Origin: Salinimicrobium profundisediminis
Lineage (GTDB): Bacteria; Bacteroidota; Bacteroidia; Flavobacteriales; Flavobacteriaceae
Direction of reading: 5' to 3'
DNA: 49,279 nucleotides
Assembly (NCBI RefSeq): GCF_026241755.1
Contig: NZ_JAPJDA010000029.1
Coordinates: 1 to 49,279, forward strand
Of the stretch, positions 1 through 49,279 are shown in pieces. The notes below the pieces were generated by a model. The model made no database searches. It was not told the origin of the DNA and saw only the letters and a program-made list of their open reading frames with translations. The first letter of the stretch is position 1; each line of letters starts with the position of its first letter. The translations under genes and the position numbers were made by a program.

Positions 1-84
1 GCAGGTGCCGTAGCCGTTTTTGGCCCCGGTACAAAGATTAGTGAAGCAGCAATAAAACTTCTGGAAATCCTTATTGAGGAATAA
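1..84 (+). CDS. C-terminal fragment of a B12-dependent acyl-CoA mutase (probably methylmalonyl-CoA mutase)
   Basis: The reading frame is open from base 1 and gives 27 residues ending in a TAA stop at 82-84. The segment AVFGPGTKISEAAIKLLEIL resembles the last strand and helix of the cobalamin-binding domain of methylmalonyl-CoA mutase, where xxFGPGTxIxxAAxxxL follows the last beta strand. The enzyme interconverts succinyl-CoA and methylmalonyl-CoA in propionate metabolism. The body of the gene lies upstream of the window, so the exact subfamily (methylmalonyl-, ethylmalonyl- or isobutyryl-CoA mutase) cannot be decided. The acyl-CoA transferase/hydrolase that starts 41 nt downstream on the same strand fits an acyl-CoA operon. 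Confidence 0.6.
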   Translation, partial: AGAVAVFGPGTKISEAAIKLLEILIEE

Positions 85-125
85 ACCTTCAGAATTAATA
101 TTTACAAAAATTAAAATTCAGCATT

Positions 126-1403
126 ATGAGAGATTCTCTTAACATAGTTTCCCCAGAAGAAGCTGTATCTCACGTAAAATCGGGAGATAGAGTCTTCCTG
201 CACGGTGCCGCAATGACCCCCAATGTACTCATTGATACGCTTACCCAACGCTATCGTGAATTACAGGATGTGGAGTTTATTCATATTCATACTGAAGGGG
301 CTGCACCTTACACGCAGCCTCCTTACAACGAATCCTTCAGGACCAACAGTTGCTTTGTGGCGGGTAATGTAAGGCAGGCAGTCAACTCCAGTATTGGCGC
401 CTACATTCCTATATTCTTAAGTGAAATACATTTGCTCTTCCGCAGAAATATACTTCCGCTTGACGTGGCTTTCGTACAGGTTTCTCCGCCAGATGAACAC
501 GGTTATTGTTCATTGGGTGTTTCAGTAGATATCGCCTTACCAGCAGTACAAACTGCAAAAAAGGTGATAGCCCAGGTGAACCCCAGGGTGCCTCGCACTC
601 ATGGAGATGGTATTATTCACGTAAGCCAAATTCACGCAGCCATTGAAGTAGACCAGCCTATTCATATTCACGACATCCCGACACCTTCGCCTATCGAGCA
701 AAAAGTGGGGGAATACGTGGCCGGACTGGTAGAAGATGGTGCTACGTTGCAAATGGGGATAGGAGGTATTCCAAATGTGGTGCTTTCTAAATTAATGAAT
801 CACAAGCGCCTCGGAATTCACACCGAATTATTCTCAGACGGGGTGTTGCCACTCATTGAAAAAGGAATTATCACCGGTGAAGAGAAAAAGATCAAAACCG
901 GAAAGATCGTGACCTGCTTTGCAGCCGGAAGTCAGAAGTTGTACGACTATATTGATGATAACCCTGTAGTGCATTTTAAAGAAGCTGCTTACACCAATGA
1001 TTCTGCTATTATAAGGCAGAACCCAAAGGTAACTGCTATTAACTCGGCTATTGAGATAGACCTAACCGGACAAATTTGCGCCGATACTATCGGAAAATAT
1101 CATTTTTCGGGAGTGGGTGGCCAAATGGATTTTATTCGCGGCGCATCTCTTTCTGAAGGCGGTAAAGCCATTTTTGCCATGCCATCGGTGACCAACAAAG
1201 GGATTTCAAAGATTGTGCCTTCCCTCAAAGTAGGTGCAGGGGTTACCACAACCAGGGCTCACGTACATTATGTAGCCACTGAATATGGGGTAGTCAATCT
1301 CTTCGGAAAAAACCTTAAAGAACGCGCCAAAGCCCTTATCTCTATTGCTCATCCCGACCATAGAGAGGAGCTTGAAAAAGCCTTTTTTGAGATGGCATAT
1401 TGA
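126..1403 (+). CDS. Acetyl-CoA hydrolase / 4-hydroxybutyrate CoA-transferase family protein
   Basis: 425 residues, normal length for the family that hydrolyses acetyl-CoA or moves CoA between acetate, succinate, butyrate or 4-hydroxybutyrate. Visible landmarks are QVSPPDEHGYCSLGVSVD (about 118-135), the glycine-rich LQMGIGGIPN, TELFSDGVLPL, and the C-terminal INSAIEIDLTGQ, whose Glu is the probable acyl-CoA thioester nucleophile, followed by GGQMDFIRGA and a FAMPS strand. No signal peptide, so cytoplasmic. It sits 41 nt after the mutase fragment and before a strong terminator, so the two are probably co-transcribed. The substrate cannot be read from the sequence; acetate/succinate CoA transfer is likely given sdhCAB next door, but that is inference. 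Confidence 0.88.
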   Translation: MRDSLNIVSPEEAVSHVKSGDRVFLHGAAMTPNVLIDTLTQRYRELQDVEFIHIHTEGAAPYTQPPYNESFRTNSCFVAGNVRQAVNSSIGAYIPIFLSEIHLLFRRNILPLDVAFVQVSPPDEHGYCSLGVSVDIALPAVQTAKKVIAQVNPRVPRTHGDGIIHVSQIHAAIEVDQPIHIHDIPTPSPIEQKVGEYVAGLVEDGATLQMGIGGIPNVVLSKLMNHKRLGIHTELFSDGVLPLIEKGIITGEEKKIKTGKIVTCFAAGSQKLYDYIDDNPVVHFKEAAYTNDSAIIRQNPKVTAINSAIEIDLTGQICADTIGKYHFSGVGGQMDFIRGASLSEGGKAIFAMPSVTNKGISKIVPSLKVGAGVTTTRAHVHYVATEYGVVNLFGKNLKERAKALISIAHPDHREELEKAFFEMAY

Positions 1404-1440
1404 TTTCCTGATTTAAACAAATCAGACACCGAGAAACGGA

Positions 1441-1480
1441 CAAACTGCTTCAGGAGTTTTTCTGAAGCAGTTTGCTCCCT
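1441..1480 (+). terminator. Rho-independent terminator after the CoA-transferase gene
   Basis: A perfect 13-bp stem, CAAACTGCTTCAG (1441-1453) paired with CTGAAGCAGTTTG (1462-1474), has an 8-nt loop and is followed by a pyrimidine/T-rich stretch. It lies 38 nt after the stop codon and separates the acyl-CoA genes from sdhCAB. Confidence 0.8.
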
Positions 1481-1517
1481 TTCTTTATTCTTTTTTTGAC
1501 CGAAATTTCACTTAATA

Positions 1518-2189
1518 ATGATATTCATAAAAAACTCCGTTACCCGAAAGAACCTTATGGCAATTACCGGATTGTTCTTGTCGTTCTTTTTAATCATTCA
1601 TCTTTTAGGTAATTTACAGTTACTGTTGCCCGCAGCAGAAGCGCAGCTTCAGTACAACTCCTACAGCCATTTGCTAGGTGGTAACATCGTTATAAAACTT
1701 GTTTCGTACGTTTTATACCTATGTATCCTCCTGCATTCAATAGATGCCATCTACCTTTCTTTTAAGAAAAGAAGAGCCAATGGCACTTCGTATTCCTATG
1801 ACCGTCGTGGAAGAGCCAGTTCCTGGTATTCCCGAAATATGATGGCCCTGGGCATTATAATTTTTGTATTCCTGGTAATTCACTTTAAAGACTTCTGGTA
1901 CCACTATAAGTTCGGTGAACTTCCGGTAGATACTAACGGGAATAAAGATCTCTACACCATTGTGGTTGTTGCTTTTGAACAACTCTGGTATGTTGTGCTA
2001 TACATTGTAGCCATACTCGCTTTAGGTTACCACCTTCTTCACGGCGTCTTTAGTGCTCATAGAACAATGGGAATCTATCACCCCATGTACAACCGAATTA
2101 TAAACATAGTAGGAAAGTCCTTCGCTGTAATTATTACCATAGGATATATTATTATTCCTCTATTCCTCTACTTTAATCTACAATCATGA
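1518..2189 (+). CDS. sdhC: Succinate dehydrogenase/fumarate reductase cytochrome b subunit
   Basis: 223-residue, five-helix membrane protein of the Bacteroidota/epsilon-type di-haem cytochrome b family that anchors succinate:menaquinone oxidoreductase. Hydrophobic helices lie at about 13-35, 58-80, 110-128, 153-175 and 198-220. Candidate haem-ligand histidines are in [33 protein letters not shown] and [13 protein letters not shown], a spacing typical of the family. No separate SdhD is present, as expected for a single-anchor type B enzyme. Its stop overlaps the sdhA start (ATGA at 2186-2189), so translation is coupled. First gene of sdhCAB. Confidence 0.93.
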
Positions 2190-4108
2190 GCAAGACCTTA
2201 AAAGCACCAATTCCTGAAGGCCCTTTAGCCGAGAAATGGAACAACTATAAAGCAAAAGCCCGTCTTGTAAGCCCAAACAACCGTAAACAACTAGAAGTAA
2301 TTGTGGTGGGCACAGGACTGGCAGGAGCATCTGCGGCAGCATCTCTGGCCGAAATGGGATACAATGTAAAAAGTTTCTGCTTTCAGGACTCTCCAAGGCG
2401 GGCACACTCTGTTGCCGCCCAGGGAGGCGTGAATGCAGCCAAAAATTATAAAAATGACGGTGACAGTGTGTACCGTATGTTTTATGACACTTTAAAAGGA
2501 GGCGACTTCCGCTCACGCGAGGCCAACACCTACCGCCTGGCCGAATGTTCTGCAAGTCTTATAGATCAGGCTGTAGCTCAGGGAGTACCTTTTGGCCGGG
2601 AATACGGCGGGTACCTGAGAAACCGCTCTTTTGGTGGCGTGCAGGTATCAAGAACCTTCTATGCCAGGGGCCAAACAGGACAACAACTGCTCCTGGGATC
2701 TTATCAGGCTTTGTTGAGACAGCAGCATACCGGAAAGGTAAAGCTTTATGCGCGTCACGAAATGCTGGATGTGGTGATCATTGATGGTAGAGCACGCGGA
2801 ATTATAGCAAGGAACCTCGACACCGGAGAAATTGAACGTCACGGCGCACACACTGTGGTACTGGCAACAGGAGGATTTGGAAAGATCTACTACCTCTCTA
2901 CCCTGGCTATGGGTTGTAATGCTTCAGCTATTTGGCGGGCTCATAAGAAAGGGGCTTACATGGCTAACCCCAGCTGGACTCAAATTCACCCAACCAGTCT
3001 GCCTCAAAGTGGGGAACATCAGTCTAAATTAACGCTGATGAGTGAATCCCTGCGGAATGACGGCCGCATCTGGGTGCCCAAAGATAAAAATGAAACCCGT
3101 GCTCCCGGCGAAATTCCGGAAGACGACAGAGATTACTACCTCGAAAGAAAATATCCATCATTTGGAAACCTGGCGCCCCGCGATATCTCATCGAGAGCTG
3201 CCAAAGAGCAAATAGACCTGGGCAAAGGAGTGGGACCTCTCAAAAATGCCGTTTACCTCGACTTTTCCAGAGCTATTAATGAATACGGTAAAGACGTAAT
3301 TGCCGAGCGATATGGCAACCTTTTCACCATGTACAAGAAAATTACGGGTATTGATGCTTATAAGGAGCCTATGAAAATCTCTCCTGCAGCCCACTTTTCA
3401 ATGGGTGGTTTATGGGTAGATTATGAACTTATGACCACTGTACCGGGACTTTTTGCTATTGGAGAAGCTAACTTTTCAGACCATGGGGCCAATAGACTGG
3501 GAGCAAATTCCCTGTTGCAGGCTTGTGTAGACGGATATTTTATTCTGCCTTACACCCTTCAGAATTATTTAGCCGATCAAATTAAAATTCCGAAGATCGA
3601 GGTCGATCACCCGGCATTTGAGGAAAGTGAGAAGCTGGTTAAAGACCAAATGCAGTCATTTTTAAGCTGCAAGGGTAAAAAAACAGCCGAAGAATTCCAT
3701 AAAGAACTCGGAAAAGAACTCTATGATAAATGCGGACTCCTTCGCACCAAAAACGGTCTGGAAAAAGCTATAGAGAACATCAGAAATTTAAGAGAAGAAT
3801 ACAAAACCAACCTACTGGTACCGGGAAGTGCCGAAGAGGTGAATAGTGAGCTTGAAAAAGCCGGCAGGGTTGCAGATTATATGGAGCTGGCAGAGCTTAT
3901 GTGCGTTGATGCCCTTCACAGGGAAGAATCTTGTGGAGCCCATTTTAGAGCCGAATTTCAAACTGAAGATGGCGAAGCCCGGCGGGATGATGAGAATTTC
4001 TGCTATTCGGCAGCCTGGGAATGGACAGGCAATGCATCTCAGCCAATTTTAAACCGTGAACCCTTGGTCTTTGATACCGTAAAACCAACGGTGAGAAGTT
4101 ATAAATAG
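2186..4108 (+). CDS. sdhA: Succinate dehydrogenase/fumarate reductase flavoprotein subunit
   Basis: 640 residues, the length seen in the Bacteroidota/epsilon-proteobacterial branch. It oxidises succinate to fumarate on covalently bound FAD. The dinucleotide-binding motif [12 protein letters not shown] is at about 40-51, and HSVAAQGG at 74-81 holds His74, the expected FAD-linking histidine. Other signatures are [27 protein letters not shown], the substrate-site [10 protein letters not shown] and the FAD-contact stretch [15 protein letters not shown]. It overlaps sdhC by 4 nt and is followed by sdhB after 6 nt, so it is the middle gene of a tight operon. The long insertion between the FAD and capping domains is a family feature. 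Confidence 0.96.
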
Positions 4109-4114
4109 AAAGTT

Positions 4115-4861
4115 ATGAAGATCACATTAAAAATATGGCGTCAACGTGACTGCCAGAGCAAAGGAGAATTTAAAGAATATCACCTGGATAAAGTAAGCAA
4201 AGACATGTCGTTCCTGGAAATGCTGGATACCCTGAATATAAAATTAATAAAGCAGGGAGATTTACCGGTGGAATTTGACCATGACTGCCGCGAAGGTATT
4301 TGTGGGCAATGTGGAGTGATGATCAATGGAATTGCCCACGGGCCTCTAAAAAACACCACCACCTGCCAACTACACATGAGGTCTTTTAATGATGGAGACA
4401 CAATTTACGTAGAACCTTTTAAAGCTTCGGCTTTTCCTATCGTGAGAGACTTGAAGGTTAATAGATCGGCGCTTGATCATATAATTACCTCTGGCGGATA
4501 TGTTTCTGTAGACACAGGCCAGGCTCCCGAAGCAAACTCAATTCCTGTCACTTTTGAACAGGCTGAAGCTGCTTTTGATGCTGCGGCTTGTATTGGATGT
4601 GGGGCTTGTGTTGCCAGTTGTAAAAATTCAAGTGCTGCCCTCTTTACAAGTGCTAAGATCTCACACCTGGCGCAGTTACCTCAAGGAGATAAAGAGACCT
4701 CAACCAGAGTGGTGAGCATGGTGAACCAAATGGAAGAAGAAGGTTTTGGCCACTGTACCAATACCGAAGCCTGCGAGGTAGAATGTCCCGAAGGTATTTC
4801 GGTTCTCAACATCGCCAGGATGAACTACGAGTACAACAGGTCAAGGTTAATGAAAAAATAA
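4115..4861 (+). CDS. sdhB: Succinate dehydrogenase/fumarate reductase iron-sulfur subunit
   Basis: 248 residues. The N-terminal ferredoxin-like domain carries the [2Fe-2S] ligands Cys58, Cys63, Cys66 and Cys84 (CREGICGQCG). The C-terminal alpha-helical domain has CIGCGACVASC (Cys159, 162, 165, 169) and a second group, Cys214, Cys220 and Cys224, in CTNTEACEVECPEG, for the [4Fe-4S] and [3Fe-4S] centres. It passes electrons from the SdhA flavin to the haems of SdhC and so to menaquinone. The spacing of the last cysteine group follows the Bacteroidota type rather than the E. coli type. Last gene of sdhCAB; a terminator follows. Confidence 0.95.
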   Translation: MKITLKIWRQRDCQSKGEFKEYHLDKVSKDMSFLEMLDTLNIKLIKQGDLPVEFDHDCREGICGQCGVMINGIAHGPLKNTTTCQLHMRSFNDGDTIYVEPFKASAFPIVRDLKVNRSALDHIITSGGYVSVDTGQAPEANSIPVTFEQAEAAFDAAACIGCGACVASCKNSSAALFTSAKISHLAQLPQGDKETSTRVVSMVNQMEEEGFGHCTNTEACEVECPEGISVLNIARMNYEYNRSRLMKK

Positions 4862-4880
4862 ATATCATTTAACTTCAAGA

Positions 4881-4915
4881 AAAAGAGGGAGCTGTAAAAA
4901 GCTCCCTCTTTTTTT
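4881..4915 (+). terminator. Terminator of sdhCAB
   Basis: A 12-bp stem, AAAAGAGGGAGC (4881-4892) paired with GCTCCCTCTTTT (4901-4912), has an 8-nt loop and runs into a T tract (4909-4915). It is 20 nt after the sdhB stop. Confidence 0.85.
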
Positions 4916-5018
4916 GTGCAGGTAAGTCAGGTTACTATAGGTTGAGCCAGCGAAGTAATTCAGCAGAAGACATTTTGGTCTTTACATCCCTAACTAACTG
5001 GTAAGTATTAAAATGAAA

Positions 5019-5046
5019 AGGCCGTCTTAGAAATCTAAGACGGCCT
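5019..5046 (-). terminator. Perfect hairpin after pckA; looks like a minimal copy of the GGCTGTCT repeat
   Basis: AGGCCGTCTTAG (5019-5030), loop AAAT, then CTAAGACGGCCT (5035-5046): a 12-bp perfect stem. In the minus direction it is 23 nt downstream of the pckA stop and is followed by TTTCATTTT, so it can serve as the pckA terminator. The arm resembles the ends of the larger elements at 25794 and 35764 (AAGGCTGTCTTAAAAG), suggesting a deletion derivative. Confidence 0.6.
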
Positions 5047-5069
5047 CCTCGTGGTTAGAAAAGCTCTAG

Positions 5070-6704
5070 TTAAAATTCTGCTTCCATGTGGTGGTGCTCA
5101 TCAATTAGCGGACCTCCATTAATGATCTGTTCCGATGCCTCAGCAGAGAATTTCTCGAAGTTGAGGTGGAAAGAATGTGCCAGCTGAATTGACTTTTGAA
5201 TATAGGCTCCTTTTTGCAGCCAGGTATTGATTGGGTTCAGCATTTCGATAGGCACATTAGGACAATATTTCGGCATATAAAGACCAAATATTGGGTGCAT
5301 TTCAAATTCTACGTTTTCAAGTTCTCCTTTCAAAATAGAAGTGATCATGGCACGGGTATATTTCAGTTTGATCCTTGATCCTACTCCAAATGGGCCACCG
5401 CTCCATCCGGTATTCACAAGCCATACGTTAACCCCGGCTTCTTTCATTTTGGTGCTCAGCATTTCAGCATACACAGTTGGGTGTAGCGGCATGAATGGAG
5501 CTCCAAAACAAGCAGAGAATGATGGTACAGGCTCAGTAATTCCGGCTTCTGTTCCGGCAACTTTTGCTGTATATCCTGAAATGAAGTGGTATGCAGCCTG
5601 CCCCGGAGTTAGTTTTGAAACCGGAGGAAGTACTCCAAATGCATCACAGGTAAGGAAGAAAATATTCTTTGGGTTTTTGGCGTAAGATGGTGACTGGATA
5701 TCGGCAATGTGATATATAGGATAACTCACCCTGGTATTTTGAGTGATGGTTGCATCAAAAAAGTCTACTTCTTTAGTGCCTTTTTTGAAGATCACGTTTT
5801 CAAGTAAAGCCCCTGGTTTAATTGCGCGAAAGATATCTGGTTCAGATTCTTCGGTAAGCCCAATAACCTTGGCATAACAACCACCTTCAAAGTTAAAGAT
5901 CACATCTTCTGATGTCCACCCATGTTCATCATCTCCAATCAGTTTACGATCGGGATCGGCAGAAAGAGTTGTTTTTCCTGTTCCTGAAAGTCCGAAGAAA
6001 ATTGAAGTATCGCCTTCCTGTCCTACGTTAGCAGAACAGTGCATAGGTAGCACATCTTTTTCAACCGGAAGGATAAGGTTAAGAGCAGAGAAAATACCTT
6101 TTTTCATTTCTCCTGTATAGGCAGAACCTCCTACCAGTGCAACTTTTCTGGTAAAGTCAAGAATACTGAAGTTCCCCTGGCGTAAACCGTACTTGGCAGG
6201 TTCGGCTTCAACATAACCGGGAGCACATAATACCAGCCATTCTTCAGAAAAATCTTCAAGTTCTTCTTCCTTAAGCCTTAAAAACATATTCTTTACAAAG
6301 AATGCAGACCATGGATATTCAGCAATGGTACGCACATTCATTCGGTAATCTGGGTGGGAACACACATAACCGTCATGAACGTAAATTTCTTTGCCAGATA
6401 GGTATTCGGTCATTTTATCATACAGTAATCCGAAGTTTTCTGAAGATAAAGGTTTATTGATATTTCCCCACCACACTTTGTCTTTGGTGTAATCGTCTTT
6501 TACCAAAAAGCGGTCCTGTGGAGATCTACCGGTAAAAGTTCCTGTATTGACACTAAGGGTGCCATTTTCAGTTTCGGTACCCATTCCCTTACGTACAGCG
6601 ATTTCCTGAAGTTCTTCTCCAGAAAGGTTCCAGTTCACTCTACAGTTTTTCAACCCGTATTTATCGAGGTTTGTGGCTTGAGGTCTTTCTAAAACATTTT
6701 TCAT
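5070..6704 (-). CDS. pckA: Phosphoenolpyruvate carboxykinase (ATP)
   Basis: 544 residues, close to the 540 of E. coli PckA. It converts oxaloacetate plus ATP to phosphoenolpyruvate plus CO2, the entry step of gluconeogenesis. The kinase-1a P-loop GLSGTGKTTLS lies at 238-248 (Lys244), the metal/phosphate loop DDEHGW at 258-263, and the signature NTGWSGGPFGVGSR near 435-450. FTGRSPQDRF near the N-terminus is the substrate-binding Arg region. The ATP-type motif pattern excludes the GTP form. It is monocistronic, flanked by the 5019-5046 hairpin and by two short inverted repeats upstream that could be operators. Confidence 0.97.
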   Translation of the reverse strand: MKNVLERPQATNLDKYGLKNCRVNWNLSGEELQEIAVRKGMGTETENGTLSVNTGTFTGRSPQDRFLVKDDYTKDKVWWGNINKPLSSENFGLLYDKMTEYLSGKEIYVHDGYVCSHPDYRMNVRTIAEYPWSAFFVKNMFLRLKEEELEDFSEEWLVLCAPGYVEAEPAKYGLRQGNFSILDFTRKVALVGGSAYTGEMKKGIFSALNLILPVEKDVLPMHCSANVGQEGDTSIFFGLSGTGKTTLSADPDRKLIGDDEHGWTSEDVIFNFEGGCYAKVIGLTEESEPDIFRAIKPGALLENVIFKKGTKEVDFFDATITQNTRVSYPIYHIADIQSPSYAKNPKNIFFLTCDAFGVLPPVSKLTPGQAAYHFISGYTAKVAGTEAGITEPVPSFSACFGAPFMPLHPTVYAEMLSTKMKEAGVNVWLVNTGWSGGPFGVGSRIKLKYTRAMITSILKGELENVEFEMHPIFGLYMPKYCPNVPIEMLNPINTWLQKGAYIQKSIQLAHSFHLNFEKFSAEASEQIINGGPLIDEHHHMEAEF

Positions 6705-6733
6705 GATCTAAATATTGAGTGGTTATAAATGGT

Positions 6734-6783
6734 GCCATAATCTATGGCGGTAATAAAGTTTATATTCTCACCAGCAGTGAGAA
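6734..6783 (-). promoter_or_regulatory. Two short inverted repeats in the pckA upstream region
   Basis: GCCATA-atc-TATGGC (6734-6748) and TTCTCAC-cagca-GTGAGAA (6765-6783) lie between the pckA start (6704) and the end of the stress-protein gene (6805). Neither is followed by a T tract, so they look more like operator or UTR hairpin candidates than terminators. No TAnnTTTG box was found here. Function is inference. Confidence 0.3.
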
Positions 6784-6804
6784 AGTTGGTGTTCCTGCTT
6801 TTGC

Positions 6805-7584
6805 TTAATCAAGCACCAGTAATGGAACATTTGAGTGTAGCGTGAGCAATCTTGTAAGACGGCCTGGAGAAGCTTCATCACCCGGTAAGTGGGTTTTTGG
6901 CATAATGGCCAGCATATCCATATCGTTCTTTTTAATGTAATTCAAAATTCCAGCTTCAATGTCTTCACTTTCATGGAAGGTGTGGTGAGAATAGAACATT
7001 TCAAGAAAATAATTGAGGGTAGTTTCATTACTCTCATCATCTTCGCTATAGCCCATTGCCATCTCTTGTTGTTGTATGGTTAAAACATGGACCTGCGCCT
7101 TGTGTTTTCTTGAAACATCAAGTAACACATATAAAGGAGATCTGTCGGCAATCTTTTCGTTACCTAAAGAGAGGATTATACTTTCAAGTCTAAATTTTTT
7201 ATATTTCTCTGGAATCACCAAAACTGGGAGGTCGGCTTCCTGTACCAGGCGTGAAGTGGTAGTTGCCACATTTTCTTCTTCGAGATTGGCACCTCTGGTT
7301 CCCATCATAATAATATCAACCTTTAACTCTTTTTGAAGCTGAATGATAGAGGAAACCAATTCGCCGGTCTGCACCAAGGTATAGATCTCGGGAGAGAGCG
7401 GTTTTTTATATTTTTTGATGATTTTTTTAAAATTCTCACGTATAGCATTAACATCAGCACCTTCTTCAGTAATGTTGAGTAGGAATAAATTAATTAACGG
7501 ATCCTTATCTGCAAATTTCACAGCGTAATCCAAAGCATTTTTAGATACTTCAGAAAAATCGAAGGGGATTAGGATATTTTTCAT
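6805..7584 (-). CDS. Universal stress protein, two-domain (UspA family)
   Basis: 259 residues from the ATG at 7584, where the protein begins MKNILIPFDFSEVSKNAL, the classic first strand of a Usp fold; an in-frame ATG 33 nt further upstream gives an implausible extension. Two Usp-like halves are visible: residues 1 to about 140, ending with the ATP-loop-like MMGTRGANLEE and LPVLVIP, and a degenerate second half ending NVPLLVLD. Tandem Usp proteins are common in Flavobacteriaceae and often respond to starvation or redox change. The location beside pckA suggests a link to carbon limitation, but that is inference. Confidence 0.85.
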   Translation of the reverse strand: MKNILIPFDFSEVSKNALDYAVKFADKDPLINLFLLNITEEGADVNAIRENFKKIIKKYKKPLSPEIYTLVQTGELVSSIIQLQKELKVDIIMMGTRGANLEEENVATTTSRLVQEADLPVLVIPEKYKKFRLESIILSLGNEKIADRSPLYVLLDVSRKHKAQVHVLTIQQQEMAMGYSEDDESNETTLNYFLEMFYSHHTFHESEDIEAGILNYIKKNDMDMLAIMPKTHLPGDEASPGRLTRLLTLHSNVPLLVLD

Positions 7585-7635
7585 GGCTTTAAAAATTGCG
7601 GAAACTGCCGTACACATTTCCTGATTTATATTACC

Positions 7636-7664
7636 TAAAGATACCTCTATAAAAAGCCTACCAA
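7636..7664 (-). promoter_or_regulatory. Probable Bacteroidota-type promoter of the universal stress protein
   Basis: Reading on the minus strand, TTG (7664-7662), an 18-nt spacer and TATCTTTA (7643-7636) approximate the Bacteroidota consensus TTG-N19-TAnnTTTG. Transcription would start near 7630, leaving a leader of roughly 45 nt before the ATG at 7584. Confidence 0.5.
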
Positions 7665-7756
7665 TATGACAAATATCATTTGCATAATGAAAGAAATCAA
7701 CATTTTAGCATCGAAAACGATTGCAGGTTTTGCAATTTTATAACTGAAGAAAAATG

Positions 7757-7783
7757 GGTGTCAAAAATGGCATTTTTGGCACC
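7757..7783. repeat. CAAAAATGNCATTTTTG palindrome, copy a (best conserved)
   Basis: The left arm GGTGTCAAAAATG (7757-7769), central G, and right arm CATTTTTGGCACC (7771-7783) form a 13-bp inverted repeat with a single T/G difference. It is the fullest copy of a family also found at 11984, 15157, 32124, 33451 and 39866. It lies about 165 nt downstream of the LpxH-like stop. Confidence 0.75.
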
Positions 7784-7948
7784 TCTGTAAATTTATATTT
7801 CCCCTAAAAATTCTGAAATTTTCACCAGTAATTCTCCTGAAGCCAGAAAAGATTTAGCCCCAATTTTCTTCGGAAGAAATTCCTTCCGAAGATCAAACTA
7901 AGCATGTGTAGATGATTATTATCCTAAAACTGATGTAAAAGGAGTGTG

Positions 7949-8722
7949 TTACTTCTGAAGGTTTTCATTTTTCCACTCTTTAAGCTGAAGTTCTTTACCA
8001 TCAAAAACTCCGTAAGTGTAGAAATTGATCCAATCTCCCAGGTTCATATAGGTAGCATCTTTCTGAAGACTGATATCTAAAGGCAGGTGGCGGTGACCAA
8101 AAATAAAGTAATCGTAATGTTGTGTTTCCAGCTTTCGGCGGCAGTATTGAATAAGCCATTCCTTTTCTTCTCCCAAAAACTGCACATCCTCTTCTCCCGA
8201 AATAGCCTTGTTCTTCACCGAAAAGTACTGCGCCAAAGGCACGCCCAAATCGGGATGCAGCCACCTGTACAGCCATTTTGAAAGCGGATTGGTAAATACC
8301 TTTTTCATGCGCTTGTAACCTTTATCTCCCGGCCCCAGCCCGTCACCGTGACCAATAAGGAACTTTCTGTCATTGAAAACAAACTCCTTCGGCTTTCTGA
8401 ATACGGGGATATCTAGTTCCTTTTCAAAATAATCATCCATCCAGAGATCATGGTTACCTACAAAGAAATATACAGGAATGCCCCGGTCCCTCAACTGGGC
8501 TAATTTTCCCAATGTTCGCACAAATCCTTTTGGAACCACATGTTTATACTCAAACCAGAAGTCGAACAAATCTCCCAGAAGAAAAATAGCTGCAGCATCC
8601 TGGCTTACGTGCTCAAGCCAGGCCACGAAATTTGCTTCCCTGGGGCGACTTTCTTCGGCCGTTGGTGCTCCCAGGTGATTGTCACTTGCGAAATAGATCT
8701 TTTTACCCTCGGGTATCTGCAT
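7949..8722 (-). CDS. lpxH: UDP-2,3-diacylglucosamine diphosphatase (LpxH-like metallophosphoesterase)
   Basis: 257 residues with the calcineurin-like phosphoesterase motif set: SDNHLG (13-18, metal-binding Asp14 and His16), GDLFDFW (50-56), GNHD (89-92), GHGDG (124-128) and FGHRHLP in the C-terminal third. The FDFWFEY pattern and overall length match LpxH, which cleaves UDP-2,3-diacylglucosamine to lipid X in lipid A synthesis at the inner membrane. The first motif reads DNH rather than DxH with a small residue, seen in Bacteroidota homologues. The gene stands alone and is divergent from the dioxygenase gene at 8852. The alternative is a general phosphoesterase, but the motif context favours LpxH. 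Confidence 0.85.
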   Translation of the reverse strand: MQIPEGKKIYFASDNHLGAPTAEESRPREANFVAWLEHVSQDAAAIFLLGDLFDFWFEYKHVVPKGFVRTLGKLAQLRDRGIPVYFFVGNHDLWMDDYFEKELDIPVFRKPKEFVFNDRKFLIGHGDGLGPGDKGYKRMKKVFTNPLSKWLYRWLHPDLGVPLAQYFSVKNKAISGEEDVQFLGEEKEWLIQYCRRKLETQHYDYFIFGHRHLPLDISLQKDATYMNLGDWINFYTYGVFDGKELQLKEWKNENLQK

Positions 8723-8851
8723 GCTAAGGATTTGCCGGTAAAGATAGTTTTAAAATTTCCGAAGTTAAAATCTTCAGAAAAATTGCCATCCCACGGCGCT
8801 GTGCTTGGGCATTTTATTAATTAAAAGTATCTTTAAAAGAAACAGATAATA

Positions 8852-9802
8852 ATGAGCCAGCTAGTTACCGGAATACATCATGTCACTGCACTTGCGGGTG
8901 AGCCGCAGAAAAATCTCGATTTCTATACAGGGATTTTGGGGCTGCGCATGGTCAAGAAAACAGTGAATTTTGATGCCCCCGATGTTTACCACTTTTATTA
9001 TGGCGATGAGCAGGGCCGGCCAGGATCTATCATGACCTTCTTCCCCTACGAAGGGATCCAGAAAGGCCGCCATGGAAAGGGTATGCTCAACATCACCACA
9101 TTTTCGGTGCCTGCAAATTCTCTTCTGTTTTGGGAAGAGCGTCTTAAAAAGTTCAATATCGACTTTAAACCTGCGCAGGACAGGTTTGATGGCGAGGCGG
9201 TAATTTATTTTGAAGATCCCGACGGGCTGGGGCTGGAGCTGGTTTTTAATGAGCGCGACGACAGGCCGGGATGGACCTATGGGCAAATTCCGATGGAGCA
9301 TTCCATCCGCGGGTTCTACAGCGTAGAAATATGGCAGGAAGGTTATGAACGCACTGCAGGTTTACTGCAGGAAGTTCTTGATCACAAATTAATTGCCGAA
9401 AAAGGAAATCGCTTTCGCTTTGCGGCTACAGATGCACCGGGAAATTACGTAGACATTCTATGCAGACCCGATGCATTGCGGGGCCTTGGCGGCGGCGGCA
9501 CGGTACATCACCTTGCTTTTTCTACAGCAAATAAAGAAAGTCAGTTAGGGGTTAGGGAGAAGCTGGCCAGTTCGGGTTATAACCCCACGCCGGTATTAGA
9601 TCGCCAATACTTTGAATCTATTTACTTCAGGGAACCCGGAGGCGTTTTATTTGAAGTAGCCACAGCCGAACCCGGTTTTGCCATTGATGAACCGCAGGAT
9701 ACGCTGGGGCAGGAGCTTAAACTTCCGCCGCAGTATGAATCGCGCAGGGAACTGATAGAAAAAGCCGTAAAACCGGTAAACCTCAACCCTTCAAAATTTT
9801 AG
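8852..9802 (+). CDS. mhqO: Ring-cleaving dioxygenase of the VOC/glyoxalase superfamily (MhqO-like)
   Basis: 316 residues with two vicinal-oxygen-chelate modules. The first begins VTGIHHVTALAG (about 5-16), and the second contains GTVHHLAFST (about 215) and GVLFEVATAEPGF (about 265). The histidines in GIHH and TVHH and the Glu in LFEVA are the expected Fe(II) ligands. Homologues such as Bacillus MhqO, MhqA and MhqE respond to hydroquinones and quinones. The carboxylesterase gene starts 2 nt after its stop, the same pairing as mhqO-mhqD, which supports the assignment. The actual substrate is unknown. The near-consensus box TATCTTTA at 8828-8835 could be its promoter. Confidence 0.82.
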   Translation: MSQLVTGIHHVTALAGEPQKNLDFYTGILGLRMVKKTVNFDAPDVYHFYYGDEQGRPGSIMTFFPYEGIQKGRHGKGMLNITTFSVPANSLLFWEERLKKFNIDFKPAQDRFDGEAVIYFEDPDGLGLELVFNERDDRPGWTYGQIPMEHSIRGFYSVEIWQEGYERTAGLLQEVLDHKLIAEKGNRFRFAATDAPGNYVDILCRPDALRGLGGGGTVHHLAFSTANKESQLGVREKLASSGYNPTPVLDRQYFESIYFREPGGVLFEVATAEPGFAIDEPQDTLGQELKLPPQYESRRELIEKAVKPVNLNPSKF

Positions 9803-9804
9803 AC

Positions 9805-10452
9805 ATGTTACACCAAAAAGATTTCAAGTATAACGGAACTCCTCTAAAAGATGCAAAAAAAGCACTTATCATGGTGCATGGCAGGGGCGGCTTTGCCGAA
9901 GATATCCTGGCAGTGGCCGATCATCTTAAAATAGAAGATTTTGCCCTGGTTGCGCCACAGGCTTATAACAACAGCTGGTACCCGCTCTCTTTTATGGCCC
10001 CGGTACAACAAAATCAGCCGTGGCTGGATTCGGCTGTAGAGATGCTTCAGCTTTTGGAAAAGGAACTCAACGATGAGGGCATAGCTTCAGAAGATATCTA
10101 TTTCTTCGGATTTTCACAGGGTGCCTGCCTTACGCTCGAGTATGTAACGCGAAATGCCAAAAGGTACGGCGGGGTAATTGGGATTATTGGCGGACTTATA
10201 GGCAAAGACATCAACACCGGAAATTACCTTACAAATTTTGAAGGCACGCCGGTTTACCTAGGCACCAGCGATCCCGATGCGCACGTACCTGCCGAAAGGG
10301 TGCAACAAACTGCAGATATTCTAAGGAACAAAAATGCACAGGTGGAGCTACAAATTTTCCCCGATGCCGGGCACGTGATCTTACCTGAGGAACTGGGCCG
10401 GGCCAATAATTTTATCTTCGGGTATTCGGGGATGAAAAATGAAAAACCTTAA
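9805..10452 (+). CDS. mhqD: Phospholipase/carboxylesterase, MhqD-like alpha/beta hydrolase
   Basis: 215-residue serine hydrolase of the carboxylesterase 2 family. The oxyanion region is MVHGRGGFAEDIL (23-35), the nucleophile Ser104 lies in GFSQGA (102-107), an Asp is in the GTSDPDAHVP stretch and the His is in DAGHVIL. No signal peptide. It follows the dioxygenase by 2 nt and is surely co-transcribed; the combination resembles the hydroquinone-detoxification cassette regulated by MhqR in Firmicutes, although no regulator gene is nearby here. Its last four bases overlap the end of queD on the other strand. Confidence 0.85.
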   Translation: MLHQKDFKYNGTPLKDAKKALIMVHGRGGFAEDILAVADHLKIEDFALVAPQAYNNSWYPLSFMAPVQQNQPWLDSAVEMLQLLEKELNDEGIASEDIYFFGFSQGACLTLEYVTRNAKRYGGVIGIIGGLIGKDINTGNYLTNFEGTPVYLGTSDPDAHVPAERVQQTADILRNKNAQVELQIFPDAGHVILPEELGRANNFIFGYSGMKNEKP

Positions 10453-10901
10453 AGGTTATCTGAAGCATACCATTCGGCATAAGAAGTCTCGGTCTCCTGT
10501 AATTTCAGGGAGAAAAGCTTAATATGCTCTGGCAGGCGGCTCATTATTCTTTCAGCAAAATCCTGGATCATATTCTCACTGGTAGGTTGGTATTCAACAA
10601 GAATGATGTTGTGGCCTCTCTTTTGTAATTCTTCTGCCAGCTCAACATGAGGCGTGTTCTTGTTAAAAACAGTAGCATGATCAAATTTATCAACGATCTC
10701 CTGTTTTACAATTTTTTTGAGGTCACCAAAGTCTATGACCATTCCCAGCTTCACGTTATCCTCATCTTTTATGGGCTCTCCCTGCACTGTTACCCCTAAT
10801 TTATAACTATGCCCGTGCACGTTCTTACACTTGCCGTCATAGCCAAAAAGGGCGTGGCCTGCCTCAAAAGAAAATTGTTTGGTGATGCGAATAGTTGCCA
10901 T
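10449..10901 (-). CDS. queD: 6-carboxy-5,6,7,8-tetrahydropterin synthase
   Basis: 150 residues of the PTPS/QueD family. The zinc ligands are His16 in SFEAGH and His29 and His31 in VHGHSY, and the catalytic Cys25 lies in DGKCKNVHGH. The pterin-anchoring Glu is in LKLQETETSYAEW, and PTSENM is the family signature. With Cys in this position it fits QueD (queuosine/7-deazaguanine pathway) rather than a eukaryotic-type PTPS. The rest of the queuosine pathway is not in the window. Its stop overlaps the mhqD stop tail to tail. Confidence 0.93.
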   Translation of the reverse strand: MATIRITKQFSFEAGHALFGYDGKCKNVHGHSYKLGVTVQGEPIKDEDNVKLGMVIDFGDLKKIVKQEIVDKFDHATVFNKNTPHVELAEELQKRGHNIILVEYQPTSENMIQDFAERIMSRLPEHIKLFSLKLQETETSYAEWYASDNL

Positions 10902-10915
10902 ACTTTAATTTTGGG

Positions 10916-10923
10916 CAAAGATA
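10916..10923 (-). promoter_or_regulatory. -7 box of the queD promoter
   Basis: TATCTTTG on the minus strand (10923-10916) is a perfect match to TAnnTTTG, 14 nt upstream of the queD ATG, implying a very short leader. No clear -33 TTG was seen at the standard spacing. Confidence 0.5.
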
Positions 10924-11012
10924 GAGCTTGGCTACACGAAATTTAACTATTCAGCCTAAAAAATTATAAATCTTTGCTTTGAAGACCACGTAAAAAATGG
11001 GAAATTCAAACG

Positions 11013-11020
11013 TACATTTG
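11013..11020 (+). promoter_or_regulatory. -7 box upstream of the 2OG-Fe(II) oxygenase gene
   Basis: TACATTTG matches TAnnTTTG and is followed by CACG; it lies 13 nt before the ATG at 11034. It faces away from the queD promoter, so the 132-nt region is a divergent promoter pair. Confidence 0.5.
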
Positions 11021-11033
11021 CACGCCTAAAATA

Positions 11034-11660
11034 ATGACATTGGAAATTATAGAGAACCCGGTTTATGAAAAGATCATTACAGATCTTTCTGAGCAGCAAT
11101 ATTCTATTGTTGAAGATTTCTTCAGCCCCGAAGAAGTCCTGGAGCTGCGCAATTCCCTGCTGCACAAATATGAAGAAGACAACTTCAAAAAGGCTGCGAT
11201 AGGAAACCGAACCAATGAAATTATAGCAAAATCTATTCGCGGGGATTTTATTCTATGGTTAAATGAAGCTGAAGCAGCACAAGCCGAAAAAGCCTTTTTT
11301 AGAAGGATCAACGATTTTGTAGATTACCTTAACCGCACCTGCTTTACCGGCATTCTACACAAAGAATTCCATTATGCGCTATATCCCGAAGGCACCTTCT
11401 ATAAACGACACCTGGACACCTTTCAAAATGACGACAGGCGAAAACTCTCTATGGTGTGTTACCTCAATGAGCAGGACTGGCAGCCAGAGTATGGAGGAGA
11501 ACTTGTTATTTATAACAATGAAAATGGCGTGGAAGTTCCAAAAAGTATTTACCCTTTCCCCGGAAGAATGGTCATTTTTGAAAGCCAGATCCTGGAGCAC
11601 GAAGTAAAACCGGTAAAAACCGAAAGACTGAGCATTACAGGCTGGTTGAAGACCCGCTAA
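11034..11660 (+). CDS. 2OG-Fe(II) oxygenase (prolyl 4-hydroxylase-like)
   Basis: 208 residues. The iron triad is His126 and Asp128 in KRHLDTFQ and His189 in ILEHEV; Arg198 in TERLSITGW should bind the 2-oxoglutarate carboxylate. The double-stranded beta-helix core runs from about residue 112 to the end, including CYLNEQDWQPEYGGELVIY. This is the prolyl-hydroxylase-like family that uses O2 and 2-oxoglutarate to hydroxylate proteins or small molecules; the target here is unknown. It has its own promoter and ends 3 nt from a convergent micro-ORF. Confidence 0.85.
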   Translation: MTLEIIENPVYEKIITDLSEQQYSIVEDFFSPEEVLELRNSLLHKYEEDNFKKAAIGNRTNEIIAKSIRGDFILWLNEAEAAQAEKAFFRRINDFVDYLNRTCFTGILHKEFHYALYPEGTFYKRHLDTFQNDDRRKLSMVCYLNEQDWQPEYGGELVIYNNENGVEVPKSIYPFPGRMVIFESQILEHEVKPVKTERLSITGWLKTR

Positions 11661-11663
11661 AAC

Positions 11664-11792
11664 CTACTTCCTGAATTTTTTATACAATACCACCACGATT
11701 AACAAAATTGCGAGGAGCAGCCAAAAGCCATAGCCGCTTAAAAACCTGAGCAGGTCAAAAGTTTCCTCATTTACGGGGAGATCTTCCTGCAT
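11664..11792 (-). CDS. Micro membrane protein, 42 aa (third of three)
   Basis: ATG at 11792-11790 and TAG at 11666-11664 give 42 residues: an acidic N-terminus (MQEDLPVNEETFD), one membrane helix (FWLLLAILLIVVVLY, about 23-37) and a basic tail, KKFRK. The ATG overlaps the stop of the preceding gene as TAATG, a strong sign that both are translated. By the positive-inside rule the tail is cytoplasmic. No family recognised. The tail of the gene lies 3 nt from the convergent oxygenase gene. Confidence 0.6.
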   Translation of the reverse strand: MQEDLPVNEETFDLLRFLSGYGFWLLLAILLIVVVLYKKFRK

Positions 11793-11968
11793 TAGCGTTC
11801 ATTTCTTTTGCGCCAGGCATACCTCGCGTAGAAAAATATGCCTAAAATGATAAGGATGCCCACAAGGTACATCCATTGGTCTTCAAGGAAATTCTCTAAA
11901 GAAAATCCATAGCCTTCCCTTTCACTTGCGGGTTGATCTTTTGGTATATGTTCCTGCTGAAAATTCAT
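11792..11968 (-). CDS. Micro membrane protein, 58 aa (second of three)
   Basis: ATG at 11968-11966 and TAA at 11794-11792 give 58 residues. The N-terminal 30 or so are polar and acidic (MNFQQEHIPKDQPASEREG, then SLENFLEDQ); one helix follows (WMYLVGILIILGIFFYARY, about 32-50) and the tail WRKRNER is strongly basic. The layout is the same as its two neighbours. The stop overlaps the next ATG by one base. It is separated from the first micro-gene by 33 nt that hold palindrome copy b. Function unknown. Confidence 0.6.
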   Translation of the reverse strand: MNFQQEHIPKDQPASEREGYGFSLENFLEDQWMYLVGILIILGIFFYARYAWRKRNER

Positions 11969-11983
11969 ACTGCCTGCATTTTA

Positions 11984-12007
11984 GGTGTCAAAAATGACAT
12001 TTTAGCT
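11984..12007. repeat. CAAAAATGNCATTTTTG palindrome, copy b
   Basis: GGTGTCAAAAATGACATTTTAGCT (here described by its core CAAAAATGACATTTTAG) has a full left arm and a decayed right arm. It overlaps the stop codon (12004-12002) of the 59-aa micro-gene, which reads into the repeat. Confidence 0.6.
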
Positions 12008-12181
12008 GATGCTTTTTTTCTTTCTGAAGAAAGCAAGATAAAGAATAACAGCCAGAATCACCACGGCTGCGGTCACTACTTCCCAAAAATTAGAACCTAC
12101 AAAATAACCTACTTCATAGCCTACCTGGAAAGCTTTTGTTTTCTCTATCTCCTGAAAGAGCACTACATTCATTAATTCCAT
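12002..12181 (-). CDS. Micro membrane protein, 59 aa (first of three)
   Basis: The likely start is the ATG at 12181-12179, one base after the stop of the enoyl-CoA hydratase gene, giving MELMNVVLFQEIEKTKAFQ. A longer frame from 12253 would run through the hydratase gene and is not credible. The 59 residues have one helix, FWEVVTAAVVILAVILYLAFF (about 33-53), and a basic end, RKKKSIS. Together with the next two genes it forms a run of three small single-pass proteins coupled to the hydratase gene. No family recognised. Confidence 0.6.
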   Translation of the reverse strand: MELMNVVLFQEIEKTKAFQVGYEVGYFVGSNFWEVVTAAVVILAVILYLAFFRKKKSIS

Positions 12182-12182
12182 A

Positions 12183-12950
12183 TTATTTTCTGAATTTTGA
12201 TAAAGCGCTTCGTGTAAATTCTGAAAGCACCAATTCTCCCGAAATTGCCGCACGTTCCTGAAGCAAAGAATCCCAGCTCCTGGTTCCTTCCCACAGCACT
12301 TTCTTCATTTCCAGAAGGGCAGCAGGATTGTAAGAAGCCAGTTTTTCTGAAAAGAATTCCAGTTCCTTATCCATGTCCCCTGTGTTTTCAAAAACCCGGG
12401 CATAAAGACCTTTTTCCTTTGCCCAATAAGCATTTTTCCACTCATGCGCTGCAAGGGTAAGTTCGGCAAGGGCAGCCACCCCCATTTTTCGCTCAATTGC
12501 CGGGGCAATGACAAAGGGCCCGATTCCTATACTTAGTTCAGATAATTTTATTGCGGCATGTTCAGTAGCAAAACAATAATCGCAGGCTGCTGCCAGGCCT
12601 ACCCCGCCGCCCACGGTTTTTCCGTGAATACGGCCAATAATCAGTTTTTTACAGCTGCGCATGGCATTGATCACATTGGCAAATCCCGAAAAAAAGACTT
12701 TCCCCTGCTGCATATTCTCTACCGCTAAAAGTTCATCAAATGATGCCCCGGCACAAAATGCCCTGTCTCCTTCAGCTCTTAAAATGATGATCTTTACCTC
12801 ATCATCATCTGACAGTTTATGCAGTTCCTTTTCAAGTCTTTCTAACAGTACTCCGGGAAAAGAATTACTTGCCGGGTGCCCAAATTCAAGAGAAGCAATC
12901 CCGTTAACAATGTTGGTGTATAAACTTCCATTCTCCCTGTTCGTGGTCAT
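12183..12950 (-). CDS. Enoyl-CoA hydratase/isomerase family protein
   Basis: 255 residues of the crotonase fold. The first oxyanion strand is AFCAGASFDELL (about 66-77), the second is GRIHGKTVGGGVGLAAACDYCFA (written here only as its parts GRIHGKTVGG and GVGLAAACDY), followed by KLSELSIGIGPFVIAP. The Glu in SELSIG is in the position of a catalytic glutamate, but the second one is unclear, so hydratase versus isomerase cannot be decided. Candidates are methylglutaconyl-CoA hydratase in leucine breakdown or a PaaG-like enzyme. It starts the unit that continues into three micro membrane proteins. Confidence 0.85.
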   Translation of the reverse strand: MTTNRENGSLYTNIVNGIASLEFGHPASNSFPGVLLERLEKELHKLSDDDEVKIIILRAEGDRAFCAGASFDELLAVENMQQGKVFFSGFANVINAMRSCKKLIIGRIHGKTVGGGVGLAAACDYCFATEHAAIKLSELSIGIGPFVIAPAIERKMGVAALAELTLAAHEWKNAYWAKEKGLYARVFENTGDMDKELEFFSEKLASYNPAALLEMKKVLWEGTRSWDSLLQERAAISGELVLSEFTRSALSKFRK

Positions 12951-13001
12951 TTTTTTATTCTTTCCCGTAAAGTTACATTTTTTATTTTCAGTCCTGTATC
13001 T

Positions 13002-14327
13002 CTAGGTTTCTTTGTACAAATATTTCCTGCGGAATTTTATCACCAGCGCACTGCTTCTAATAAGCATCCATACAAAGAAAGCGATCCAGATGGCGTGGAG
13101 TTTTAATCCGAAGTAATCGCCTATGAGCAGCGCCGGGGTAAAACCAAGAAAGGTAGCTGCCAGCAACACATTCCGAAGATATTTTGCTTCCCCCAGCCCT
13201 TTAAATATTCCGTCGAACATAAAAGCAATGGCATTCACTGGCTGCATGAACAGTACCATCCAGAAAACAGAAGTGAACAGCAGCAGCACAGGCGCTTCTT
13301 TGCTGAAGATCAACCCTATTTCTTCATAAAACAGCGCACAAATCCCGATTAAAAAAACAGCGATGATGACAGAATATTTGCTGATCTTTTTGCTCAACTG
13401 CCATAAGCCATTGTAATCCCTTGCTCCCAGGAGTCGGCCGCCCATGGCATTTCCGGCATTGGCATAGCCATCAATAAAGAAACTGAAAAAGAGCCAGATG
13501 TTCATGAGGATACTCTGGGCAGCAATATAGTTTTTACCGTAATCTGTCGCATAGGCATTAGCCAGGTAAATGGCGAAATTTAAAGCCGCAGTACGCACAA
13601 AAAGGTTGCCGCTCATTAAAAGCAGGGCTTTCATCTGCGGATTGATGGTGCGGCTAAGGCCCAGGTGAAAAGGCGTTTTTTTAAAGAAAAAATACAATGC
13701 CATGACCAGCATGACCAGTTGCGCAATAACACTGGCATAAGCGGCGCCTTCAAGATGCATGGCGGGAATCCAGCCCTCTATGCCATAAACCAGCATAAAA
13801 TCGAGGCCCACATTTAGAACCGCGCCGGTGAGACTGCATTTCATGGCCCACAACGTGTTTTGGAGCCCACGAAAAACACCAAAGAGAGCGAAGGTGACCA
13901 GGGTGAGTGGGTAGCCTATCGCACGAATTTGATAATAATCGGCAGCATAATTCAAGACCTTTCCTTCAGCATTATAAGCGCTAAAGATCGCGGCAGCAAA
14001 GTAGGCTGTCACGGCATAGATCAACAGACTAAGTAAAAAGTTAAAAAAAATAGCTTGTGGTACCAGTGTTTTAACTGCATGAATGCGGTTTGCACCAAAA
14101 TGCTGTGACACCAAAGCCGAAATAGCGGTTTTAGTTTGGGCTACGATCCAGATAATAGCCGAAAGAAATGAACCAACAATTCCTGCTGCGGCAAGAGCTT
14201 CAACAGGATCCTGGTCTACATTACCAATAATGGCAATATCGGTTAAGGAGATAAGAGGTTCTGCAATGCCTGCGATTATTGCAGGAATTGCAAGCCGATT
14301 GATATTTTTGAAGTTCACTACAGCCAT
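13002..14327 (-). CDS. MATE family efflux transporter
   Basis: 441 residues, about twelve membrane helices in two homologous halves, the usual length for the DinF branch of the MATE family, which exports drugs or metabolites in exchange for Na+ or H+. The N-terminal half starts AIPAIIAGIAEPLISLTDIAIIG, here seen as the conserved P-x-I and SLTDIAIIG pattern of helix 1-2; QHFGANR in loop 2-3 and GYPLTLV are further family landmarks. Its ATG overlaps the stop of the upstream acetyltransferase gene (TAATG), so the two are translationally coupled; an acetyltransferase-exporter pair would suit detoxification, an inference only. Confidence 0.9.
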   Translation of the reverse strand: MAVVNFKNINRLAIPAIIAGIAEPLISLTDIAIIGNVDQDPVEALAAAGIVGSFLSAIIWIVAQTKTAISALVSQHFGANRIHAVKTLVPQAIFFNFLLSLLIYAVTAYFAAAIFSAYNAEGKVLNYAADYYQIRAIGYPLTLVTFALFGVFRGLQNTLWAMKCSLTGAVLNVGLDFMLVYGIEGWIPAMHLEGAAYASVIAQLVMLVMALYFFFKKTPFHLGLSRTINPQMKALLLMSGNLFVRTAALNFAIYLANAYATDYGKNYIAAQSILMNIWLFFSFFIDGYANAGNAMGGRLLGARDYNGLWQLSKKISKYSVIIAVFLIGICALFYEEIGLIFSKEAPVLLLFTSVFWMVLFMQPVNAIAFMFDGIFKGLGEAKYLRNVLLAATFLGFTPALLIGDYFGLKLHAIWIAFFVWMLIRSSALVIKFRRKYLYKET

Positions 14328-14830
14328 TACTTTATCACTTTTTCATAGCAGTAGAAAGGGGCTTCACTTTGCTTCGGAAAATAAATATTCCCCAGCCTTT
14401 TGTAGCCCCGGGCTTCGTAAAATTTTTGATTTCGCTGGTTCTGGCTGAAGGTATCCAGTCTTACTGAATCATAGTTGTGCTTACGGGCAAAATCTTCAGC
14501 AAAATCCATAAGCCTACGCCCATGCCCGCTGCCCCACTTCTGCGGATTGGTAGCCAGGCGGTGTACGTAAAGATTATTGCCGCTGGGGGTGAGCCATGCT
14601 ATAGGCAGGTACTCTTCATCTATGGTAGGCGTCAAAACAATAATCCCCTCAATCTCTCCCTCTTCTTCAAGCACATACAATTCCTCCTGTAAAATGTCAT
14701 TTTTGAGCCGCTCTAAAGAAGGATAAAATTCATTCCACTGCAGGATCCCTTTTTTCTGCATGGCGTGGGCACAGGCTTCGGTGAGGCTTTTAATGGTCGC
14801 TAAGTCCTGGTATTTGGCTGTTCTTATCAT
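14327..14830 (-). CDS. GNAT family N-acetyltransferase
   Basis: 167 residues from the ATG at 14830 (MIRTAKYQDLATI), which is the usual GNAT beginning; an in-frame ATG 21 nt upstream adds an unlikely MWRSLSN. The acetyl-CoA loop reads NPQKWGSGHGRRLMDFAE, matching the R/QxxGxG/A pattern, and the C-terminal NQKFYEARGYKRLG is the typical beta 6 region. Substrate unknown. First gene of a two-gene unit with the MATE exporter. An intragenic TAAAATGNCATTTTTGAGC stretch (14691-14709) relates to the dispersed palindrome family. Confidence 0.85.
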   Translation of the reverse strand: MIRTAKYQDLATIKSLTEACAHAMQKKGILQWNEFYPSLERLKNDILQEELYVLEEEGEIEGIIVLTPTIDEEYLPIAWLTPSGNNLYVHRLATNPQKWGSGHGRRLMDFAEDFARKHNYDSVRLDTFSQNQRNQKFYEARGYKRLGNIYFPKQSEAPFYCYEKVIK

Positions 14831-14902
14831 GTTTGAAAGGCTTCTCCACAAAAATAATTTTATAGAAAGAAATAAAGGCTTTAAACATTGGAATATATTT
14901 TA

Positions 14903-14910
14903 TAAATTTG
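14903..14910 (+). promoter_or_regulatory. -7 box of the tRNA-Ala promoter
   Basis: TAAATTTG matches TAnnTTTG and lies 11 nt before the tRNA 5' end, the spacing expected for a short 5' leader. A poor -33 element (TTA at 14880-14882) is at 20 nt spacing. Confidence 0.6.
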
Positions 14911-14921
14911 CCCTCATCAAT

Positions 14922-14995
14922 GGGGGATTAGCTCAGCTGGCTAGAGCGTTTGGCTGGCAGCCAAAAGGTCATCGGTTCGACTCCGATATTCTCCA
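14922..14995 (+). tRNA. tRNA-Ala (anticodon GGC)
   Basis: A full cloverleaf of 74 nt: acceptor GGGGGAT/ATTCTCC with the G3-U70 wobble pair that marks alanine tRNAs, D arm GCTC...GAGC, anticodon stem TTTGG/CCAAA with loop CTGGCAG (U33, anticodon GGC), variable loop AGGTC, and T arm ATCGG-TTCGACT-CCGAT. The discriminator is A at 14995. CCA is not encoded. It reads GCC codons. A good promoter and terminator flank it, so it is a single-gene transcript. Confidence 0.95.
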
Positions 14996-15000
14996 CAAAA

Positions 15001-15026
15001 AACCACCGTTTCGCGGTGGTTTTTTC
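15001..15026 (+). terminator. Terminator of tRNA-Ala
   Basis: AACCACCG (15001-15008), loop TTTCG, CGGTGGTT (15014-15021), with T residues to 15025. It begins 6 nt after the tRNA. Confidence 0.85.
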
Positions 15027-15061
15027 GTTTTCGGGTGTTCCTAACTGCTTAGCGTATATAA

Positions 15062-15094
15062 AGACCTCACAGGTTTTCAAAACCTGTGAGGTCT
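15062..15094. repeat. REP-like palindrome, copy 1
   Basis: AGACCTCACAGGTTTT (15062-15077), C, then its exact reverse complement (15079-15094): a perfect 16-bp inverted repeat around one base. It lies between the tRNA terminator and the 3' end of the convergent hydrolase gene. A second perfect copy is at 40499-40531 and a decayed one at 32405-32438. Confidence 0.85.
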
Positions 15095-15156
15095 ACAGTT
15101 ATGTCGGGTAAGTTATCTGATAGGTCATGGTACGATCAATTAACCTTGACTAAAAC

Positions 15157-15185
15157 ACCTTCCAAAAATGCCATTTTTGACAGGT
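15157..15185. repeat. CAAAAATGNCATTTTTG palindrome, copy c
   Basis: A perfect core, CAAAAATG-C-CATTTTTG (15063-equivalent core at 15163-15179), with ACCT (15157-15160) and AGGT (15182-15185) as outer flanks. It touches the stop codon of the hydrolase gene (15187-15185). Confidence 0.7.
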
Positions 15186-16036
15186 TACTTTTTAATGAAT
15201 TCAGTAGCTTTTTTTATGATCTTCTCCATGGCCGGCGGGAGGTCTTCGCGTTCCCACGGATGTGAAGCCTCAAAAACATGATCGCTGCCATCAAGTAGGA
15301 ACAACTCCGATTGTGATGACCATTCATGCAATTGACGGGCGTTATCTACAGCAACTGTAGGATCATTGGTGCCGTGAACCACGAGATAGGGAATATTGAG
15401 CTTTTCCGCCGACCTGGCGATATTCAGTCGCTCTTCATTTTGTTTAAAATCTTCGTAAAAGTCGAACAGGTGCGGCATTTTCTGCTTGGTGCGGGAATTT
15501 TCTATATAAGAGATTCCTTTTTGTTTCCAGGCCTCCAGTTCTTCCCCTTTTGGAAAGCGGTCTTCAAAGTCACTAACTGCTGCAAGAGTAATGAGCTTTT
15601 GGATACGGGGGTCTTCAGCAGCTTTAACCACCGCAATACCTCCGCCGCGGGAGTGGCCCATCAAAGTGAGACGGGAAAGATCGTCCCGGTTAGCGTAAGG
15701 GAAATCTTCACTGCTTATCCAGTCAATTAAAACTTTAAGATCATCGAGCTCTTTGGTGTACGTGTTCTCTCCAAAAGCGTCTAAATCGGGGAAATCTATA
15801 GGGTTTTCAAGAGTGCCGCCATTGAAGGCAAAATTAAACTTTACGAACAGGAAGCCATTTTGGGCAAATGCGGTTGCCATCAGGTTCCAGGCGCCCCAGT
15901 CTTTGAAGCCTTTATAACCATGACAGAACAATACTACCGGTTTCTGCCCCTCTTCTTCCGAAGAAAATACATCTGTTGGAATTGGCCGCCCGTGCAGGCC
16001 CGGAAGGCTTATATTCTTTTGCTTTTTTACTACCAT
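15185..16036 (-). CDS. Alpha/beta hydrolase (dienelactone-hydrolase/acyl-peptidase-like)
   Basis: 283 residues. VVLFCHGYKGFKDWG (about 34-48) is the oxyanion region, the nucleophile Ser lies in LMGHSRGGG, an Asp in VVHGTNDPTV and the His in DGSDHVFEASHP. No signal peptide, so cytoplasmic. The substrate is unknown; relatives include esterases and peptidases. The start codon overlaps the end of the AddB-like gene by 7 nt, so it is probably the last gene of that transcript. The stop touches palindrome copy c. Confidence 0.85.
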   Translation of the reverse strand: MVVKKQKNISLPGLHGRPIPTDVFSSEEEGQKPVVLFCHGYKGFKDWGAWNLMATAFAQNGFLFVKFNFAFNGGTLENPIDFPDLDAFGENTYTKELDDLKVLIDWISSEDFPYANRDDLSRLTLMGHSRGGGIAVVKAAEDPRIQKLITLAAVSDFEDRFPKGEELEAWKQKGISYIENSRTKQKMPHLFDFYEDFKQNEERLNIARSAEKLNIPYLVVHGTNDPTVAVDNARQLHEWSSQSELFLLDGSDHVFEASHPWEREDLPPAMEKIIKKATEFIKK

Positions 16037-18789
16037 GAATGTTGTTTTATTTCTTTTTCAACAAAAGGAACTTCGGGATCACATATCTCTAAAATAAGGT
16101 TTTTAAGCTGAATTTTAAATTCTGCAAGGGTATCTGAAGTTATATTAATGTCTTTTTTGGCACCATATCCTTTTTTGTCTTTTTTACAGAACTGAAGGAA
16201 TCCTGCTTTCAGATTTTTGAAGGAAATAATCCCTGCTTCAAGATCTTGTGGAAGTGGCGAATCTTCGTTCATCATAAGCGCATAAGTGAGTATCTGAAAT
16301 GGCTTGCTGTACTTGTCATAATCTAAACTGATCTCTTCCCAGTCTACTACCTCAACTTTGTTTTGTTCAACCTTACCGGTTTTATAATCAATGATGCGCA
16401 TCTTGCCGTTGAATTCATCAACACGATCTACAGTTCCCTTTAAAAATACAGGAAAATCGAGCTCTTCAATGGGAATCTGCACCTTCAGCCTGTCTTCTAT
16501 TTTCAGGATCTTTATAGTATTCCCTTCTTTTATGTGAACAATCTCTGATCTTAAAAAGTTGCGCACATAGCGGCGTGCAACTTCAAAAATAAGCAGGTTT
16601 TGCCCATTGTTGAGGGGCGCTTTGGTGTAGTGCTCCCTAAACTGTCTTTCAATTTCGGCATTGCTGTTGTCAAGGGCTTCTTCGAGCTTTTCAACAGTGA
16701 CCTGCTCCTCGAGCATATTTCTGTAAAAAACCTCGAGGGTATCATGCACTACAGTCCCCAGGGTATTATAGGCGACTGTTTCTTCTACCTCTTCGCGCTC
16801 CCTTATTCCCAGAACATACTGTTTATAAAAATCTAAAGGATTCCTGATATAGGTGGTGAGCGCCGATGGAGAAAATCCTTCTGCCGCTCTTGCCTTGAGC
16901 TTTGCAATGACTTCTGCCGACTTGTGTACGGTTTTAAGTTGAGCCGACACGGGTGGAACTACGGGGCTAATATTGAAGTTCTGTATGTTGTGATCTTTCT
17001 GGGCTTCCATTTCAAGCTGCAGTAAAAAACGGCTTTTTTCACCCGCATTGAGTCCGTCACTTTCAGTATTGTACAGCAAATGCACCTGTTTTGCCCGCTG
17101 TAGTAAATGGTAAAAGTGATAGGTATAAACAGCGTCTTTTTCTTTATAAGTGGGCAACTTATAAGCGCATTTAAGATCAAAAGGGATAAAGGAATTACTG
17201 CTTTTTCCTGCCGGAAGCACTCCTTCATTTACCGAGGTAAGGATTACATTTTTAAAATCGAGCACCCGCGACTCGAGCATCCCCATAAGCTGTAGCCCTG
17301 AAAAAGGTTTCCCACGGAAGTCGACCGTCTTTGAAGACAGGAAATCTTTGTACACAGAGAACAGGATCTTAATGGAATCTATGTAGGGATATTCTGATAC
17401 AAGGTTGTTTATCTGGTTAAGCAACAAATGCAGCTGATACAGGAACTCGAGGGTAATTTTATCGCGGTCACTATCCATACGATCTTTAAAGATCATGATC
17501 AACCCCTGAAGATTCTGTAAAGCAATTTTCGGATCATTTTTCCAATCTCCAAAGCAGGCAGTGAAAAGCGGTTTAAACTCGGTGGGGACAGCTTTAAACA
17601 GGTCCTCTTCTTTTATATAGACCAGGTTCTCCTTGCGGATATTTTCCAGCAACCGGCGCGAAAATCCACCTGTCACCTGTTGTACCAGCGGGTGGCTGAG
17701 CACCAGCATAAGATCTTTGTAATAGTGAGTGCCATCGCCCTGCACCGTATGTATTTTAAGCAGGTGTTCAAGAAGGAAAGCAACAGGGGCATTTTGCAGT
17801 GCAAAGCCCATGGTAATATTTACCTCCTCTACATTGGGCGGCAGGGAATTCAACACCGGGAGCAGCAGGCTTTCGTCGCCAAGAACCACGGCGGTTTCCT
17901 TTAGTTCTTCAGGCGAAAGCTTAGACAATAATTCTCCCACATACTTGGCCTGCCCAATATTTTTGGGAACGCCAATCATCTTTATATCCTTGGGTTCACT
18001 ATACGAGCGGGAAATAAACTGTGGCTTATGGTTCTTAAAATAGGGCCAGGATTTGAGATAATTCCGTAGAAAAAGTGAAACATCATGCTGCTCATCCTGA
18101 AGAAAGACTTCATCTATATCCCAGAATACTTCAGCTTTACCGGCTTCAAGAAGAAACTGAAAAATATTTTGTTCCGCAGTATTTAACGCATTAAAACCTA
18201 TAAATACAAATGGCCCGGCTACTCTCCCGGCATATTCAGAAATTCTTTCAGAAGCCCTTCTGTAGACCATTCCCTGATAGGCCAGCTCCTTCTCTTCAAG
18301 CTGCTTTTGGAGTGCCTCATAATAGTCGGGAAGTTTATTCCAGAAGAGCAGGTAGTTCTCCATGAGTGGAGTTTTCTCTTCCTGAAGGTACCAGTGGTTC
18401 ATTTCCTGGATATCACCCAGGTAACCAAAAAACGTTTTATAGTCTATAAGATAGCGGTCAATTTCGTTGAAATCGTAGAGCAGCGTTTGCGCCCAGGCAG
18501 AGAAAGTTTCAAAACTTTCACATTGATCTTTTGGCGTACAGGCCCGGTAAGCGGAATAAAATTCAAAAAGGGCTGTGATATTATCAATAGATTTAAGCCC
18601 TGCTATTTCTTCGGAAAAGTCTTCAATACTCAACACCCTGGGAGCAAACATAGGCTTTGAAGAAAGGCGGGAAAGCCTGTTCACCAGGCTGGCACCTGCT
18701 CTTTTACTGGGCAGGATAAATGTGGTTTCAGAAATGTTTGCGTTTCGGGATAGTAACTCCTGAAGCACCTGTTCAATAAATGATATCAT
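16030..18789 (-). CDS. AddB-like PD-(D/E)XK nuclease subunit of a helicase-nuclease
   Basis: 919 residues. The N-terminus (TFILPSKRAGASLVNRL, about 22-38) has the layout of a UvrD-like domain with a degenerate P-loop (PSKRAG, no GKT), typical of AddB/RexB. The C-terminal third begins FSPSALTTYIRNPLDFY (about 640) and contains a PD-(D/E)XK nuclease, with KGTVDRVDEFNGKMRIIDYKTG, here cut to DRVDEF and RIIDYKTGK, as the catalytic Asp and DYK. It should work with the AddA-like protein encoded at 21780-24923 to resect double-strand breaks. The four-cysteine iron-sulfur signature of Bacillus AddB is absent. An ompA terminator stands just upstream, leaving unclear where its promoter is. Confidence 0.8.
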   Translation of the reverse strand: MISFIEQVLQELLSRNANISETTFILPSKRAGASLVNRLSRLSSKPMFAPRVLSIEDFSEEIAGLKSIDNITALFEFYSAYRACTPKDQCESFETFSAWAQTLLYDFNEIDRYLIDYKTFFGYLGDIQEMNHWYLQEEKTPLMENYLLFWNKLPDYYEALQKQLEEKELAYQGMVYRRASERISEYAGRVAGPFVFIGFNALNTAEQNIFQFLLEAGKAEVFWDIDEVFLQDEQHDVSLFLRNYLKSWPYFKNHKPQFISRSYSEPKDIKMIGVPKNIGQAKYVGELLSKLSPEELKETAVVLGDESLLLPVLNSLPPNVEEVNITMGFALQNAPVAFLLEHLLKIHTVQGDGTHYYKDLMLVLSHPLVQQVTGGFSRRLLENIRKENLVYIKEEDLFKAVPTEFKPLFTACFGDWKNDPKIALQNLQGLIMIFKDRMDSDRDKITLEFLYQLHLLLNQINNLVSEYPYIDSIKILFSVYKDFLSSKTVDFRGKPFSGLQLMGMLESRVLDFKNVILTSVNEGVLPAGKSSNSFIPFDLKCAYKLPTYKEKDAVYTYHFYHLLQRAKQVHLLYNTESDGLNAGEKSRFLLQLEMEAQKDHNIQNFNISPVVPPVSAQLKTVHKSAEVIAKLKARAAEGFSPSALTTYIRNPLDFYKQYVLGIREREEVEETVAYNTLGTVVHDTLEVFYRNMLEEQVTVEKLEEALDNSNAEIERQFREHYTKAPLNNGQNLLIFEVARRYVRNFLRSEIVHIKEGNTIKILKIEDRLKVQIPIEELDFPVFLKGTVDRVDEFNGKMRIIDYKTGKVEQNKVEVVDWEEISLDYDKYSKPFQILTYALMMNEDSPLPQDLEAGIISFKNLKAGFLQFCKKDKKGYGAKKDINITSDTLAEFKIQLKNLILEICDPEVPFVEKEIKQHSW

Positions 18790-18800
18790 GCCTTAAAAAT

Positions 18801-18833
18801 AAAAAACGCCCCGGTCAAACCGGGGCGTTTTTC
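18801..18833 (-). terminator. Terminator of ompA
   Basis: A GC-rich stem of at least 13 bp, centred on ACGCCCCGGT/ACCGGGGCGT with a 3-nt loop (18816-18818) and flanked by A6 and T5, so it works in the minus direction 25 nt after the ompA stop. It ends only 12 nt before the AddB-like start. Confidence 0.85.
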
Positions 18834-18857
18834 TAAATAAATTTAGTGAAAGTCAGG

Positions 18858-20249
18858 TTACATTCCGCCCTGATTATCTCTCATCTCTTTTTCTTTATCT
18901 AAAGATATCTCTACCCTTCTGTTTTCCTGTCTTCCTTTAGCAGTGCTGTTAGAAGCGATTGGTTGAGATTCACCATATCCTTCAGAAGTTAATCTGCTAG
19001 AAGGAATACCAGTGTTTTCAAGGAAAGTTTCTACAGATTGTGCTCTTTCTCTGGATAGTTTTTCATTGTAAGATTCACTACCAGTGCTATCTGTGTGTCC
19101 TCCAATATGGAAAATTGTGTTAGGATATTCTTTCATGATATCGGCGATAGCCTGAAGAGTTTCTTCTGACTCAGATCTAATTGTAGCTTTATCAAGATCG
19201 AAAAGAATAGTTCTTGAGTATTCATTCAATTCTTCGATTACCTCTACAGTTGGTTCAGGACATCCGTTGTTTGCAGCAGTTCCTGCTACTTCTGGACATT
19301 CATCATCTTTGTCTAGCACTCCATCGTTATCCATATCTTCCCATGGACATCCGTTGTTTTCTTTTGGACCTGCTTCGTTTGGACATTCGTCCTCGCTATC
19401 TTTAACTCCGTCACCATCGGCATCTGGACATCCGTTCAATGCAGCAAGACCGGCTACAGTAGGACATTCATCCTGAGGATCGGCAATACCATCACCGTCT
19501 GTATCTGGGCAACCGTTAAATTGTGCAAGACCTGCTTCATTAGGACATTCGTCCAACCTGTCCTGTATCCCGTCACCATCAGAGTCAGGACAACCGTTGA
19601 ATTGTTCTAATCCGGCTACTTCAGGACACTCATCATCCTTATCGTAGATACCATCTCCGTCAGTATCCTGTCCTCCAAAGGCAAACTTAATTCCTGCTGC
19701 GTGTTGGAAGTGAGAGTTCATATCATCGTCAAATCCATGCTTGTAGATAGTTTGGACTGAAAGGGCAAGATTATCTGTAAACCAGAAATTGAAACCTACA
19801 GTTCCATCAAGAGTTGCGAAGCCTTCTTCGTCAATCCAGGTGTAACCCCCACCAACTCCCACAATAGGATCTAACCAACCTGCGTTGGCGTCATTACGAA
19901 AGCTGTAGTTGAAGGTACCGTCAAGACCGTAATACATTAGGTCATCCCATCCTTCATCTCCATATTTACCGATTTGGTTAACCGAACCAGCTGCTTCAAA
20001 ATAGAACCCTGCGCCAATGTTACGGGCAACAGAGATTCTAGAAATACCTGCAAGTACATTCCAGTGATCTCCGGTGTTGAAGAATTCATCAAAATACCCC
20101 CCTAGAGGTGCGTCTTCACCTGTAGGATAAAAATCCACTGCGTTTACTCCTATTCCAATAGCCCATGGATTATTGTCATCCTGCGCCTGCATAGTGCTGA
20201 AGCTCAGAATGCATAGTGAAGCCAATAATAATCTGTTTAGATGTTTCAT
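18858..20249 (-). CDS. OmpA-family outer-membrane protein with thrombospondin type 3 repeats
   Basis: 463 residues. A signal peptide (about 1-22, ending MQA) is followed by an eight-stranded beta-barrel-like region (about 23-190) with WNVLAGISR, FNYSFRN and NFWFTDNLALSVQ strands. Five tandem repeats of about 27 residues (about 195-335) follow the pattern DxDGDGhxDxxDECP...NGCP and should bind Ca2+, with paired cysteines. The C-terminal OmpA domain (about 345-455) has FDLDKATIRSESEETL, GGHTDSTGS and LSRERAQSV, which hold it to peptidoglycan. A typical abundant flavobacterial porin-like or structural protein. It has an excellent promoter and its own terminator, so it is monocistronic. Confidence 0.95.
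   Translation of the reverse strand: MKHLNRLLLASLCILSFSTMQAQDDNNPWAIGIGVNAVDFYPTGEDAPLGGYFDEFFNTGDHWNVLAGISRISVARNIGAGFYFEAAGSVNQIGKYGDEGWDDLMYYGLDGTFNYSFRNDANAGWLDPIVGVGGGYTWIDEEGFATLDGTVGFNFWFTDNLALSVQTIYKHGFDDDMNSHFQHAAGIKFAFGGQDTDGDGIYDKDDECPEVAGLEQFNGCPDSDGDGIQDRLDECPNEAGLAQFNGCPDTDGDGIADPQDECPTVAGLAALNGCPDADGDGVKDSEDECPNEAGPKENNGCPWEDMDNDGVLDKDDECPEVAGTAANNGCPEPTVEVIEELNEYSRTILFDLDKATIRSESEETLQAIADIMKEYPNTIFHIGGHTDSTGSESYNEKLSRERAQSVETFLENTGIPSSRLTSEGYGESQPIASNSTAKGRQENRRVEISLDKEKEMRDNQGGM
19258..19680 (-). repeat. Five tandem coding repeats (thrombospondin type 3)
   Basis: About 81-84 nt per unit, with shared blocks encoding DGDG, DECP and NGCP. The units are in frame inside the OmpA-like gene. 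Copies differ mostly at third positions and in the AG-rich linker (EVAGLEQF, NEAGLAQF, TVAGLAAL, NEAGPKEN, EVAGTAAN), so they are old duplications that could still vary by recombination. Confidence 0.8.
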
Positions 20250-20285
20250 ATTGCTGAGTTTAATATTTTAATTAGTTAGCAGAAA

Positions 20286-20315
20286 CAAAAGTAGACCGAT
20301 ATTCAGTATTAACAA
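20286..20315 (-). promoter_or_regulatory. Consensus Bacteroidota promoter of ompA
   Basis: On the minus strand TTG (20315-20313), a spacer of exactly 19 nt and TACTTTTG (20293-20286) match TTG-N19-TAnnTTTG perfectly. Transcription would begin near 20280, giving a leader of about 30 nt before the ATG at 20249. The rest of the 20250-20550 gap holds only the kbl terminator. Confidence 0.75.
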
Positions 20316-20506
20316 AGCCCAATTTAATAAAGTTTTCTTAATAAGACTGGCATTTGGAGCAGTTACAAAGGATTTACAACATAATTATTTTGCGAAAACC
20401 TTAAAATATTAACAATTTTTTAGGTTTTGCTGTTGTGTTATTCTGCCCTGTAAAAAGCTTTCCTAAAGTATCTGATATAAAGGATGAAGAAGCCCGAAAT
20501 GGATGT

Positions 20507-20540
20507 AAAAAAGGTGTTCCTAGACAGAAACACCTTTTTT
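20507..20540 (-). terminator. Terminator of kbl
   Basis: AAAAAAGGTGTT (20507-20518) and AACACCTTTTTT (20529-20540) form a 12-bp stem with a 10-nt loop, 11 nt after the kbl stop in the minus direction, with T residues on the exit side. Confidence 0.8.
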
Positions 20541-20550
20541 ATTTTTAACC

Positions 20551-21747
20551 TTATTTAATGATATCAAGCTCTTTTCCCACTTTTTTAAAGGCGGCAATAG
20601 CTTTATCAAGGTGTTCCTGAGTGTGGGCAGCCGAGAGCTGTACCCTTATTCTCGCTTTTCCTTTAGGCACTACAGGGTAGAAGAATCCAATTACATAGAT
20701 CCCTTCCTCTAAAAGCCTGTCGGCCATTTTTTGTGAAAGTTTTGCATCATAAAGCATTACCGGTACAATGGCAGCTTTCCCGTCAATGATTTCAAATCCG
20801 GCATCTTTTATACCTTTTTTGAAGTATTTTGTATTTTCCTTGACCTTGTTCCTAAGAGAGTCGTCTTTAGATAACATATCAAAAACCTTGATAGAAGCTC
20901 CCACAATAGCCGGAGCCAGGGAGTTGGAGAATAGATATGGCCGCGATCTTTGACGCAAAATTTCTATAACCTCTTTTTTGGCCACAGTATATCCGCCCAT
21001 TGCACCTCCCAGTGCTTTCCCGAGGGTTCCGGTAATAATGTCTATGCGCCCAAGCACTCCTTTCTCTTCGAGAGTACCAATCCCGTCCTGACCAATAAAT
21101 CCTGTTGCGTGGCATTCATCTATCATAACCATGGCATCATACTTTTCGGCAAGATCGCAGATCTTATCAAGGGGTGCCACCAGCCCGTCCATGGAGAATA
21201 CACCATCGGTAACAATAATTTTAAACCGCGCTCCTTTTTCATTAGCTGTTTTAAGCTGCGCTTCAAGCTCTTCCATATTTCCATTTTCGTAACGGTAGCG
21301 AGCTGCCTTACACAACCTTACCCCATCAATAATGGAAGCGTGGTTGAGGGAATCAGAAATTATAGCGTCTTCAGCAGTCAAAAGTGGCTCAAAAACACCC
21401 CCGTTAGCATCAAATGCAGCAGCGTAAAGTATGGTATCATCCATCCCGTAGAAATCTGCAATCTTGCGCTCCAGTTCTTTGTGGATATCCTGGGTACCGC
21501 ATATAAACCGTACACTTGACATCCCAAAGCCATGCGTATCCATAGCGTCTTTTGCTGCCTGTATCACTTCTGGATGTGATGACAGCCCAAGGTAATTGTT
21601 GGCACAAAAATTAAGAACCTTTTTACCACCTTCAAGAGTGATCTCAGCACCTTGTGGTGAAGTAATGATCCTTTCTTTTTTATAAAGGCCTTCTTCTTTA
21701 ATATTGCTTATTTCCTTTTCAAGGTATTCTTTCATTTTTCCGTACAT
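20551..21747 (-). CDS. kbl: Glycine C-acetyltransferase (2-amino-3-ketobutyrate CoA ligase)
   Basis: 398 residues, the length of E. coli Kbl, a PLP enzyme of the alpha-oxoamine synthase family. Motifs: [12 protein letters not shown] near 50, [33 protein letters not shown] (PLP Asp/His), and [16 protein letters not shown] with the Schiff-base Lys at about 242. It cleaves 2-amino-3-ketobutyrate from threonine breakdown to glycine and acetyl-CoA. The usual partner tdh is not beside it. Serine palmitoyltransferase is a close relative in Bacteroidota, but the full match of the N-terminal region favours Kbl. Confidence 0.88.
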
Positions 21748-21763
21748 AATGACTGGTTTTTTA

Positions 21764-21771
21764 CAAAATTA
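21764..21771 (-). promoter_or_regulatory. Possible -7 box of kbl
   Basis: TAATTTTG (minus strand 21771-21764) matches TAnnTTTG and sits in the 32-nt gap between the AddA-like gene and kbl, 16 nt before the ATG. No TTG at the usual distance, so the promoter is uncertain. Confidence 0.35.
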
Positions 21772-21779
21772 CATTCTTT

Positions 21780-24700
21780 TTACACAAAAGTTACTTCAAT
21801 CTGGTCGTTTATATAAACCAGGATCTTGTTTTCAATCTCAAAATCCATTTTTGCCAGAATATGAGCATATTCTGAAATCTGCGCCTTGTGTTTTGGATCT
21901 GATGCACCTGTCTTATAGTCAATAATATTCACCTTATTACCAGAAAAGATTAATCTGTCGGGTCTTAAGAGTGCACCGTCCTCAGAAATTATTGCGCGTT
22001 CATTATAATTCACCACGCCATTGGCAAAATATTTCCTTAACGCGCTATGGCCTGTAACTTCTAAAATAGATCTTTTAAGTTCTTCTTTTTCTTCGGAAGG
22101 AAAAAGTCCGTCATTTTTGCCATTTTCGAGCACCCGCTCTACATCTGCTTCCGTATCTATTTTCGCAAAAAGATCGTGGATAAGCTGACCTTTTTCAATA
22201 GCCTTTTGCTGCTTGGTATTCCACATGAGCCCCGAACGCGTGATGATGGAAATACCATTGCCCTGGGTTGGGGAAGAAAAGAAGCTTTGCTGCTCAAAGG
22301 TGTTTGAAGGTTTTTTTTCTTCCGAAATCATTTCATGCATATTTCCGAAGTGGTACTCATTACTGTCATTCCACTTCCCTATAGACCGTAAATAGGATAT
22401 AAATAGACCCGAAATGCGGTTGGTATTTTCGTTCCCCTTCTTGTCGAGGTCCATTTTTGAAATGATATACAACTGATGCTCGGGCCGCGTCATAGCCACA
22501 TACAGCACATTGAGTGCATCAAGCTGACTGTTACAGCTCAACTCATGATAAATTTGAGGCGCTTCGCCATCCCATTCTTTCATCTTATCGGCTGCACGCA
22601 GATAAGCAATTTCTACATTGGTATCGAGTTCTTCGGGCAATTCTATCCAAAAATGTTCCCTGGCCGTGTCATTTATCTGGGTATTGGCAAAAGGATAAAT
22701 TACCACAGGAAATTCCAGCCCTTTAGCTTTGTGAATGGTCATTATTTGCACTGCATTTTCACCTTTCGGTACCACAATGCTCAGTTCGTCTTTCTTTCGT
22801 TCCCACTGTTCCAAAAAGGTGAAAAATGCGACCCCTTCGGTACTGGAAACTTCGTAAACAAAATCGAGATAGAACTGCAGGTAAGCATCAGAAACGGCCT
22901 CTAGCGAGAAAGCCCTGATTATATATTCAACCGCCTCATAAACCGACATTGCCGTAGCTGCCACGGGTGAAAAATTGATCCCATTTTTTTCCAGAGCTTT
23001 AAAGAATTCCTCCCCTTCAGGCTTTAGATGCTCTTCCAAAAATTGGAAATCGTTGTCTACTTCAATAGTTTCAGTCAAAAGATAATCAAGGATCTCAAAT
23101 TTGAGAGACCTGTCTCCGGGATCGAGGCAATACTGCAAAACTGCCGTAATAAACCTGATTTTTGGAGAACGGTTTATGAGTAAACTTTCCGCAGAGATAA
23201 CTGGAATAGCATGTTCACTCAGGTAATTGGCTACAGCAATGCTCTCGCGGCGTGTTCGGGTAAGGATACAGATATCAGAAAGTGCCCTGCCCTGTTCCTG
23301 CACTTTAGTTATAATTTCAAGCACCCTTATGGGGTACGCCTCCATTTCTTCGGAAGCATTTTCAGCCTCTATAAAGGAGATATTTACATAACCTTCTTTG
23401 GAGCTCACAACGCCCTGGCCGCTGTTAAGAAAGAGGTTTTTATGGGTTTCATTCAGAAAAAATCCTGAAGCATACTTAAAGAAATCGTTATTGAACTCCA
23501 CCACGGTCCTCGCACTCCTGTAGTTGTTTGGCAGCACCAGCATTTCCAGGTCTTCAACGCTAAACGGATGCCGCTTTTGGCATAGCTCCATAAATTGTTC
23601 GGCTTTACCGCCACGCCACCTGTAAATAGACTGTTTTGCATCTCCTACCAGCGTGAGCGAACCAAATTCGCCGGCCGGATGCTCAATAGAAAGTGTATTG
23701 TCAACAAGCGGGATCAAATTTTCCCACTGTAACTGGGAGGTATCCTGAAATTCATCAATAAAATAATGACGATAGCGATCTCCCAGCCTCTCATATATAA
23801 AAGGTGCGGGCTGATCTTTCACTGCTTTGCCTATCGTTGCGTTGAATTCGGAAATCAACACCAGCGAATTTTCTGCTTTTATCTCTTCAATCTGTGCCTG
23901 TATGGCATTTAAAAGAGACAGCGGCACGAGGTTCTTGTCTACCGCTTCAAGGAACTGTATGCTGGTGATGAATTTTTTTACCTGATTGTAAAGCGCGACA
24001 ATTTGCGGCTGAAGGCTATCGAGAACCTGCTTTTTGGCTGCATCAAGTTTAGATGCATAGAGCGCTTTTTCAGCAAGGTCCCTTTGCCAACCTGCGGAAA
24101 AGTTAACGTTAAAATCCCCTTTTTGAAGCTTCAGAAAAAATTTTGGGCAATAGCCGCCACTAAAACATCCATTGTCAAGATTGTTTTCATCCAGCAACTG
24201 GAAAAAGTCATTTGCCGTGTCAATAACAGCACTTTCCAGCTTTTTTTGTTCCTGAATGATCTTCTTTTTTAGATCTTCAAAATCATCCGGCTTCTTTGTC
24301 TTTAGGATCTCCAGGAATTTACTGCTGGTTTCCTGCGTGAGCAAACGCCCAATAGCAAAAAGATCGCGGGCTATGTCCCAGCTCTTATCGTCATCTGTGC
24401 GGGAGAGGACAAAATTGACCAGAACCCGGGTTATGGCTTTGTCTTTTCCAGCTTTGCTTATAAGCCTGTCTACCGCCTCCCCGAGTACTTCATCGGTTCT
24501 AAGTTCCACTTCAAAATTAAGTGGCAGCCCCAGGTCTTTGGCAAAGGTTCGCAAAACCCGGTGGGTGAAACCATCTATAGTAGAAACTTCAAAGGCTGCA
24601 TAGTTGTGAATTATATGCTTTAGGATATCGCTGCTTCTCTTCTGAATGATCTCTGGCGGCATTCCCGTGTCTTTGGAAAGCACGGTGAGCAATTCTTCTT

Positions 24701-24923
24701 CTTTGCTGGTGCGACTGGGATTGGCAAGCCCGTGCAGGCTCTCAATTATGCGCGATTTCATTTCCCCCACAGCCTTATTGGTAAAGGTAATGGCAAGTAT
24801 ATTCTTATAACTGTCTATTCTCGGCGAAGACAGCAGAAGTAAAAGATACTGTTTTACAAGGGTATAGGTCTTTCCCGAACCAGCCGAAGCGTCGTAAATT
24901 CTGAAGATGTTAGCGTCCTTCAA
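21780..24923 (-). CDS. AddA-like UvrD/REP helicase-exonuclease
   Basis: 1047 residues. Walker A is DASAGSGKTY (11-20, Lys18), followed by the SF1 motifs AITFTNKAVGEM (Ia), FIDEFQDTSQLQW (II), LVGDAKQSIYRWRGG (III), MTIHKAKGLEFPVVI (V) and LYVAMTRPEHQLYI (VI). The C-terminus has the nuclease core LLRPDRLIFSG and IIDYKTG. This is the layout of AddA/RecB: a 3'-5' helicase with a terminal PD-(D/E)XK nuclease. It should pair with the AddB-like protein at 16030-18789 for repair of double-strand breaks and RecA loading. It is separated from that gene by kbl and ompA. TACTTTAG at about 24936 is a near-consensus -7 box. Confidence 0.85.
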   Translation of the reverse strand: MKDANIFRIYDASAGSGKTYTLVKQYLLLLLSSPRIDSYKNILAITFTNKAVGEMKSRIIESLHGLANPSRTSKEEELLTVLSKDTGMPPEIIQKRSSDILKHIIHNYAAFEVSTIDGFTHRVLRTFAKDLGLPLNFEVELRTDEVLGEAVDRLISKAGKDKAITRVLVNFVLSRTDDDKSWDIARDLFAIGRLLTQETSSKFLEILKTKKPDDFEDLKKKIIQEQKKLESAVIDTANDFFQLLDENNLDNGCFSGGYCPKFFLKLQKGDFNVNFSAGWQRDLAEKALYASKLDAAKKQVLDSLQPQIVALYNQVKKFITSIQFLEAVDKNLVPLSLLNAIQAQIEEIKAENSLVLISEFNATIGKAVKDQPAPFIYERLGDRYRHYFIDEFQDTSQLQWENLIPLVDNTLSIEHPAGEFGSLTLVGDAKQSIYRWRGGKAEQFMELCQKRHPFSVEDLEMLVLPNNYRSARTVVEFNNDFFKYASGFFLNETHKNLFLNSGQGVVSSKEGYVNISFIEAENASEEMEAYPIRVLEIITKVQEQGRALSDICILTRTRRESIAVANYLSEHAIPVISAESLLINRSPKIRFITAVLQYCLDPGDRSLKFEILDYLLTETIEVDNDFQFLEEHLKPEGEEFFKALEKNGINFSPVAATAMSVYEAVEYIIRAFSLEAVSDAYLQFYLDFVYEVSSTEGVAFFTFLEQWERKKDELSIVVPKGENAVQIMTIHKAKGLEFPVVIYPFANTQINDTAREHFWIELPEELDTNVEIAYLRAADKMKEWDGEAPQIYHELSCNSQLDALNVLYVAMTRPEHQLYIISKMDLDKKGNENTNRISGLFISYLRSIGKWNDSNEYHFGNMHEMISEEKKPSNTFEQQSFFSSPTQGNGISIITRSGLMWNTKQQKAIEKGQLIHDLFAKIDTEADVERVLENGKNDGLFPSEEKEELKRSILEVTGHSALRKYFANGVVNYNERAIISEDGALLRPDRLIFSGNKVNIIDYKTGASDPKHKAQISEYAHILAKMDFEIENKILVYINDQIEVTFV

Positions 24924-25102
24924 ATTTTTTTCACTAAAGTAAGAAATGCATCTTAATTGACCTTCTCGTGCCGATCCATTAGCTGGAAAATATGCAGAAA
25001 AAATTGAGATTATTCTAAGTAACTGTAAACTAACTTTTTTAAAAAGCTACATCTTTAAGGATTTTATAACATTTTATAATTCTTATTAATGAGGTTTATC
25101 TC

Positions 25103-25110
25103 TAAATTTG
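25103..25110 (+). promoter_or_regulatory. -7 box of the superoxide dismutase gene
   Basis: TAAATTTG matches TAnnTTTG and is 35 nt before the ATG at 25146. There is no obvious TTG at 19 nt, the -33 region being T-rich instead. Confidence 0.45.
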
Positions 25111-25145
25111 AAGTTGACCTAATTAATAATAAAAACGATTTAACT

Positions 25146-25754
25146 ATGGCTTTCGAGTTACCAAAATTAAAATATGCATTTGACGCATTGGAGCCTCACA
25201 TTGACGCAAAAACAATGGAGATCCACCACGATAAACATCACGCAGGATATACCAGCAAATTAAATGATGCCGTAAAAGGCACAGATATGGAAGGTAAGAA
25301 TATTGAGAATATTCTCAATAACCTTGACATGGATGATAAAGCTGTCCGCAACAACGGAGGGGGATATTTTAACCATAACCTTTTCTGGGAGATCATGGGA
25401 CCTAATGGTGGTGGAAAGCCTCAGGGAGATCTGGCCTCTGCAATAGACAAAGACTTTGGATCTTTCGAAGCTTTTAAAGATGAGTTTTCCAAAGCAGGTG
25501 CTACCCAGTTTGGATCTGGTTGGGCTTGGCTTTGCGTGCAGGAAGGTGGCAAGCTTGAAGTATGTTCTTCAGCAAACCAGGATAATCCTTTAATGCCCGG
25601 AGTAGGTTGCGGCGGATATCCAATCCTTGGAATGGACGTTTGGGAGCATGCTTATTATTTAAAGTATCAAAACCAACGCCCCGCTTATATTGATGCGTTC
25701 TTCAATGTGATCAACTGGGAAGAAGTTTCCAAACGATATGCACAACATAAATAA
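25146..25754 (+). CDS. sodA: Superoxide dismutase (Mn/Fe type)
   Basis: 202 residues from the ATG at 25146 ([17 protein letters not shown]), the standard N-terminus; an in-frame ATG at 25089 would add 19 residues and overlap the promoter. Metal ligands are in [12 protein letters not shown] (His), YFNHNLFW (His) and DVWEHAYYL (Asp and His). The pairing of Gly before YFNH, GSGWAWL, and Gln in SANQDNPL is the Mn-type pattern rather than the Fe-type, but many Bacteroidota enzymes are cambialistic. It removes superoxide in the cytoplasm. It is monocistronic and ends at the repeat element 25794-25906. Confidence 0.94.
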
Positions 25755-25793
25755 TTAAGGTCTCAAATTAGAGAGAGATTTTAAATAAGACAG

Positions 25794-25906
25794 AAGGCTG
25801 TCTTAAAAGCTTACTTGAAAAGTTATTCTGAATTAGTGGATCTATGTTGAATAGGACCTCAACTTCAGGCTTGACCAGGAAAGGCTTTTAAGGCAGCCTT
25901 TTTTTT
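25794..25906 (+). repeat. Stem-loop repeat element with GGCTGTCT ends, copy A
   Basis: The left arm AAGGCTGTCTTAAAAGC (25794-25810) pairs with GCTTTTAAGGCAGCCTT (25884-25900), 17 bp with one G-U pair, around a 73-nt loop that includes GTTATTCTGAATT (25822-25834) and GGATC. A T tract follows (25899-25906), so it can terminate sodA. Copy B at 35764-35895 shares both the ends and the internal block. Confidence 0.8.
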
Positions 25907-25922
25907 GCAGAATACTGCGCAT

Positions 25923-25952
25923 AAAAAAAGGTGGATATCTCCACCTTTTTTT
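25923..25952. terminator. Bidirectional terminator between sodA and recJ
   Basis: A7, then GGTGGA (25930-25935), loop TATC, TCCACC (25940-25945) and T7: a 13-bp stem with A/T runs on both sides. It can end transcripts from sodA and from the convergent recJ, whose stop is 169 nt away. Confidence 0.8.
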
Positions 25953-26120
25953 GCCCCAAATCTACCATGAACTTAACCTACTTATGTTATGGCTTTACTA
26001 AAGTAGCTAAACATCTCATTATCAGAAACTTTTTTAGATGAAGTACATGGAAAATTGTTGAAGAGCAAATAGGCGGTATGTACTGTAAGAATTCAGCAAC
26101 AATATTAACAAAAGGTCACG

Positions 26121-27833
26121 CTAATTTACCTCAATGCCTTTTAAATTTAGTTGTAGCGTGATATTGCCCTGAAATTCATTCTCTTCAATAGAATAGGCAG
26201 CCTTGACCTTTTTCCCTTCACTTACCAGCTCACACTTCTTCCCCAAATCAAAACCTATGGCGCCAAAGCTGCGATCATTTCCCTTCTGATAAAACCTGGC
26301 TTTCAGGTGCTTGTCATCTCCACCCACACAGCGGGCGTAACCGGTATCCCGCAAATTCTTTGACATAAAAACAGGAGACATATTGCCGGGCCCAAATGGT
26401 GCAAACTGTTTAAGGATCCTATAGAACTTATCTGTAATATCACCGAGTTCTATTTCGGCATCAATCTGAATTTCGGGAGTTAGCAGGCGGGGATCTATTG
26501 TAGCCGAAACCACTTCTTCAAATTTTTTCTTGAAATTCTCATATTGATCAGAGAGCAGTGTTAAGCCTGCCGCATATTTATGACCTCCAAATTGTTCAAT
26601 GAATTCACTGCAGCCTTCCAAAGCATCATAAACATCAAAACCACTGACAGAACGTGCCGATGCCGCAAGTTTTTCACCGCTGCGGGTAAACACCAGGGTA
26701 GGGCGGTAATAAGTTTCGGTAAGCCTCGAGGCTACAATCCCTATCACCCCTTTATGCCAGGTCTCCCGGTAAACTACTGTGGTCTTTCTCTCCTGTTCGC
26801 AAAGTTCGTCAATCTGGGCAAGTGCTTCTTCAGTAATTACTTTATCTGTCTCTCTTCGGCTCGTGTTGTATTCTTCAATTTCGGCTGCAAATATTTTTGC
26901 CTGCACACTATCTTCTTCAGTAAGCAGGTTAACGGCGTGTAGCCCGTGCTTCATCCTTCCGGCTGCATTGATGCGGGGCGCAACTATAAAAACCACATCT
27001 GTAAGGGTGAGTTGTTCCTTCTTCACCTGTTCGAGGATCGCACCAATTCCTGCACGGGGAGCAACATTTATTACCTGCAGGCCATGATAGGCAAGTATCC
27101 GGTTTTCGCCGGTTACCGGCACTATATCGGCCCCAATAGCTGTAGCAACCAGGTCCAGGTATGGGATGAGCACTCCAAATGGCTCTCCCCGCTTTTGGTT
27201 TAGAGCCTGCAACAGCTTGAAGCCCACACCACATCCGCAGAGTTCCTTATAAGGGTATTCACAATCTTCTCTTTTAGGATCCAGTACAGCTACCGCCTTT
27301 GGTATTTCTGCCCCCGGCCTGTGATGATCACAAATTACAAAGTCAATGCCCTTTTCACTGGCATAGGCTACTTTTTCAATAGCTTTAATTCCGCAATCGA
27401 GGGCAATGATGAGGCTAATGTCATTATCGGCTGCAAAATCTATCCCTTTATAAGACACACCGTATCCTTCTTCATACCGGTCGGGGATATAGGTCGCAAC
27501 GTTTGGGTAGATCCTTTTTAGATAAGAAGAAACCAATGCCACACTCGTGGTGCCGTCTACATCATAATCTCCAAAGACCATGATATTTTCCCCTTTTTGA
27601 AGGGCAAGCTCAATCCTGCTTACCGCTGCTTCCATATCTTTCATTAGAAAAGGATCGTGGAGGTCTTCAAGACTGGGGCGAAAGAACTTTTTGGCTTCTT
27701 CAAATGTTTCTATGCCGCGCTGAACCAGCAATGAAGCTATTGGTTTTTCTACACCTAAAGCTTCCTGCAGATGTTCAACTGTTGAAGGATCGGGTTTAGG
27801 TTTAAGTGTCCAGCGCATAGAGTTTTTTTTCAA
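26121..27833 (-). CDS. recJ: Single-stranded-DNA-specific 5'-3' exonuclease RecJ
   Basis: 570 residues, normal for RecJ. DHH-family motifs: VFGDYDVDGTTS with DYDVDG at 89-94, ALDCGIK at 145-151, and CDHHRPG at 168-174. DHHA1 motifs in the middle include APRINAAGRM (about 280) and SGFDVYDAL with the GGHKYAAGLTL signature (about 415). The C-terminal OB-like domain follows. It degrades single-stranded DNA in recombination and mismatch/base-excision repair. Its presence near the AddAB-like genes is suggestive, but it is a separate transcription unit. Confidence 0.95.
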   Translation of the reverse strand: MKKNSMRWTLKPKPDPSTVEHLQEALGVEKPIASLLVQRGIETFEEAKKFFRPSLEDLHDPFLMKDMEAAVSRIELALQKGENIMVFGDYDVDGTTSVALVSSYLKRIYPNVATYIPDRYEEGYGVSYKGIDFAADNDISLIIALDCGIKAIEKVAYASEKGIDFVICDHHRPGAEIPKAVAVLDPKREDCEYPYKELCGCGVGFKLLQALNQKRGEPFGVLIPYLDLVATAIGADIVPVTGENRILAYHGLQVINVAPRAGIGAILEQVKKEQLTLTDVVFIVAPRINAAGRMKHGLHAVNLLTEEDSVQAKIFAAEIEEYNTSRRETDKVITEEALAQIDELCEQERKTTVVYRETWHKGVIGIVASRLTETYYRPTLVFTRSGEKLAASARSVSGFDVYDALEGCSEFIEQFGGHKYAAGLTLLSDQYENFKKKFEEVVSATIDPRLLTPEIQIDAEIELGDITDKFYRILKQFAPFGPGNMSPVFMSKNLRDTGYARCVGGDDKHLKARFYQKGNDRSFGAIGFDLGKKCELVSEGKKVKAAYSIEENEFQGNITLQLNLKGIEVN

Positions 27834-27981
27834 AAATACTTATTGTTCTTTATTATTTACGTCCTACAAACTGGCCTCATCGAGAACCTGAAGGAAAATC
27901 TGACACCGAAATTTCACAGTTATAAAGATTCATTCAGCCAATTAATTATTTCTTTATTAATTTAATTGAAAATTATACTGA

Positions 27982-28332
27982 ATGAAAAAGATCCTCTTAT
28001 TCGCCATCGCACTGATATTCCTGGCCTGCGAAAATATAACTTCAGTAGAAACAGAAGCACCTGAAAAAACACTTTCCATTTCAAAAGCCGATACTCTTGA
28101 GCACCTGCTTTCAAAAGTAATACCCACTGAAGGTGGTTTCAGTATTTCGGAGCAGGCAGCACATGCGGTTCTGAGTGAAATTCAGCACCGCGAGCAAGGC
28201 ATCTTCTATGTTTACGCTCCAGAAGCCGACTTTAACGGGATCGAAGTTGTAAAGATCAAAAGGGCTGATTCTAACGGAGCCGAAATTTTTTCTGAAACAA
28301 TCACCACGCTCAAAATCGAGGTCGCAGAGTAG
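27982..28332 (+). CDS. Small predicted lipoprotein, function unknown
   Basis: 116 residues. MKKILLFAIALIFLACEN is a lipoprotein signal with Cys16 as the lipidated residue (LAC), so the protein is attached to a membrane facing the periplasm or outside. The mature part is acidic with a possible mixed alpha/beta fold (VLSEIQHREQGIFYVYAPEA) and no motif I recognise. It stops at 28332, immediately adjacent to the end of the convergent rsmI gene. It may be a lineage-specific envelope protein. Confidence 0.7.
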   Translation: MKKILLFAIALIFLACENITSVETEAPEKTLSISKADTLEHLLSKVIPTEGGFSISEQAAHAVLSEIQHREQGIFYVYAPEADFNGIEVVKIKRADSNGAEIFSETITTLKIEVAE

Positions 28333-29004
28333 CTATTTATTCCCTGCAACAACAACCACAATCTCTCCTTTAGGAGGTTTGGTCTCATAGTGCGAAAGCA
28401 CTTCAGCTGCTGTTCCCCTCACGGTTTCCTCATGTAGTTTGGTGATCTCCCGGGATACAGAAATCTGCCTGTCTTCTCCAAAGAATTCTTTTATCTGGCC
28501 CAGAGTTTTAAGAAGCTTGTGCGGCGATTCATATAATATTATGGTACGGGTTTCCTGCGCCAGCAATTCCAGCCGGGTTTGCCGTCCTTTTTTTACCGGT
28601 AAAAAACCTTCAAAAACGAATTTATCATTGGGCAACCCACTGTTCACGAGGGCTGGAACAAAAGCAGTGGCGCCGGGAAGACAATCTACTTCGAGCCCTG
28701 CTTCAACACAGGCCCGGGTGAGTAAAAATCCGGGGTCACTAATGGCGGGCGTCCCGGCATCACTAATTAACGCCACAGTTTTCCCATTCTGAATTTGCCG
28801 CACCACATTTTCTACCGTTTTGTGTTCATTGTGCATGTGGTGGCTCTGCATAGGTGTATTTATCTCAAAATGTTTTAGCAGTTTTCCGCTGTTGCGGGTA
28901 TCTTCAGCTAATATGAGATCTACTTCTTTGAGAACCCTAAGGGCACGAAAAGTAATATCTTCAAGGTTGCCAATAGGCGTGGGCACAAGGTATAGTTTCG
29001 CCAT
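28333..29004 (-). CDS. rsmI: 16S rRNA (cytidine-1402-2'-O)-methyltransferase
   Basis: 223 residues, tetrapyrrole methylase fold. LYLVPTPIGNLEDITFRAL (4-22, seen as VPTPIGNLEDIT) binds SAM, followed by LILAEDTRNSGKLL, ALISDAGTPAISDPG and LPGATAFVPALVNSG, and FVFEGFLP in the middle. It methylates the ribose of C1402 in the ribosomal decoding centre. It ends at 28333, directly against the convergent lipoprotein gene. The gene upstream on the same strand (29011-29817) starts 6 nt away and is probably co-transcribed. Confidence 0.94.
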   Translation of the reverse strand: MAKLYLVPTPIGNLEDITFRALRVLKEVDLILAEDTRNSGKLLKHFEINTPMQSHHMHNEHKTVENVVRQIQNGKTVALISDAGTPAISDPGFLLTRACVEAGLEVDCLPGATAFVPALVNSGLPNDKFVFEGFLPVKKGRQTRLELLAQETRTIILYESPHKLLKTLGQIKEFFGEDRQISVSREITKLHEETVRGTAAEVLSHYETKPPKGEIVVVVAGNK

Positions 29005-29010
29005 AGAAAC

Positions 29011-29817
29011 TTATTCGAAGTTCTTTTCAACTATAGCCAAAAACCTGCTTTCATAGTCTTCTTTTCCCTCCCAGTTATTATAATCGGGCTTGACCATGTT
29101 TGCAACAAAATTAAAGGCCTCTTCCTTAGTCCTTATAGTAATAAGTTGAGACAACACCCTGTTATAATCTGATGTACTCCCGTCAAAAAGGTGCTTTACA
29201 AAGGCCATTCTGTCGTTAAGTCCAATATTGATACCTTTCTTGAGCCTGTCATTGAGGGATTTTGGTTTTTCCTGGGCAGAACCCTGTCTTTTCACTGGTT
29301 CAAACTGCGGCAGGTTATCATAATGCACTCCCCCAATATCGCTCATATCATTCTTCTTGTAATTGCGCGGTTCTACATGTGCAAAGAGATCGTCAACCTG
29401 CTGAGTCTCCGGTGGCATCTGGGCCACAATATCCTTGATCTTTTCGGTATTTGGCTCGGTAATCTCTTCAGAATCGTTGTATTCAAGTCCGGTAGGGTTA
29501 TACTCGTCCGGTTCTGGAGCATCTTCTTCCTGCACCGGCGGCACCGATTCCTTCTTTTCTTCGGAAGCTTTAACCGGAGCCTCTTTTTCTTTTGGAGCTT
29601 CTACTTTTTGAGCAGTTTTTACTACTTCCTGCTCTCTTATTTCTGAAGCCGTGTAGAGATTAGATTCGGTAAAATTGTAGACGGTAAGCTTTTCGTATAA
29701 TCTCCTGGCAAGTTCTTTTAATTCCCCGGTCGCGACCTGGTCCTGATCTTTTAAAAGAGCAACTTTTTCGGCCAAAGCTACTAATTCCCCTTTCAATTGC
29801 TTTTTCATAACTTTCAT
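29011..29817 (-). CDS. Conserved protein of unknown function with a charged linker
   Basis: 268 residues (an ATG at 29808 giving MKKQLKGEL is an alternative start). Three parts: a helical N-terminus (about 1-60, [28 protein letters not shown]), a low-complexity Glu/Pro/Lys-rich linker (about 70-150), and a C-terminal helical domain (about 185-268) with [21 protein letters not shown], reported here as [17 protein letters not shown], then [20 protein letters not shown]. No signal peptide and no catalytic motif. It is found beside rsmI in many Bacteroidota, as I recall. Function unknown. Confidence 0.7.
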
Positions 29818-29848
29818 TCTTGCAACCCGAATACGGTTGTATTTTTAA

Positions 29849-29856
29849 TAAATTTG
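29849..29856 (+). promoter_or_regulatory. -7 box of tdk-alr
   Basis: TAAATTTG matches TAnnTTTG, 51 nt before the tdk ATG at 29908. It lies in the divergent gap next to the unknown gene ending its 5' end at 29817. No clear -33 TTG. Confidence 0.45.
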
Positions 29857-29907
29857 TGTCACCTTTATCAAAAGCGAAGTCTGCTTTTTGGTCTTGAAAA
29901 ATACAAA

Positions 29908-30576
29908 ATGTTTCTTGAAAATACAGTAAATCATAAAGAGCAATTTGGGTGGATTGAAGTTATATGCGGCTCGATGTTCTCTGGGAAGACCGAAGAGCTG
30001 ATTCGCAGACTCAAGCGCGCCAAATTTGCCAAACAAAAGGTCGAAATCTTTAAACCGGCCATAGATACCCGCTACAATGAAGAGATGGTGGTGTCTCACG
30101 ATTCTAATGAAATAAGGTCCACCCCTGTTCCAGCTGCAGCCAATATCAGGCTGCTGGCCGATGATTGCGATGTGGTGGGCATTGATGAAGCCCAGTTCTT
30201 TGACGAAGAAATTGTCTCTGTATGCAATGACCTTGCAAACAGAGGGGTAAGAGTGATCGTTGCCGGACTGGATATGGATTTTAAAGGCAACCCCTTTGGA
30301 CCAATGCCAAATTTAATGGCCACTGCAGAGTATGTCACCAAAGTACACGCCGTTTGCACCCGTACCGGAAACCTCGCCCAATACAGCTACCGCAAGACTT
30401 CAAATGAAGACCTGGTGATGCTGGGAGAGACCGAAGAATATGAGCCTTTGAGCCGCGGAGCTTTTTACAAAGCCCGGTTAAGAGAAAAGCTAAAAAATTT
30501 CGAGGTTACAGAACCCGAAGAATTAAAAGACACCAAAAGAAGTGAACATGCCGAAAGCCAGGGAGACCGTACTTGA
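29908..30576 (+). CDS. tdk: Thymidine kinase (type II), with a reduced zinc site
   Basis: 222 residues from the ATG at 29908 ([15 protein letters not shown]); upstream in-frame ATG at 29797 is in the promoter region. The P-loop GSMFSGKT is at 21-28, the catalytic DEAQF at 93-97 (Glu94), and the nucleoside lasso EYEPL at 177-181. It phosphorylates thymidine to dTMP. Of the four zinc-binding positions (C-x2-C and C-x2-C/H), only Cys150 remains: CTRT (150-153) and LSRGAF (181-186) replace the others, so structural zinc is probably absent. The 3' end overlaps alr by 29 nt. Confidence 0.92.
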
Positions 30577-31657
30577 AATAAATCTTGATGCCTTAGCGCA
30601 CAACTACAATTACATTAGGTCAAAACTCGATGAAGATGTAAAATTTATGGCCGTGGTCAAGGCCTTTGGTTACGGAAGCGACGTAGCCGGCATAGCCCAT
30701 AAGCTCGTGGAGCTGGGCGCCGACTATTTTGCGGTAGCTTATACTTCTGAAGGTATTGCCTTAAGAGAGGCCGGAATTGAAGCCCCTATCCTGGTTCTTC
30801 ACCCTCAGTCATTCAATTTTGAAGCTATTATTGAAAATTGCCTGGAACCAAGCCTTTACAGCAAGTTTGTTTTAGAGGAATTTGTCAAAACTGCTGAAGA
30901 AAAAAATCAGAAAGAATATCCTGTACATATTAAGTTCAACACCGGACTCAATCGCCTTGGGTTTTCAGAAAAAGAGACCGATGTAGTGAAAGACCTGCTC
31001 ACAGCTACCACTGCAGTTAAAGCGAAATCATTCTTTTCGCATTTGGCCGCAAGTGAAGACTGGAAAGAGCGGGAGTTCACCCTCATGCAAATCCATACCT
31101 TCCGGAAAATAGCTGTCAAATTATATGACGATTTAGGCTACAGCCCCATGCTGCACATTTGCAATACTTCGGGGATCATTAATTATCCCAAAGCCCATTT
31201 TGACATGGTGCGATCGGGGATTGGGCTTTACGGGTTTGGAAATGATGAGCCCAATGATGAAAAGTTAAGGCCAATTGGAACGCTTAAAACCATTGTCTCA
31301 CAAATCCATGTGCTGGAAAAAGGCCAGTCCCTGGGCTACAACCGCGCCTTTATCGCCGAAAAACGCACCAAAACAGCCACGCTCCCCATTGGTCATGCCG
31401 ACGGGATTAACAGGCAGTACGGCAATGGCCGCGCCGGGGTAACTATTAATGGCAGCTACGCCCCAATTTTAGGAAATGTTTGTATGGACATGGTGATGGT
31501 CGATATTACCGGAATTGACTGTAAAGAAGGGGATGAAGTCATTGTTTTTGGAGAAACTCAACATGCAACTGCCTTTGCTGAAAAGGGAAACACGATCTCC
31601 TACGAATTGATTACCGGAATCTCCCAAAGAGTGAAGAGAGTGCTTATTACAGATTAA
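30548..31657 (+). CDS. alr: Alanine racemase
   Basis: 369 residues from the ATG at 30548; the GTG at 30542 adds only two residues. PLP Lys38 lies in [11 protein letters not shown] (35-45), where most enzymes have KANAYGHG, and the second catalytic residue, Tyr264, is in [21 protein letters not shown] (Arg136) and [10 protein letters not shown] are other family signatures. It makes D-alanine for peptidoglycan. It overlaps tdk by 29 nt in another frame, so the pair is translationally coupled. The Phe40-Gly41 variant near the PLP lysine is seen in Flavobacteriaceae racemases, by my recollection. Confidence 0.92.
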
Positions 31658-31693
31658 TTCATACATTTAGGTTACTAACTTAAAAATCTTATT

Positions 31694-32122
31694 ATGGCAT
31701 TCTTTAAGGATTTCAAGGCTTTTCTAATGAAAGGCGACATTATTGCCCTTGCTACCGCCGTGGTTGTAGGAGGTGCTTTCAATAAAATAGTTTCTTCTGT
31801 GGTAGCCGATATCATCATGCCTCTCATAGGTGTTATTACTGGGGGAGTTGATTTCTCACAAAAATTCATTTCTCTTGACGGTAACGAATATGAAAGCCTG
31901 GATGCCGCAAAAGAAGCCGAAGCCGCAGTGCTCACCTACGGCAATGTTATTCAGGCTATTATTTATTTTGTGATTGTGGCCTTCTTTATTTTCCTGGTTT
32001 TACGGGCTTATGAAAGAACCAAGACTGCGAAAGAAGCTCCAAAAGTCACTGAACCTAAAGGCCCTTCACAGGAACAGCTACTTACCGAAATTCGGGATGA
32101 ATTAAGGAAAAAGAACAGCTAA
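31694..32122 (+). CDS. mscL: Large-conductance mechanosensitive channel
   Basis: 142 residues. The amphipathic N-helix and first membrane segment read [19 protein letters not shown], and [23 protein letters not shown] holds the family signature (seen as [13 protein letters not shown] and [12 protein letters not shown]); TM2 is [18 protein letters not shown] (about 93-110). The C-terminal bundle is acidic/basic and ends DELRKKNS. It opens as a pentamer when the membrane is stretched by osmotic downshock. The gene has its own short upstream gap (36 nt after alr). Palindrome copy d begins 2 nt after its stop. Confidence 0.95.
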
Positions 32123-32123
32123 A

Positions 32124-32146
32124 GATGCCATTTTTCGCGCCTGTGT
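32124..32146. repeat. CAAAAATGNCATTTTTG palindrome, half copy d
   Basis: ATGCCATTTTTCGCGCCTG retains the right arm (CATTTTT plus a decayed GRCACC), with little left arm. It begins 2 nt after the mscL stop codon. Confidence 0.4.
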
Positions 32147-32170
32147 ATCACTGCATGAGCAAGAAATAAA

Positions 32171-32268
32171 TATTTTTGCGGCAAGAGAACGAACTTTAAA
32201 ACACGTAGTAACCGCTACGCTACATATCCTAACCTTAAACCCCCGGAACCACCGGGGGTCTTTTTTTT
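32171..32268 (+). ncRNA. Candidate small RNA or attenuated leader upstream of asd
   Basis: TATTTTTG (32171-32178) is a -7 box matching TAnnTTTG. About 7-10 nt downstream begins a segment of roughly 83-88 nt that contains a 5-bp hairpin, CGTAG/CTACG (32204-32219), and a strong terminator, CCCCCGG/CCGGGGG (32240-32258) with T8 (32261-32268). No ORF is visible in it. It could be a free small RNA, or the 5' part of an attenuated asd leader. The -33 element is not clear. Confidence 0.4.
32239..32268 (+). terminator. Strong terminator between mscL and asd
   Basis: ACCCCCGG (32239-32246), loop AACCA, CCGGGGGT (32252-32259), then C and T8. It may end the candidate small RNA, or mscL read-through, or act as an attenuator for asd. 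Confidence 0.85.
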
Positions 32269-32369
32269 ACTACAACCCTCCATATTTAACAAACTGTACA
32301 AAGTGGTTATAAAAAGTCATTTGAGGCAGAATTTCTTTGTGTCTACTCTTTTTATTATTTGTAGTACAA

Positions 32370-32377
32370 TACATTTG
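32370..32377 (+). promoter_or_regulatory. -7 box of the asd promoter
   Basis: TACATTTG matches TAnnTTTG and lies 77 nt before the asd ATG at 32454, downstream of the strong terminator. No TTG at 19 nt. Confidence 0.4.
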
Positions 32378-32404
32378 TATAAAATATCAGGACGAGCAGG
32401 AAAT

Positions 32405-32438
32405 GGAGCCTTACAGGTTTCCGAAGCCTGTGAGGTCT
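32405..32438. repeat. REP-like palindrome, decayed copy 3
   Basis: The right arm GCCTGTGAGGTCT (32426-32438) is nearly identical to the right arm of the perfect copies at 15062 and 40499; the left arm (around CTTACAGGTTTC, 32410-32421) has several changes. It lies 15 nt before the asd start codon, inside the presumed leader. Confidence 0.6.
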
Positions 32439-32453
32439 TTAAATCACTATAGC

Positions 32454-33443
32454 ATGAAAATAGCAGTTGTAGGCGCTACCGGGATGGTGGGCCAGGTAAT
32501 GTTAAAAGTATTGGCAGAAAGAAACTTTCCGGTTACCGAATTGCTTCCGGTAGCTTCAGAAAGATCTGTAGGCAACAAGATAAGCTTCAATAACAAAGAA
32601 TATGAAGTGATTGGCCTGGAAGAGGCTGTGGCACAAAAGCCAGATATTGCGCTTTTTTCGGCCGGCGGTGAAACTTCCCTTGAATGGGCACCAAAGTTCG
32701 CAGAAGCAGGTACTACCGTCATAGACAATTCCTCGGCCTGGAGAATGCATCCGGAGAAGAAACTTATTGTGCCCGAGATCAATGCTTCAGAATTGACTTC
32801 CGAAGATAAAATTATCGCAAACCCCAACTGCTCTACCATTCAAATGGTGATGGCACTTGCCCCTCTTCACAAGGAATACGGTATTACCCGCGTGGTGGTT
32901 TCTACTTACCAGTCTATTACAGGCACCGGCGTAAAAGCTGTACAGCAGCTAGAGAACGAATATAAGGGAGAGCAGGGAGAAATGGCATATCCATACCCTA
33001 TTCACCGTAATGCCATTCCGCAGTGTGACGTTTTTGAAGAAAATGGCTACACCAAAGAAGAGATGAAGCTCACCAACGAGACTAAAAAGATCCTGAAAGA
33101 CAACGCTGTAGAAGTTACAGCCACCGCTATACGTATTCCGGTAGTGGGCGGGCACAGCGAATCTATAAATGTCACTTTTAGCAGGGATTTTGACGTTAAT
33201 GACGTTCGAAGACTGTTAAAAGAGTTCCCGGGAGTCACCGTGCAGGATAATACTGACGTAAACACTTATCCCATGCCTATTTATGCCGAAGGTAAAGACG
33301 ATGTTTTTGTGGGTCGTATAAGAAGAGACCTCTCTCAGGCTAATTCTCTAAACATGTGGATCGTAGCCGATAACCTTCGGAAAGGTGCTGCCACCAATGC
33401 GGTGCAAATCGCCGAATACCTGGTAGATAACAAACTTGTTTAA
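32454..33443 (+). CDS. asd: Aspartate-semialdehyde dehydrogenase
   Basis: 329 residues from the ATG at 32454 (MKIAVVGATGMVGQVML); an in-frame ATG at 32337 would add 39 residues that run through a repeat and is rejected. NADP-binding GATGMVGQ is at 7-14, the catalytic Cys lies in ANPNCSTIQM, and the His in VVGGHSESINV. It reduces aspartyl phosphate to aspartate semialdehyde, the branch point to lysine/diaminopimelate, threonine and methionine. It is monocistronic, with a terminator after it. Palindrome copy e starts 7 nt after the stop. Confidence 0.94.
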   Translation: MKIAVVGATGMVGQVMLKVLAERNFPVTELLPVASERSVGNKISFNNKEYEVIGLEEAVAQKPDIALFSAGGETSLEWAPKFAEAGTTVIDNSSAWRMHPEKKLIVPEINASELTSEDKIIANPNCSTIQMVMALAPLHKEYGITRVVVSTYQSITGTGVKAVQQLENEYKGEQGEMAYPYPIHRNAIPQCDVFEENGYTKEEMKLTNETKKILKDNAVEVTATAIRIPVVGGHSESINVTFSRDFDVNDVRRLLKEFPGVTVQDNTDVNTYPMPIYAEGKDDVFVGRIRRDLSQANSLNMWIVADNLRKGAATNAVQIAEYLVDNKLV

Positions 33444-33450
33444 AATATGA

Positions 33451-33474
33451 GGTGCCAAAAATGGCATTTTTGAA
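33451..33474. repeat. CAAAAATGNCATTTTTG palindrome, copy e
   Basis: GGTGCCAAAAATG (33451-33463), G, CATTTTTGAAG: a perfect 8-bp core and a decayed right flank. It begins 7 nt after the asd stop. Confidence 0.7.
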
Positions 33475-33486
33475 GAGTAATAATTT

Positions 33487-33519
33487 AAAGGCTGCATATT
33501 TCTTGTGCAGCCTTTCTTA
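33487..33519 (+). terminator. Terminator of asd
   Basis: AAAGGCTGCA (33487-33496) and TGCAGCCTTT (33506-33515) form a 10-bp stem with a 9-nt loop, followed by a short pyrimidine run. Confidence 0.7.
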
Positions 33520-33571
33520 TATCTTTTAATGAGAAAATTACCTATTTTAGGACCTCTTAAACTACTGATAA

Positions 33572-35743
33572 ATGAATAGAATATTAATTACTGCCCTGGC
33601 TGCCGGAACTTTGATCTCCTGCGGAAGTTCACAACAACCTGAACCTGCCCCCGGGACAACCACACAAACCCCATCTACTGCTTTGGAATATCCCACCACC
33701 CGAAAAGGTAATACCGTAGACACTTATTTTGGCAACGAGGTGAAAGACCCTTACCGCTGGCTCGAAGATGATCGCAGCGCAGAGACCGAAGCCTGGGTAA
33801 AGGCACAAAATGAAGTCACTTTTGAATATCTCAACCAGATTCCCTTCAGGGAAGAACTAAAACAAAGGCTTACCGAACTCTGGAATTACGAGAAATTAAG
33901 TGCTCCAAGTGAAGAAGGTGGCTGGATCTACTTCAGCAAAAATAACGGACTCCAAAATCAAAGCGTTATTTACCGCAAAAAATCGGAAAATGCCACGCCC
34001 GAAGTATTTTTAGATCCGAATAAATTCAGTGAAGACGGCACAACTTCTCTCTCCGGAATGAGTTTTTCTGAAGATGGAAAAACCCTTGCTTACAGTATTT
34101 CTGAAGGTGGAAGCGACTGGAGAAAGATTATTGTTATGGATGCCGAAACCCGCGAAATCAAAGAAGATACTTTGATTGATGTAAAATTCAGCGGCCTTTC
34201 CTGGAAAGCCAATGAAGGTTTCTACTATTCAAGTTATGACAAACCTGAAGGAAGCGAACTTTCAGCCAAGACAGATCAGCATAAACTTTACTACCACAAA
34301 CTCGGCACGCCACAAAGTAAAGATAAAGTGATCTTTGGCGCTACTCCCGAGCAAAAGCATCGTTATGTAGGGGGGAGTGTTTCAGAAGATAACCGCTACC
34401 TGTTCATCTCGGCAAGGACTTCAACTTCGGGAGGTAAACTATTTATGATGGATCTCGCAGAAGACAATCCTTCTATTGATACAATAGTAGGCCATGAAGA
34501 CAGCGAAAGTTATGTAATGGACAACCGCGGCAGCAAGCTTTTTATCGTGACCAATCTAGACGCGCCAAACAGAAAGATCGTTACTGTAGATGCCGCAAAT
34601 CCGCAGCCCGAAAACTGGAAAGACCTTATTCCTGAAACCGAAAATGTACTTAGCCCATCAACCGGAGGCGGATATATTTTTACTGAATATATGCAGGATG
34701 CAGTTTCTAATGTAAAACAGTACGACTATGAAGGAAAACTGGTAAGGGAAATTGATCTTCCCGGAATTGGAACTGCCAGTGGCTTTGGCGGGGAAAAAGA
34801 CGAAAAAGACCTTTATTACAGTTTTACAAATTATGTTACTCCCGGCAGCATCTACAAATACAATGTAGAAACCGGAACATCAGAGTTGTACAACCGCCCC
34901 GAGGTGGCCTTTAATCCTGATAACTATACCAGCGAACAGGTTTTCTATACGTCTAAAGACGGTACTAAAGTGCCTATGATCATCACCTACAAAAAAGGGA
35001 TTGAAATGAATGGGAAGAACCCAACGATCCTTTACGGTTACGGCGGATTCAATATAAGCCTCACCCCTTCCTTTAGTATTGCCAATGCTGTGTGGATGGA
35101 ACAGGGCGGAATATATGCCGTACCAAACCTACGGGGTGGCGGGGAATATGGAAAGGACTGGCACGATGCCGGAACTAAATTGCAGAAGCAAAATGTTTTT
35201 GATGATTTTATTGCCGCTGCCGAATACCTTATTGAAAATAATTACACCTCCAGAGATTACCTGGCCATTCGGGGAGGTTCCAACGGCGGACTTTTAGTAG
35301 GAGCTACCATGACCCAAAGACCAGATCTTATGAAAGTTGCCCTGCCGGCAGTGGGAGTTCTTGATATGCTGCGCTACCACACCTTTACAGCAGGTGCGGG
35401 CTGGGCTTACGATTACGGTACCGCCGAAGACAGTGAAGAGATGTTCAATTACCTGAAGGGGTACTCTCCTGTTCACAATGTAGAAAGTGGAGAAGAATAC
35501 CCTGCTACTTTGGTCACTACAGGAGACCATGATGACCGCGTAGTACCGGCACACTCCTTTAAGTTTGCTGCCGAGCTTCAGGATAAACAGGCAGGTGACG
35601 ACCCTGTATTGATTAGAATTGAGACTAATGCAGGTCACGGTGCCGGTACCCCGGTGAGCAAGACCATTGAACAATATGCCGACATTTTTGGCTTTACACT
35701 TTACAACATGGGATTCAACAAACTCCCTAACCCGGTAAAATAA
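33572..35743 (+). CDS. Prolyl oligopeptidase family lipoprotein (S9A)
   Basis: 723 residues. [20 protein letters not shown] is a lipoprotein signal with Cys17, followed by a Pro/Thr-rich linker (18-42). The seven-bladed propeller region (about 110-430) follows, and the C-terminal alpha/beta hydrolase has [15 protein letters not shown], the nucleophile Ser in RGGSNGGLL (family GxSxG), Asp in DHDDRVVP and His in [16 protein letters not shown] near residue 60 is the S9A N-terminal signature. It cuts peptides after proline, here on the outer or periplasmic surface. Own terminator-like repeat element follows. Confidence 0.93.
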
Positions 35744-35763
35744 TTTTTGTTCAGACCTTTTTA

Positions 35764-35895
35764 AAGAGGCTGTTTGAAAGTACTTAAGTGTTATTCTGAA
35801 TTTATTTCAGGGATCCTGTGATCATCATTAGAGTCACATGAGACCTGCACCAGGTGCAGATCAACACAAATAAGGCTTTGAGACAGCCTCTTTTT
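35764..35895 (+). repeat. Stem-loop repeat element with GGCTGT ends, copy B
   Basis: The left arm AAGAGGCTGTTTGAAAG (35764-35780) pairs with CTTTGAGACAGCCTCTT (35876-35892) at 15 of 17 positions, and a T tract follows. The 95-nt loop holds GTTATTCTGAATT (35790-35802) and an inner hairpin, CTGCACC-a-GGTGCAG (35845-35859). It lies between the oligopeptidase gene and the ABC gene and can act as terminator. Confidence 0.8.
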
Positions 35896-35935
35896 ATTAT
35901 TAAAGCTCTAATTTTACAGCCTTAACCAAACGAAG

Positions 35936-36904
35936 ATGCTAAAGGTCAAAAACCTTTCTTTTGCTTATGGAGCCAAGCCGGTGTTAAAGAACCTCAGCTT
36001 TAACATCCAAAAAGGGGAAAATATATCAATCATTGGCGCCAGTGGATGCGGTAAAAGCACCCTGCTCCAGTCCCTTTATGGACTTCATGATGTAAAAGGA
36101 AAGATCTTCTGGAAAGAAAAGCAGTTGCTGGGGCCCAATTTCAACCTCGTTCCCGGCGAAGATTTCATGAAATACCTCACGCAGGATTTCGACCTGATGC
36201 CACCATTGACAGTAGCCGAAAATGTGGGCAAACATCTCTCCAACGCCTACCCCCGTAAAAAACAGCAACGGGTAAACGAGCTTCTCGCTTTGGTAGAAAT
36301 GAAGGAGCTGGCAAAAACAAAGGCAAAGTTCCTGAGTGGAGGCCAACAACAGCGGGTAGCACTGGCAAGAACCCTCGCAAATCCTCCTGAAGTTTTACTC
36401 CTGGATGAACCCTTTAGCCATATTGATCATTTCAGAAAGAACAAACTGCGCAGGAACCTCTTTAGCCACCTGAAAGCAACGGGCACTACCGTAATGCTGG
36501 CTACTCACGACAGCACAGATGCACTTTCTTTTGCCGACAAGACCATTGTAATGAAAGCCGGAAGGATTATAGCTATGGGATCGCCCACAGAACTTTATAA
36601 TAACCCGCCAAATGCCTATGTTGCTTCCCTGTTTGGAGACGTAAATGAACTCCCGGCTTCCCTCTTCTTTGACGATCAACCAGTACGCAAGAAGGTAATT
36701 CTCTACCCTCACGACATACATTTGACAGCATCGGGCAGGTATCAGGGGGTAGTCAAAAATGTGTTTTTTAAAGGAAGTTTTTTTCTTACTGAAGTTGAAA
36801 TAGAAGGAACTTCAGTTTTCGTGGAACACCCGGAAGGCCTGGAAAATGGCAAATCTGTTCGCTTACAAATCGAACAGGATCTACTTGAAAAAAGGTTAGG
36901 CTAA
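35936..36904 (+). CDS. ABC transporter ATP-binding protein with a C-terminal TOBE-like domain
   Basis: 322 residues. Walker A GASGCGKST (34-42), the Q-loop YLTQDF, the signature LSGGQQQRVALARTL (about 133-147), Walker B VLLLDEPFSHID and H-loop ATHD. The domain ends near 235 and is followed by about 85 residues that resemble TOBE beta strands (YQGVVKNVFFKGSFFLTEVEIEG, visible as GVVKNVFFKG and LTEVEIEG). This is the layout of MalK/PotA/ModC-type import ATPases. No permease or binding protein is adjacent, so it is an orphan subunit and its substrate is unknown. The start ATG at 35936 gives MLKVKNLSFAYG, the standard N-terminus. Confidence 0.88.
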   Translation: MLKVKNLSFAYGAKPVLKNLSFNIQKGENISIIGASGCGKSTLLQSLYGLHDVKGKIFWKEKQLLGPNFNLVPGEDFMKYLTQDFDLMPPLTVAENVGKHLSNAYPRKKQQRVNELLALVEMKELAKTKAKFLSGGQQQRVALARTLANPPEVLLLDEPFSHIDHFRKNKLRRNLFSHLKATGTTVMLATHDSTDALSFADKTIVMKAGRIIAMGSPTELYNNPPNAYVASLFGDVNELPASLFFDDQPVRKKVILYPHDIHLTASGRYQGVVKNVFFKGSFFLTEVEIEGTSVFVEHPEGLENGKSVRLQIEQDLLEKRLG

Positions 36905-36957
36905 GTGAGAATTTGTTCCGAAGAAATTATGCAATTCAGAAATGCAGATATTTACCT

Positions 36958-37410
36958 TTAGAAAATTTCTTCTATTTGTAATTCCCTGCCATTAAACGTC
37001 ACGCTACTTCCCTTCTTTTTTCCCATAAATATTTGTGCTATTGGAGCACCTACCCCTACAGTATAATATTTCTCATTGTCCACACTAATTTCACCGGCAG
37101 GAATGGCAATAAAATAATTGGCCACTGTAGTTTTCACGATACTTCCAAAACCTGCTACATTCCCCGTACTACCTGTGGGGACTTCCTTAAGCGTTCTTTT
37201 AAGCCTTTTAAAACCTTCGGCCTGGTTTGCCACTTTCTCAAATTCGAGGTGCAGCATAGCCCTTTCGGTCTCATATTTATCGCCCATAGAGCATTTGGTC
37301 TCCAGTTTTAGAGCAGCTTCAAGATCGTCTATGACATGCTGTACGGTTTCGATCTTTTTCTCTACGTAAGCAGCGCAGGCTTCAATCAACTTTTCTTTTA
37401 TTTCAGACAT
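36958..37410 (-). CDS. GreA/GreB-like transcript cleavage factor family protein
   Basis: 150 residues. An N-terminal helical coiled coil (about 1-75, including EKLIEACAAYVEKKIETVQ) is followed by a compact beta domain (about 85-150): AGFGSIVKTTVANYFIAIPAG, then YYTVGVGAPIAQIFMGKKKG and GRELQIEEIF. The C-terminus is the FKBP-like GreA/GreB fold (PIAQIFMGKKKGSSV resembles the SPIGRALIGKKVGDxV motif). These factors rescue stalled RNA polymerase. The coiled coil lacks an obvious DE acidic tip of true Gre factors, so an alternative anti-pausing role is possible. The gene is convergent with the ABC gene. Confidence 0.65.
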   Translation of the reverse strand: MSEIKEKLIEACAAYVEKKIETVQHVIDDLEAALKLETKCSMGDKYETERAMLHLEFEKVANQAEGFKRLKRTLKEVPTGSTGNVAGFGSIVKTTVANYFIAIPAGEISVDNEKYYTVGVGAPIAQIFMGKKKGSSVTFNGRELQIEEIF

Positions 37411-37458
37411 TTTTTCTTTGCTGTTATTTTAATGTCAAAGCCTCAATCAGGAAGTTTT

Positions 37459-38010
37459 TTAAAATCTCTTGCCAACTGTAAGGCCAAATCTGGGATAAGC
37501 AACGCTTATATTATCTGAACCTAAAAAGTTTCTTCCAGCTCCTCCAAAAACTTCAAACACCCATCCACTTTCAGTCATAAATTTTGATCCTACCGCAAGA
37601 CCTATCCCTGCACCTATTTCATTTTCAGTTTTAACTTCGTAAGTACTCCCGTTATAGTAGGTGTATTCTTCATCATCTACTACGTAAAAGGCCGCATTCC
37701 CCTCCACAAAAAATCCGGCAGCAGGTTTTTTACCAAAATAGATCCTGTAATAGGGAATAGCCATAAAATCAATTTCTATATCATCTATAGAAAAGTTAAC
37801 AGAAATACCCAAAGCAGACTCATCATTCAAAATTCGCTCGTAGCTAAGCTCGGGGAAACCAATGAGCAAATACATTCCATTTAATTTTAATTCGTTTTTA
37901 CCGGAATAAGGTACCTGCTCGTGTGGGGTAGCTATTTCTTCAGTCTCCTGGGAATATCCATGAAAACAAAACAACATGGATATTAATAATAGAGGTAGTA
38001 TTCTGTTCAT
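37459..38010 (-). CDS. Small outer-membrane beta-barrel-like protein
   Basis: 183 residues with a signal peptide (MNRILPLLLISMLFCFHGYS, cleavage near 20). The mature part is rich in alternating hydrophobic/polar strands (LNGMYLLIGFPELSYERIL, YRIYFGKKPAAGFFVEGNAAF, WVFEVFGGAGRNFLG) and ends with a long strand, AYPRFGLTVGKRF, whose final Phe is the usual BAM recognition residue. This is typical of the eight-strand OMP family of Flavobacteriaceae. It likely sits in the outer membrane; specific role unknown. No partner gene. Confidence 0.7.
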   Translation of the reverse strand: MNRILPLLLISMLFCFHGYSQETEEIATPHEQVPYSGKNELKLNGMYLLIGFPELSYERILNDESALGISVNFSIDDIEIDFMAIPYYRIYFGKKPAAGFFVEGNAAFYVVDDEEYTYYNGSTYEVKTENEIGAGIGLAVGSKFMTESGWVFEVFGGAGRNFLGSDNISVAYPRFGLTVGKRF

Positions 38011-38081
38011 TGATTGCTGATTTTAAATTGAGTAAATATAATTTTATTTGGTCCTGTTTTTTTGGAATGTCTTAAATTCTA

Positions 38082-38747
38082 TTAAAGCTCAATTTTTCCG
38101 AGATTCCTCATTTGCCTCACAATCCAGCTCTTCCTGCCCCCAATGTAACTGCTGGCAGGATTCGCCCTGTATTCCCGAGGATTTGGGAGTATGGCTGCAA
38201 TGGCAGCGGCTTCATAGGCGGTAAGGTTCTCTGCACTCTTTTTAAACCAGGCTTGAGCAGCAGCTTCGGCGCCATAAACGCTTTTGCCCATTTCTATGCT
38301 GTTAAGGTAAACCTCAAGAATGCGCTCTTTACTCCACAAAAGTTCTATCCAAAAGGTAAAATAAACTTCCAGGCCTTTTCTAAACCAGCTGCGCTGTGGC
38401 CATAGAAAAACGTTCTTGGCAGTTTGCTGCGAAATAGTGCTGGCGCCCCTTACTCTTTTCCCTTTTTTATTGTCTTCCATGGCCTTTTGAATCGCTTTAT
38501 AGTCAAACCCATTGTGACTGGGGAAATTTTGATCTTCACTGGCAATCACTGCCAGCTTCAGGTTGTCAGAAATCTCCTCCATGGGCACCCAATCATGTTT
38601 TATGTCTTCATCAGGATTTTCAAAGTACCTGATGACCATTAACGGAGTAAAGGGTACCGGCACCCACTTATAGACCACAACCATAAATATGCTGAAGAGA
38701 AACAATCCCAGCACCAGTTTCAGTAAAAACCTGAAAAATCTTTTCAT
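38082..38747 (-). CDS. mtgA: Monofunctional biosynthetic peptidoglycan transglycosylase
   Basis: 221 residues. An N-terminal membrane anchor (about 8-28, FLLKLVLGLFLFSIFMVVVY region) precedes a GT51 domain. The catalytic Glu is in VIASEDQNFPSHNGFDYKAI, here given as ASEDQNFPSHNG; GASTISQQTAKNVFLWPQRSW (seen as GASTISQQTAKN) and LEVYLNSIEMG are the other family boxes. It polymerises lipid II into glycan strands without a transpeptidase domain. It is followed by the FAD enzyme gene 2 nt upstream on the same strand and is probably co-transcribed with it. Confidence 0.93.
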   Translation of the reverse strand: MKRFFRFLLKLVLGLFLFSIFMVVVYKWVPVPFTPLMVIRYFENPDEDIKHDWVPMEEISDNLKLAVIASEDQNFPSHNGFDYKAIQKAMEDNKKGKRVRGASTISQQTAKNVFLWPQRSWFRKGLEVYFTFWIELLWSKERILEVYLNSIEMGKSVYGAEAAAQAWFKKSAENLTAYEAAAIAAILPNPREYRANPASSYIGGRKSWIVRQMRNLGKIEL

Positions 38748-38749
38748 TT

Positions 38750-39865
38750 TTATTCAATTAGATCGGCCAGTTCTTTTCCTACGAGACTGCCAATTGCTAT
38801 ACCCATTCCGCCTAAACGCACTCCGCAGAACACGTGTTTCGAAACTTTTTTAACCACAGGTTTCTTCTGTTCCCCCATGCCCATTATTCCGCTCCACCTT
38901 CTTTCGATCTTATAAGGAGTATCGGGTAAAATGACATTTTTGAGCAAGCTTTCAAGCCGCTGTTGCACCAGTGCCGTCAATGCCATTTCGGTGGTTTCTT
39001 CTCCTTTAAGGTTGAGGTTCCTGCCTCCGCCCAGCAGAATCCTATCGTTAATATTTCTGAAGTAATAAAAACCTTTTTCAAGGTGAAAAGTGCCTTTTAG
39101 ATGAAGGTTGGGAATAGGAGCTGTGATCAACACCTGTGCCCGGGCCGGCTTAACCTCTGGAATGCCCAGTTGTGAAGCAAAGCCATTGGTGGCAATAAGC
39201 AAATTCCCGGTGTAAAAACTAAAATGTTCTGTTTCTACTTCTACGGAATCATCTACTTCAGCAAAACCATTTACGGTAACCGAATTGAGGATCTTCACGC
39301 CGGCTGCCTGCACCTTCTGAAGCAGGGCACTCATCATTTTCCCGGTATCAAGCTGGCCTTCAAATTTATTGTAGATCAGGCTGTTATCTACTTTTGCAAA
39401 TCCGAATTTATTATTGGTTATGCTGAAGACATCCTCTCCAAAAATGGGGTTTAGAAGGCTGTTTATTTTTGCCATTTTTGACACACAAGCTTCAAAGAGA
39501 TCTTCTTCGGCTGCAGTAAATAGTTCATATCCGCCATTTACCTGCAAATCAATACCATCACTATTCAAAGTTCTTTTGAGTAGATCAAGCCCCTGTACCC
39601 GTTTTCTCACCAGTTCTACCATCTCTTCTTCGGAATGATGCTGCAGGTCGTCCAGAATTTCGCTAAGGCTTCCAAAAGCAGCAAAACCCGCATTTTTTGT
39701 ACTAGCACCATTGGGTAGAAGTCCTCTTTCGAGGATTACCACCTTTGCTTCGGGATAACGGGTTTTTAATTGCAGGGCGCAGGTAAGTCCGGTAATCCCG
39801 CTGCCAACAATGGTAAAATCAATATTAGAAAACCAGGAATCGTGTTCCCAAAAAGAAAAGCTCAT
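38750..39865 (-). CDS. FAD-dependent oxidoreductase of the DAO family
   Basis: 371 residues. The dinucleotide-binding motif IVGSGITGLTCALQL lies at about 20-34 and VILERGLLPNGASTKNAGFA (seen as ILERGLLPNGAS) follows. The middle holds KFEGQLDTGKMMSAL, and the C-terminus has FCGVRLGGMGIAIGSLVGKELA, with GVRLGGMGIAIG closing the FAD site. The family oxidises amino groups or sarcosine-like substrates, or works in tRNA modification (MnmC C-terminal domain type); the exact substrate is unknown. Intragenic copies of the AAAATGNCATTTTTG palindrome occur at 38928-38946 and 39469-39484. Palindrome copy f begins 1 nt upstream of its start codon. Confidence 0.82.
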   Translation of the reverse strand: MSFSFWEHDSWFSNIDFTIVGSGITGLTCALQLKTRYPEAKVVILERGLLPNGASTKNAGFAAFGSLSEILDDLQHHSEEEMVELVRKRVQGLDLLKRTLNSDGIDLQVNGGYELFTAAEEDLFEACVSKMAKINSLLNPIFGEDVFSITNNKFGFAKVDNSLIYNKFEGQLDTGKMMSALLQKVQAAGVKILNSVTVNGFAEVDDSVEVETEHFSFYTGNLLIATNGFASQLGIPEVKPARAQVLITAPIPNLHLKGTFHLEKGFYYFRNINDRILLGGGRNLNLKGEETTEMALTALVQQRLESLLKNVILPDTPYKIERRWSGIMGMGEQKKPVVKKVSKHVFCGVRLGGMGIAIGSLVGKELADLIE

Positions 39866-39886
39866 AAAAATGCCATTTTGTAGCCA
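39866..39886. repeat. CAAAAATGNCATTTTTG palindrome, copy f
   Basis: AAAAATGCCATTTTGTAGCC has a 6-7 bp symmetric core. It starts 1 nt before the ATG of the FAD enzyme gene and ends 4 nt from the stop codon (39892-39890) of the secreted-domain gene. Confidence 0.55.
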
Positions 39887-39889
39887 AAG

Positions 39890-40273
39890 TTATTCTTTTT
39901 TTGCCTCTTCTTTTACGTCTTCGGGTTTCCCTCTTGAAAGTTTAAGAGGAACGAGTGCTCCGCCTTGTCTTAATGAGCCGGAAAGTTCCTCTTGCTTTAG
40001 TCTTCCTTTAAAATGGAACCCTCCAAGCTTCGGTGCCTTTACCTCCAATACATTATCTTTAAAAGATGTAGACTCAACAGGAATATCAAAAGCATTTTGT
40101 GCAGGACTATCTAAGGTAGTGGTATAGCCATCCTTATTTTCAGAAATATGGAAGACAATTCCCATATTACGGTCCTGTACAATCAATTCGCCATACCAGT
40201 CGCCGGTAATCTCCTGTGCACTTAAGGAGTTGCTGAGAAATAATAAAAGTAGAACTGAAAATACCTTCTTCAT
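39890..40273 (-). CDS. Secreted stand-alone domain usually fused to alpha/beta hydrolases
   Basis: 127 residues. Signal peptide MKKVFSVLLLLFLSNSLSA (cleavage near 19). The mature part begins QEITGDWYGEL and continues NMGIVFHISENKDGYTTTLDSPAQNA, then a string of short strands ending LSGSLRQGGALVPLKLSR. This pattern matches, by my recollection, the N-terminal extension of Bacteroidota secreted alpha/beta hydrolases (ITGDWxGxL...TLDSPxQG...GxxxQGG), which normally continues into a hydrolase. Here it stops after the domain (charged tail EDVKEEAKKE) and no hydrolase remnant is visible downstream. A lipid- or sugar-binding role is only a guess. Confidence 0.65.
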   Translation of the reverse strand: MKKVFSVLLLLFLSNSLSAQEITGDWYGELIVQDRNMGIVFHISENKDGYTTTLDSPAQNAFDIPVESTSFKDNVLEVKAPKLGGFHFKGRLKQEELSGSLRQGGALVPLKLSRGKPEDVKEEAKKE

Positions 40274-40575
40274 AATTTTAGGTTTAAAGAATTAACTAAA
40301 ATGTTTAATGCTACACCGGCCACCACGGTAGATAAACATTTCCTTTAAGATAAGAATTTATTGCTAAACCCCTGTAAAGCAAAACCTTTGAAATAAATTT
40401 TGAAGTAGCAATGAAATTTTCGGAACACGCTTTTCGCTGAAGGAGATAAAAAATACCGCTGCCTTCCAGGAGCAGGAATTCAAGACAATAAATAAAAAAG
40501 ACCTCACAGGTTTTGAAAACCTGTGAGGTCTAAGGTATAGTAATTAAGGATCGCTGTAGCAATCCCCATATAATA
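40274..40575. other. Intergenic region upstream of the secreted-domain gene and downstream of accC
   Basis: 302 bases. It holds REP-like copy 2 (40499-40531). The rest shows no ORF and no convincing promoter box; the sequence TGCCTTCCAGGAGCAGGAA at about 40460-40480 is a minor imperfect inverted repeat. Confidence 0.5.
40499..40531. repeat. REP-like palindrome, copy 2
   Basis: AGACCTCACAGGTTTT (40499-40514), G, then its exact reverse complement (40516-40531). It is identical to copy 1 except for the central base. It lies 45 nt downstream of the accC stop, in the position of a terminator. Confidence 0.85.
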
Positions 40576-41922
40576 TTACTCTCTTGGTTTCATTTTGAAA
40601 CTCTCCATGAACTTGGTGGTGTAGTTCCCCGCAACATAATCTGGCTCATCCATCAACTGCCTGTGAAACGGAATTGTGGTTTTCACACCTTCAATTACAA
40701 ACTCGTCAAGAGCCCGTCTCATTTTACTAATCGCTTCTTCGCGGGTTTGGGCGGTAGTAATCAATTTGGCAATCATAGAGTCGTAGTTAGGCGGAATCAC
40801 ATAACCACTATACACATGAGTATCTATACGCACTCCATGCCCACCCGGTGCATGCAGGTTGGTAATCTTTCCGGGGGAAGGTCTAAAGTCGTGATATGGG
40901 TCTTCAGCATTAATCCGGCACTCAATAGAGTGTAACTGTGGCTCGTAGTTCTTACCTGAGATAGGCACTCCTGCTGCCACAAGGATCTGTTCCCGAATGA
41001 GGTCGTAATCTATCACCTGTTCGGTAATAGGATGCTCTACCTGAATACGGGTATTCATTTCCATGAAGTAGAAGTTCCTGTGTTTATCTACAAGGAACTC
41101 TACGGTACCGGCGCCTTCATACTTGATGTATTCGGCTGCTTTAACTGCAGCATCTCCCATTTGTTTCCGAAGTTTATCGGTCATAAAAGGAGACGGAGTT
41201 TCTTCGGTAAGTTTTTGATGGCGTCGCTGTACAGAACAATCCCTTTCTGAGAGGTGACAGGCTTTACCTGAACTGTCTCCCACGATTTGGATCTCAATAT
41301 GTCGCGGCTCCTCAATGAGTTTCTCCATGTACATGCCATCGTTACCGAAGGCTGCACCTGCTTCCTGCCTGGCCGATTCCCATGCTTTTTGCAGATCTTC
41401 CTTTTTCCAAACGGCACGCATTCCTTTACCACCACCACCGGCGGTAGCTTTCAGCATAACGGGATAACCCATATCATTGGCGATCTTCTCGGCTTCTTCA
41501 TAAGATTCGAGAATGCCTTCTGACCCGGGAACACAAGGCACCCCGGCAGCTCTCATAGTAGCTTTAGCCGTGGCTTTATCTCCCATCTTATCTATCATAT
41601 CGGGGCTGGCACCAATAAATTTGATATCGTGTTCAGCACAGATCTTCGAAAATTTAGCATTTTCAGAAAGAAAACCATATCCCGGATGAATAGCATCTGC
41701 ATTGGTAATCTCGGCCGCTGCTATGATATTTGAAATCTTTAAATAGGAAAGGTTGCTGGGAGGAGGGCCAATGCAAACTGCTTCATCGGCGAAACGAACA
41801 TGAAGACTTTCTGCATCGGCGGTAGAGTATACCGCAACGGTCTTAATGCCCATTTCTTTACAGGTGCGAATAACGCGCAAGGCAATTTCTCCCCTGTTGG
41901 CAATTAATATTTTTTTAAACAT
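40576..41922 (-). CDS. accC: Biotin carboxylase subunit of acetyl-CoA carboxylase
   Basis: 448 residues, the length of E. coli AccC. N-terminus [18 protein letters not shown] (3-20, written as [15 protein letters not shown]), ATP-grasp glycine loop [12 protein letters not shown] (about 163-174), the biotin-site [15 protein letters not shown] and the C-terminal RRALDEF. It carboxylates the biotin on AccB with ATP and bicarbonate, the first half of malonyl-CoA synthesis. It follows accB by 39 nt; the AccA/D carboxyltransferase is elsewhere. The last gene of the fabH-accB-accC transcript. Confidence 0.96.
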
Positions 41923-41961
41923 ACTGTTTAGTTTTGGCTTTAGGGTAGCTCCTTACAGCTA

Positions 41962-42459
41962 TTATGACGGATCTACCAGGAATAGAGGTTGATCAAATTC
42001 TACTGGTGATGAATCATCAACCAGTACCTTCACGATCTTTCCGGAAATCTCACTTTCAATCTCGTTGAAGAGCTTCATAGCTTCAATCACACAAAGAACA
42101 TCACCTACTTTTACAGAGTCTCCAACTTCTACAAAAGGACCTTTGTCTGGAGATGGTTTTCTATAGAAGGTTCCAATTATAGGAGACTTAATAGTAACAT
42201 ATCCTTTATCTTCCTGTGCGGCATTGGCTTCGCCCCCGGTTGTAGCACTCTCCTGTTGTTGTGGAGAAGAAAGCTGTTGCTGCACCGGCTGTTGCACTTG
42301 TGGTGCAGCCTGCATAGGTACCTGCTGCAGGATTGTGGTTTCCCTTTCGTCAGATCCGGTTTTGATGGTGATCTTTACATCATCCATTTCCAGCTTTACT
42401 TCACTGGCTCCAGATTTTGCCACAAACTTGATGAGATTCTGAATTTCTTTTAAATCCAT
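41962..42459 (-). CDS. accB: Biotin carboxyl carrier protein
   Basis: 165 residues. An N-terminal helical part (about 1-35) joins a Gln/Pro/Ala-rich flexible linker (about 45-85) to the biotinyl domain, where GDVLCVIEAMKLFNEIE holds the biotinylated Lys129 in the EAMK motif. It carries CO2 from AccC to the carboxyltransferase. The gene lies between fabH and accC with short gaps, so the three form one operon. Confidence 0.96.
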   Translation of the reverse strand: MDLKEIQNLIKFVAKSGASEVKLEMDDVKITIKTGSDERETTILQQVPMQAAPQVQQPVQQQLSSPQQQESATTGGEANAAQEDKGYVTIKSPIIGTFYRKPSPDKGPFVEVGDSVKVGDVLCVIEAMKLFNEIESEISGKIVKVLVDDSSPVEFDQPLFLVDPS

Positions 42460-42480
42460 ATTATTTAGTGTTGGGTGTTT

Positions 42481-43476
42481 TTAAGAATTATAAGCCCACT
42501 TGAGGTAGATAGAACCCCAGGTGAAGCCACCTCCAAACGAAGCAAAAATAAGATTATCTCCTTTTTTAAACTGTTTTTCGAAGTCGCTTAATAGTAAAGG
42601 CAAAGTAGCCGAAGTTGTATTACCATACCTATGAATATTCATAAGCACTTTGGAATCATCGATCCCCATTCGGCTTGAAGTTGCATCTATAATCCGGCGG
42701 TTAGCCTGGTGTGGCACCAGCCAGTTGACATCTTCATTTGAAAGATTATTTCGCTCCATGATCTTTGCACTCACATCGGCCATATTGGTAACGGCAAATT
42801 TGAATACGGTCTTTCCATCCTGAAAGACATAATGTTGCTTATCGGCCACTGTTTGTGCCGTTGCAGGAATAAGAGAGCCACCGGCAGAAATTTTGAGAAA
42901 TTCTCTTCCGGCGCCATCGCTTCTAAGAATTTCATCCTGTAGCCCAAGACCTTCTTCATTGGGTTCAAACAAAGCAGCCCCTGCGCCATCTCCAAAGATG
43001 ATACAGGTAGTTCTATCTGTATAGTCAATAATTGAAGACATTTTATCGGCCCCTATAACAAGAACCTTTTTGTACCTGCCGCTTTCAATATATGCTGCGG
43101 CGGTAGACATCCCGTAGAGAAAACTGGAGCAGGCAGCCTGCAGGTCGTAAGCAAAAGCATTTACGGCACCTATTTGTGATGCCACGTAAACACCTGTCGC
43201 TGCGACCGGAAGGTCGGGCGTTGCCGTAGCCATAATTAGCAGGTCAATTTCTGCCGGGTCTATTCCAGATTTATCTATAAGGTTTTGGGCGGCTTTAATT
43301 GCCAGGTAGGAAGTTCCTTTATCAGCATCCTTAAGGATGCGGCGCTCTTTGATGCCGGTTCTTGAGGTGATCCACTCGTCGTTGGTATCAACCATAGTCT
43401 CAAGGATTTTGTTTGAAAGAACAAATTCCGGTACATACGCGCCTACAGCTGTAATCGCTGCTGTTGTTTTACTCAT
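42481..43476 (-). CDS. fabH: 3-oxoacyl-[acyl-carrier-protein] synthase III
   Basis: 331 residues from the ATG at 43476 (MSKTTAAITAVGAYVPE); an ATG two codons earlier (43482) is equally possible. Cys116 in DLQAACSSFLYG is the nucleophile, His is in WLVPHQANRRI and Asn in IHRYGNTTSATLPLL. FGDGAGAALFEPN is another family box. It condenses acyl-CoA with malonyl-ACP to start fatty-acid synthesis and so sets the branched-chain/straight-chain starter choice. First gene of fabH-accB-accC, separated from rpmF by a terminator. Confidence 0.95.
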   Translation of the reverse strand: MSKTTAAITAVGAYVPEFVLSNKILETMVDTNDEWITSRTGIKERRILKDADKGTSYLAIKAAQNLIDKSGIDPAEIDLLIMATATPDLPVAATGVYVASQIGAVNAFAYDLQAACSSFLYGMSTAAAYIESGRYKKVLVIGADKMSSIIDYTDRTTCIIFGDGAGAALFEPNEEGLGLQDEILRSDGAGREFLKISAGGSLIPATAQTVADKQHYVFQDGKTVFKFAVTNMADVSAKIMERNNLSNEDVNWLVPHQANRRIIDATSSRMGIDDSKVLMNIHRYGNTTSATLPLLLSDFEKQFKKGDNLIFASFGGGFTWGSIYLKWAYNS

Positions 43477-43596
43477 AAACATGCATTTAATGCCTCTGCA
43501 AAATGGTTAAATTACTGAGAAACAGTAGACTAATAAAACTCACAATACAGCGGTGCAAATTAAGGTGTTTTTAGCACTTTATCAACTTAAAACAAA

Positions 43597-43619
43597 AAAC
43601 TCTCACTATGTGAGAGTTT
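43597..43619 (-). terminator. Terminator between rpmF and fabH
   Basis: On the minus strand a 10-bp stem (43619-43610 with 43606-43597, loop 3 nt) is followed by a T6 run. It lies 26 nt after the rpmF stop, so the ribosomal protein transcript ends before fabH, unlike operons where fabH is co-transcribed with rpmF. Confidence 0.75.
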
Positions 43620-43644
43620 GGAGTATTTTCAAAGCTCTTGAATA

Positions 43645-43842
43645 TTAAGCTTCTACTTCTTCTGTATTGTCAATTAACACCTGACCACGGTAGTATAATT
43701 TACCTTCATGCCAGTGTGCCCTGTGGTACAAATGAGCTTCTCCTGTAGTAGGATCTGTAGCTATTTGTGGTACAGAGGCTTTATAATGCGTTCTTCTTTT
43801 ATCTCTCCTCGTCTTTGAGGTCTTTCTCTTAGGATGTGCCAT
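43645..43842 (-). CDS. rpmF: 50S ribosomal protein L32
   Basis: 65 residues. The N-terminus [20 protein letters not shown], seen as [16 protein letters not shown], is the L32 signature. The zinc ribbon cysteines of some L32 proteins are absent (no Cys in the protein), the usual state for the C-minus form. It joins the large ribosomal subunit. It follows the YceD-like gene by 9 nt. Confidence 0.97.
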
Positions 43843-43851
43843 GGCTGCGTA

Positions 43852-44388
43852 TTATTTATCGTTTAATAAATTTTTCAATTTTTCCCAGCGGGGATCTATG
43901 TCCTCCTCTGTTTTAGTCTCTTTTTCTCGCGGACTTAACTCGTCCAGCTTTTCAAGTACATCTGACTTTAAAGTGCCATCTAGCACTCCAGGATGAACTC
44001 TTTTTGACGGAACGGCCAAAACCAGCATTTCATAAATGTACTGTTGGATATTTACCTCGTACTCACCATGCGGCAAGATCAAAATATCCTCATTGTCATC
44101 GTTATACTCCTGCCCAAACTTAATTACCAGAAATAGCTCACTGTCTATTGGCTGGTCATAAGGTTCGTTTGTAAGGTCGCAGTAAACGTTTACCATTCCC
44201 GATGCTTTAAAAGTGAGCTCCAACATGGTCGATTTCTTCTCAAAAAGAAGATCTATCTTTATGTTGGCACTGTTAAATTCATCGTAATCAAAATGTTCAA
44301 AGAACTTATTGTCAACCTCGTACTTGAACTGGTGTTTACCTTGTTTAAGACCCACAAAGGGGATCGTAAACTCCTTTAGTTTCCTCAT
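43852..44388 (-). CDS. YceD/DUF177-family protein
   Basis: 178 residues, the usual companion of rpmF. The middle has MVNVYCDLTNEPYDQPID, where the single cysteine replaces the C-x-R-C-L motif of the proteobacterial proteins, followed by LILPHGEYEVNIQQYIYEMLVLAVPSKRVHP (visible as EVNIQQYIYEMLVLAVP), which matches the family core DL.PxxxxxDLxxxxxExLLLxLP. Homologues are implicated in 23S rRNA maturation in plants and bacteria. Ends DPRWEKLKNLL, the family C-terminus. Starts the yceD-rpmF transcript. Confidence 0.88.
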   Translation of the reverse strand: MRKLKEFTIPFVGLKQGKHQFKYEVDNKFFEHFDYDEFNSANIKIDLLFEKKSTMLELTFKASGMVNVYCDLTNEPYDQPIDSELFLVIKFGQEYNDDNEDILILPHGEYEVNIQQYIYEMLVLAVPSKRVHPGVLDGTLKSDVLEKLDELSPREKETKTEEDIDPRWEKLKNLLNDK

Positions 44389-44433
44389 TTCATCATCAGT
44401 TTCAAGTGCCTACCCCTCAGGATAAGGCGGGTG

Positions 44434-44441
44434 CAAAGATA
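44434..44441 (-). promoter_or_regulatory. -7 box of the yceD-rpmF promoter
   Basis: TATCTTTG (minus strand 44441-44434) is a perfect TAnnTTTG match, 46 nt before the ATG at 44388. The leader between them contains a GC-rich imperfect inverted repeat around 44408-44424. Confidence 0.55.
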
Positions 44442-44484
44442 TAAAAATTAATTAACTGCCTATTCTTTATGAACAATTTTTTGT

Positions 44485-45531
44485 TTATATCTTCTTGCCC
44501 TGTTTCTTCAGGACGTTTTGGGTGAGTTCTTCATATTCCTGACGGCTTTTAAAGATATCTATTCCCTTGAACACGGCTTCTTTAAATGAGTGGTGATCGG
44601 CCTCGTTCTTTCCGGCAATCTCGTATGCCGTACCGTGATCGGGCGAAGTGCGCACCTTACTAAGACCGGCTGTGAAATTAACCCCGCTTCCGAAGGAAAG
44701 GGTTTTAAAAGGAATTAATCCCTGGTCGTGATAAGCTGCAATAATTGCATCAAAATTTTTATAATTACCACTTCCGAAGAAACTGTCGGCAGAATAGGGG
44801 CCAAAAATGAGCTTTCCGGAGTTCCTTATTTTTTCAAGAGTGGGCTTCATGATCTCCTCATCCTCATTTCCAATAACTCCGCCGTCACCACTGTGCGGAT
44901 TAATTCCCAGCACCGCAATTTTAGGCTGCGAGATCCTGAAATCCTGCTGCAACGTTTTATGAATGATCCTCACTTTCTTTTCGATCAATTGGGGTGTTAT
45001 AGCTGCAGCTACATCTTTTACCGCCACATGATCTGTCAAAAGCCCAACTTTTAAGGTATCGGTGATCATAAACATGAGGCTTTCCCCTCCCAATTCCTTT
45101 GCCAGATAATCTGTATGGCCCGGAAAGCGAAACTCTTCACTCTGAATGTTGTGTTTATTTATAGGCGCGGTAACAAGAATATCAACATCACCCTGCTTTA
45201 GAGCATTGGTTGCTGCCTGTAACGAAAGAAAGGCATGCCTGCCGGCCTCTTCTGTCTCCTCACCAAAATTCACCGTCACATTCTCTTTCCAGACATTTAC
45301 CACATTGAACTTATTATCAATGGCCTGGGCTGCATCATCAACCCCCTGAAAGGCAATATCGATATTGAGTTTTTTCTTGATGAACGTAATGGTTCTGGCC
45401 GATGCAAATACAACCGGTGTGCAGAGCTCCATCATTCTAACATCCTCAAAAGTCTTAAGCACGATCTCACTTCCAATTCCGTTGAGATCTCCAATACTAA
45501 TTCCCACTTTTATTTTGTCGGATGATTTCAT
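44485..45531 (-). CDS. pdxA: 4-hydroxythreonine-4-phosphate dehydrogenase
   Basis: 348 residues, the family length. The N-terminus KVGISIGDLNGIGSEIVLK (8-26, seen as GISIGDLNGIGSE) and the metal-binding pattern LGINPHSGDGGVIGNED (about 205-222) with AYHDQGLIPFKTL (about 262-274) are typical. It makes 2-amino-3-oxo-4-phosphonooxybutyrate for pyridoxal phosphate synthesis. It has its own promoter and is divergent from ribE. It starts 58 nt from the riboflavin synthase gene. Confidence 0.94.
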   Translation of the reverse strand: MKSSDKIKVGISIGDLNGIGSEIVLKTFEDVRMMELCTPVVFASARTITFIKKKLNIDIAFQGVDDAAQAIDNKFNVVNVWKENVTVNFGEETEEAGRHAFLSLQAATNALKQGDVDILVTAPINKHNIQSEEFRFPGHTDYLAKELGGESLMFMITDTLKVGLLTDHVAVKDVAAAITPQLIEKKVRIIHKTLQQDFRISQPKIAVLGINPHSGDGGVIGNEDEEIMKPTLEKIRNSGKLIFGPYSADSFFGSGNYKNFDAIIAAYHDQGLIPFKTLSFGSGVNFTAGLSKVRTSPDHGTAYEIAGKNEADHHSFKEAVFKGIDIFKSRQEYEELTQNVLKKQGKKI

Positions 45532-45566
45532 AATGTTTTCCTGTATTTACACTAATTTTATACCTG

Positions 45567-45574
45567 CAAAGGTA
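45567..45574 (-). promoter_or_regulatory. -7 box of pdxA
   Basis: TACCTTTG (minus strand 45574-45567) matches TAnnTTTG, 36 nt before the pdxA ATG at 45531. Confidence 0.5.
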
Positions 45575-45589
45575 ATTAATAATAGGAGA

Positions 45590-46180
45590 ATGTTTACAGG
45601 CATCATTGAAGAACTGGGAGTAGTCACGGCACTGACTAAAAGTGGAGACAACCTTAATATTAGTATTAAAGCCAACTTTACTTCACAGCTGAAGATAGAT
45701 CAAAGTGTAGCTCATAACGGCGTATGTTTGACTGTGGTAGATATTGCACAGGGGGAATATACTGTTACTGCTATTGCTGAAACCCTCTCAAAAACCAACC
45801 TGGGAGAATTAAAGAAAGGAGATGTGGTAAACCTGGAGCGGGGTATGCAATTGGGCGCCCGGCTAGACGGCCATATTGTGCAGGGCCATGTAGACCAAAC
45901 CGCTTTATGCACCGCAGTGGCGGAAAAGAATGGCAGCTGGGAGTTTACTTTTGAATATGACCCTGGGCTGCAAAACATCACTATAGAAAAAGGTTCTATT
46001 ACTGTAAACGGGGTAAGCTTAACCGTTGTGAATTCGGGTAAGAACAACTTTAGCGTGGCTATTATTCCCTACACCTTTGAGCATACCACTTTTAAAATGA
46101 TCAAAAAGGGAACCAGAGTCAACCTGGAATTTGACGTTATTGGGAAGTATGTAAAGCGACTTACTCAGTTAAATCCTTAA
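45590..46180 (+). CDS. ribE: Riboflavin synthase alpha subunit
   Basis: 196 residues from the ATG at 45590 (MFTGIIEELGVV); the longer in-frame start at 45365 runs through pdxA and is rejected. Two lumazine-binding repeats: MFTGIIEELG with HNGVCLTVVD (about 1-90) and GHIVQGHVDQTA with VNGVSLTVVNS (about 95-190). It dismutates 6,7-dimethyl-8-ribityllumazine to riboflavin. The MFTG start and two-repeat layout are decisive. The last 20 nt overlap the PID-CTERM-like gene on the other strand. No FMN riboswitch is seen in the 58-nt leader. Confidence 0.95.
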   Translation: MFTGIIEELGVVTALTKSGDNLNISIKANFTSQLKIDQSVAHNGVCLTVVDIAQGEYTVTAIAETLSKTNLGELKKGDVVNLERGMQLGARLDGHIVQGHVDQTALCTAVAEKNGSWEFTFEYDPGLQNITIEKGSITVNGVSLTVVNSGKNNFSVAIIPYTFEHTTFKMIKKGTRVNLEFDVIGKYVKRLTQLNP

Positions 46181-46481
46181 GTTCCTCCTCTTTCTTCCTG
46201 AGTCTGAATAACTGGAATGCTCCAAGCGCAACCCCCGAAAGGAACAGGGGCAACAAATAATCGTTTATAGGTAAGCAAAAACCCGGTGGTGGTGGTGGAC
46301 TGCCGTCTCCTGGATCATCAGTTTCTCCACAACCATTATCTGTCGTGGAGTCCTGGGTGCTTTGCATCATAGGCGGTGGTGGGTTCTTCGAATCCTGCGC
46401 ATAAGCGCCCTGGAAATAAATTCCAAAGGCAAGACCTGCAAGCAGAACAAGTATGATCTGGTATTTCCCCTGTTTACCCAT
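46161..46481 (-). CDS. Small PID-CTERM-like protein (possible exosortase/sortase-type sorting signal)
   Basis: 106 residues from the ATG at 46481 (MGKQGKYQIILVLLAG; a GTG at 46487 is the alternative). A signal peptide ends near AYA (28); a low-complexity stretch rich in Pro, Asp, Ser and Thr follows (SKNPPPP, GDGSPPPPPG). The C-terminus FCLPINDYLLPLFLSGVALG (68-87), then FQLFRLRKKEE, has the order proline run, PIN/PID, hydrophobic helix, basic cluster, of the PID-CTERM/PEP-CTERM-like protein-sorting domain that flavobacterial exosortases are thought to cut. Two cysteines (51, 69) are present. The cognate exosortase gene is not in the window. The gene overlaps ribE tail to tail by 20 nt. Confidence 0.6.
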   Translation of the reverse strand: MGKQGKYQIILVLLAGLAFGIYFQGAYAQDSKNPPPPMMQSTQDSTTDNGCGETDDPGDGSPPPPPGFCLPINDYLLPLFLSGVALGAFQLFRLRKKEEELKDLTE

Positions 46482-46563
46482 GGTCACAATATTCTAATAA
46501 TTAAAAGTAATAAACAAATTACCTGTCAGGGAATATCCAATAATTCACTTTCCTACTAATTAT

Positions 46564-46571
46564 CAAATATA
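46564..46571 (-). promoter_or_regulatory. -7 box upstream of the PID-CTERM-like gene
   Basis: TATATTTG (minus strand 46571-46564) matches TAnnTTTG, about 83 nt before the ATG at 46481. The -33 element is not clear. Confidence 0.4.
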
Positions 46572-46717
46572 TTGACTATCACCCTGCAGAATTTCTCCAC
46601 CCTATCTAAGGTTTACTTTTCTTACAAAATTACAGGTTATCCTGCATTTTTTGCTCTTCAGCACTCTAAAAAGGTCTTTATCTATAAATTTATAAATTGA
46701 GATCCTATTTTAGCCTT

Positions 46718-47776
46718 ATGAATAAATATATCTTTTTTCTTTTCTTTAGTTTAAGCATTGTAACGACTCAGGCACAGGATTCTTTAAATACTGCAGGCGA
46801 ACTTATTATTGGATTAACCGAGGCTCCTCCTTTTGTGATGAAGGAGGGAAGCGATTTTGCGGGTCTTAGTATTGAATCATGGAAGCTGGTAAACAGGGAA
46901 TTGAATGCTAATTATAAGTATAAGCAATTCGAAACTCTTGATGCGCTGCTACAGGCGGTAGAACAGGGAAAAGTTGATCTTAGCATCAACCCCATCACTG
47001 TTACCGATAAGAGAATGCAAAAAATGGATTTTTCACAGCCCTACTTCATCTCTTACACCGGGATTGCAAGAAAAAGTGGTTCTGCAGTCTGGAGATACCT
47101 CTCTAATATTTTTAGCTGGAACTTCTTCTCGGCCATACTTATCCTGGTGGGGGTCATCTTTATTTTTGGAATGCTGGTCTGGATCTTTGAACGAAAAAAG
47201 AACAAAGAAGAATTTGGGCCCGGTGCCAAAGGAATACTCCAGGGCTTCTGGTGGAGTGCAGTGACCATGACCACCGTGGGCTACGGGGATAAGTCGCCAC
47301 GTACTTTTGGTGGGAGAGTTGTAGGTTTTATCTGGATGTTCATAGCTATTATCATGATCTCTACCCTTACAGCGGGAATTGCCTCTTCCCTTACCGTACA
47401 AAACATTCAGGATGAAATTGGCACGGTTCAGGATCTGGAAAGATTTGAGATCTATACCGTAAAAAGTTCCAGTGCACAGGAATTACTGGACCAGTACAAC
47501 ATTGATTCCTATAAAGTTCTCAATGCCAACGAGGGCCTGGAAGCGCTCCTGGAGAATGATAAAAACGTGCTGGTATACGATAAACCTATTCTTAGCTATT
47601 ATATTGAAGAAAAAGAACTGCAGGAGGAACTTACCGTTCTTGAAAACAGCCTCAAAAAAGACTACTACAGTTATAGTTTCCCAAAGCACTCTAAACTTGT
47701 AAACCAAATAGACCCTATTCTTATTGGAACGCTGAAAACCATGGAATGGAACAGCCTGATTTCTGAATACAAGTAA
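46718..47776 (+). CDS. Prokaryotic ionotropic glutamate receptor-like K+ channel (GluR0 type)
   Basis: 352 residues from the ATG at 46718; the first 19 or so (MNKYIFFLFFSLSIVTTQA) form a signal peptide. S1 ligand-binding half (about 26-118) with PITVTDKRMQKMDFSQPYF, whose Arg99 corresponds to the amino-acid carboxylate-binding Arg of iGluRs; M1 (about 136-156); pore helix and filter TTVGYGDKSP (185-194), a K+ selectivity filter; M2 (about 202-224) leading into SLTAGIASSLTVQNI, which resembles the iGluR gating motif SYTANLAAFLTV; S2 half (about 232-345) with VLVYDKPILSYY (Asp288 as the possible amino-group ligand). Probably an amino-acid-gated K+ channel in the cytoplasmic membrane. It is monocistronic. 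Confidence 0.88.
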   Translation: MNKYIFFLFFSLSIVTTQAQDSLNTAGELIIGLTEAPPFVMKEGSDFAGLSIESWKLVNRELNANYKYKQFETLDALLQAVEQGKVDLSINPITVTDKRMQKMDFSQPYFISYTGIARKSGSAVWRYLSNIFSWNFFSAILILVGVIFIFGMLVWIFERKKNKEEFGPGAKGILQGFWWSAVTMTTVGYGDKSPRTFGGRVVGFIWMFIAIIMISTLTAGIASSLTVQNIQDEIGTVQDLERFEIYTVKSSSAQELLDQYNIDSYKVLNANEGLEALLENDKNVLVYDKPILSYYIEEKELQEELTVLENSLKKDYYSYSFPKHSKLVNQIDPILIGTLKTMEWNSLISEYK

Positions 47777-47954
47777 TCATACAGTCACTTTATCTCCTTC
47801 CCCAGCTTTATAAGTGACTACATTAGCTTCTGAAGAACTTTATATTTTTTTCACTTCATTTCATTTAATATTGTAACATTACTGCTGAAAATCAGACACA
47901 TTACTATTTAGCACTTATTATATTCAGCAAATTTTAACTAAAACCAAAAGAAGT

Positions 47955-49279
47955 ATGAAAAAAGTAAGGTTCCTCGCAATGGCACTTATGCTGCCCTTGT
48001 TAACCTCCACCTTTACTTCCTGTGATGACCTGCAGGGAAAAGAAACTGACAGTCTCCAGGACCAGAGCCTGTCTATTGAGTACGAAAAATACGAACTTGA
48101 CAACGGTCTAAATGTGGTACTGCACCAGGACAAGTCAGATCCTATTGTGTCAGTTGCCATCCAGTACGGGGTGGGTTCTAACCGGGAGAAAAAAGGCCGC
48201 ACAGGTTTTGCGCATCTCTTTGAACACATGTTATTCCAGGAATCTGAAAATGTACCACAAGATCAATTCTTTAAAAAAATCCAGGATGTGGGTGGAACCC
48301 TAAACGGCGGTACCTGGCAGGATGGTACTGTTTATTATGAAGTAGTACCCCAAAATGCACTTGAAATGGTGCTCTGGCTGGAATCTGACCGTATGGGATA
48401 TTTCATTAATACTGTAACTGAAGCTGCATTTGCCAACCAGCAGGAGGTAGTACAGAATGAGAAACGCCAGCGGGTAGACAACAACCCTTATGGACACACC
48501 GGCTGGGTGATCGATAAAAACCTTTTCCCTGATGGCCACCCATACAGCTGGCAGGTGATAGGCGAACTTGAAGACCTTCAAAGTGCCACTATAGCTGATG
48601 TTAAGGAATTCTACGACAAATTTTATGGCCCCAACAACGCCACCCTGGTGATTGCCGGAGATTTTGACAGGGACGAGACCAAAGCAATGATCGAGAAGTA
48701 TTTTGGCGAAATAAAAAAGCGTCAGGAAGTTGCCCCGCTTGAGGTACAAAACGTAAAGCTTTCAGAAACTAAAAGGCTTTACCATGAAGATAACTTTGCT
48801 ACCGCACCTCAGCTCAATATGGTGTGGCCTACAGTTGAACATTATACTGCCGATGCCTATGCGCTCGATTTCCTGGGAGAGATCCTTTCCGACGGAAAAG
48901 AAGCGCCACTGTATGAAGTACTGGTAAAAGAAGAAGAACTGGCCTCTGAACCAATAGCCTTCAACAGCTCTGATCAAATTGCCGGGAAATTTCGAATCCT
49001 GGTCACTGCCAACGCAGGGGTAGATTTAGACAGTGTTGAAGCCGGTATTGAAAAAGCCTTTGATCGTTTTGAAAAAGAAGGAGTTACAGAACGGGATATT
49101 GAACGCATAAAAGCAGGTCTTGAAACCGATTTTTACAACGGCATAAGCAGCGTACTTGGAAAATCCTTCCAGCTCGCCCAATATGATGTCTTCACCGGAG
49201 ACCCGGGTTACATTGAAAAAGATATAGAAAATATCAAAAAAGTGACCAAAGAAGATGTGATGAGGGTATATAATACCTA
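47955..49279 (+). CDS. M16 family zinc peptidase, lipoprotein (3' end beyond the window)
   Basis: Open from the ATG at 47955 to the window end, 441 codons so far, with no stop. The N-terminus MKKVRFLAMALMLPLLTSTF followed by TSCDD is a lipoprotein signal with Cys23. The zinc motif is HLFEHMLF (HxxEH), with the third ligand Glu in QNEKRQR about 75 residues on, both typical of M16 insulinase/pitrilysin-like enzymes. GGTLNGGTWQDGTVYYE and GDFDRDETKAMIEKYFGEI are other family landmarks. In this lineage two such genes often lie in tandem, so the next gene outside the window may be the partner. Probably works in the periplasm or on the outer surface. Confidence 0.92.
   Translation, partial: MKKVRFLAMALMLPLLTSTFTSCDDLQGKETDSLQDQSLSIEYEKYELDNGLNVVLHQDKSDPIVSVAIQYGVGSNREKKGRTGFAHLFEHMLFQESENVPQDQFFKKIQDVGGTLNGGTWQDGTVYYEVVPQNALEMVLWLESDRMGYFINTVTEAAFANQQEVVQNEKRQRVDNNPYGHTGWVIDKNLFPDGHPYSWQVIGELEDLQSATIADVKEFYDKFYGPNNATLVIAGDFDRDETKAMIEKYFGEIKKRQEVAPLEVQNVKLSETKRLYHEDNFATAPQLNMVWPTVEHYTADAYALDFLGEILSDGKEAPLYEVLVKEEELASEPIAFNSSDQIAGKFRILVTANAGVDLDSVEAGIEKAFDRFEKEGVTERDIERIKAGLETDFYNGISSVLGKSFQLAQYDVFTGDPGYIEKDIENIKKVTKEDVMRVYNT

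Follow-up and report, generated by a model that had tools for sequence, protein, structure and literature searches.

The window (the whole stretch of DNA analysed here, 49,279 nucleotides of contig NZ_JAPJDA010000029.1 from Salinimicrobium profundisediminis) carries repeated copies of a short palindrome, lying at the ends of genes, between them and within them; its core is the 17-mer CAAAAATGNCATTTTTG. The copies, together with a hairpin that neighbours one of them, are as follows.

7757..7783, no strand: palindrome copy, core exact at 7762; 13-nt arms with one change; intergenic
11984..12007, no strand: palindrome copy, core at 11989 with 1 mismatch; overlaps the stop of a called 59-aa ORF, 12002-12181(-)
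14689..14705, no strand: 2-mismatch copy within gene 14327-14830(-)
15157..15185, no strand: palindrome copy, core exact at 15163; touches the stop of an alpha/beta hydrolase gene, 15185-16036(-)
32120..32146, no strand: half copy with 3 mismatches at the mscL stop; possibly chance
33451..33474, no strand: palindrome copy, core exact at 33456; the 17-mer begins 12 nt past the asd stop
33487..33515, + strand: separate GC-rich terminator-like hairpin downstream of the asd palindrome; -18.2 kcal/mol
36754..36770, no strand: 3-mismatch copy within gene 35936-36904(+); possibly chance
38926..38942, no strand: 2-mismatch copy within an FAD oxidoreductase gene, 38750-39865(-)
39865..39886, no strand: copy with 3 mismatches, flanked by the stop of 39890-40273(-) and the start of 38750-39865(-); possibly chance

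At up to three mismatches the window held 9 matches to the core where 1.02 were expected (sd 0.98), and none of 100 shuffles reached 9. All six palindromic stretches reported in the initial annotation were found in place, three with an exact core and one with a single mismatch, and its best copy does have 13-bp arms with a single change (7757-7783; nearest called gene boundaries 144 and 170 nt away). The half copy given from 32124 and the copy at 39866, with three mismatches each, could be chance, and three copies inside genes had been overlooked (14689 and 38926 with two mismatches, 36754 with three). The placement at stop codons holds within the window, although at 39866 the start codon of gene 38750-39865(-) is touched as well.

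We compared the window's own genome (G000) with 11 other members of the genus (G001 to G011; 12 genomes in total), using the reversed core as a control pattern. The core had 192 exact matches in G000 and the reversed pattern none, so that the count does exceed what base composition would give; at up to two mismatches the numbers were 698 and 9, respectively. When controls were simulated with order-3 and order-4 Markov chains, a single exact match arose by chance in one of the three order-3 runs. The core also emerged as the top over-represented palindrome with 7-nt arms in a 1.64-Mb sample (129 occurrences vs. 0.48 expected). Exact copies were present in 10 of the 11 other genus members, among them 140 in G009, 55 in G004 and a single one in G003, with 0 in G001 (74% complete); copies with up to two mismatches numbered 112 in G002 and 316 to 698 in the other nine motif-rich genomes. 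Among 393 genomes from elsewhere in the family, 11 had one copy each, and viral contigs yielded no match to the single strict 25-nt pattern searched. The palindrome is thus confined to one marine genus, very likely Salinimicrobium. An Rfam scan of the window and five loci returned a tRNA as its sole match and no family for the palindrome, which, like our paper searches, agrees with the initial annotation that no described family is known. Few words are both specific to a clade and present in hundreds of copies, and those whose role is clearest tag DNA for uptake; with a copy number that differs widely among species of one genus, this one offers a fresh system for the question of selection versus molecular drive.

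Placement statistics were drawn from 840 kb of G000 and 800 kb of G009 (together the 1.64-Mb sample), close relatives whose two samples are not independent, and cover 195 sites with at most one mismatch. Genes were predicted with a codon-usage caller (722 genes, 89.5% of the 840 kb), some of whose starts are wrong; the called start was the ATG of the site itself in 15 of 183 gene sites. We found that 17.9% of the 195 sites lay within 20 nt of a stop codon, compared with 3.5% of random positions, i.e., a five-fold enrichment. Placement at stop codons is therefore a bias but no rule, as 87 of the 195 sites fell inside called genes. Copies were scarcer near starts than near stops: in tandem gaps 46 of 64 lay closer to the stop than to the next start, and a copy was present in 40 of 130 convergent gaps vs. 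18 of 179 divergent ones. Along the single-contig chromosome of G009, spacing was near-random throughout (CV 1.12; 136 of 140 exact sites listed), with no strong replication-arm or terminus domain and only fewer copies in the first megabase from dnaA.

The half-sites pair at one spacing: offset 9 was seen 79 times and any other offset between -60 and 119 at most twice, none of these alternative spacings being enriched. The core spans 13-17 bp and outer preferences reach about 14 bp on each side. In copies inside genes, the outer arms paired no more often than in shuffles (388 vs. 395.5 pairs), and sense-strand G.T was no more frequent than A.C (223 vs. 230), i.e., there was no G-U signal. On these two grounds we rejected an RNA hairpin as the general role, and what is read seems, from the sequence patterns, to be double-stranded DNA.

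Of 194 sites, 65 gave an alignment between G000 and G009 (34 in genes, 31 intergenic), the aligned segment having to span the site, so that empty sites could be missed; none showed an element-sized gap. Core conservation was 0.965 at gene sites and 0.960 at intergenic sites, against 0.80-0.86 in the flanks, while the intergenic centre base was free (0.645). The orthologous 17-mer was gapless at all 34 gene sites and had at most one gap base at the 31 intergenic ones. In comparisons with two further species, again limited to alignments that span the site, 8 of 14 coding alignments with G002 and 12 of 15 with G006 were free of gaps over 41 nt, the other species' copy carrying 2-8 and 0-4 mismatches, respectively; of the intergenic alignments, all 7 with G002 and 7 out of 8 with G006 needed gaps. 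As far as such alignments show, copies in genes differ between species through substitution, and intergenic copies may differ through insertion or deletion. Within the window, the copy at 11984 is also kept in G009 and G006, and that at 15157 in G009. The palindrome after the asd stop has an exact core in G009, G004 and G008, one change in G007 and two in G005; it was not seen there in G001, G002, G003, G006, G010 or G011, the asd gap of G002 being about 27 nt shorter.

We think it probable that the palindrome serves this lineage as a genome-wide address, to which a symmetric, dimeric DNA-binding protein would bind. A dimer would read two half-sites (roughly ASSTBYC-AAAAATG) facing each other across one free base. 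Copies would appear and vanish in place via point mutation, at least in genes, and would be kept where the surrounding sequence tolerates them, best after stop codons and least in genes; in convergent gaps the outer arms would be further shaped into bidirectional terminator-like hairpins. The abundance, clade restriction, core conservation, substitution in genes and fixed half-site spacing are observed; from them we infer the dimeric reader, a gain of copies within the clade, and a purpose. Against this reading, no reader protein was found, and several hundred sites, each conserved separately, are many for one structural protein. As to purpose, a self-DNA label for uptake or exchange is one tentative answer and the site of a nucleoid or chromosome-organising protein another; other uses share what is left.

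The natural history of the palindrome most resembles that of DNA uptake sequences, and the tests agree in part. On this explanation, which we hold only tentatively, DNA carrying the motif would be preferred in uptake, and copies would be spread and kept by biased exchange within the clade. The ratio of exact to one-mismatch sites (79:116, i.e., 1:1.47) lies close to the 1:1.15 and 1:1.45 given for two Neisseria genomes in one study, which also describes overlapping dyad-symmetric uptake sequences in Simonsiella (PMC3630211). Another report has Riemerella columbina, placed there in the Flavobacteriaceae, preferring its own DNA (PMC7965970). An open, unbroken ComEC family match was present in all 10 motif-rich species, whereas G003, with its single exact copy, has a broken comEC remnant at the same place, and G001, without exact copies and 74% complete, gave only a weak ComEC fragment match. 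A reading of ComEC loss as a natural knock-out was weakened by a one-gene asd tree: since G003 and G001 fall outside the motif-rich clade, the link amounts to at most one or two contrasts. Moreover, ComEC is common elsewhere (10 of 14 control genomes), so its presence is weak evidence for uptake. Sites with up to two mismatches occur within comEC itself (3 in G000, 2 in G009), but the 5-kb comEC region of G004 has none at up to three.

In line with uptake, reading frame limits copies in genes (50, 30 and 7 of 87 in the three frames). The lowest-GC fifth of genes, which includes 62% of 32 species-specific and 11% of 500 shared genes, had fewer sites than expected in coding sequence with at most one mismatch (7 vs. 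13.3) or with two (9 vs. 15.4) and in 3' intergenic sequence with up to two (13 vs. 20.0); each test alone, however, gave p 0.07-0.21 with GC bins picked after a first look, and for the closest copies in genes high-GC bins also fell under expectation. Species-specific genes themselves showed no depletion (3 sites per 25 kb sampled vs. 74 in 546 kb, a comparison of little power). Against uptake, a PilB/PilT/GspE-type ATPase, searched with the T2SSE family only, exceeded the cut-off in 1 of 12 genomes (G000; two genomes of the set are only about 75% complete) and was not found in single-contig G009, despite its 140 copies.

Accessory DNA also speaks against uptake, as integron-like cassettes of G002 are rich in sites. 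There the palindromes cluster within the attC-like repeats of cassette arrays of low GC, with 13 sites of at most one mismatch in a 15.1-kb contig and 6 in a 10.2-kb one, and copies with up to two mismatches occur close to an integron-like recombinase in G003, G005, G006, G007, G010 and G011. Regular expressions for paired attC-like arms had no match in the samples of G000 and G009, and 28 recombinase loci outside the genus gave, among those listed, one clear attC-like repeat, which lacks the palindrome. The cassettes look, short of proof, like another place where the palindrome accumulated rather than its source. More specifically, Salinimicrobium may have its own DNA uptake sequence, evolved apart from those of Neisseria and Haemophilus: a palindrome of 17-29 bp, read by a dimer, working with no type IV pilus ATPase and placed also inside attC-like repeats, so that cassettes carry a tag of self-recognition. 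We regard this fuller version as doubtful. We know of no earlier DNA uptake sequence in Bacteroidota.

About as likely as uptake, and to be held as loosely, is that a nucleoid-associated or chromosome-organising protein binds the palindrome, much as MatP, SlmA or Noc sites are bound, a role named in the initial annotation that stands as one of the two leading readings. A symmetric site with one fixed spacing, its near-random spread over the whole G009 chromosome, the scarcity of copies near starts relative to stops and the lack of an RNA signal in genes are all consistent with such a protein. No candidate protein was found, however, the G009 counts delimit no strong chromosomal domain, and known systems of this type have far fewer sites. 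To our knowledge, few chromosome-organising proteins are known in the phylum Bacteroidota, and this reading would lead to a new one.

Rather unlikely, as a general account, is a transcription element at 3' ends, acting either as an RNA hairpin or as a protein roadblock terminator. The enrichment near stops and in convergent gaps favours it, as do the convergent copies themselves, in which outer arms paired 146 times vs. 86.8 in shuffles (reached by 0 of 1000) and 15 of 34 fold at -12 kcal/mol or below. Tandem intergenic copies showed a small excess (205 vs. 183.7 arm pairs; reached by 8 of 1000 shuffles), which would allow a hairpin role there and tells against the dimeric address. By contrast, the median fold of 41 nt was -7.0 to -7.6 kcal/mol in tandem gaps and -5.9 in genes, and copies in general do not form the stable hairpin plus U-run of an intrinsic terminator, as a subset of convergent copies does. 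The many copies in genes lack both RNA signals, a terminator-like hairpin of their own follows 13 of the 39 tandem copies that lie close to a stop, and divergent gaps contain copies too. The hairpin or weak terminator first proposed therefore survives for a subset: judging from arm co-variation and folds, some copies between convergent genes have become terminator-like hairpins.

We consider it improbable that methylation or mismatch repair generates the palindrome as a side effect, the origin suggested for HIP1 of cyanobacteria, likewise a lineage-specific iterated palindrome (PMC4390886), because the core and outer preferences found here extend far beyond the 8 bp of HIP1. Least credible, and rejected, is a mobile palindrome, a role that the initial annotation had also listed, for instance a small REP-like element mobilised by a Y1 transposase: high copy number, palindromic form, genus restriction, the length difference beside asd in G002 and Y1 transposases in 9 of 12 genomes would fit, and 4 of the 20 Y1 loci examined (from 38 matches; L063, L065, L072 and L073) have a pair of copies separated by about 360 nt at a distance of 0.3-1 kb from the transposase, but these lie at the end of or inside neighbouring host genes, the same in four species, and not at element ends, the 20 loci hold 18 copies (up to three mismatches) in 65 kb, the ordinary density (262 in 840 kb), G004 has its 55 exact copies with no Y1 match, and aligned sites show no element-sized gap and, in genes, substitutions.

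Set beside known systems, the palindrome shares with REP elements and their RAYT transposases a short palindromic form, many copies and an often extragenic position, but has no transposase link, and its many genic copies change by substitution. Like HIP1, it is lineage-specific, very frequent and of no settled role, yet HIP1 is GC-rich and tied to methyltransferases, whereas the element here is 17-29 bp long, with an AT-rich core and a strongly intergenic distribution. A subset of convergent copies folds into stems as intrinsic terminators do, some then followed by T-runs, while most copies are weak or in genes and some precede a separate terminator. The binding sites of MatS, SlmA and Noc are likewise symmetric protein-binding words found genome-wide, though here copies are many more and define no clear chromosome domain. 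From DUS of Neisseriaceae and USS of Pasteurellaceae it differs in its full palindromic symmetry around one free centre base, in belonging to Bacteroidota, in the pilus-type ATPase being found in one of 12 genomes, in tagging cassette DNA as well, and in that its uptake function is putative. With them it has in common hundreds of copies of a clade-specific word both within genes and between them, location at permissive sites, arrangements resembling terminators, a conserved core in variable surroundings and a similar ratio of exact to one-off copies.

The palindrome first reported at stop codons of the window belongs to a real, large and clade-specific family. The genome from which the window comes (G000; 4.04 Mb, 101 contigs) has 192 exact copies of its 17-nt core, CAAAAATGNCATTTTTG, against 0 of the reversed pattern, and allowing up to two mismatches yields 698 copies against 9. 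Inspection of the window's sequence confirmed that the six stretches named in the initial annotation are present where it had placed them, and a search of the window at up to three mismatches gives 9 copies of the core, a number reached by 0 of 100 shuffles, versus 1.02 expected:

7762, strong copy, exact core
15163, strong copy, exact core
33456, strong copy, exact core
11989, strong copy, one change
14689, gene-internal copy, 2 mismatches
38926, gene-internal copy, 2 mismatches
32120, weak copy that may be chance, 3 mismatches
36754, weak copy that may be chance, 3 mismatches
39865, weak copy that may be chance, 3 mismatches

Across the genus, copies with at most two mismatches numbered 683 in G009, 410 in G007, 382 in G005, 361 in G004, 357 in G010, 325 in G008 (genome 75% complete), 323 in G011, 316 in G006 and 112 in G002, with 43 and 2 in the motif-poor G003 and G001 (the latter 74% complete); reversed controls gave 2 to 11 matches in the 12 genomes. 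Exact matches were found in 0 of 48 relatives outside the genus and, elsewhere in the family, in 11 of 393 members, as a single copy apiece. Among named records, the Asd closest to that of the window comes from a Salinimicrobium MAG (87% identity, L082), whose available sequence downstream of asd is identical to that of genus member G008; the genus would thus very likely be Salinimicrobium, of the Flavobacteriaceae. The palindrome is undescribed in the literature searched, which mostly did not cover subscription journals, and a sequence-based search returned seemingly unrelated titles.

Shape and placement were studied in a 1.64-Mb sample (840 kb of G000, window included, and 800 kb of G009), in which 79 copies are exact, 116 have one mismatch and 130 have two. 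Among palindromes with 7-nt arms this one is the most over-represented here, found 129 times against 0.48 expected. The half-sites CAAAAATG and CATTTTTG stand at offset 9 in 79 cases, and none of the other offsets scanned came up more than twice. Read inward, the outer preference is A S S T B Y C followed by AAAAATG, and farther outside lie A-rich stretches; one-mismatch copies are changed mainly at positions 7 and 8 from the centre, and gene copies also at position 2. For 15 genes of the sample, gene calling placed the start at the palindrome's ATG (MTFL, MAFL, MPFL and others), and some of these starts may be wrong. The next most over-represented palindrome, GACCTCACAGGTTTTNAAAACCTGTGAGGTC, forms a second family (window 15060-15095, 32404-32439, 40497-40532 and 48189-48210), with arms such as CAGGTTT, ACAGGTT and AGGTTTT each found 15-17 times per 1.64 Mb.

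While about 89% of random positions fall in genes, only 22 of the 79 exact copies do so (57 lie in gaps), as do 65 of the 116 one-mismatch copies (50 in gaps, 1 at a contig edge). The placement at stop codons put forward in the initial annotation holds as a strong bias: a stop is found within 20 nt for 17.9% of the 195 copies versus 3.5% of random positions, and within 50 nt for 38.5% versus 8.3%. The excess near starts is weaker (7.7% versus 3.2% within 20 nt), and 46 of the 64 copies between tandem genes are closer to the upstream stop than to the following start. Among gaps of at least 20 bp, copies with up to two mismatches occupy 40 of the 130 convergent gaps, 87 of the 608 tandem gaps and 18 of the 179 divergent ones. 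Along the single contig of G009 spacing is near-random (CV 1.12; 136 exact sites listed of 140), with fewer sites within the first megabase; the first gene of this contig reads as a putative DnaA. Two copies 291 nt apart lie in one gene of G000 (contig C4, 22256-25867) and in its G009 counterpart; the product begins like a heavy-metal ATPase, and the copies apparently sit in an internal repeat. The window also has five direct repeats at 81-87 nt spacing (19255-19667) within the minus-strand gene 18858-20249.

A counterpart in G009 could be aligned for 35 of 104 G000 sites, which differ by substitutions and a few gaps of 1-3 bases, none element-sized. With each species used as query, 34 gene sites had a core identity of 0.965 and 31 intergenic sites one of 0.960, versus 0.80-0.86 in the flanks, and the intergenic centre base was at 0.645; gaps within the orthologous 17-mer were found at 0 of 34 gene sites and 3 of 31 intergenic sites (a single base each). 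Against G002, 21 sites aligned; 14 were coding, and 8 of these showed no gap over 41 nt, the G002 version carrying 2 to 8 mismatches; against G006, 12 of 15 coding sites (23 aligned) were gap-free with 0 to 4 mismatches, part of the loci in both comparisons being counted twice, once per query. The word in genes therefore changes in place. Since intergenic comparisons required gaps (7 of 7 against G002, 7 of 8 against G006), such change is less sure for copies in gaps. We infer that the substitutions in genes are gains, from the absence of the word outside the genus rather than from site-by-site polarity. Downstream of asd, between stop and terminator, the word is exact in G000, G009, G004 and G008 and changed in G007 and G005, and the gap of G002 is about 27 nt shorter and lacks it. 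A tree of this one gene (midpoint root; 6 of 13 inner branches weak) places both motif-poor genomes outside the motif-rich species, G001 deepest and G003 with Christiangramia, Gillisia and Salegentibacter (support 100/98).

Outer-arm pairing in gene copies was not above shuffles (388 versus 395.5, up to two mismatches), and sense-strand mismatches were G.T in 223 and A.C in 230 cases. Tandem gaps had a slight excess at up to one mismatch (205 versus 183.7, reached by 8 of 1000 shuffles), and convergent gaps had a strong one (146 versus 86.8, reached by 0 of 1000). Folds over 41 nt had a median of -10.2 kcal/mol between convergent genes, -7.0 to -7.6 between tandem genes and -5.9 inside genes. 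The simplest account would be a double-stranded DNA site, some copies of which became terminator-like hairpins where two genes meet; the roles listed initially, a hairpin or weak terminator among them, are partly supported. Because of the one fixed spacing, the free centre base and the largely independent half-site preferences, such a symmetric site would probably be read by a dimer.

Integron-like arrays were observed in G002 (contigs C15, loci L261 and L257, and C8, L262 and L256), G006 (L272) and G010 (L270). Their small, same-strand and mainly unknown ORFs are in many cases followed by an attC-like repeat of ~110-140 nt, and those of G006 and G010 adjoin a tyrosine recombinase of ~390 aa. 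The four recombinases scanned had scores of 215.9-234.9 for NCBIfam NF040815, whose cut-off is 220, and fell below the TIGR02249 cut-off for integron integrases; 65 of the 149 family genomes gave matches at E <= 1e-60, 2 of them belonging to the genus. A complete Bacteroidetes integron is named for Salinibacter in the paper on IntegronFinder 2.0 (PMC9024848). IS110-type transposase genes, assigned by Pfam match for L261:35-1000 and by sequence similarity for L254 and L262, stand at one end of cassette-like contigs in G003 (C31, L254) and G002 (L261, L262). A Y1-type transposase gene shares its place and host neighbours in G009, G000, G006 and G010 (L063, L065, L072, L073), which would suit a domesticated transposase.

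Two leading readings can be set against these observations. In favour of a DNA uptake sequence (DUS), the exact to one-off ratio of 79:116 is DUS-like, the values quoted in one study being 1:1.15 and 1:1.45 in two species (PMC3630211). Also in its favour, each of the 10 motif-rich species has an open comEC, whereas that of G003 is broken, a pseudogene spread over three frames (L305, ~3733-4565) and retaining ~0.83 kb of 1.93 kb between conserved neighbours; comEC contains three sites in G000 and two in G009, and low-GC genes and their surroundings are poorer in copies. However, the comEC region of G004 is without a copy, cassette arrays are dense in copies, the phylogenetic contrast in the asd tree is weak, and a pilus-type ATPase was found in one of 12 genomes, with 0 of the 11 others yielding a T2SSE/PilB ATPase of this type above the cut-off. 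It lies in G000 (contig C21, L308) in a row with proteins that read like a type IV pilin and a secretin. The other reading, a site of a nucleoid protein, has neither a chromosome domain nor a candidate protein on its side. As for the uptake reading, DUS are described in one report as commonest at permissive places of the core genome and yet strongly conserved (PMC2397512), a pattern that resembles the conserved core of the palindrome within variable flanks in G000 and G009.
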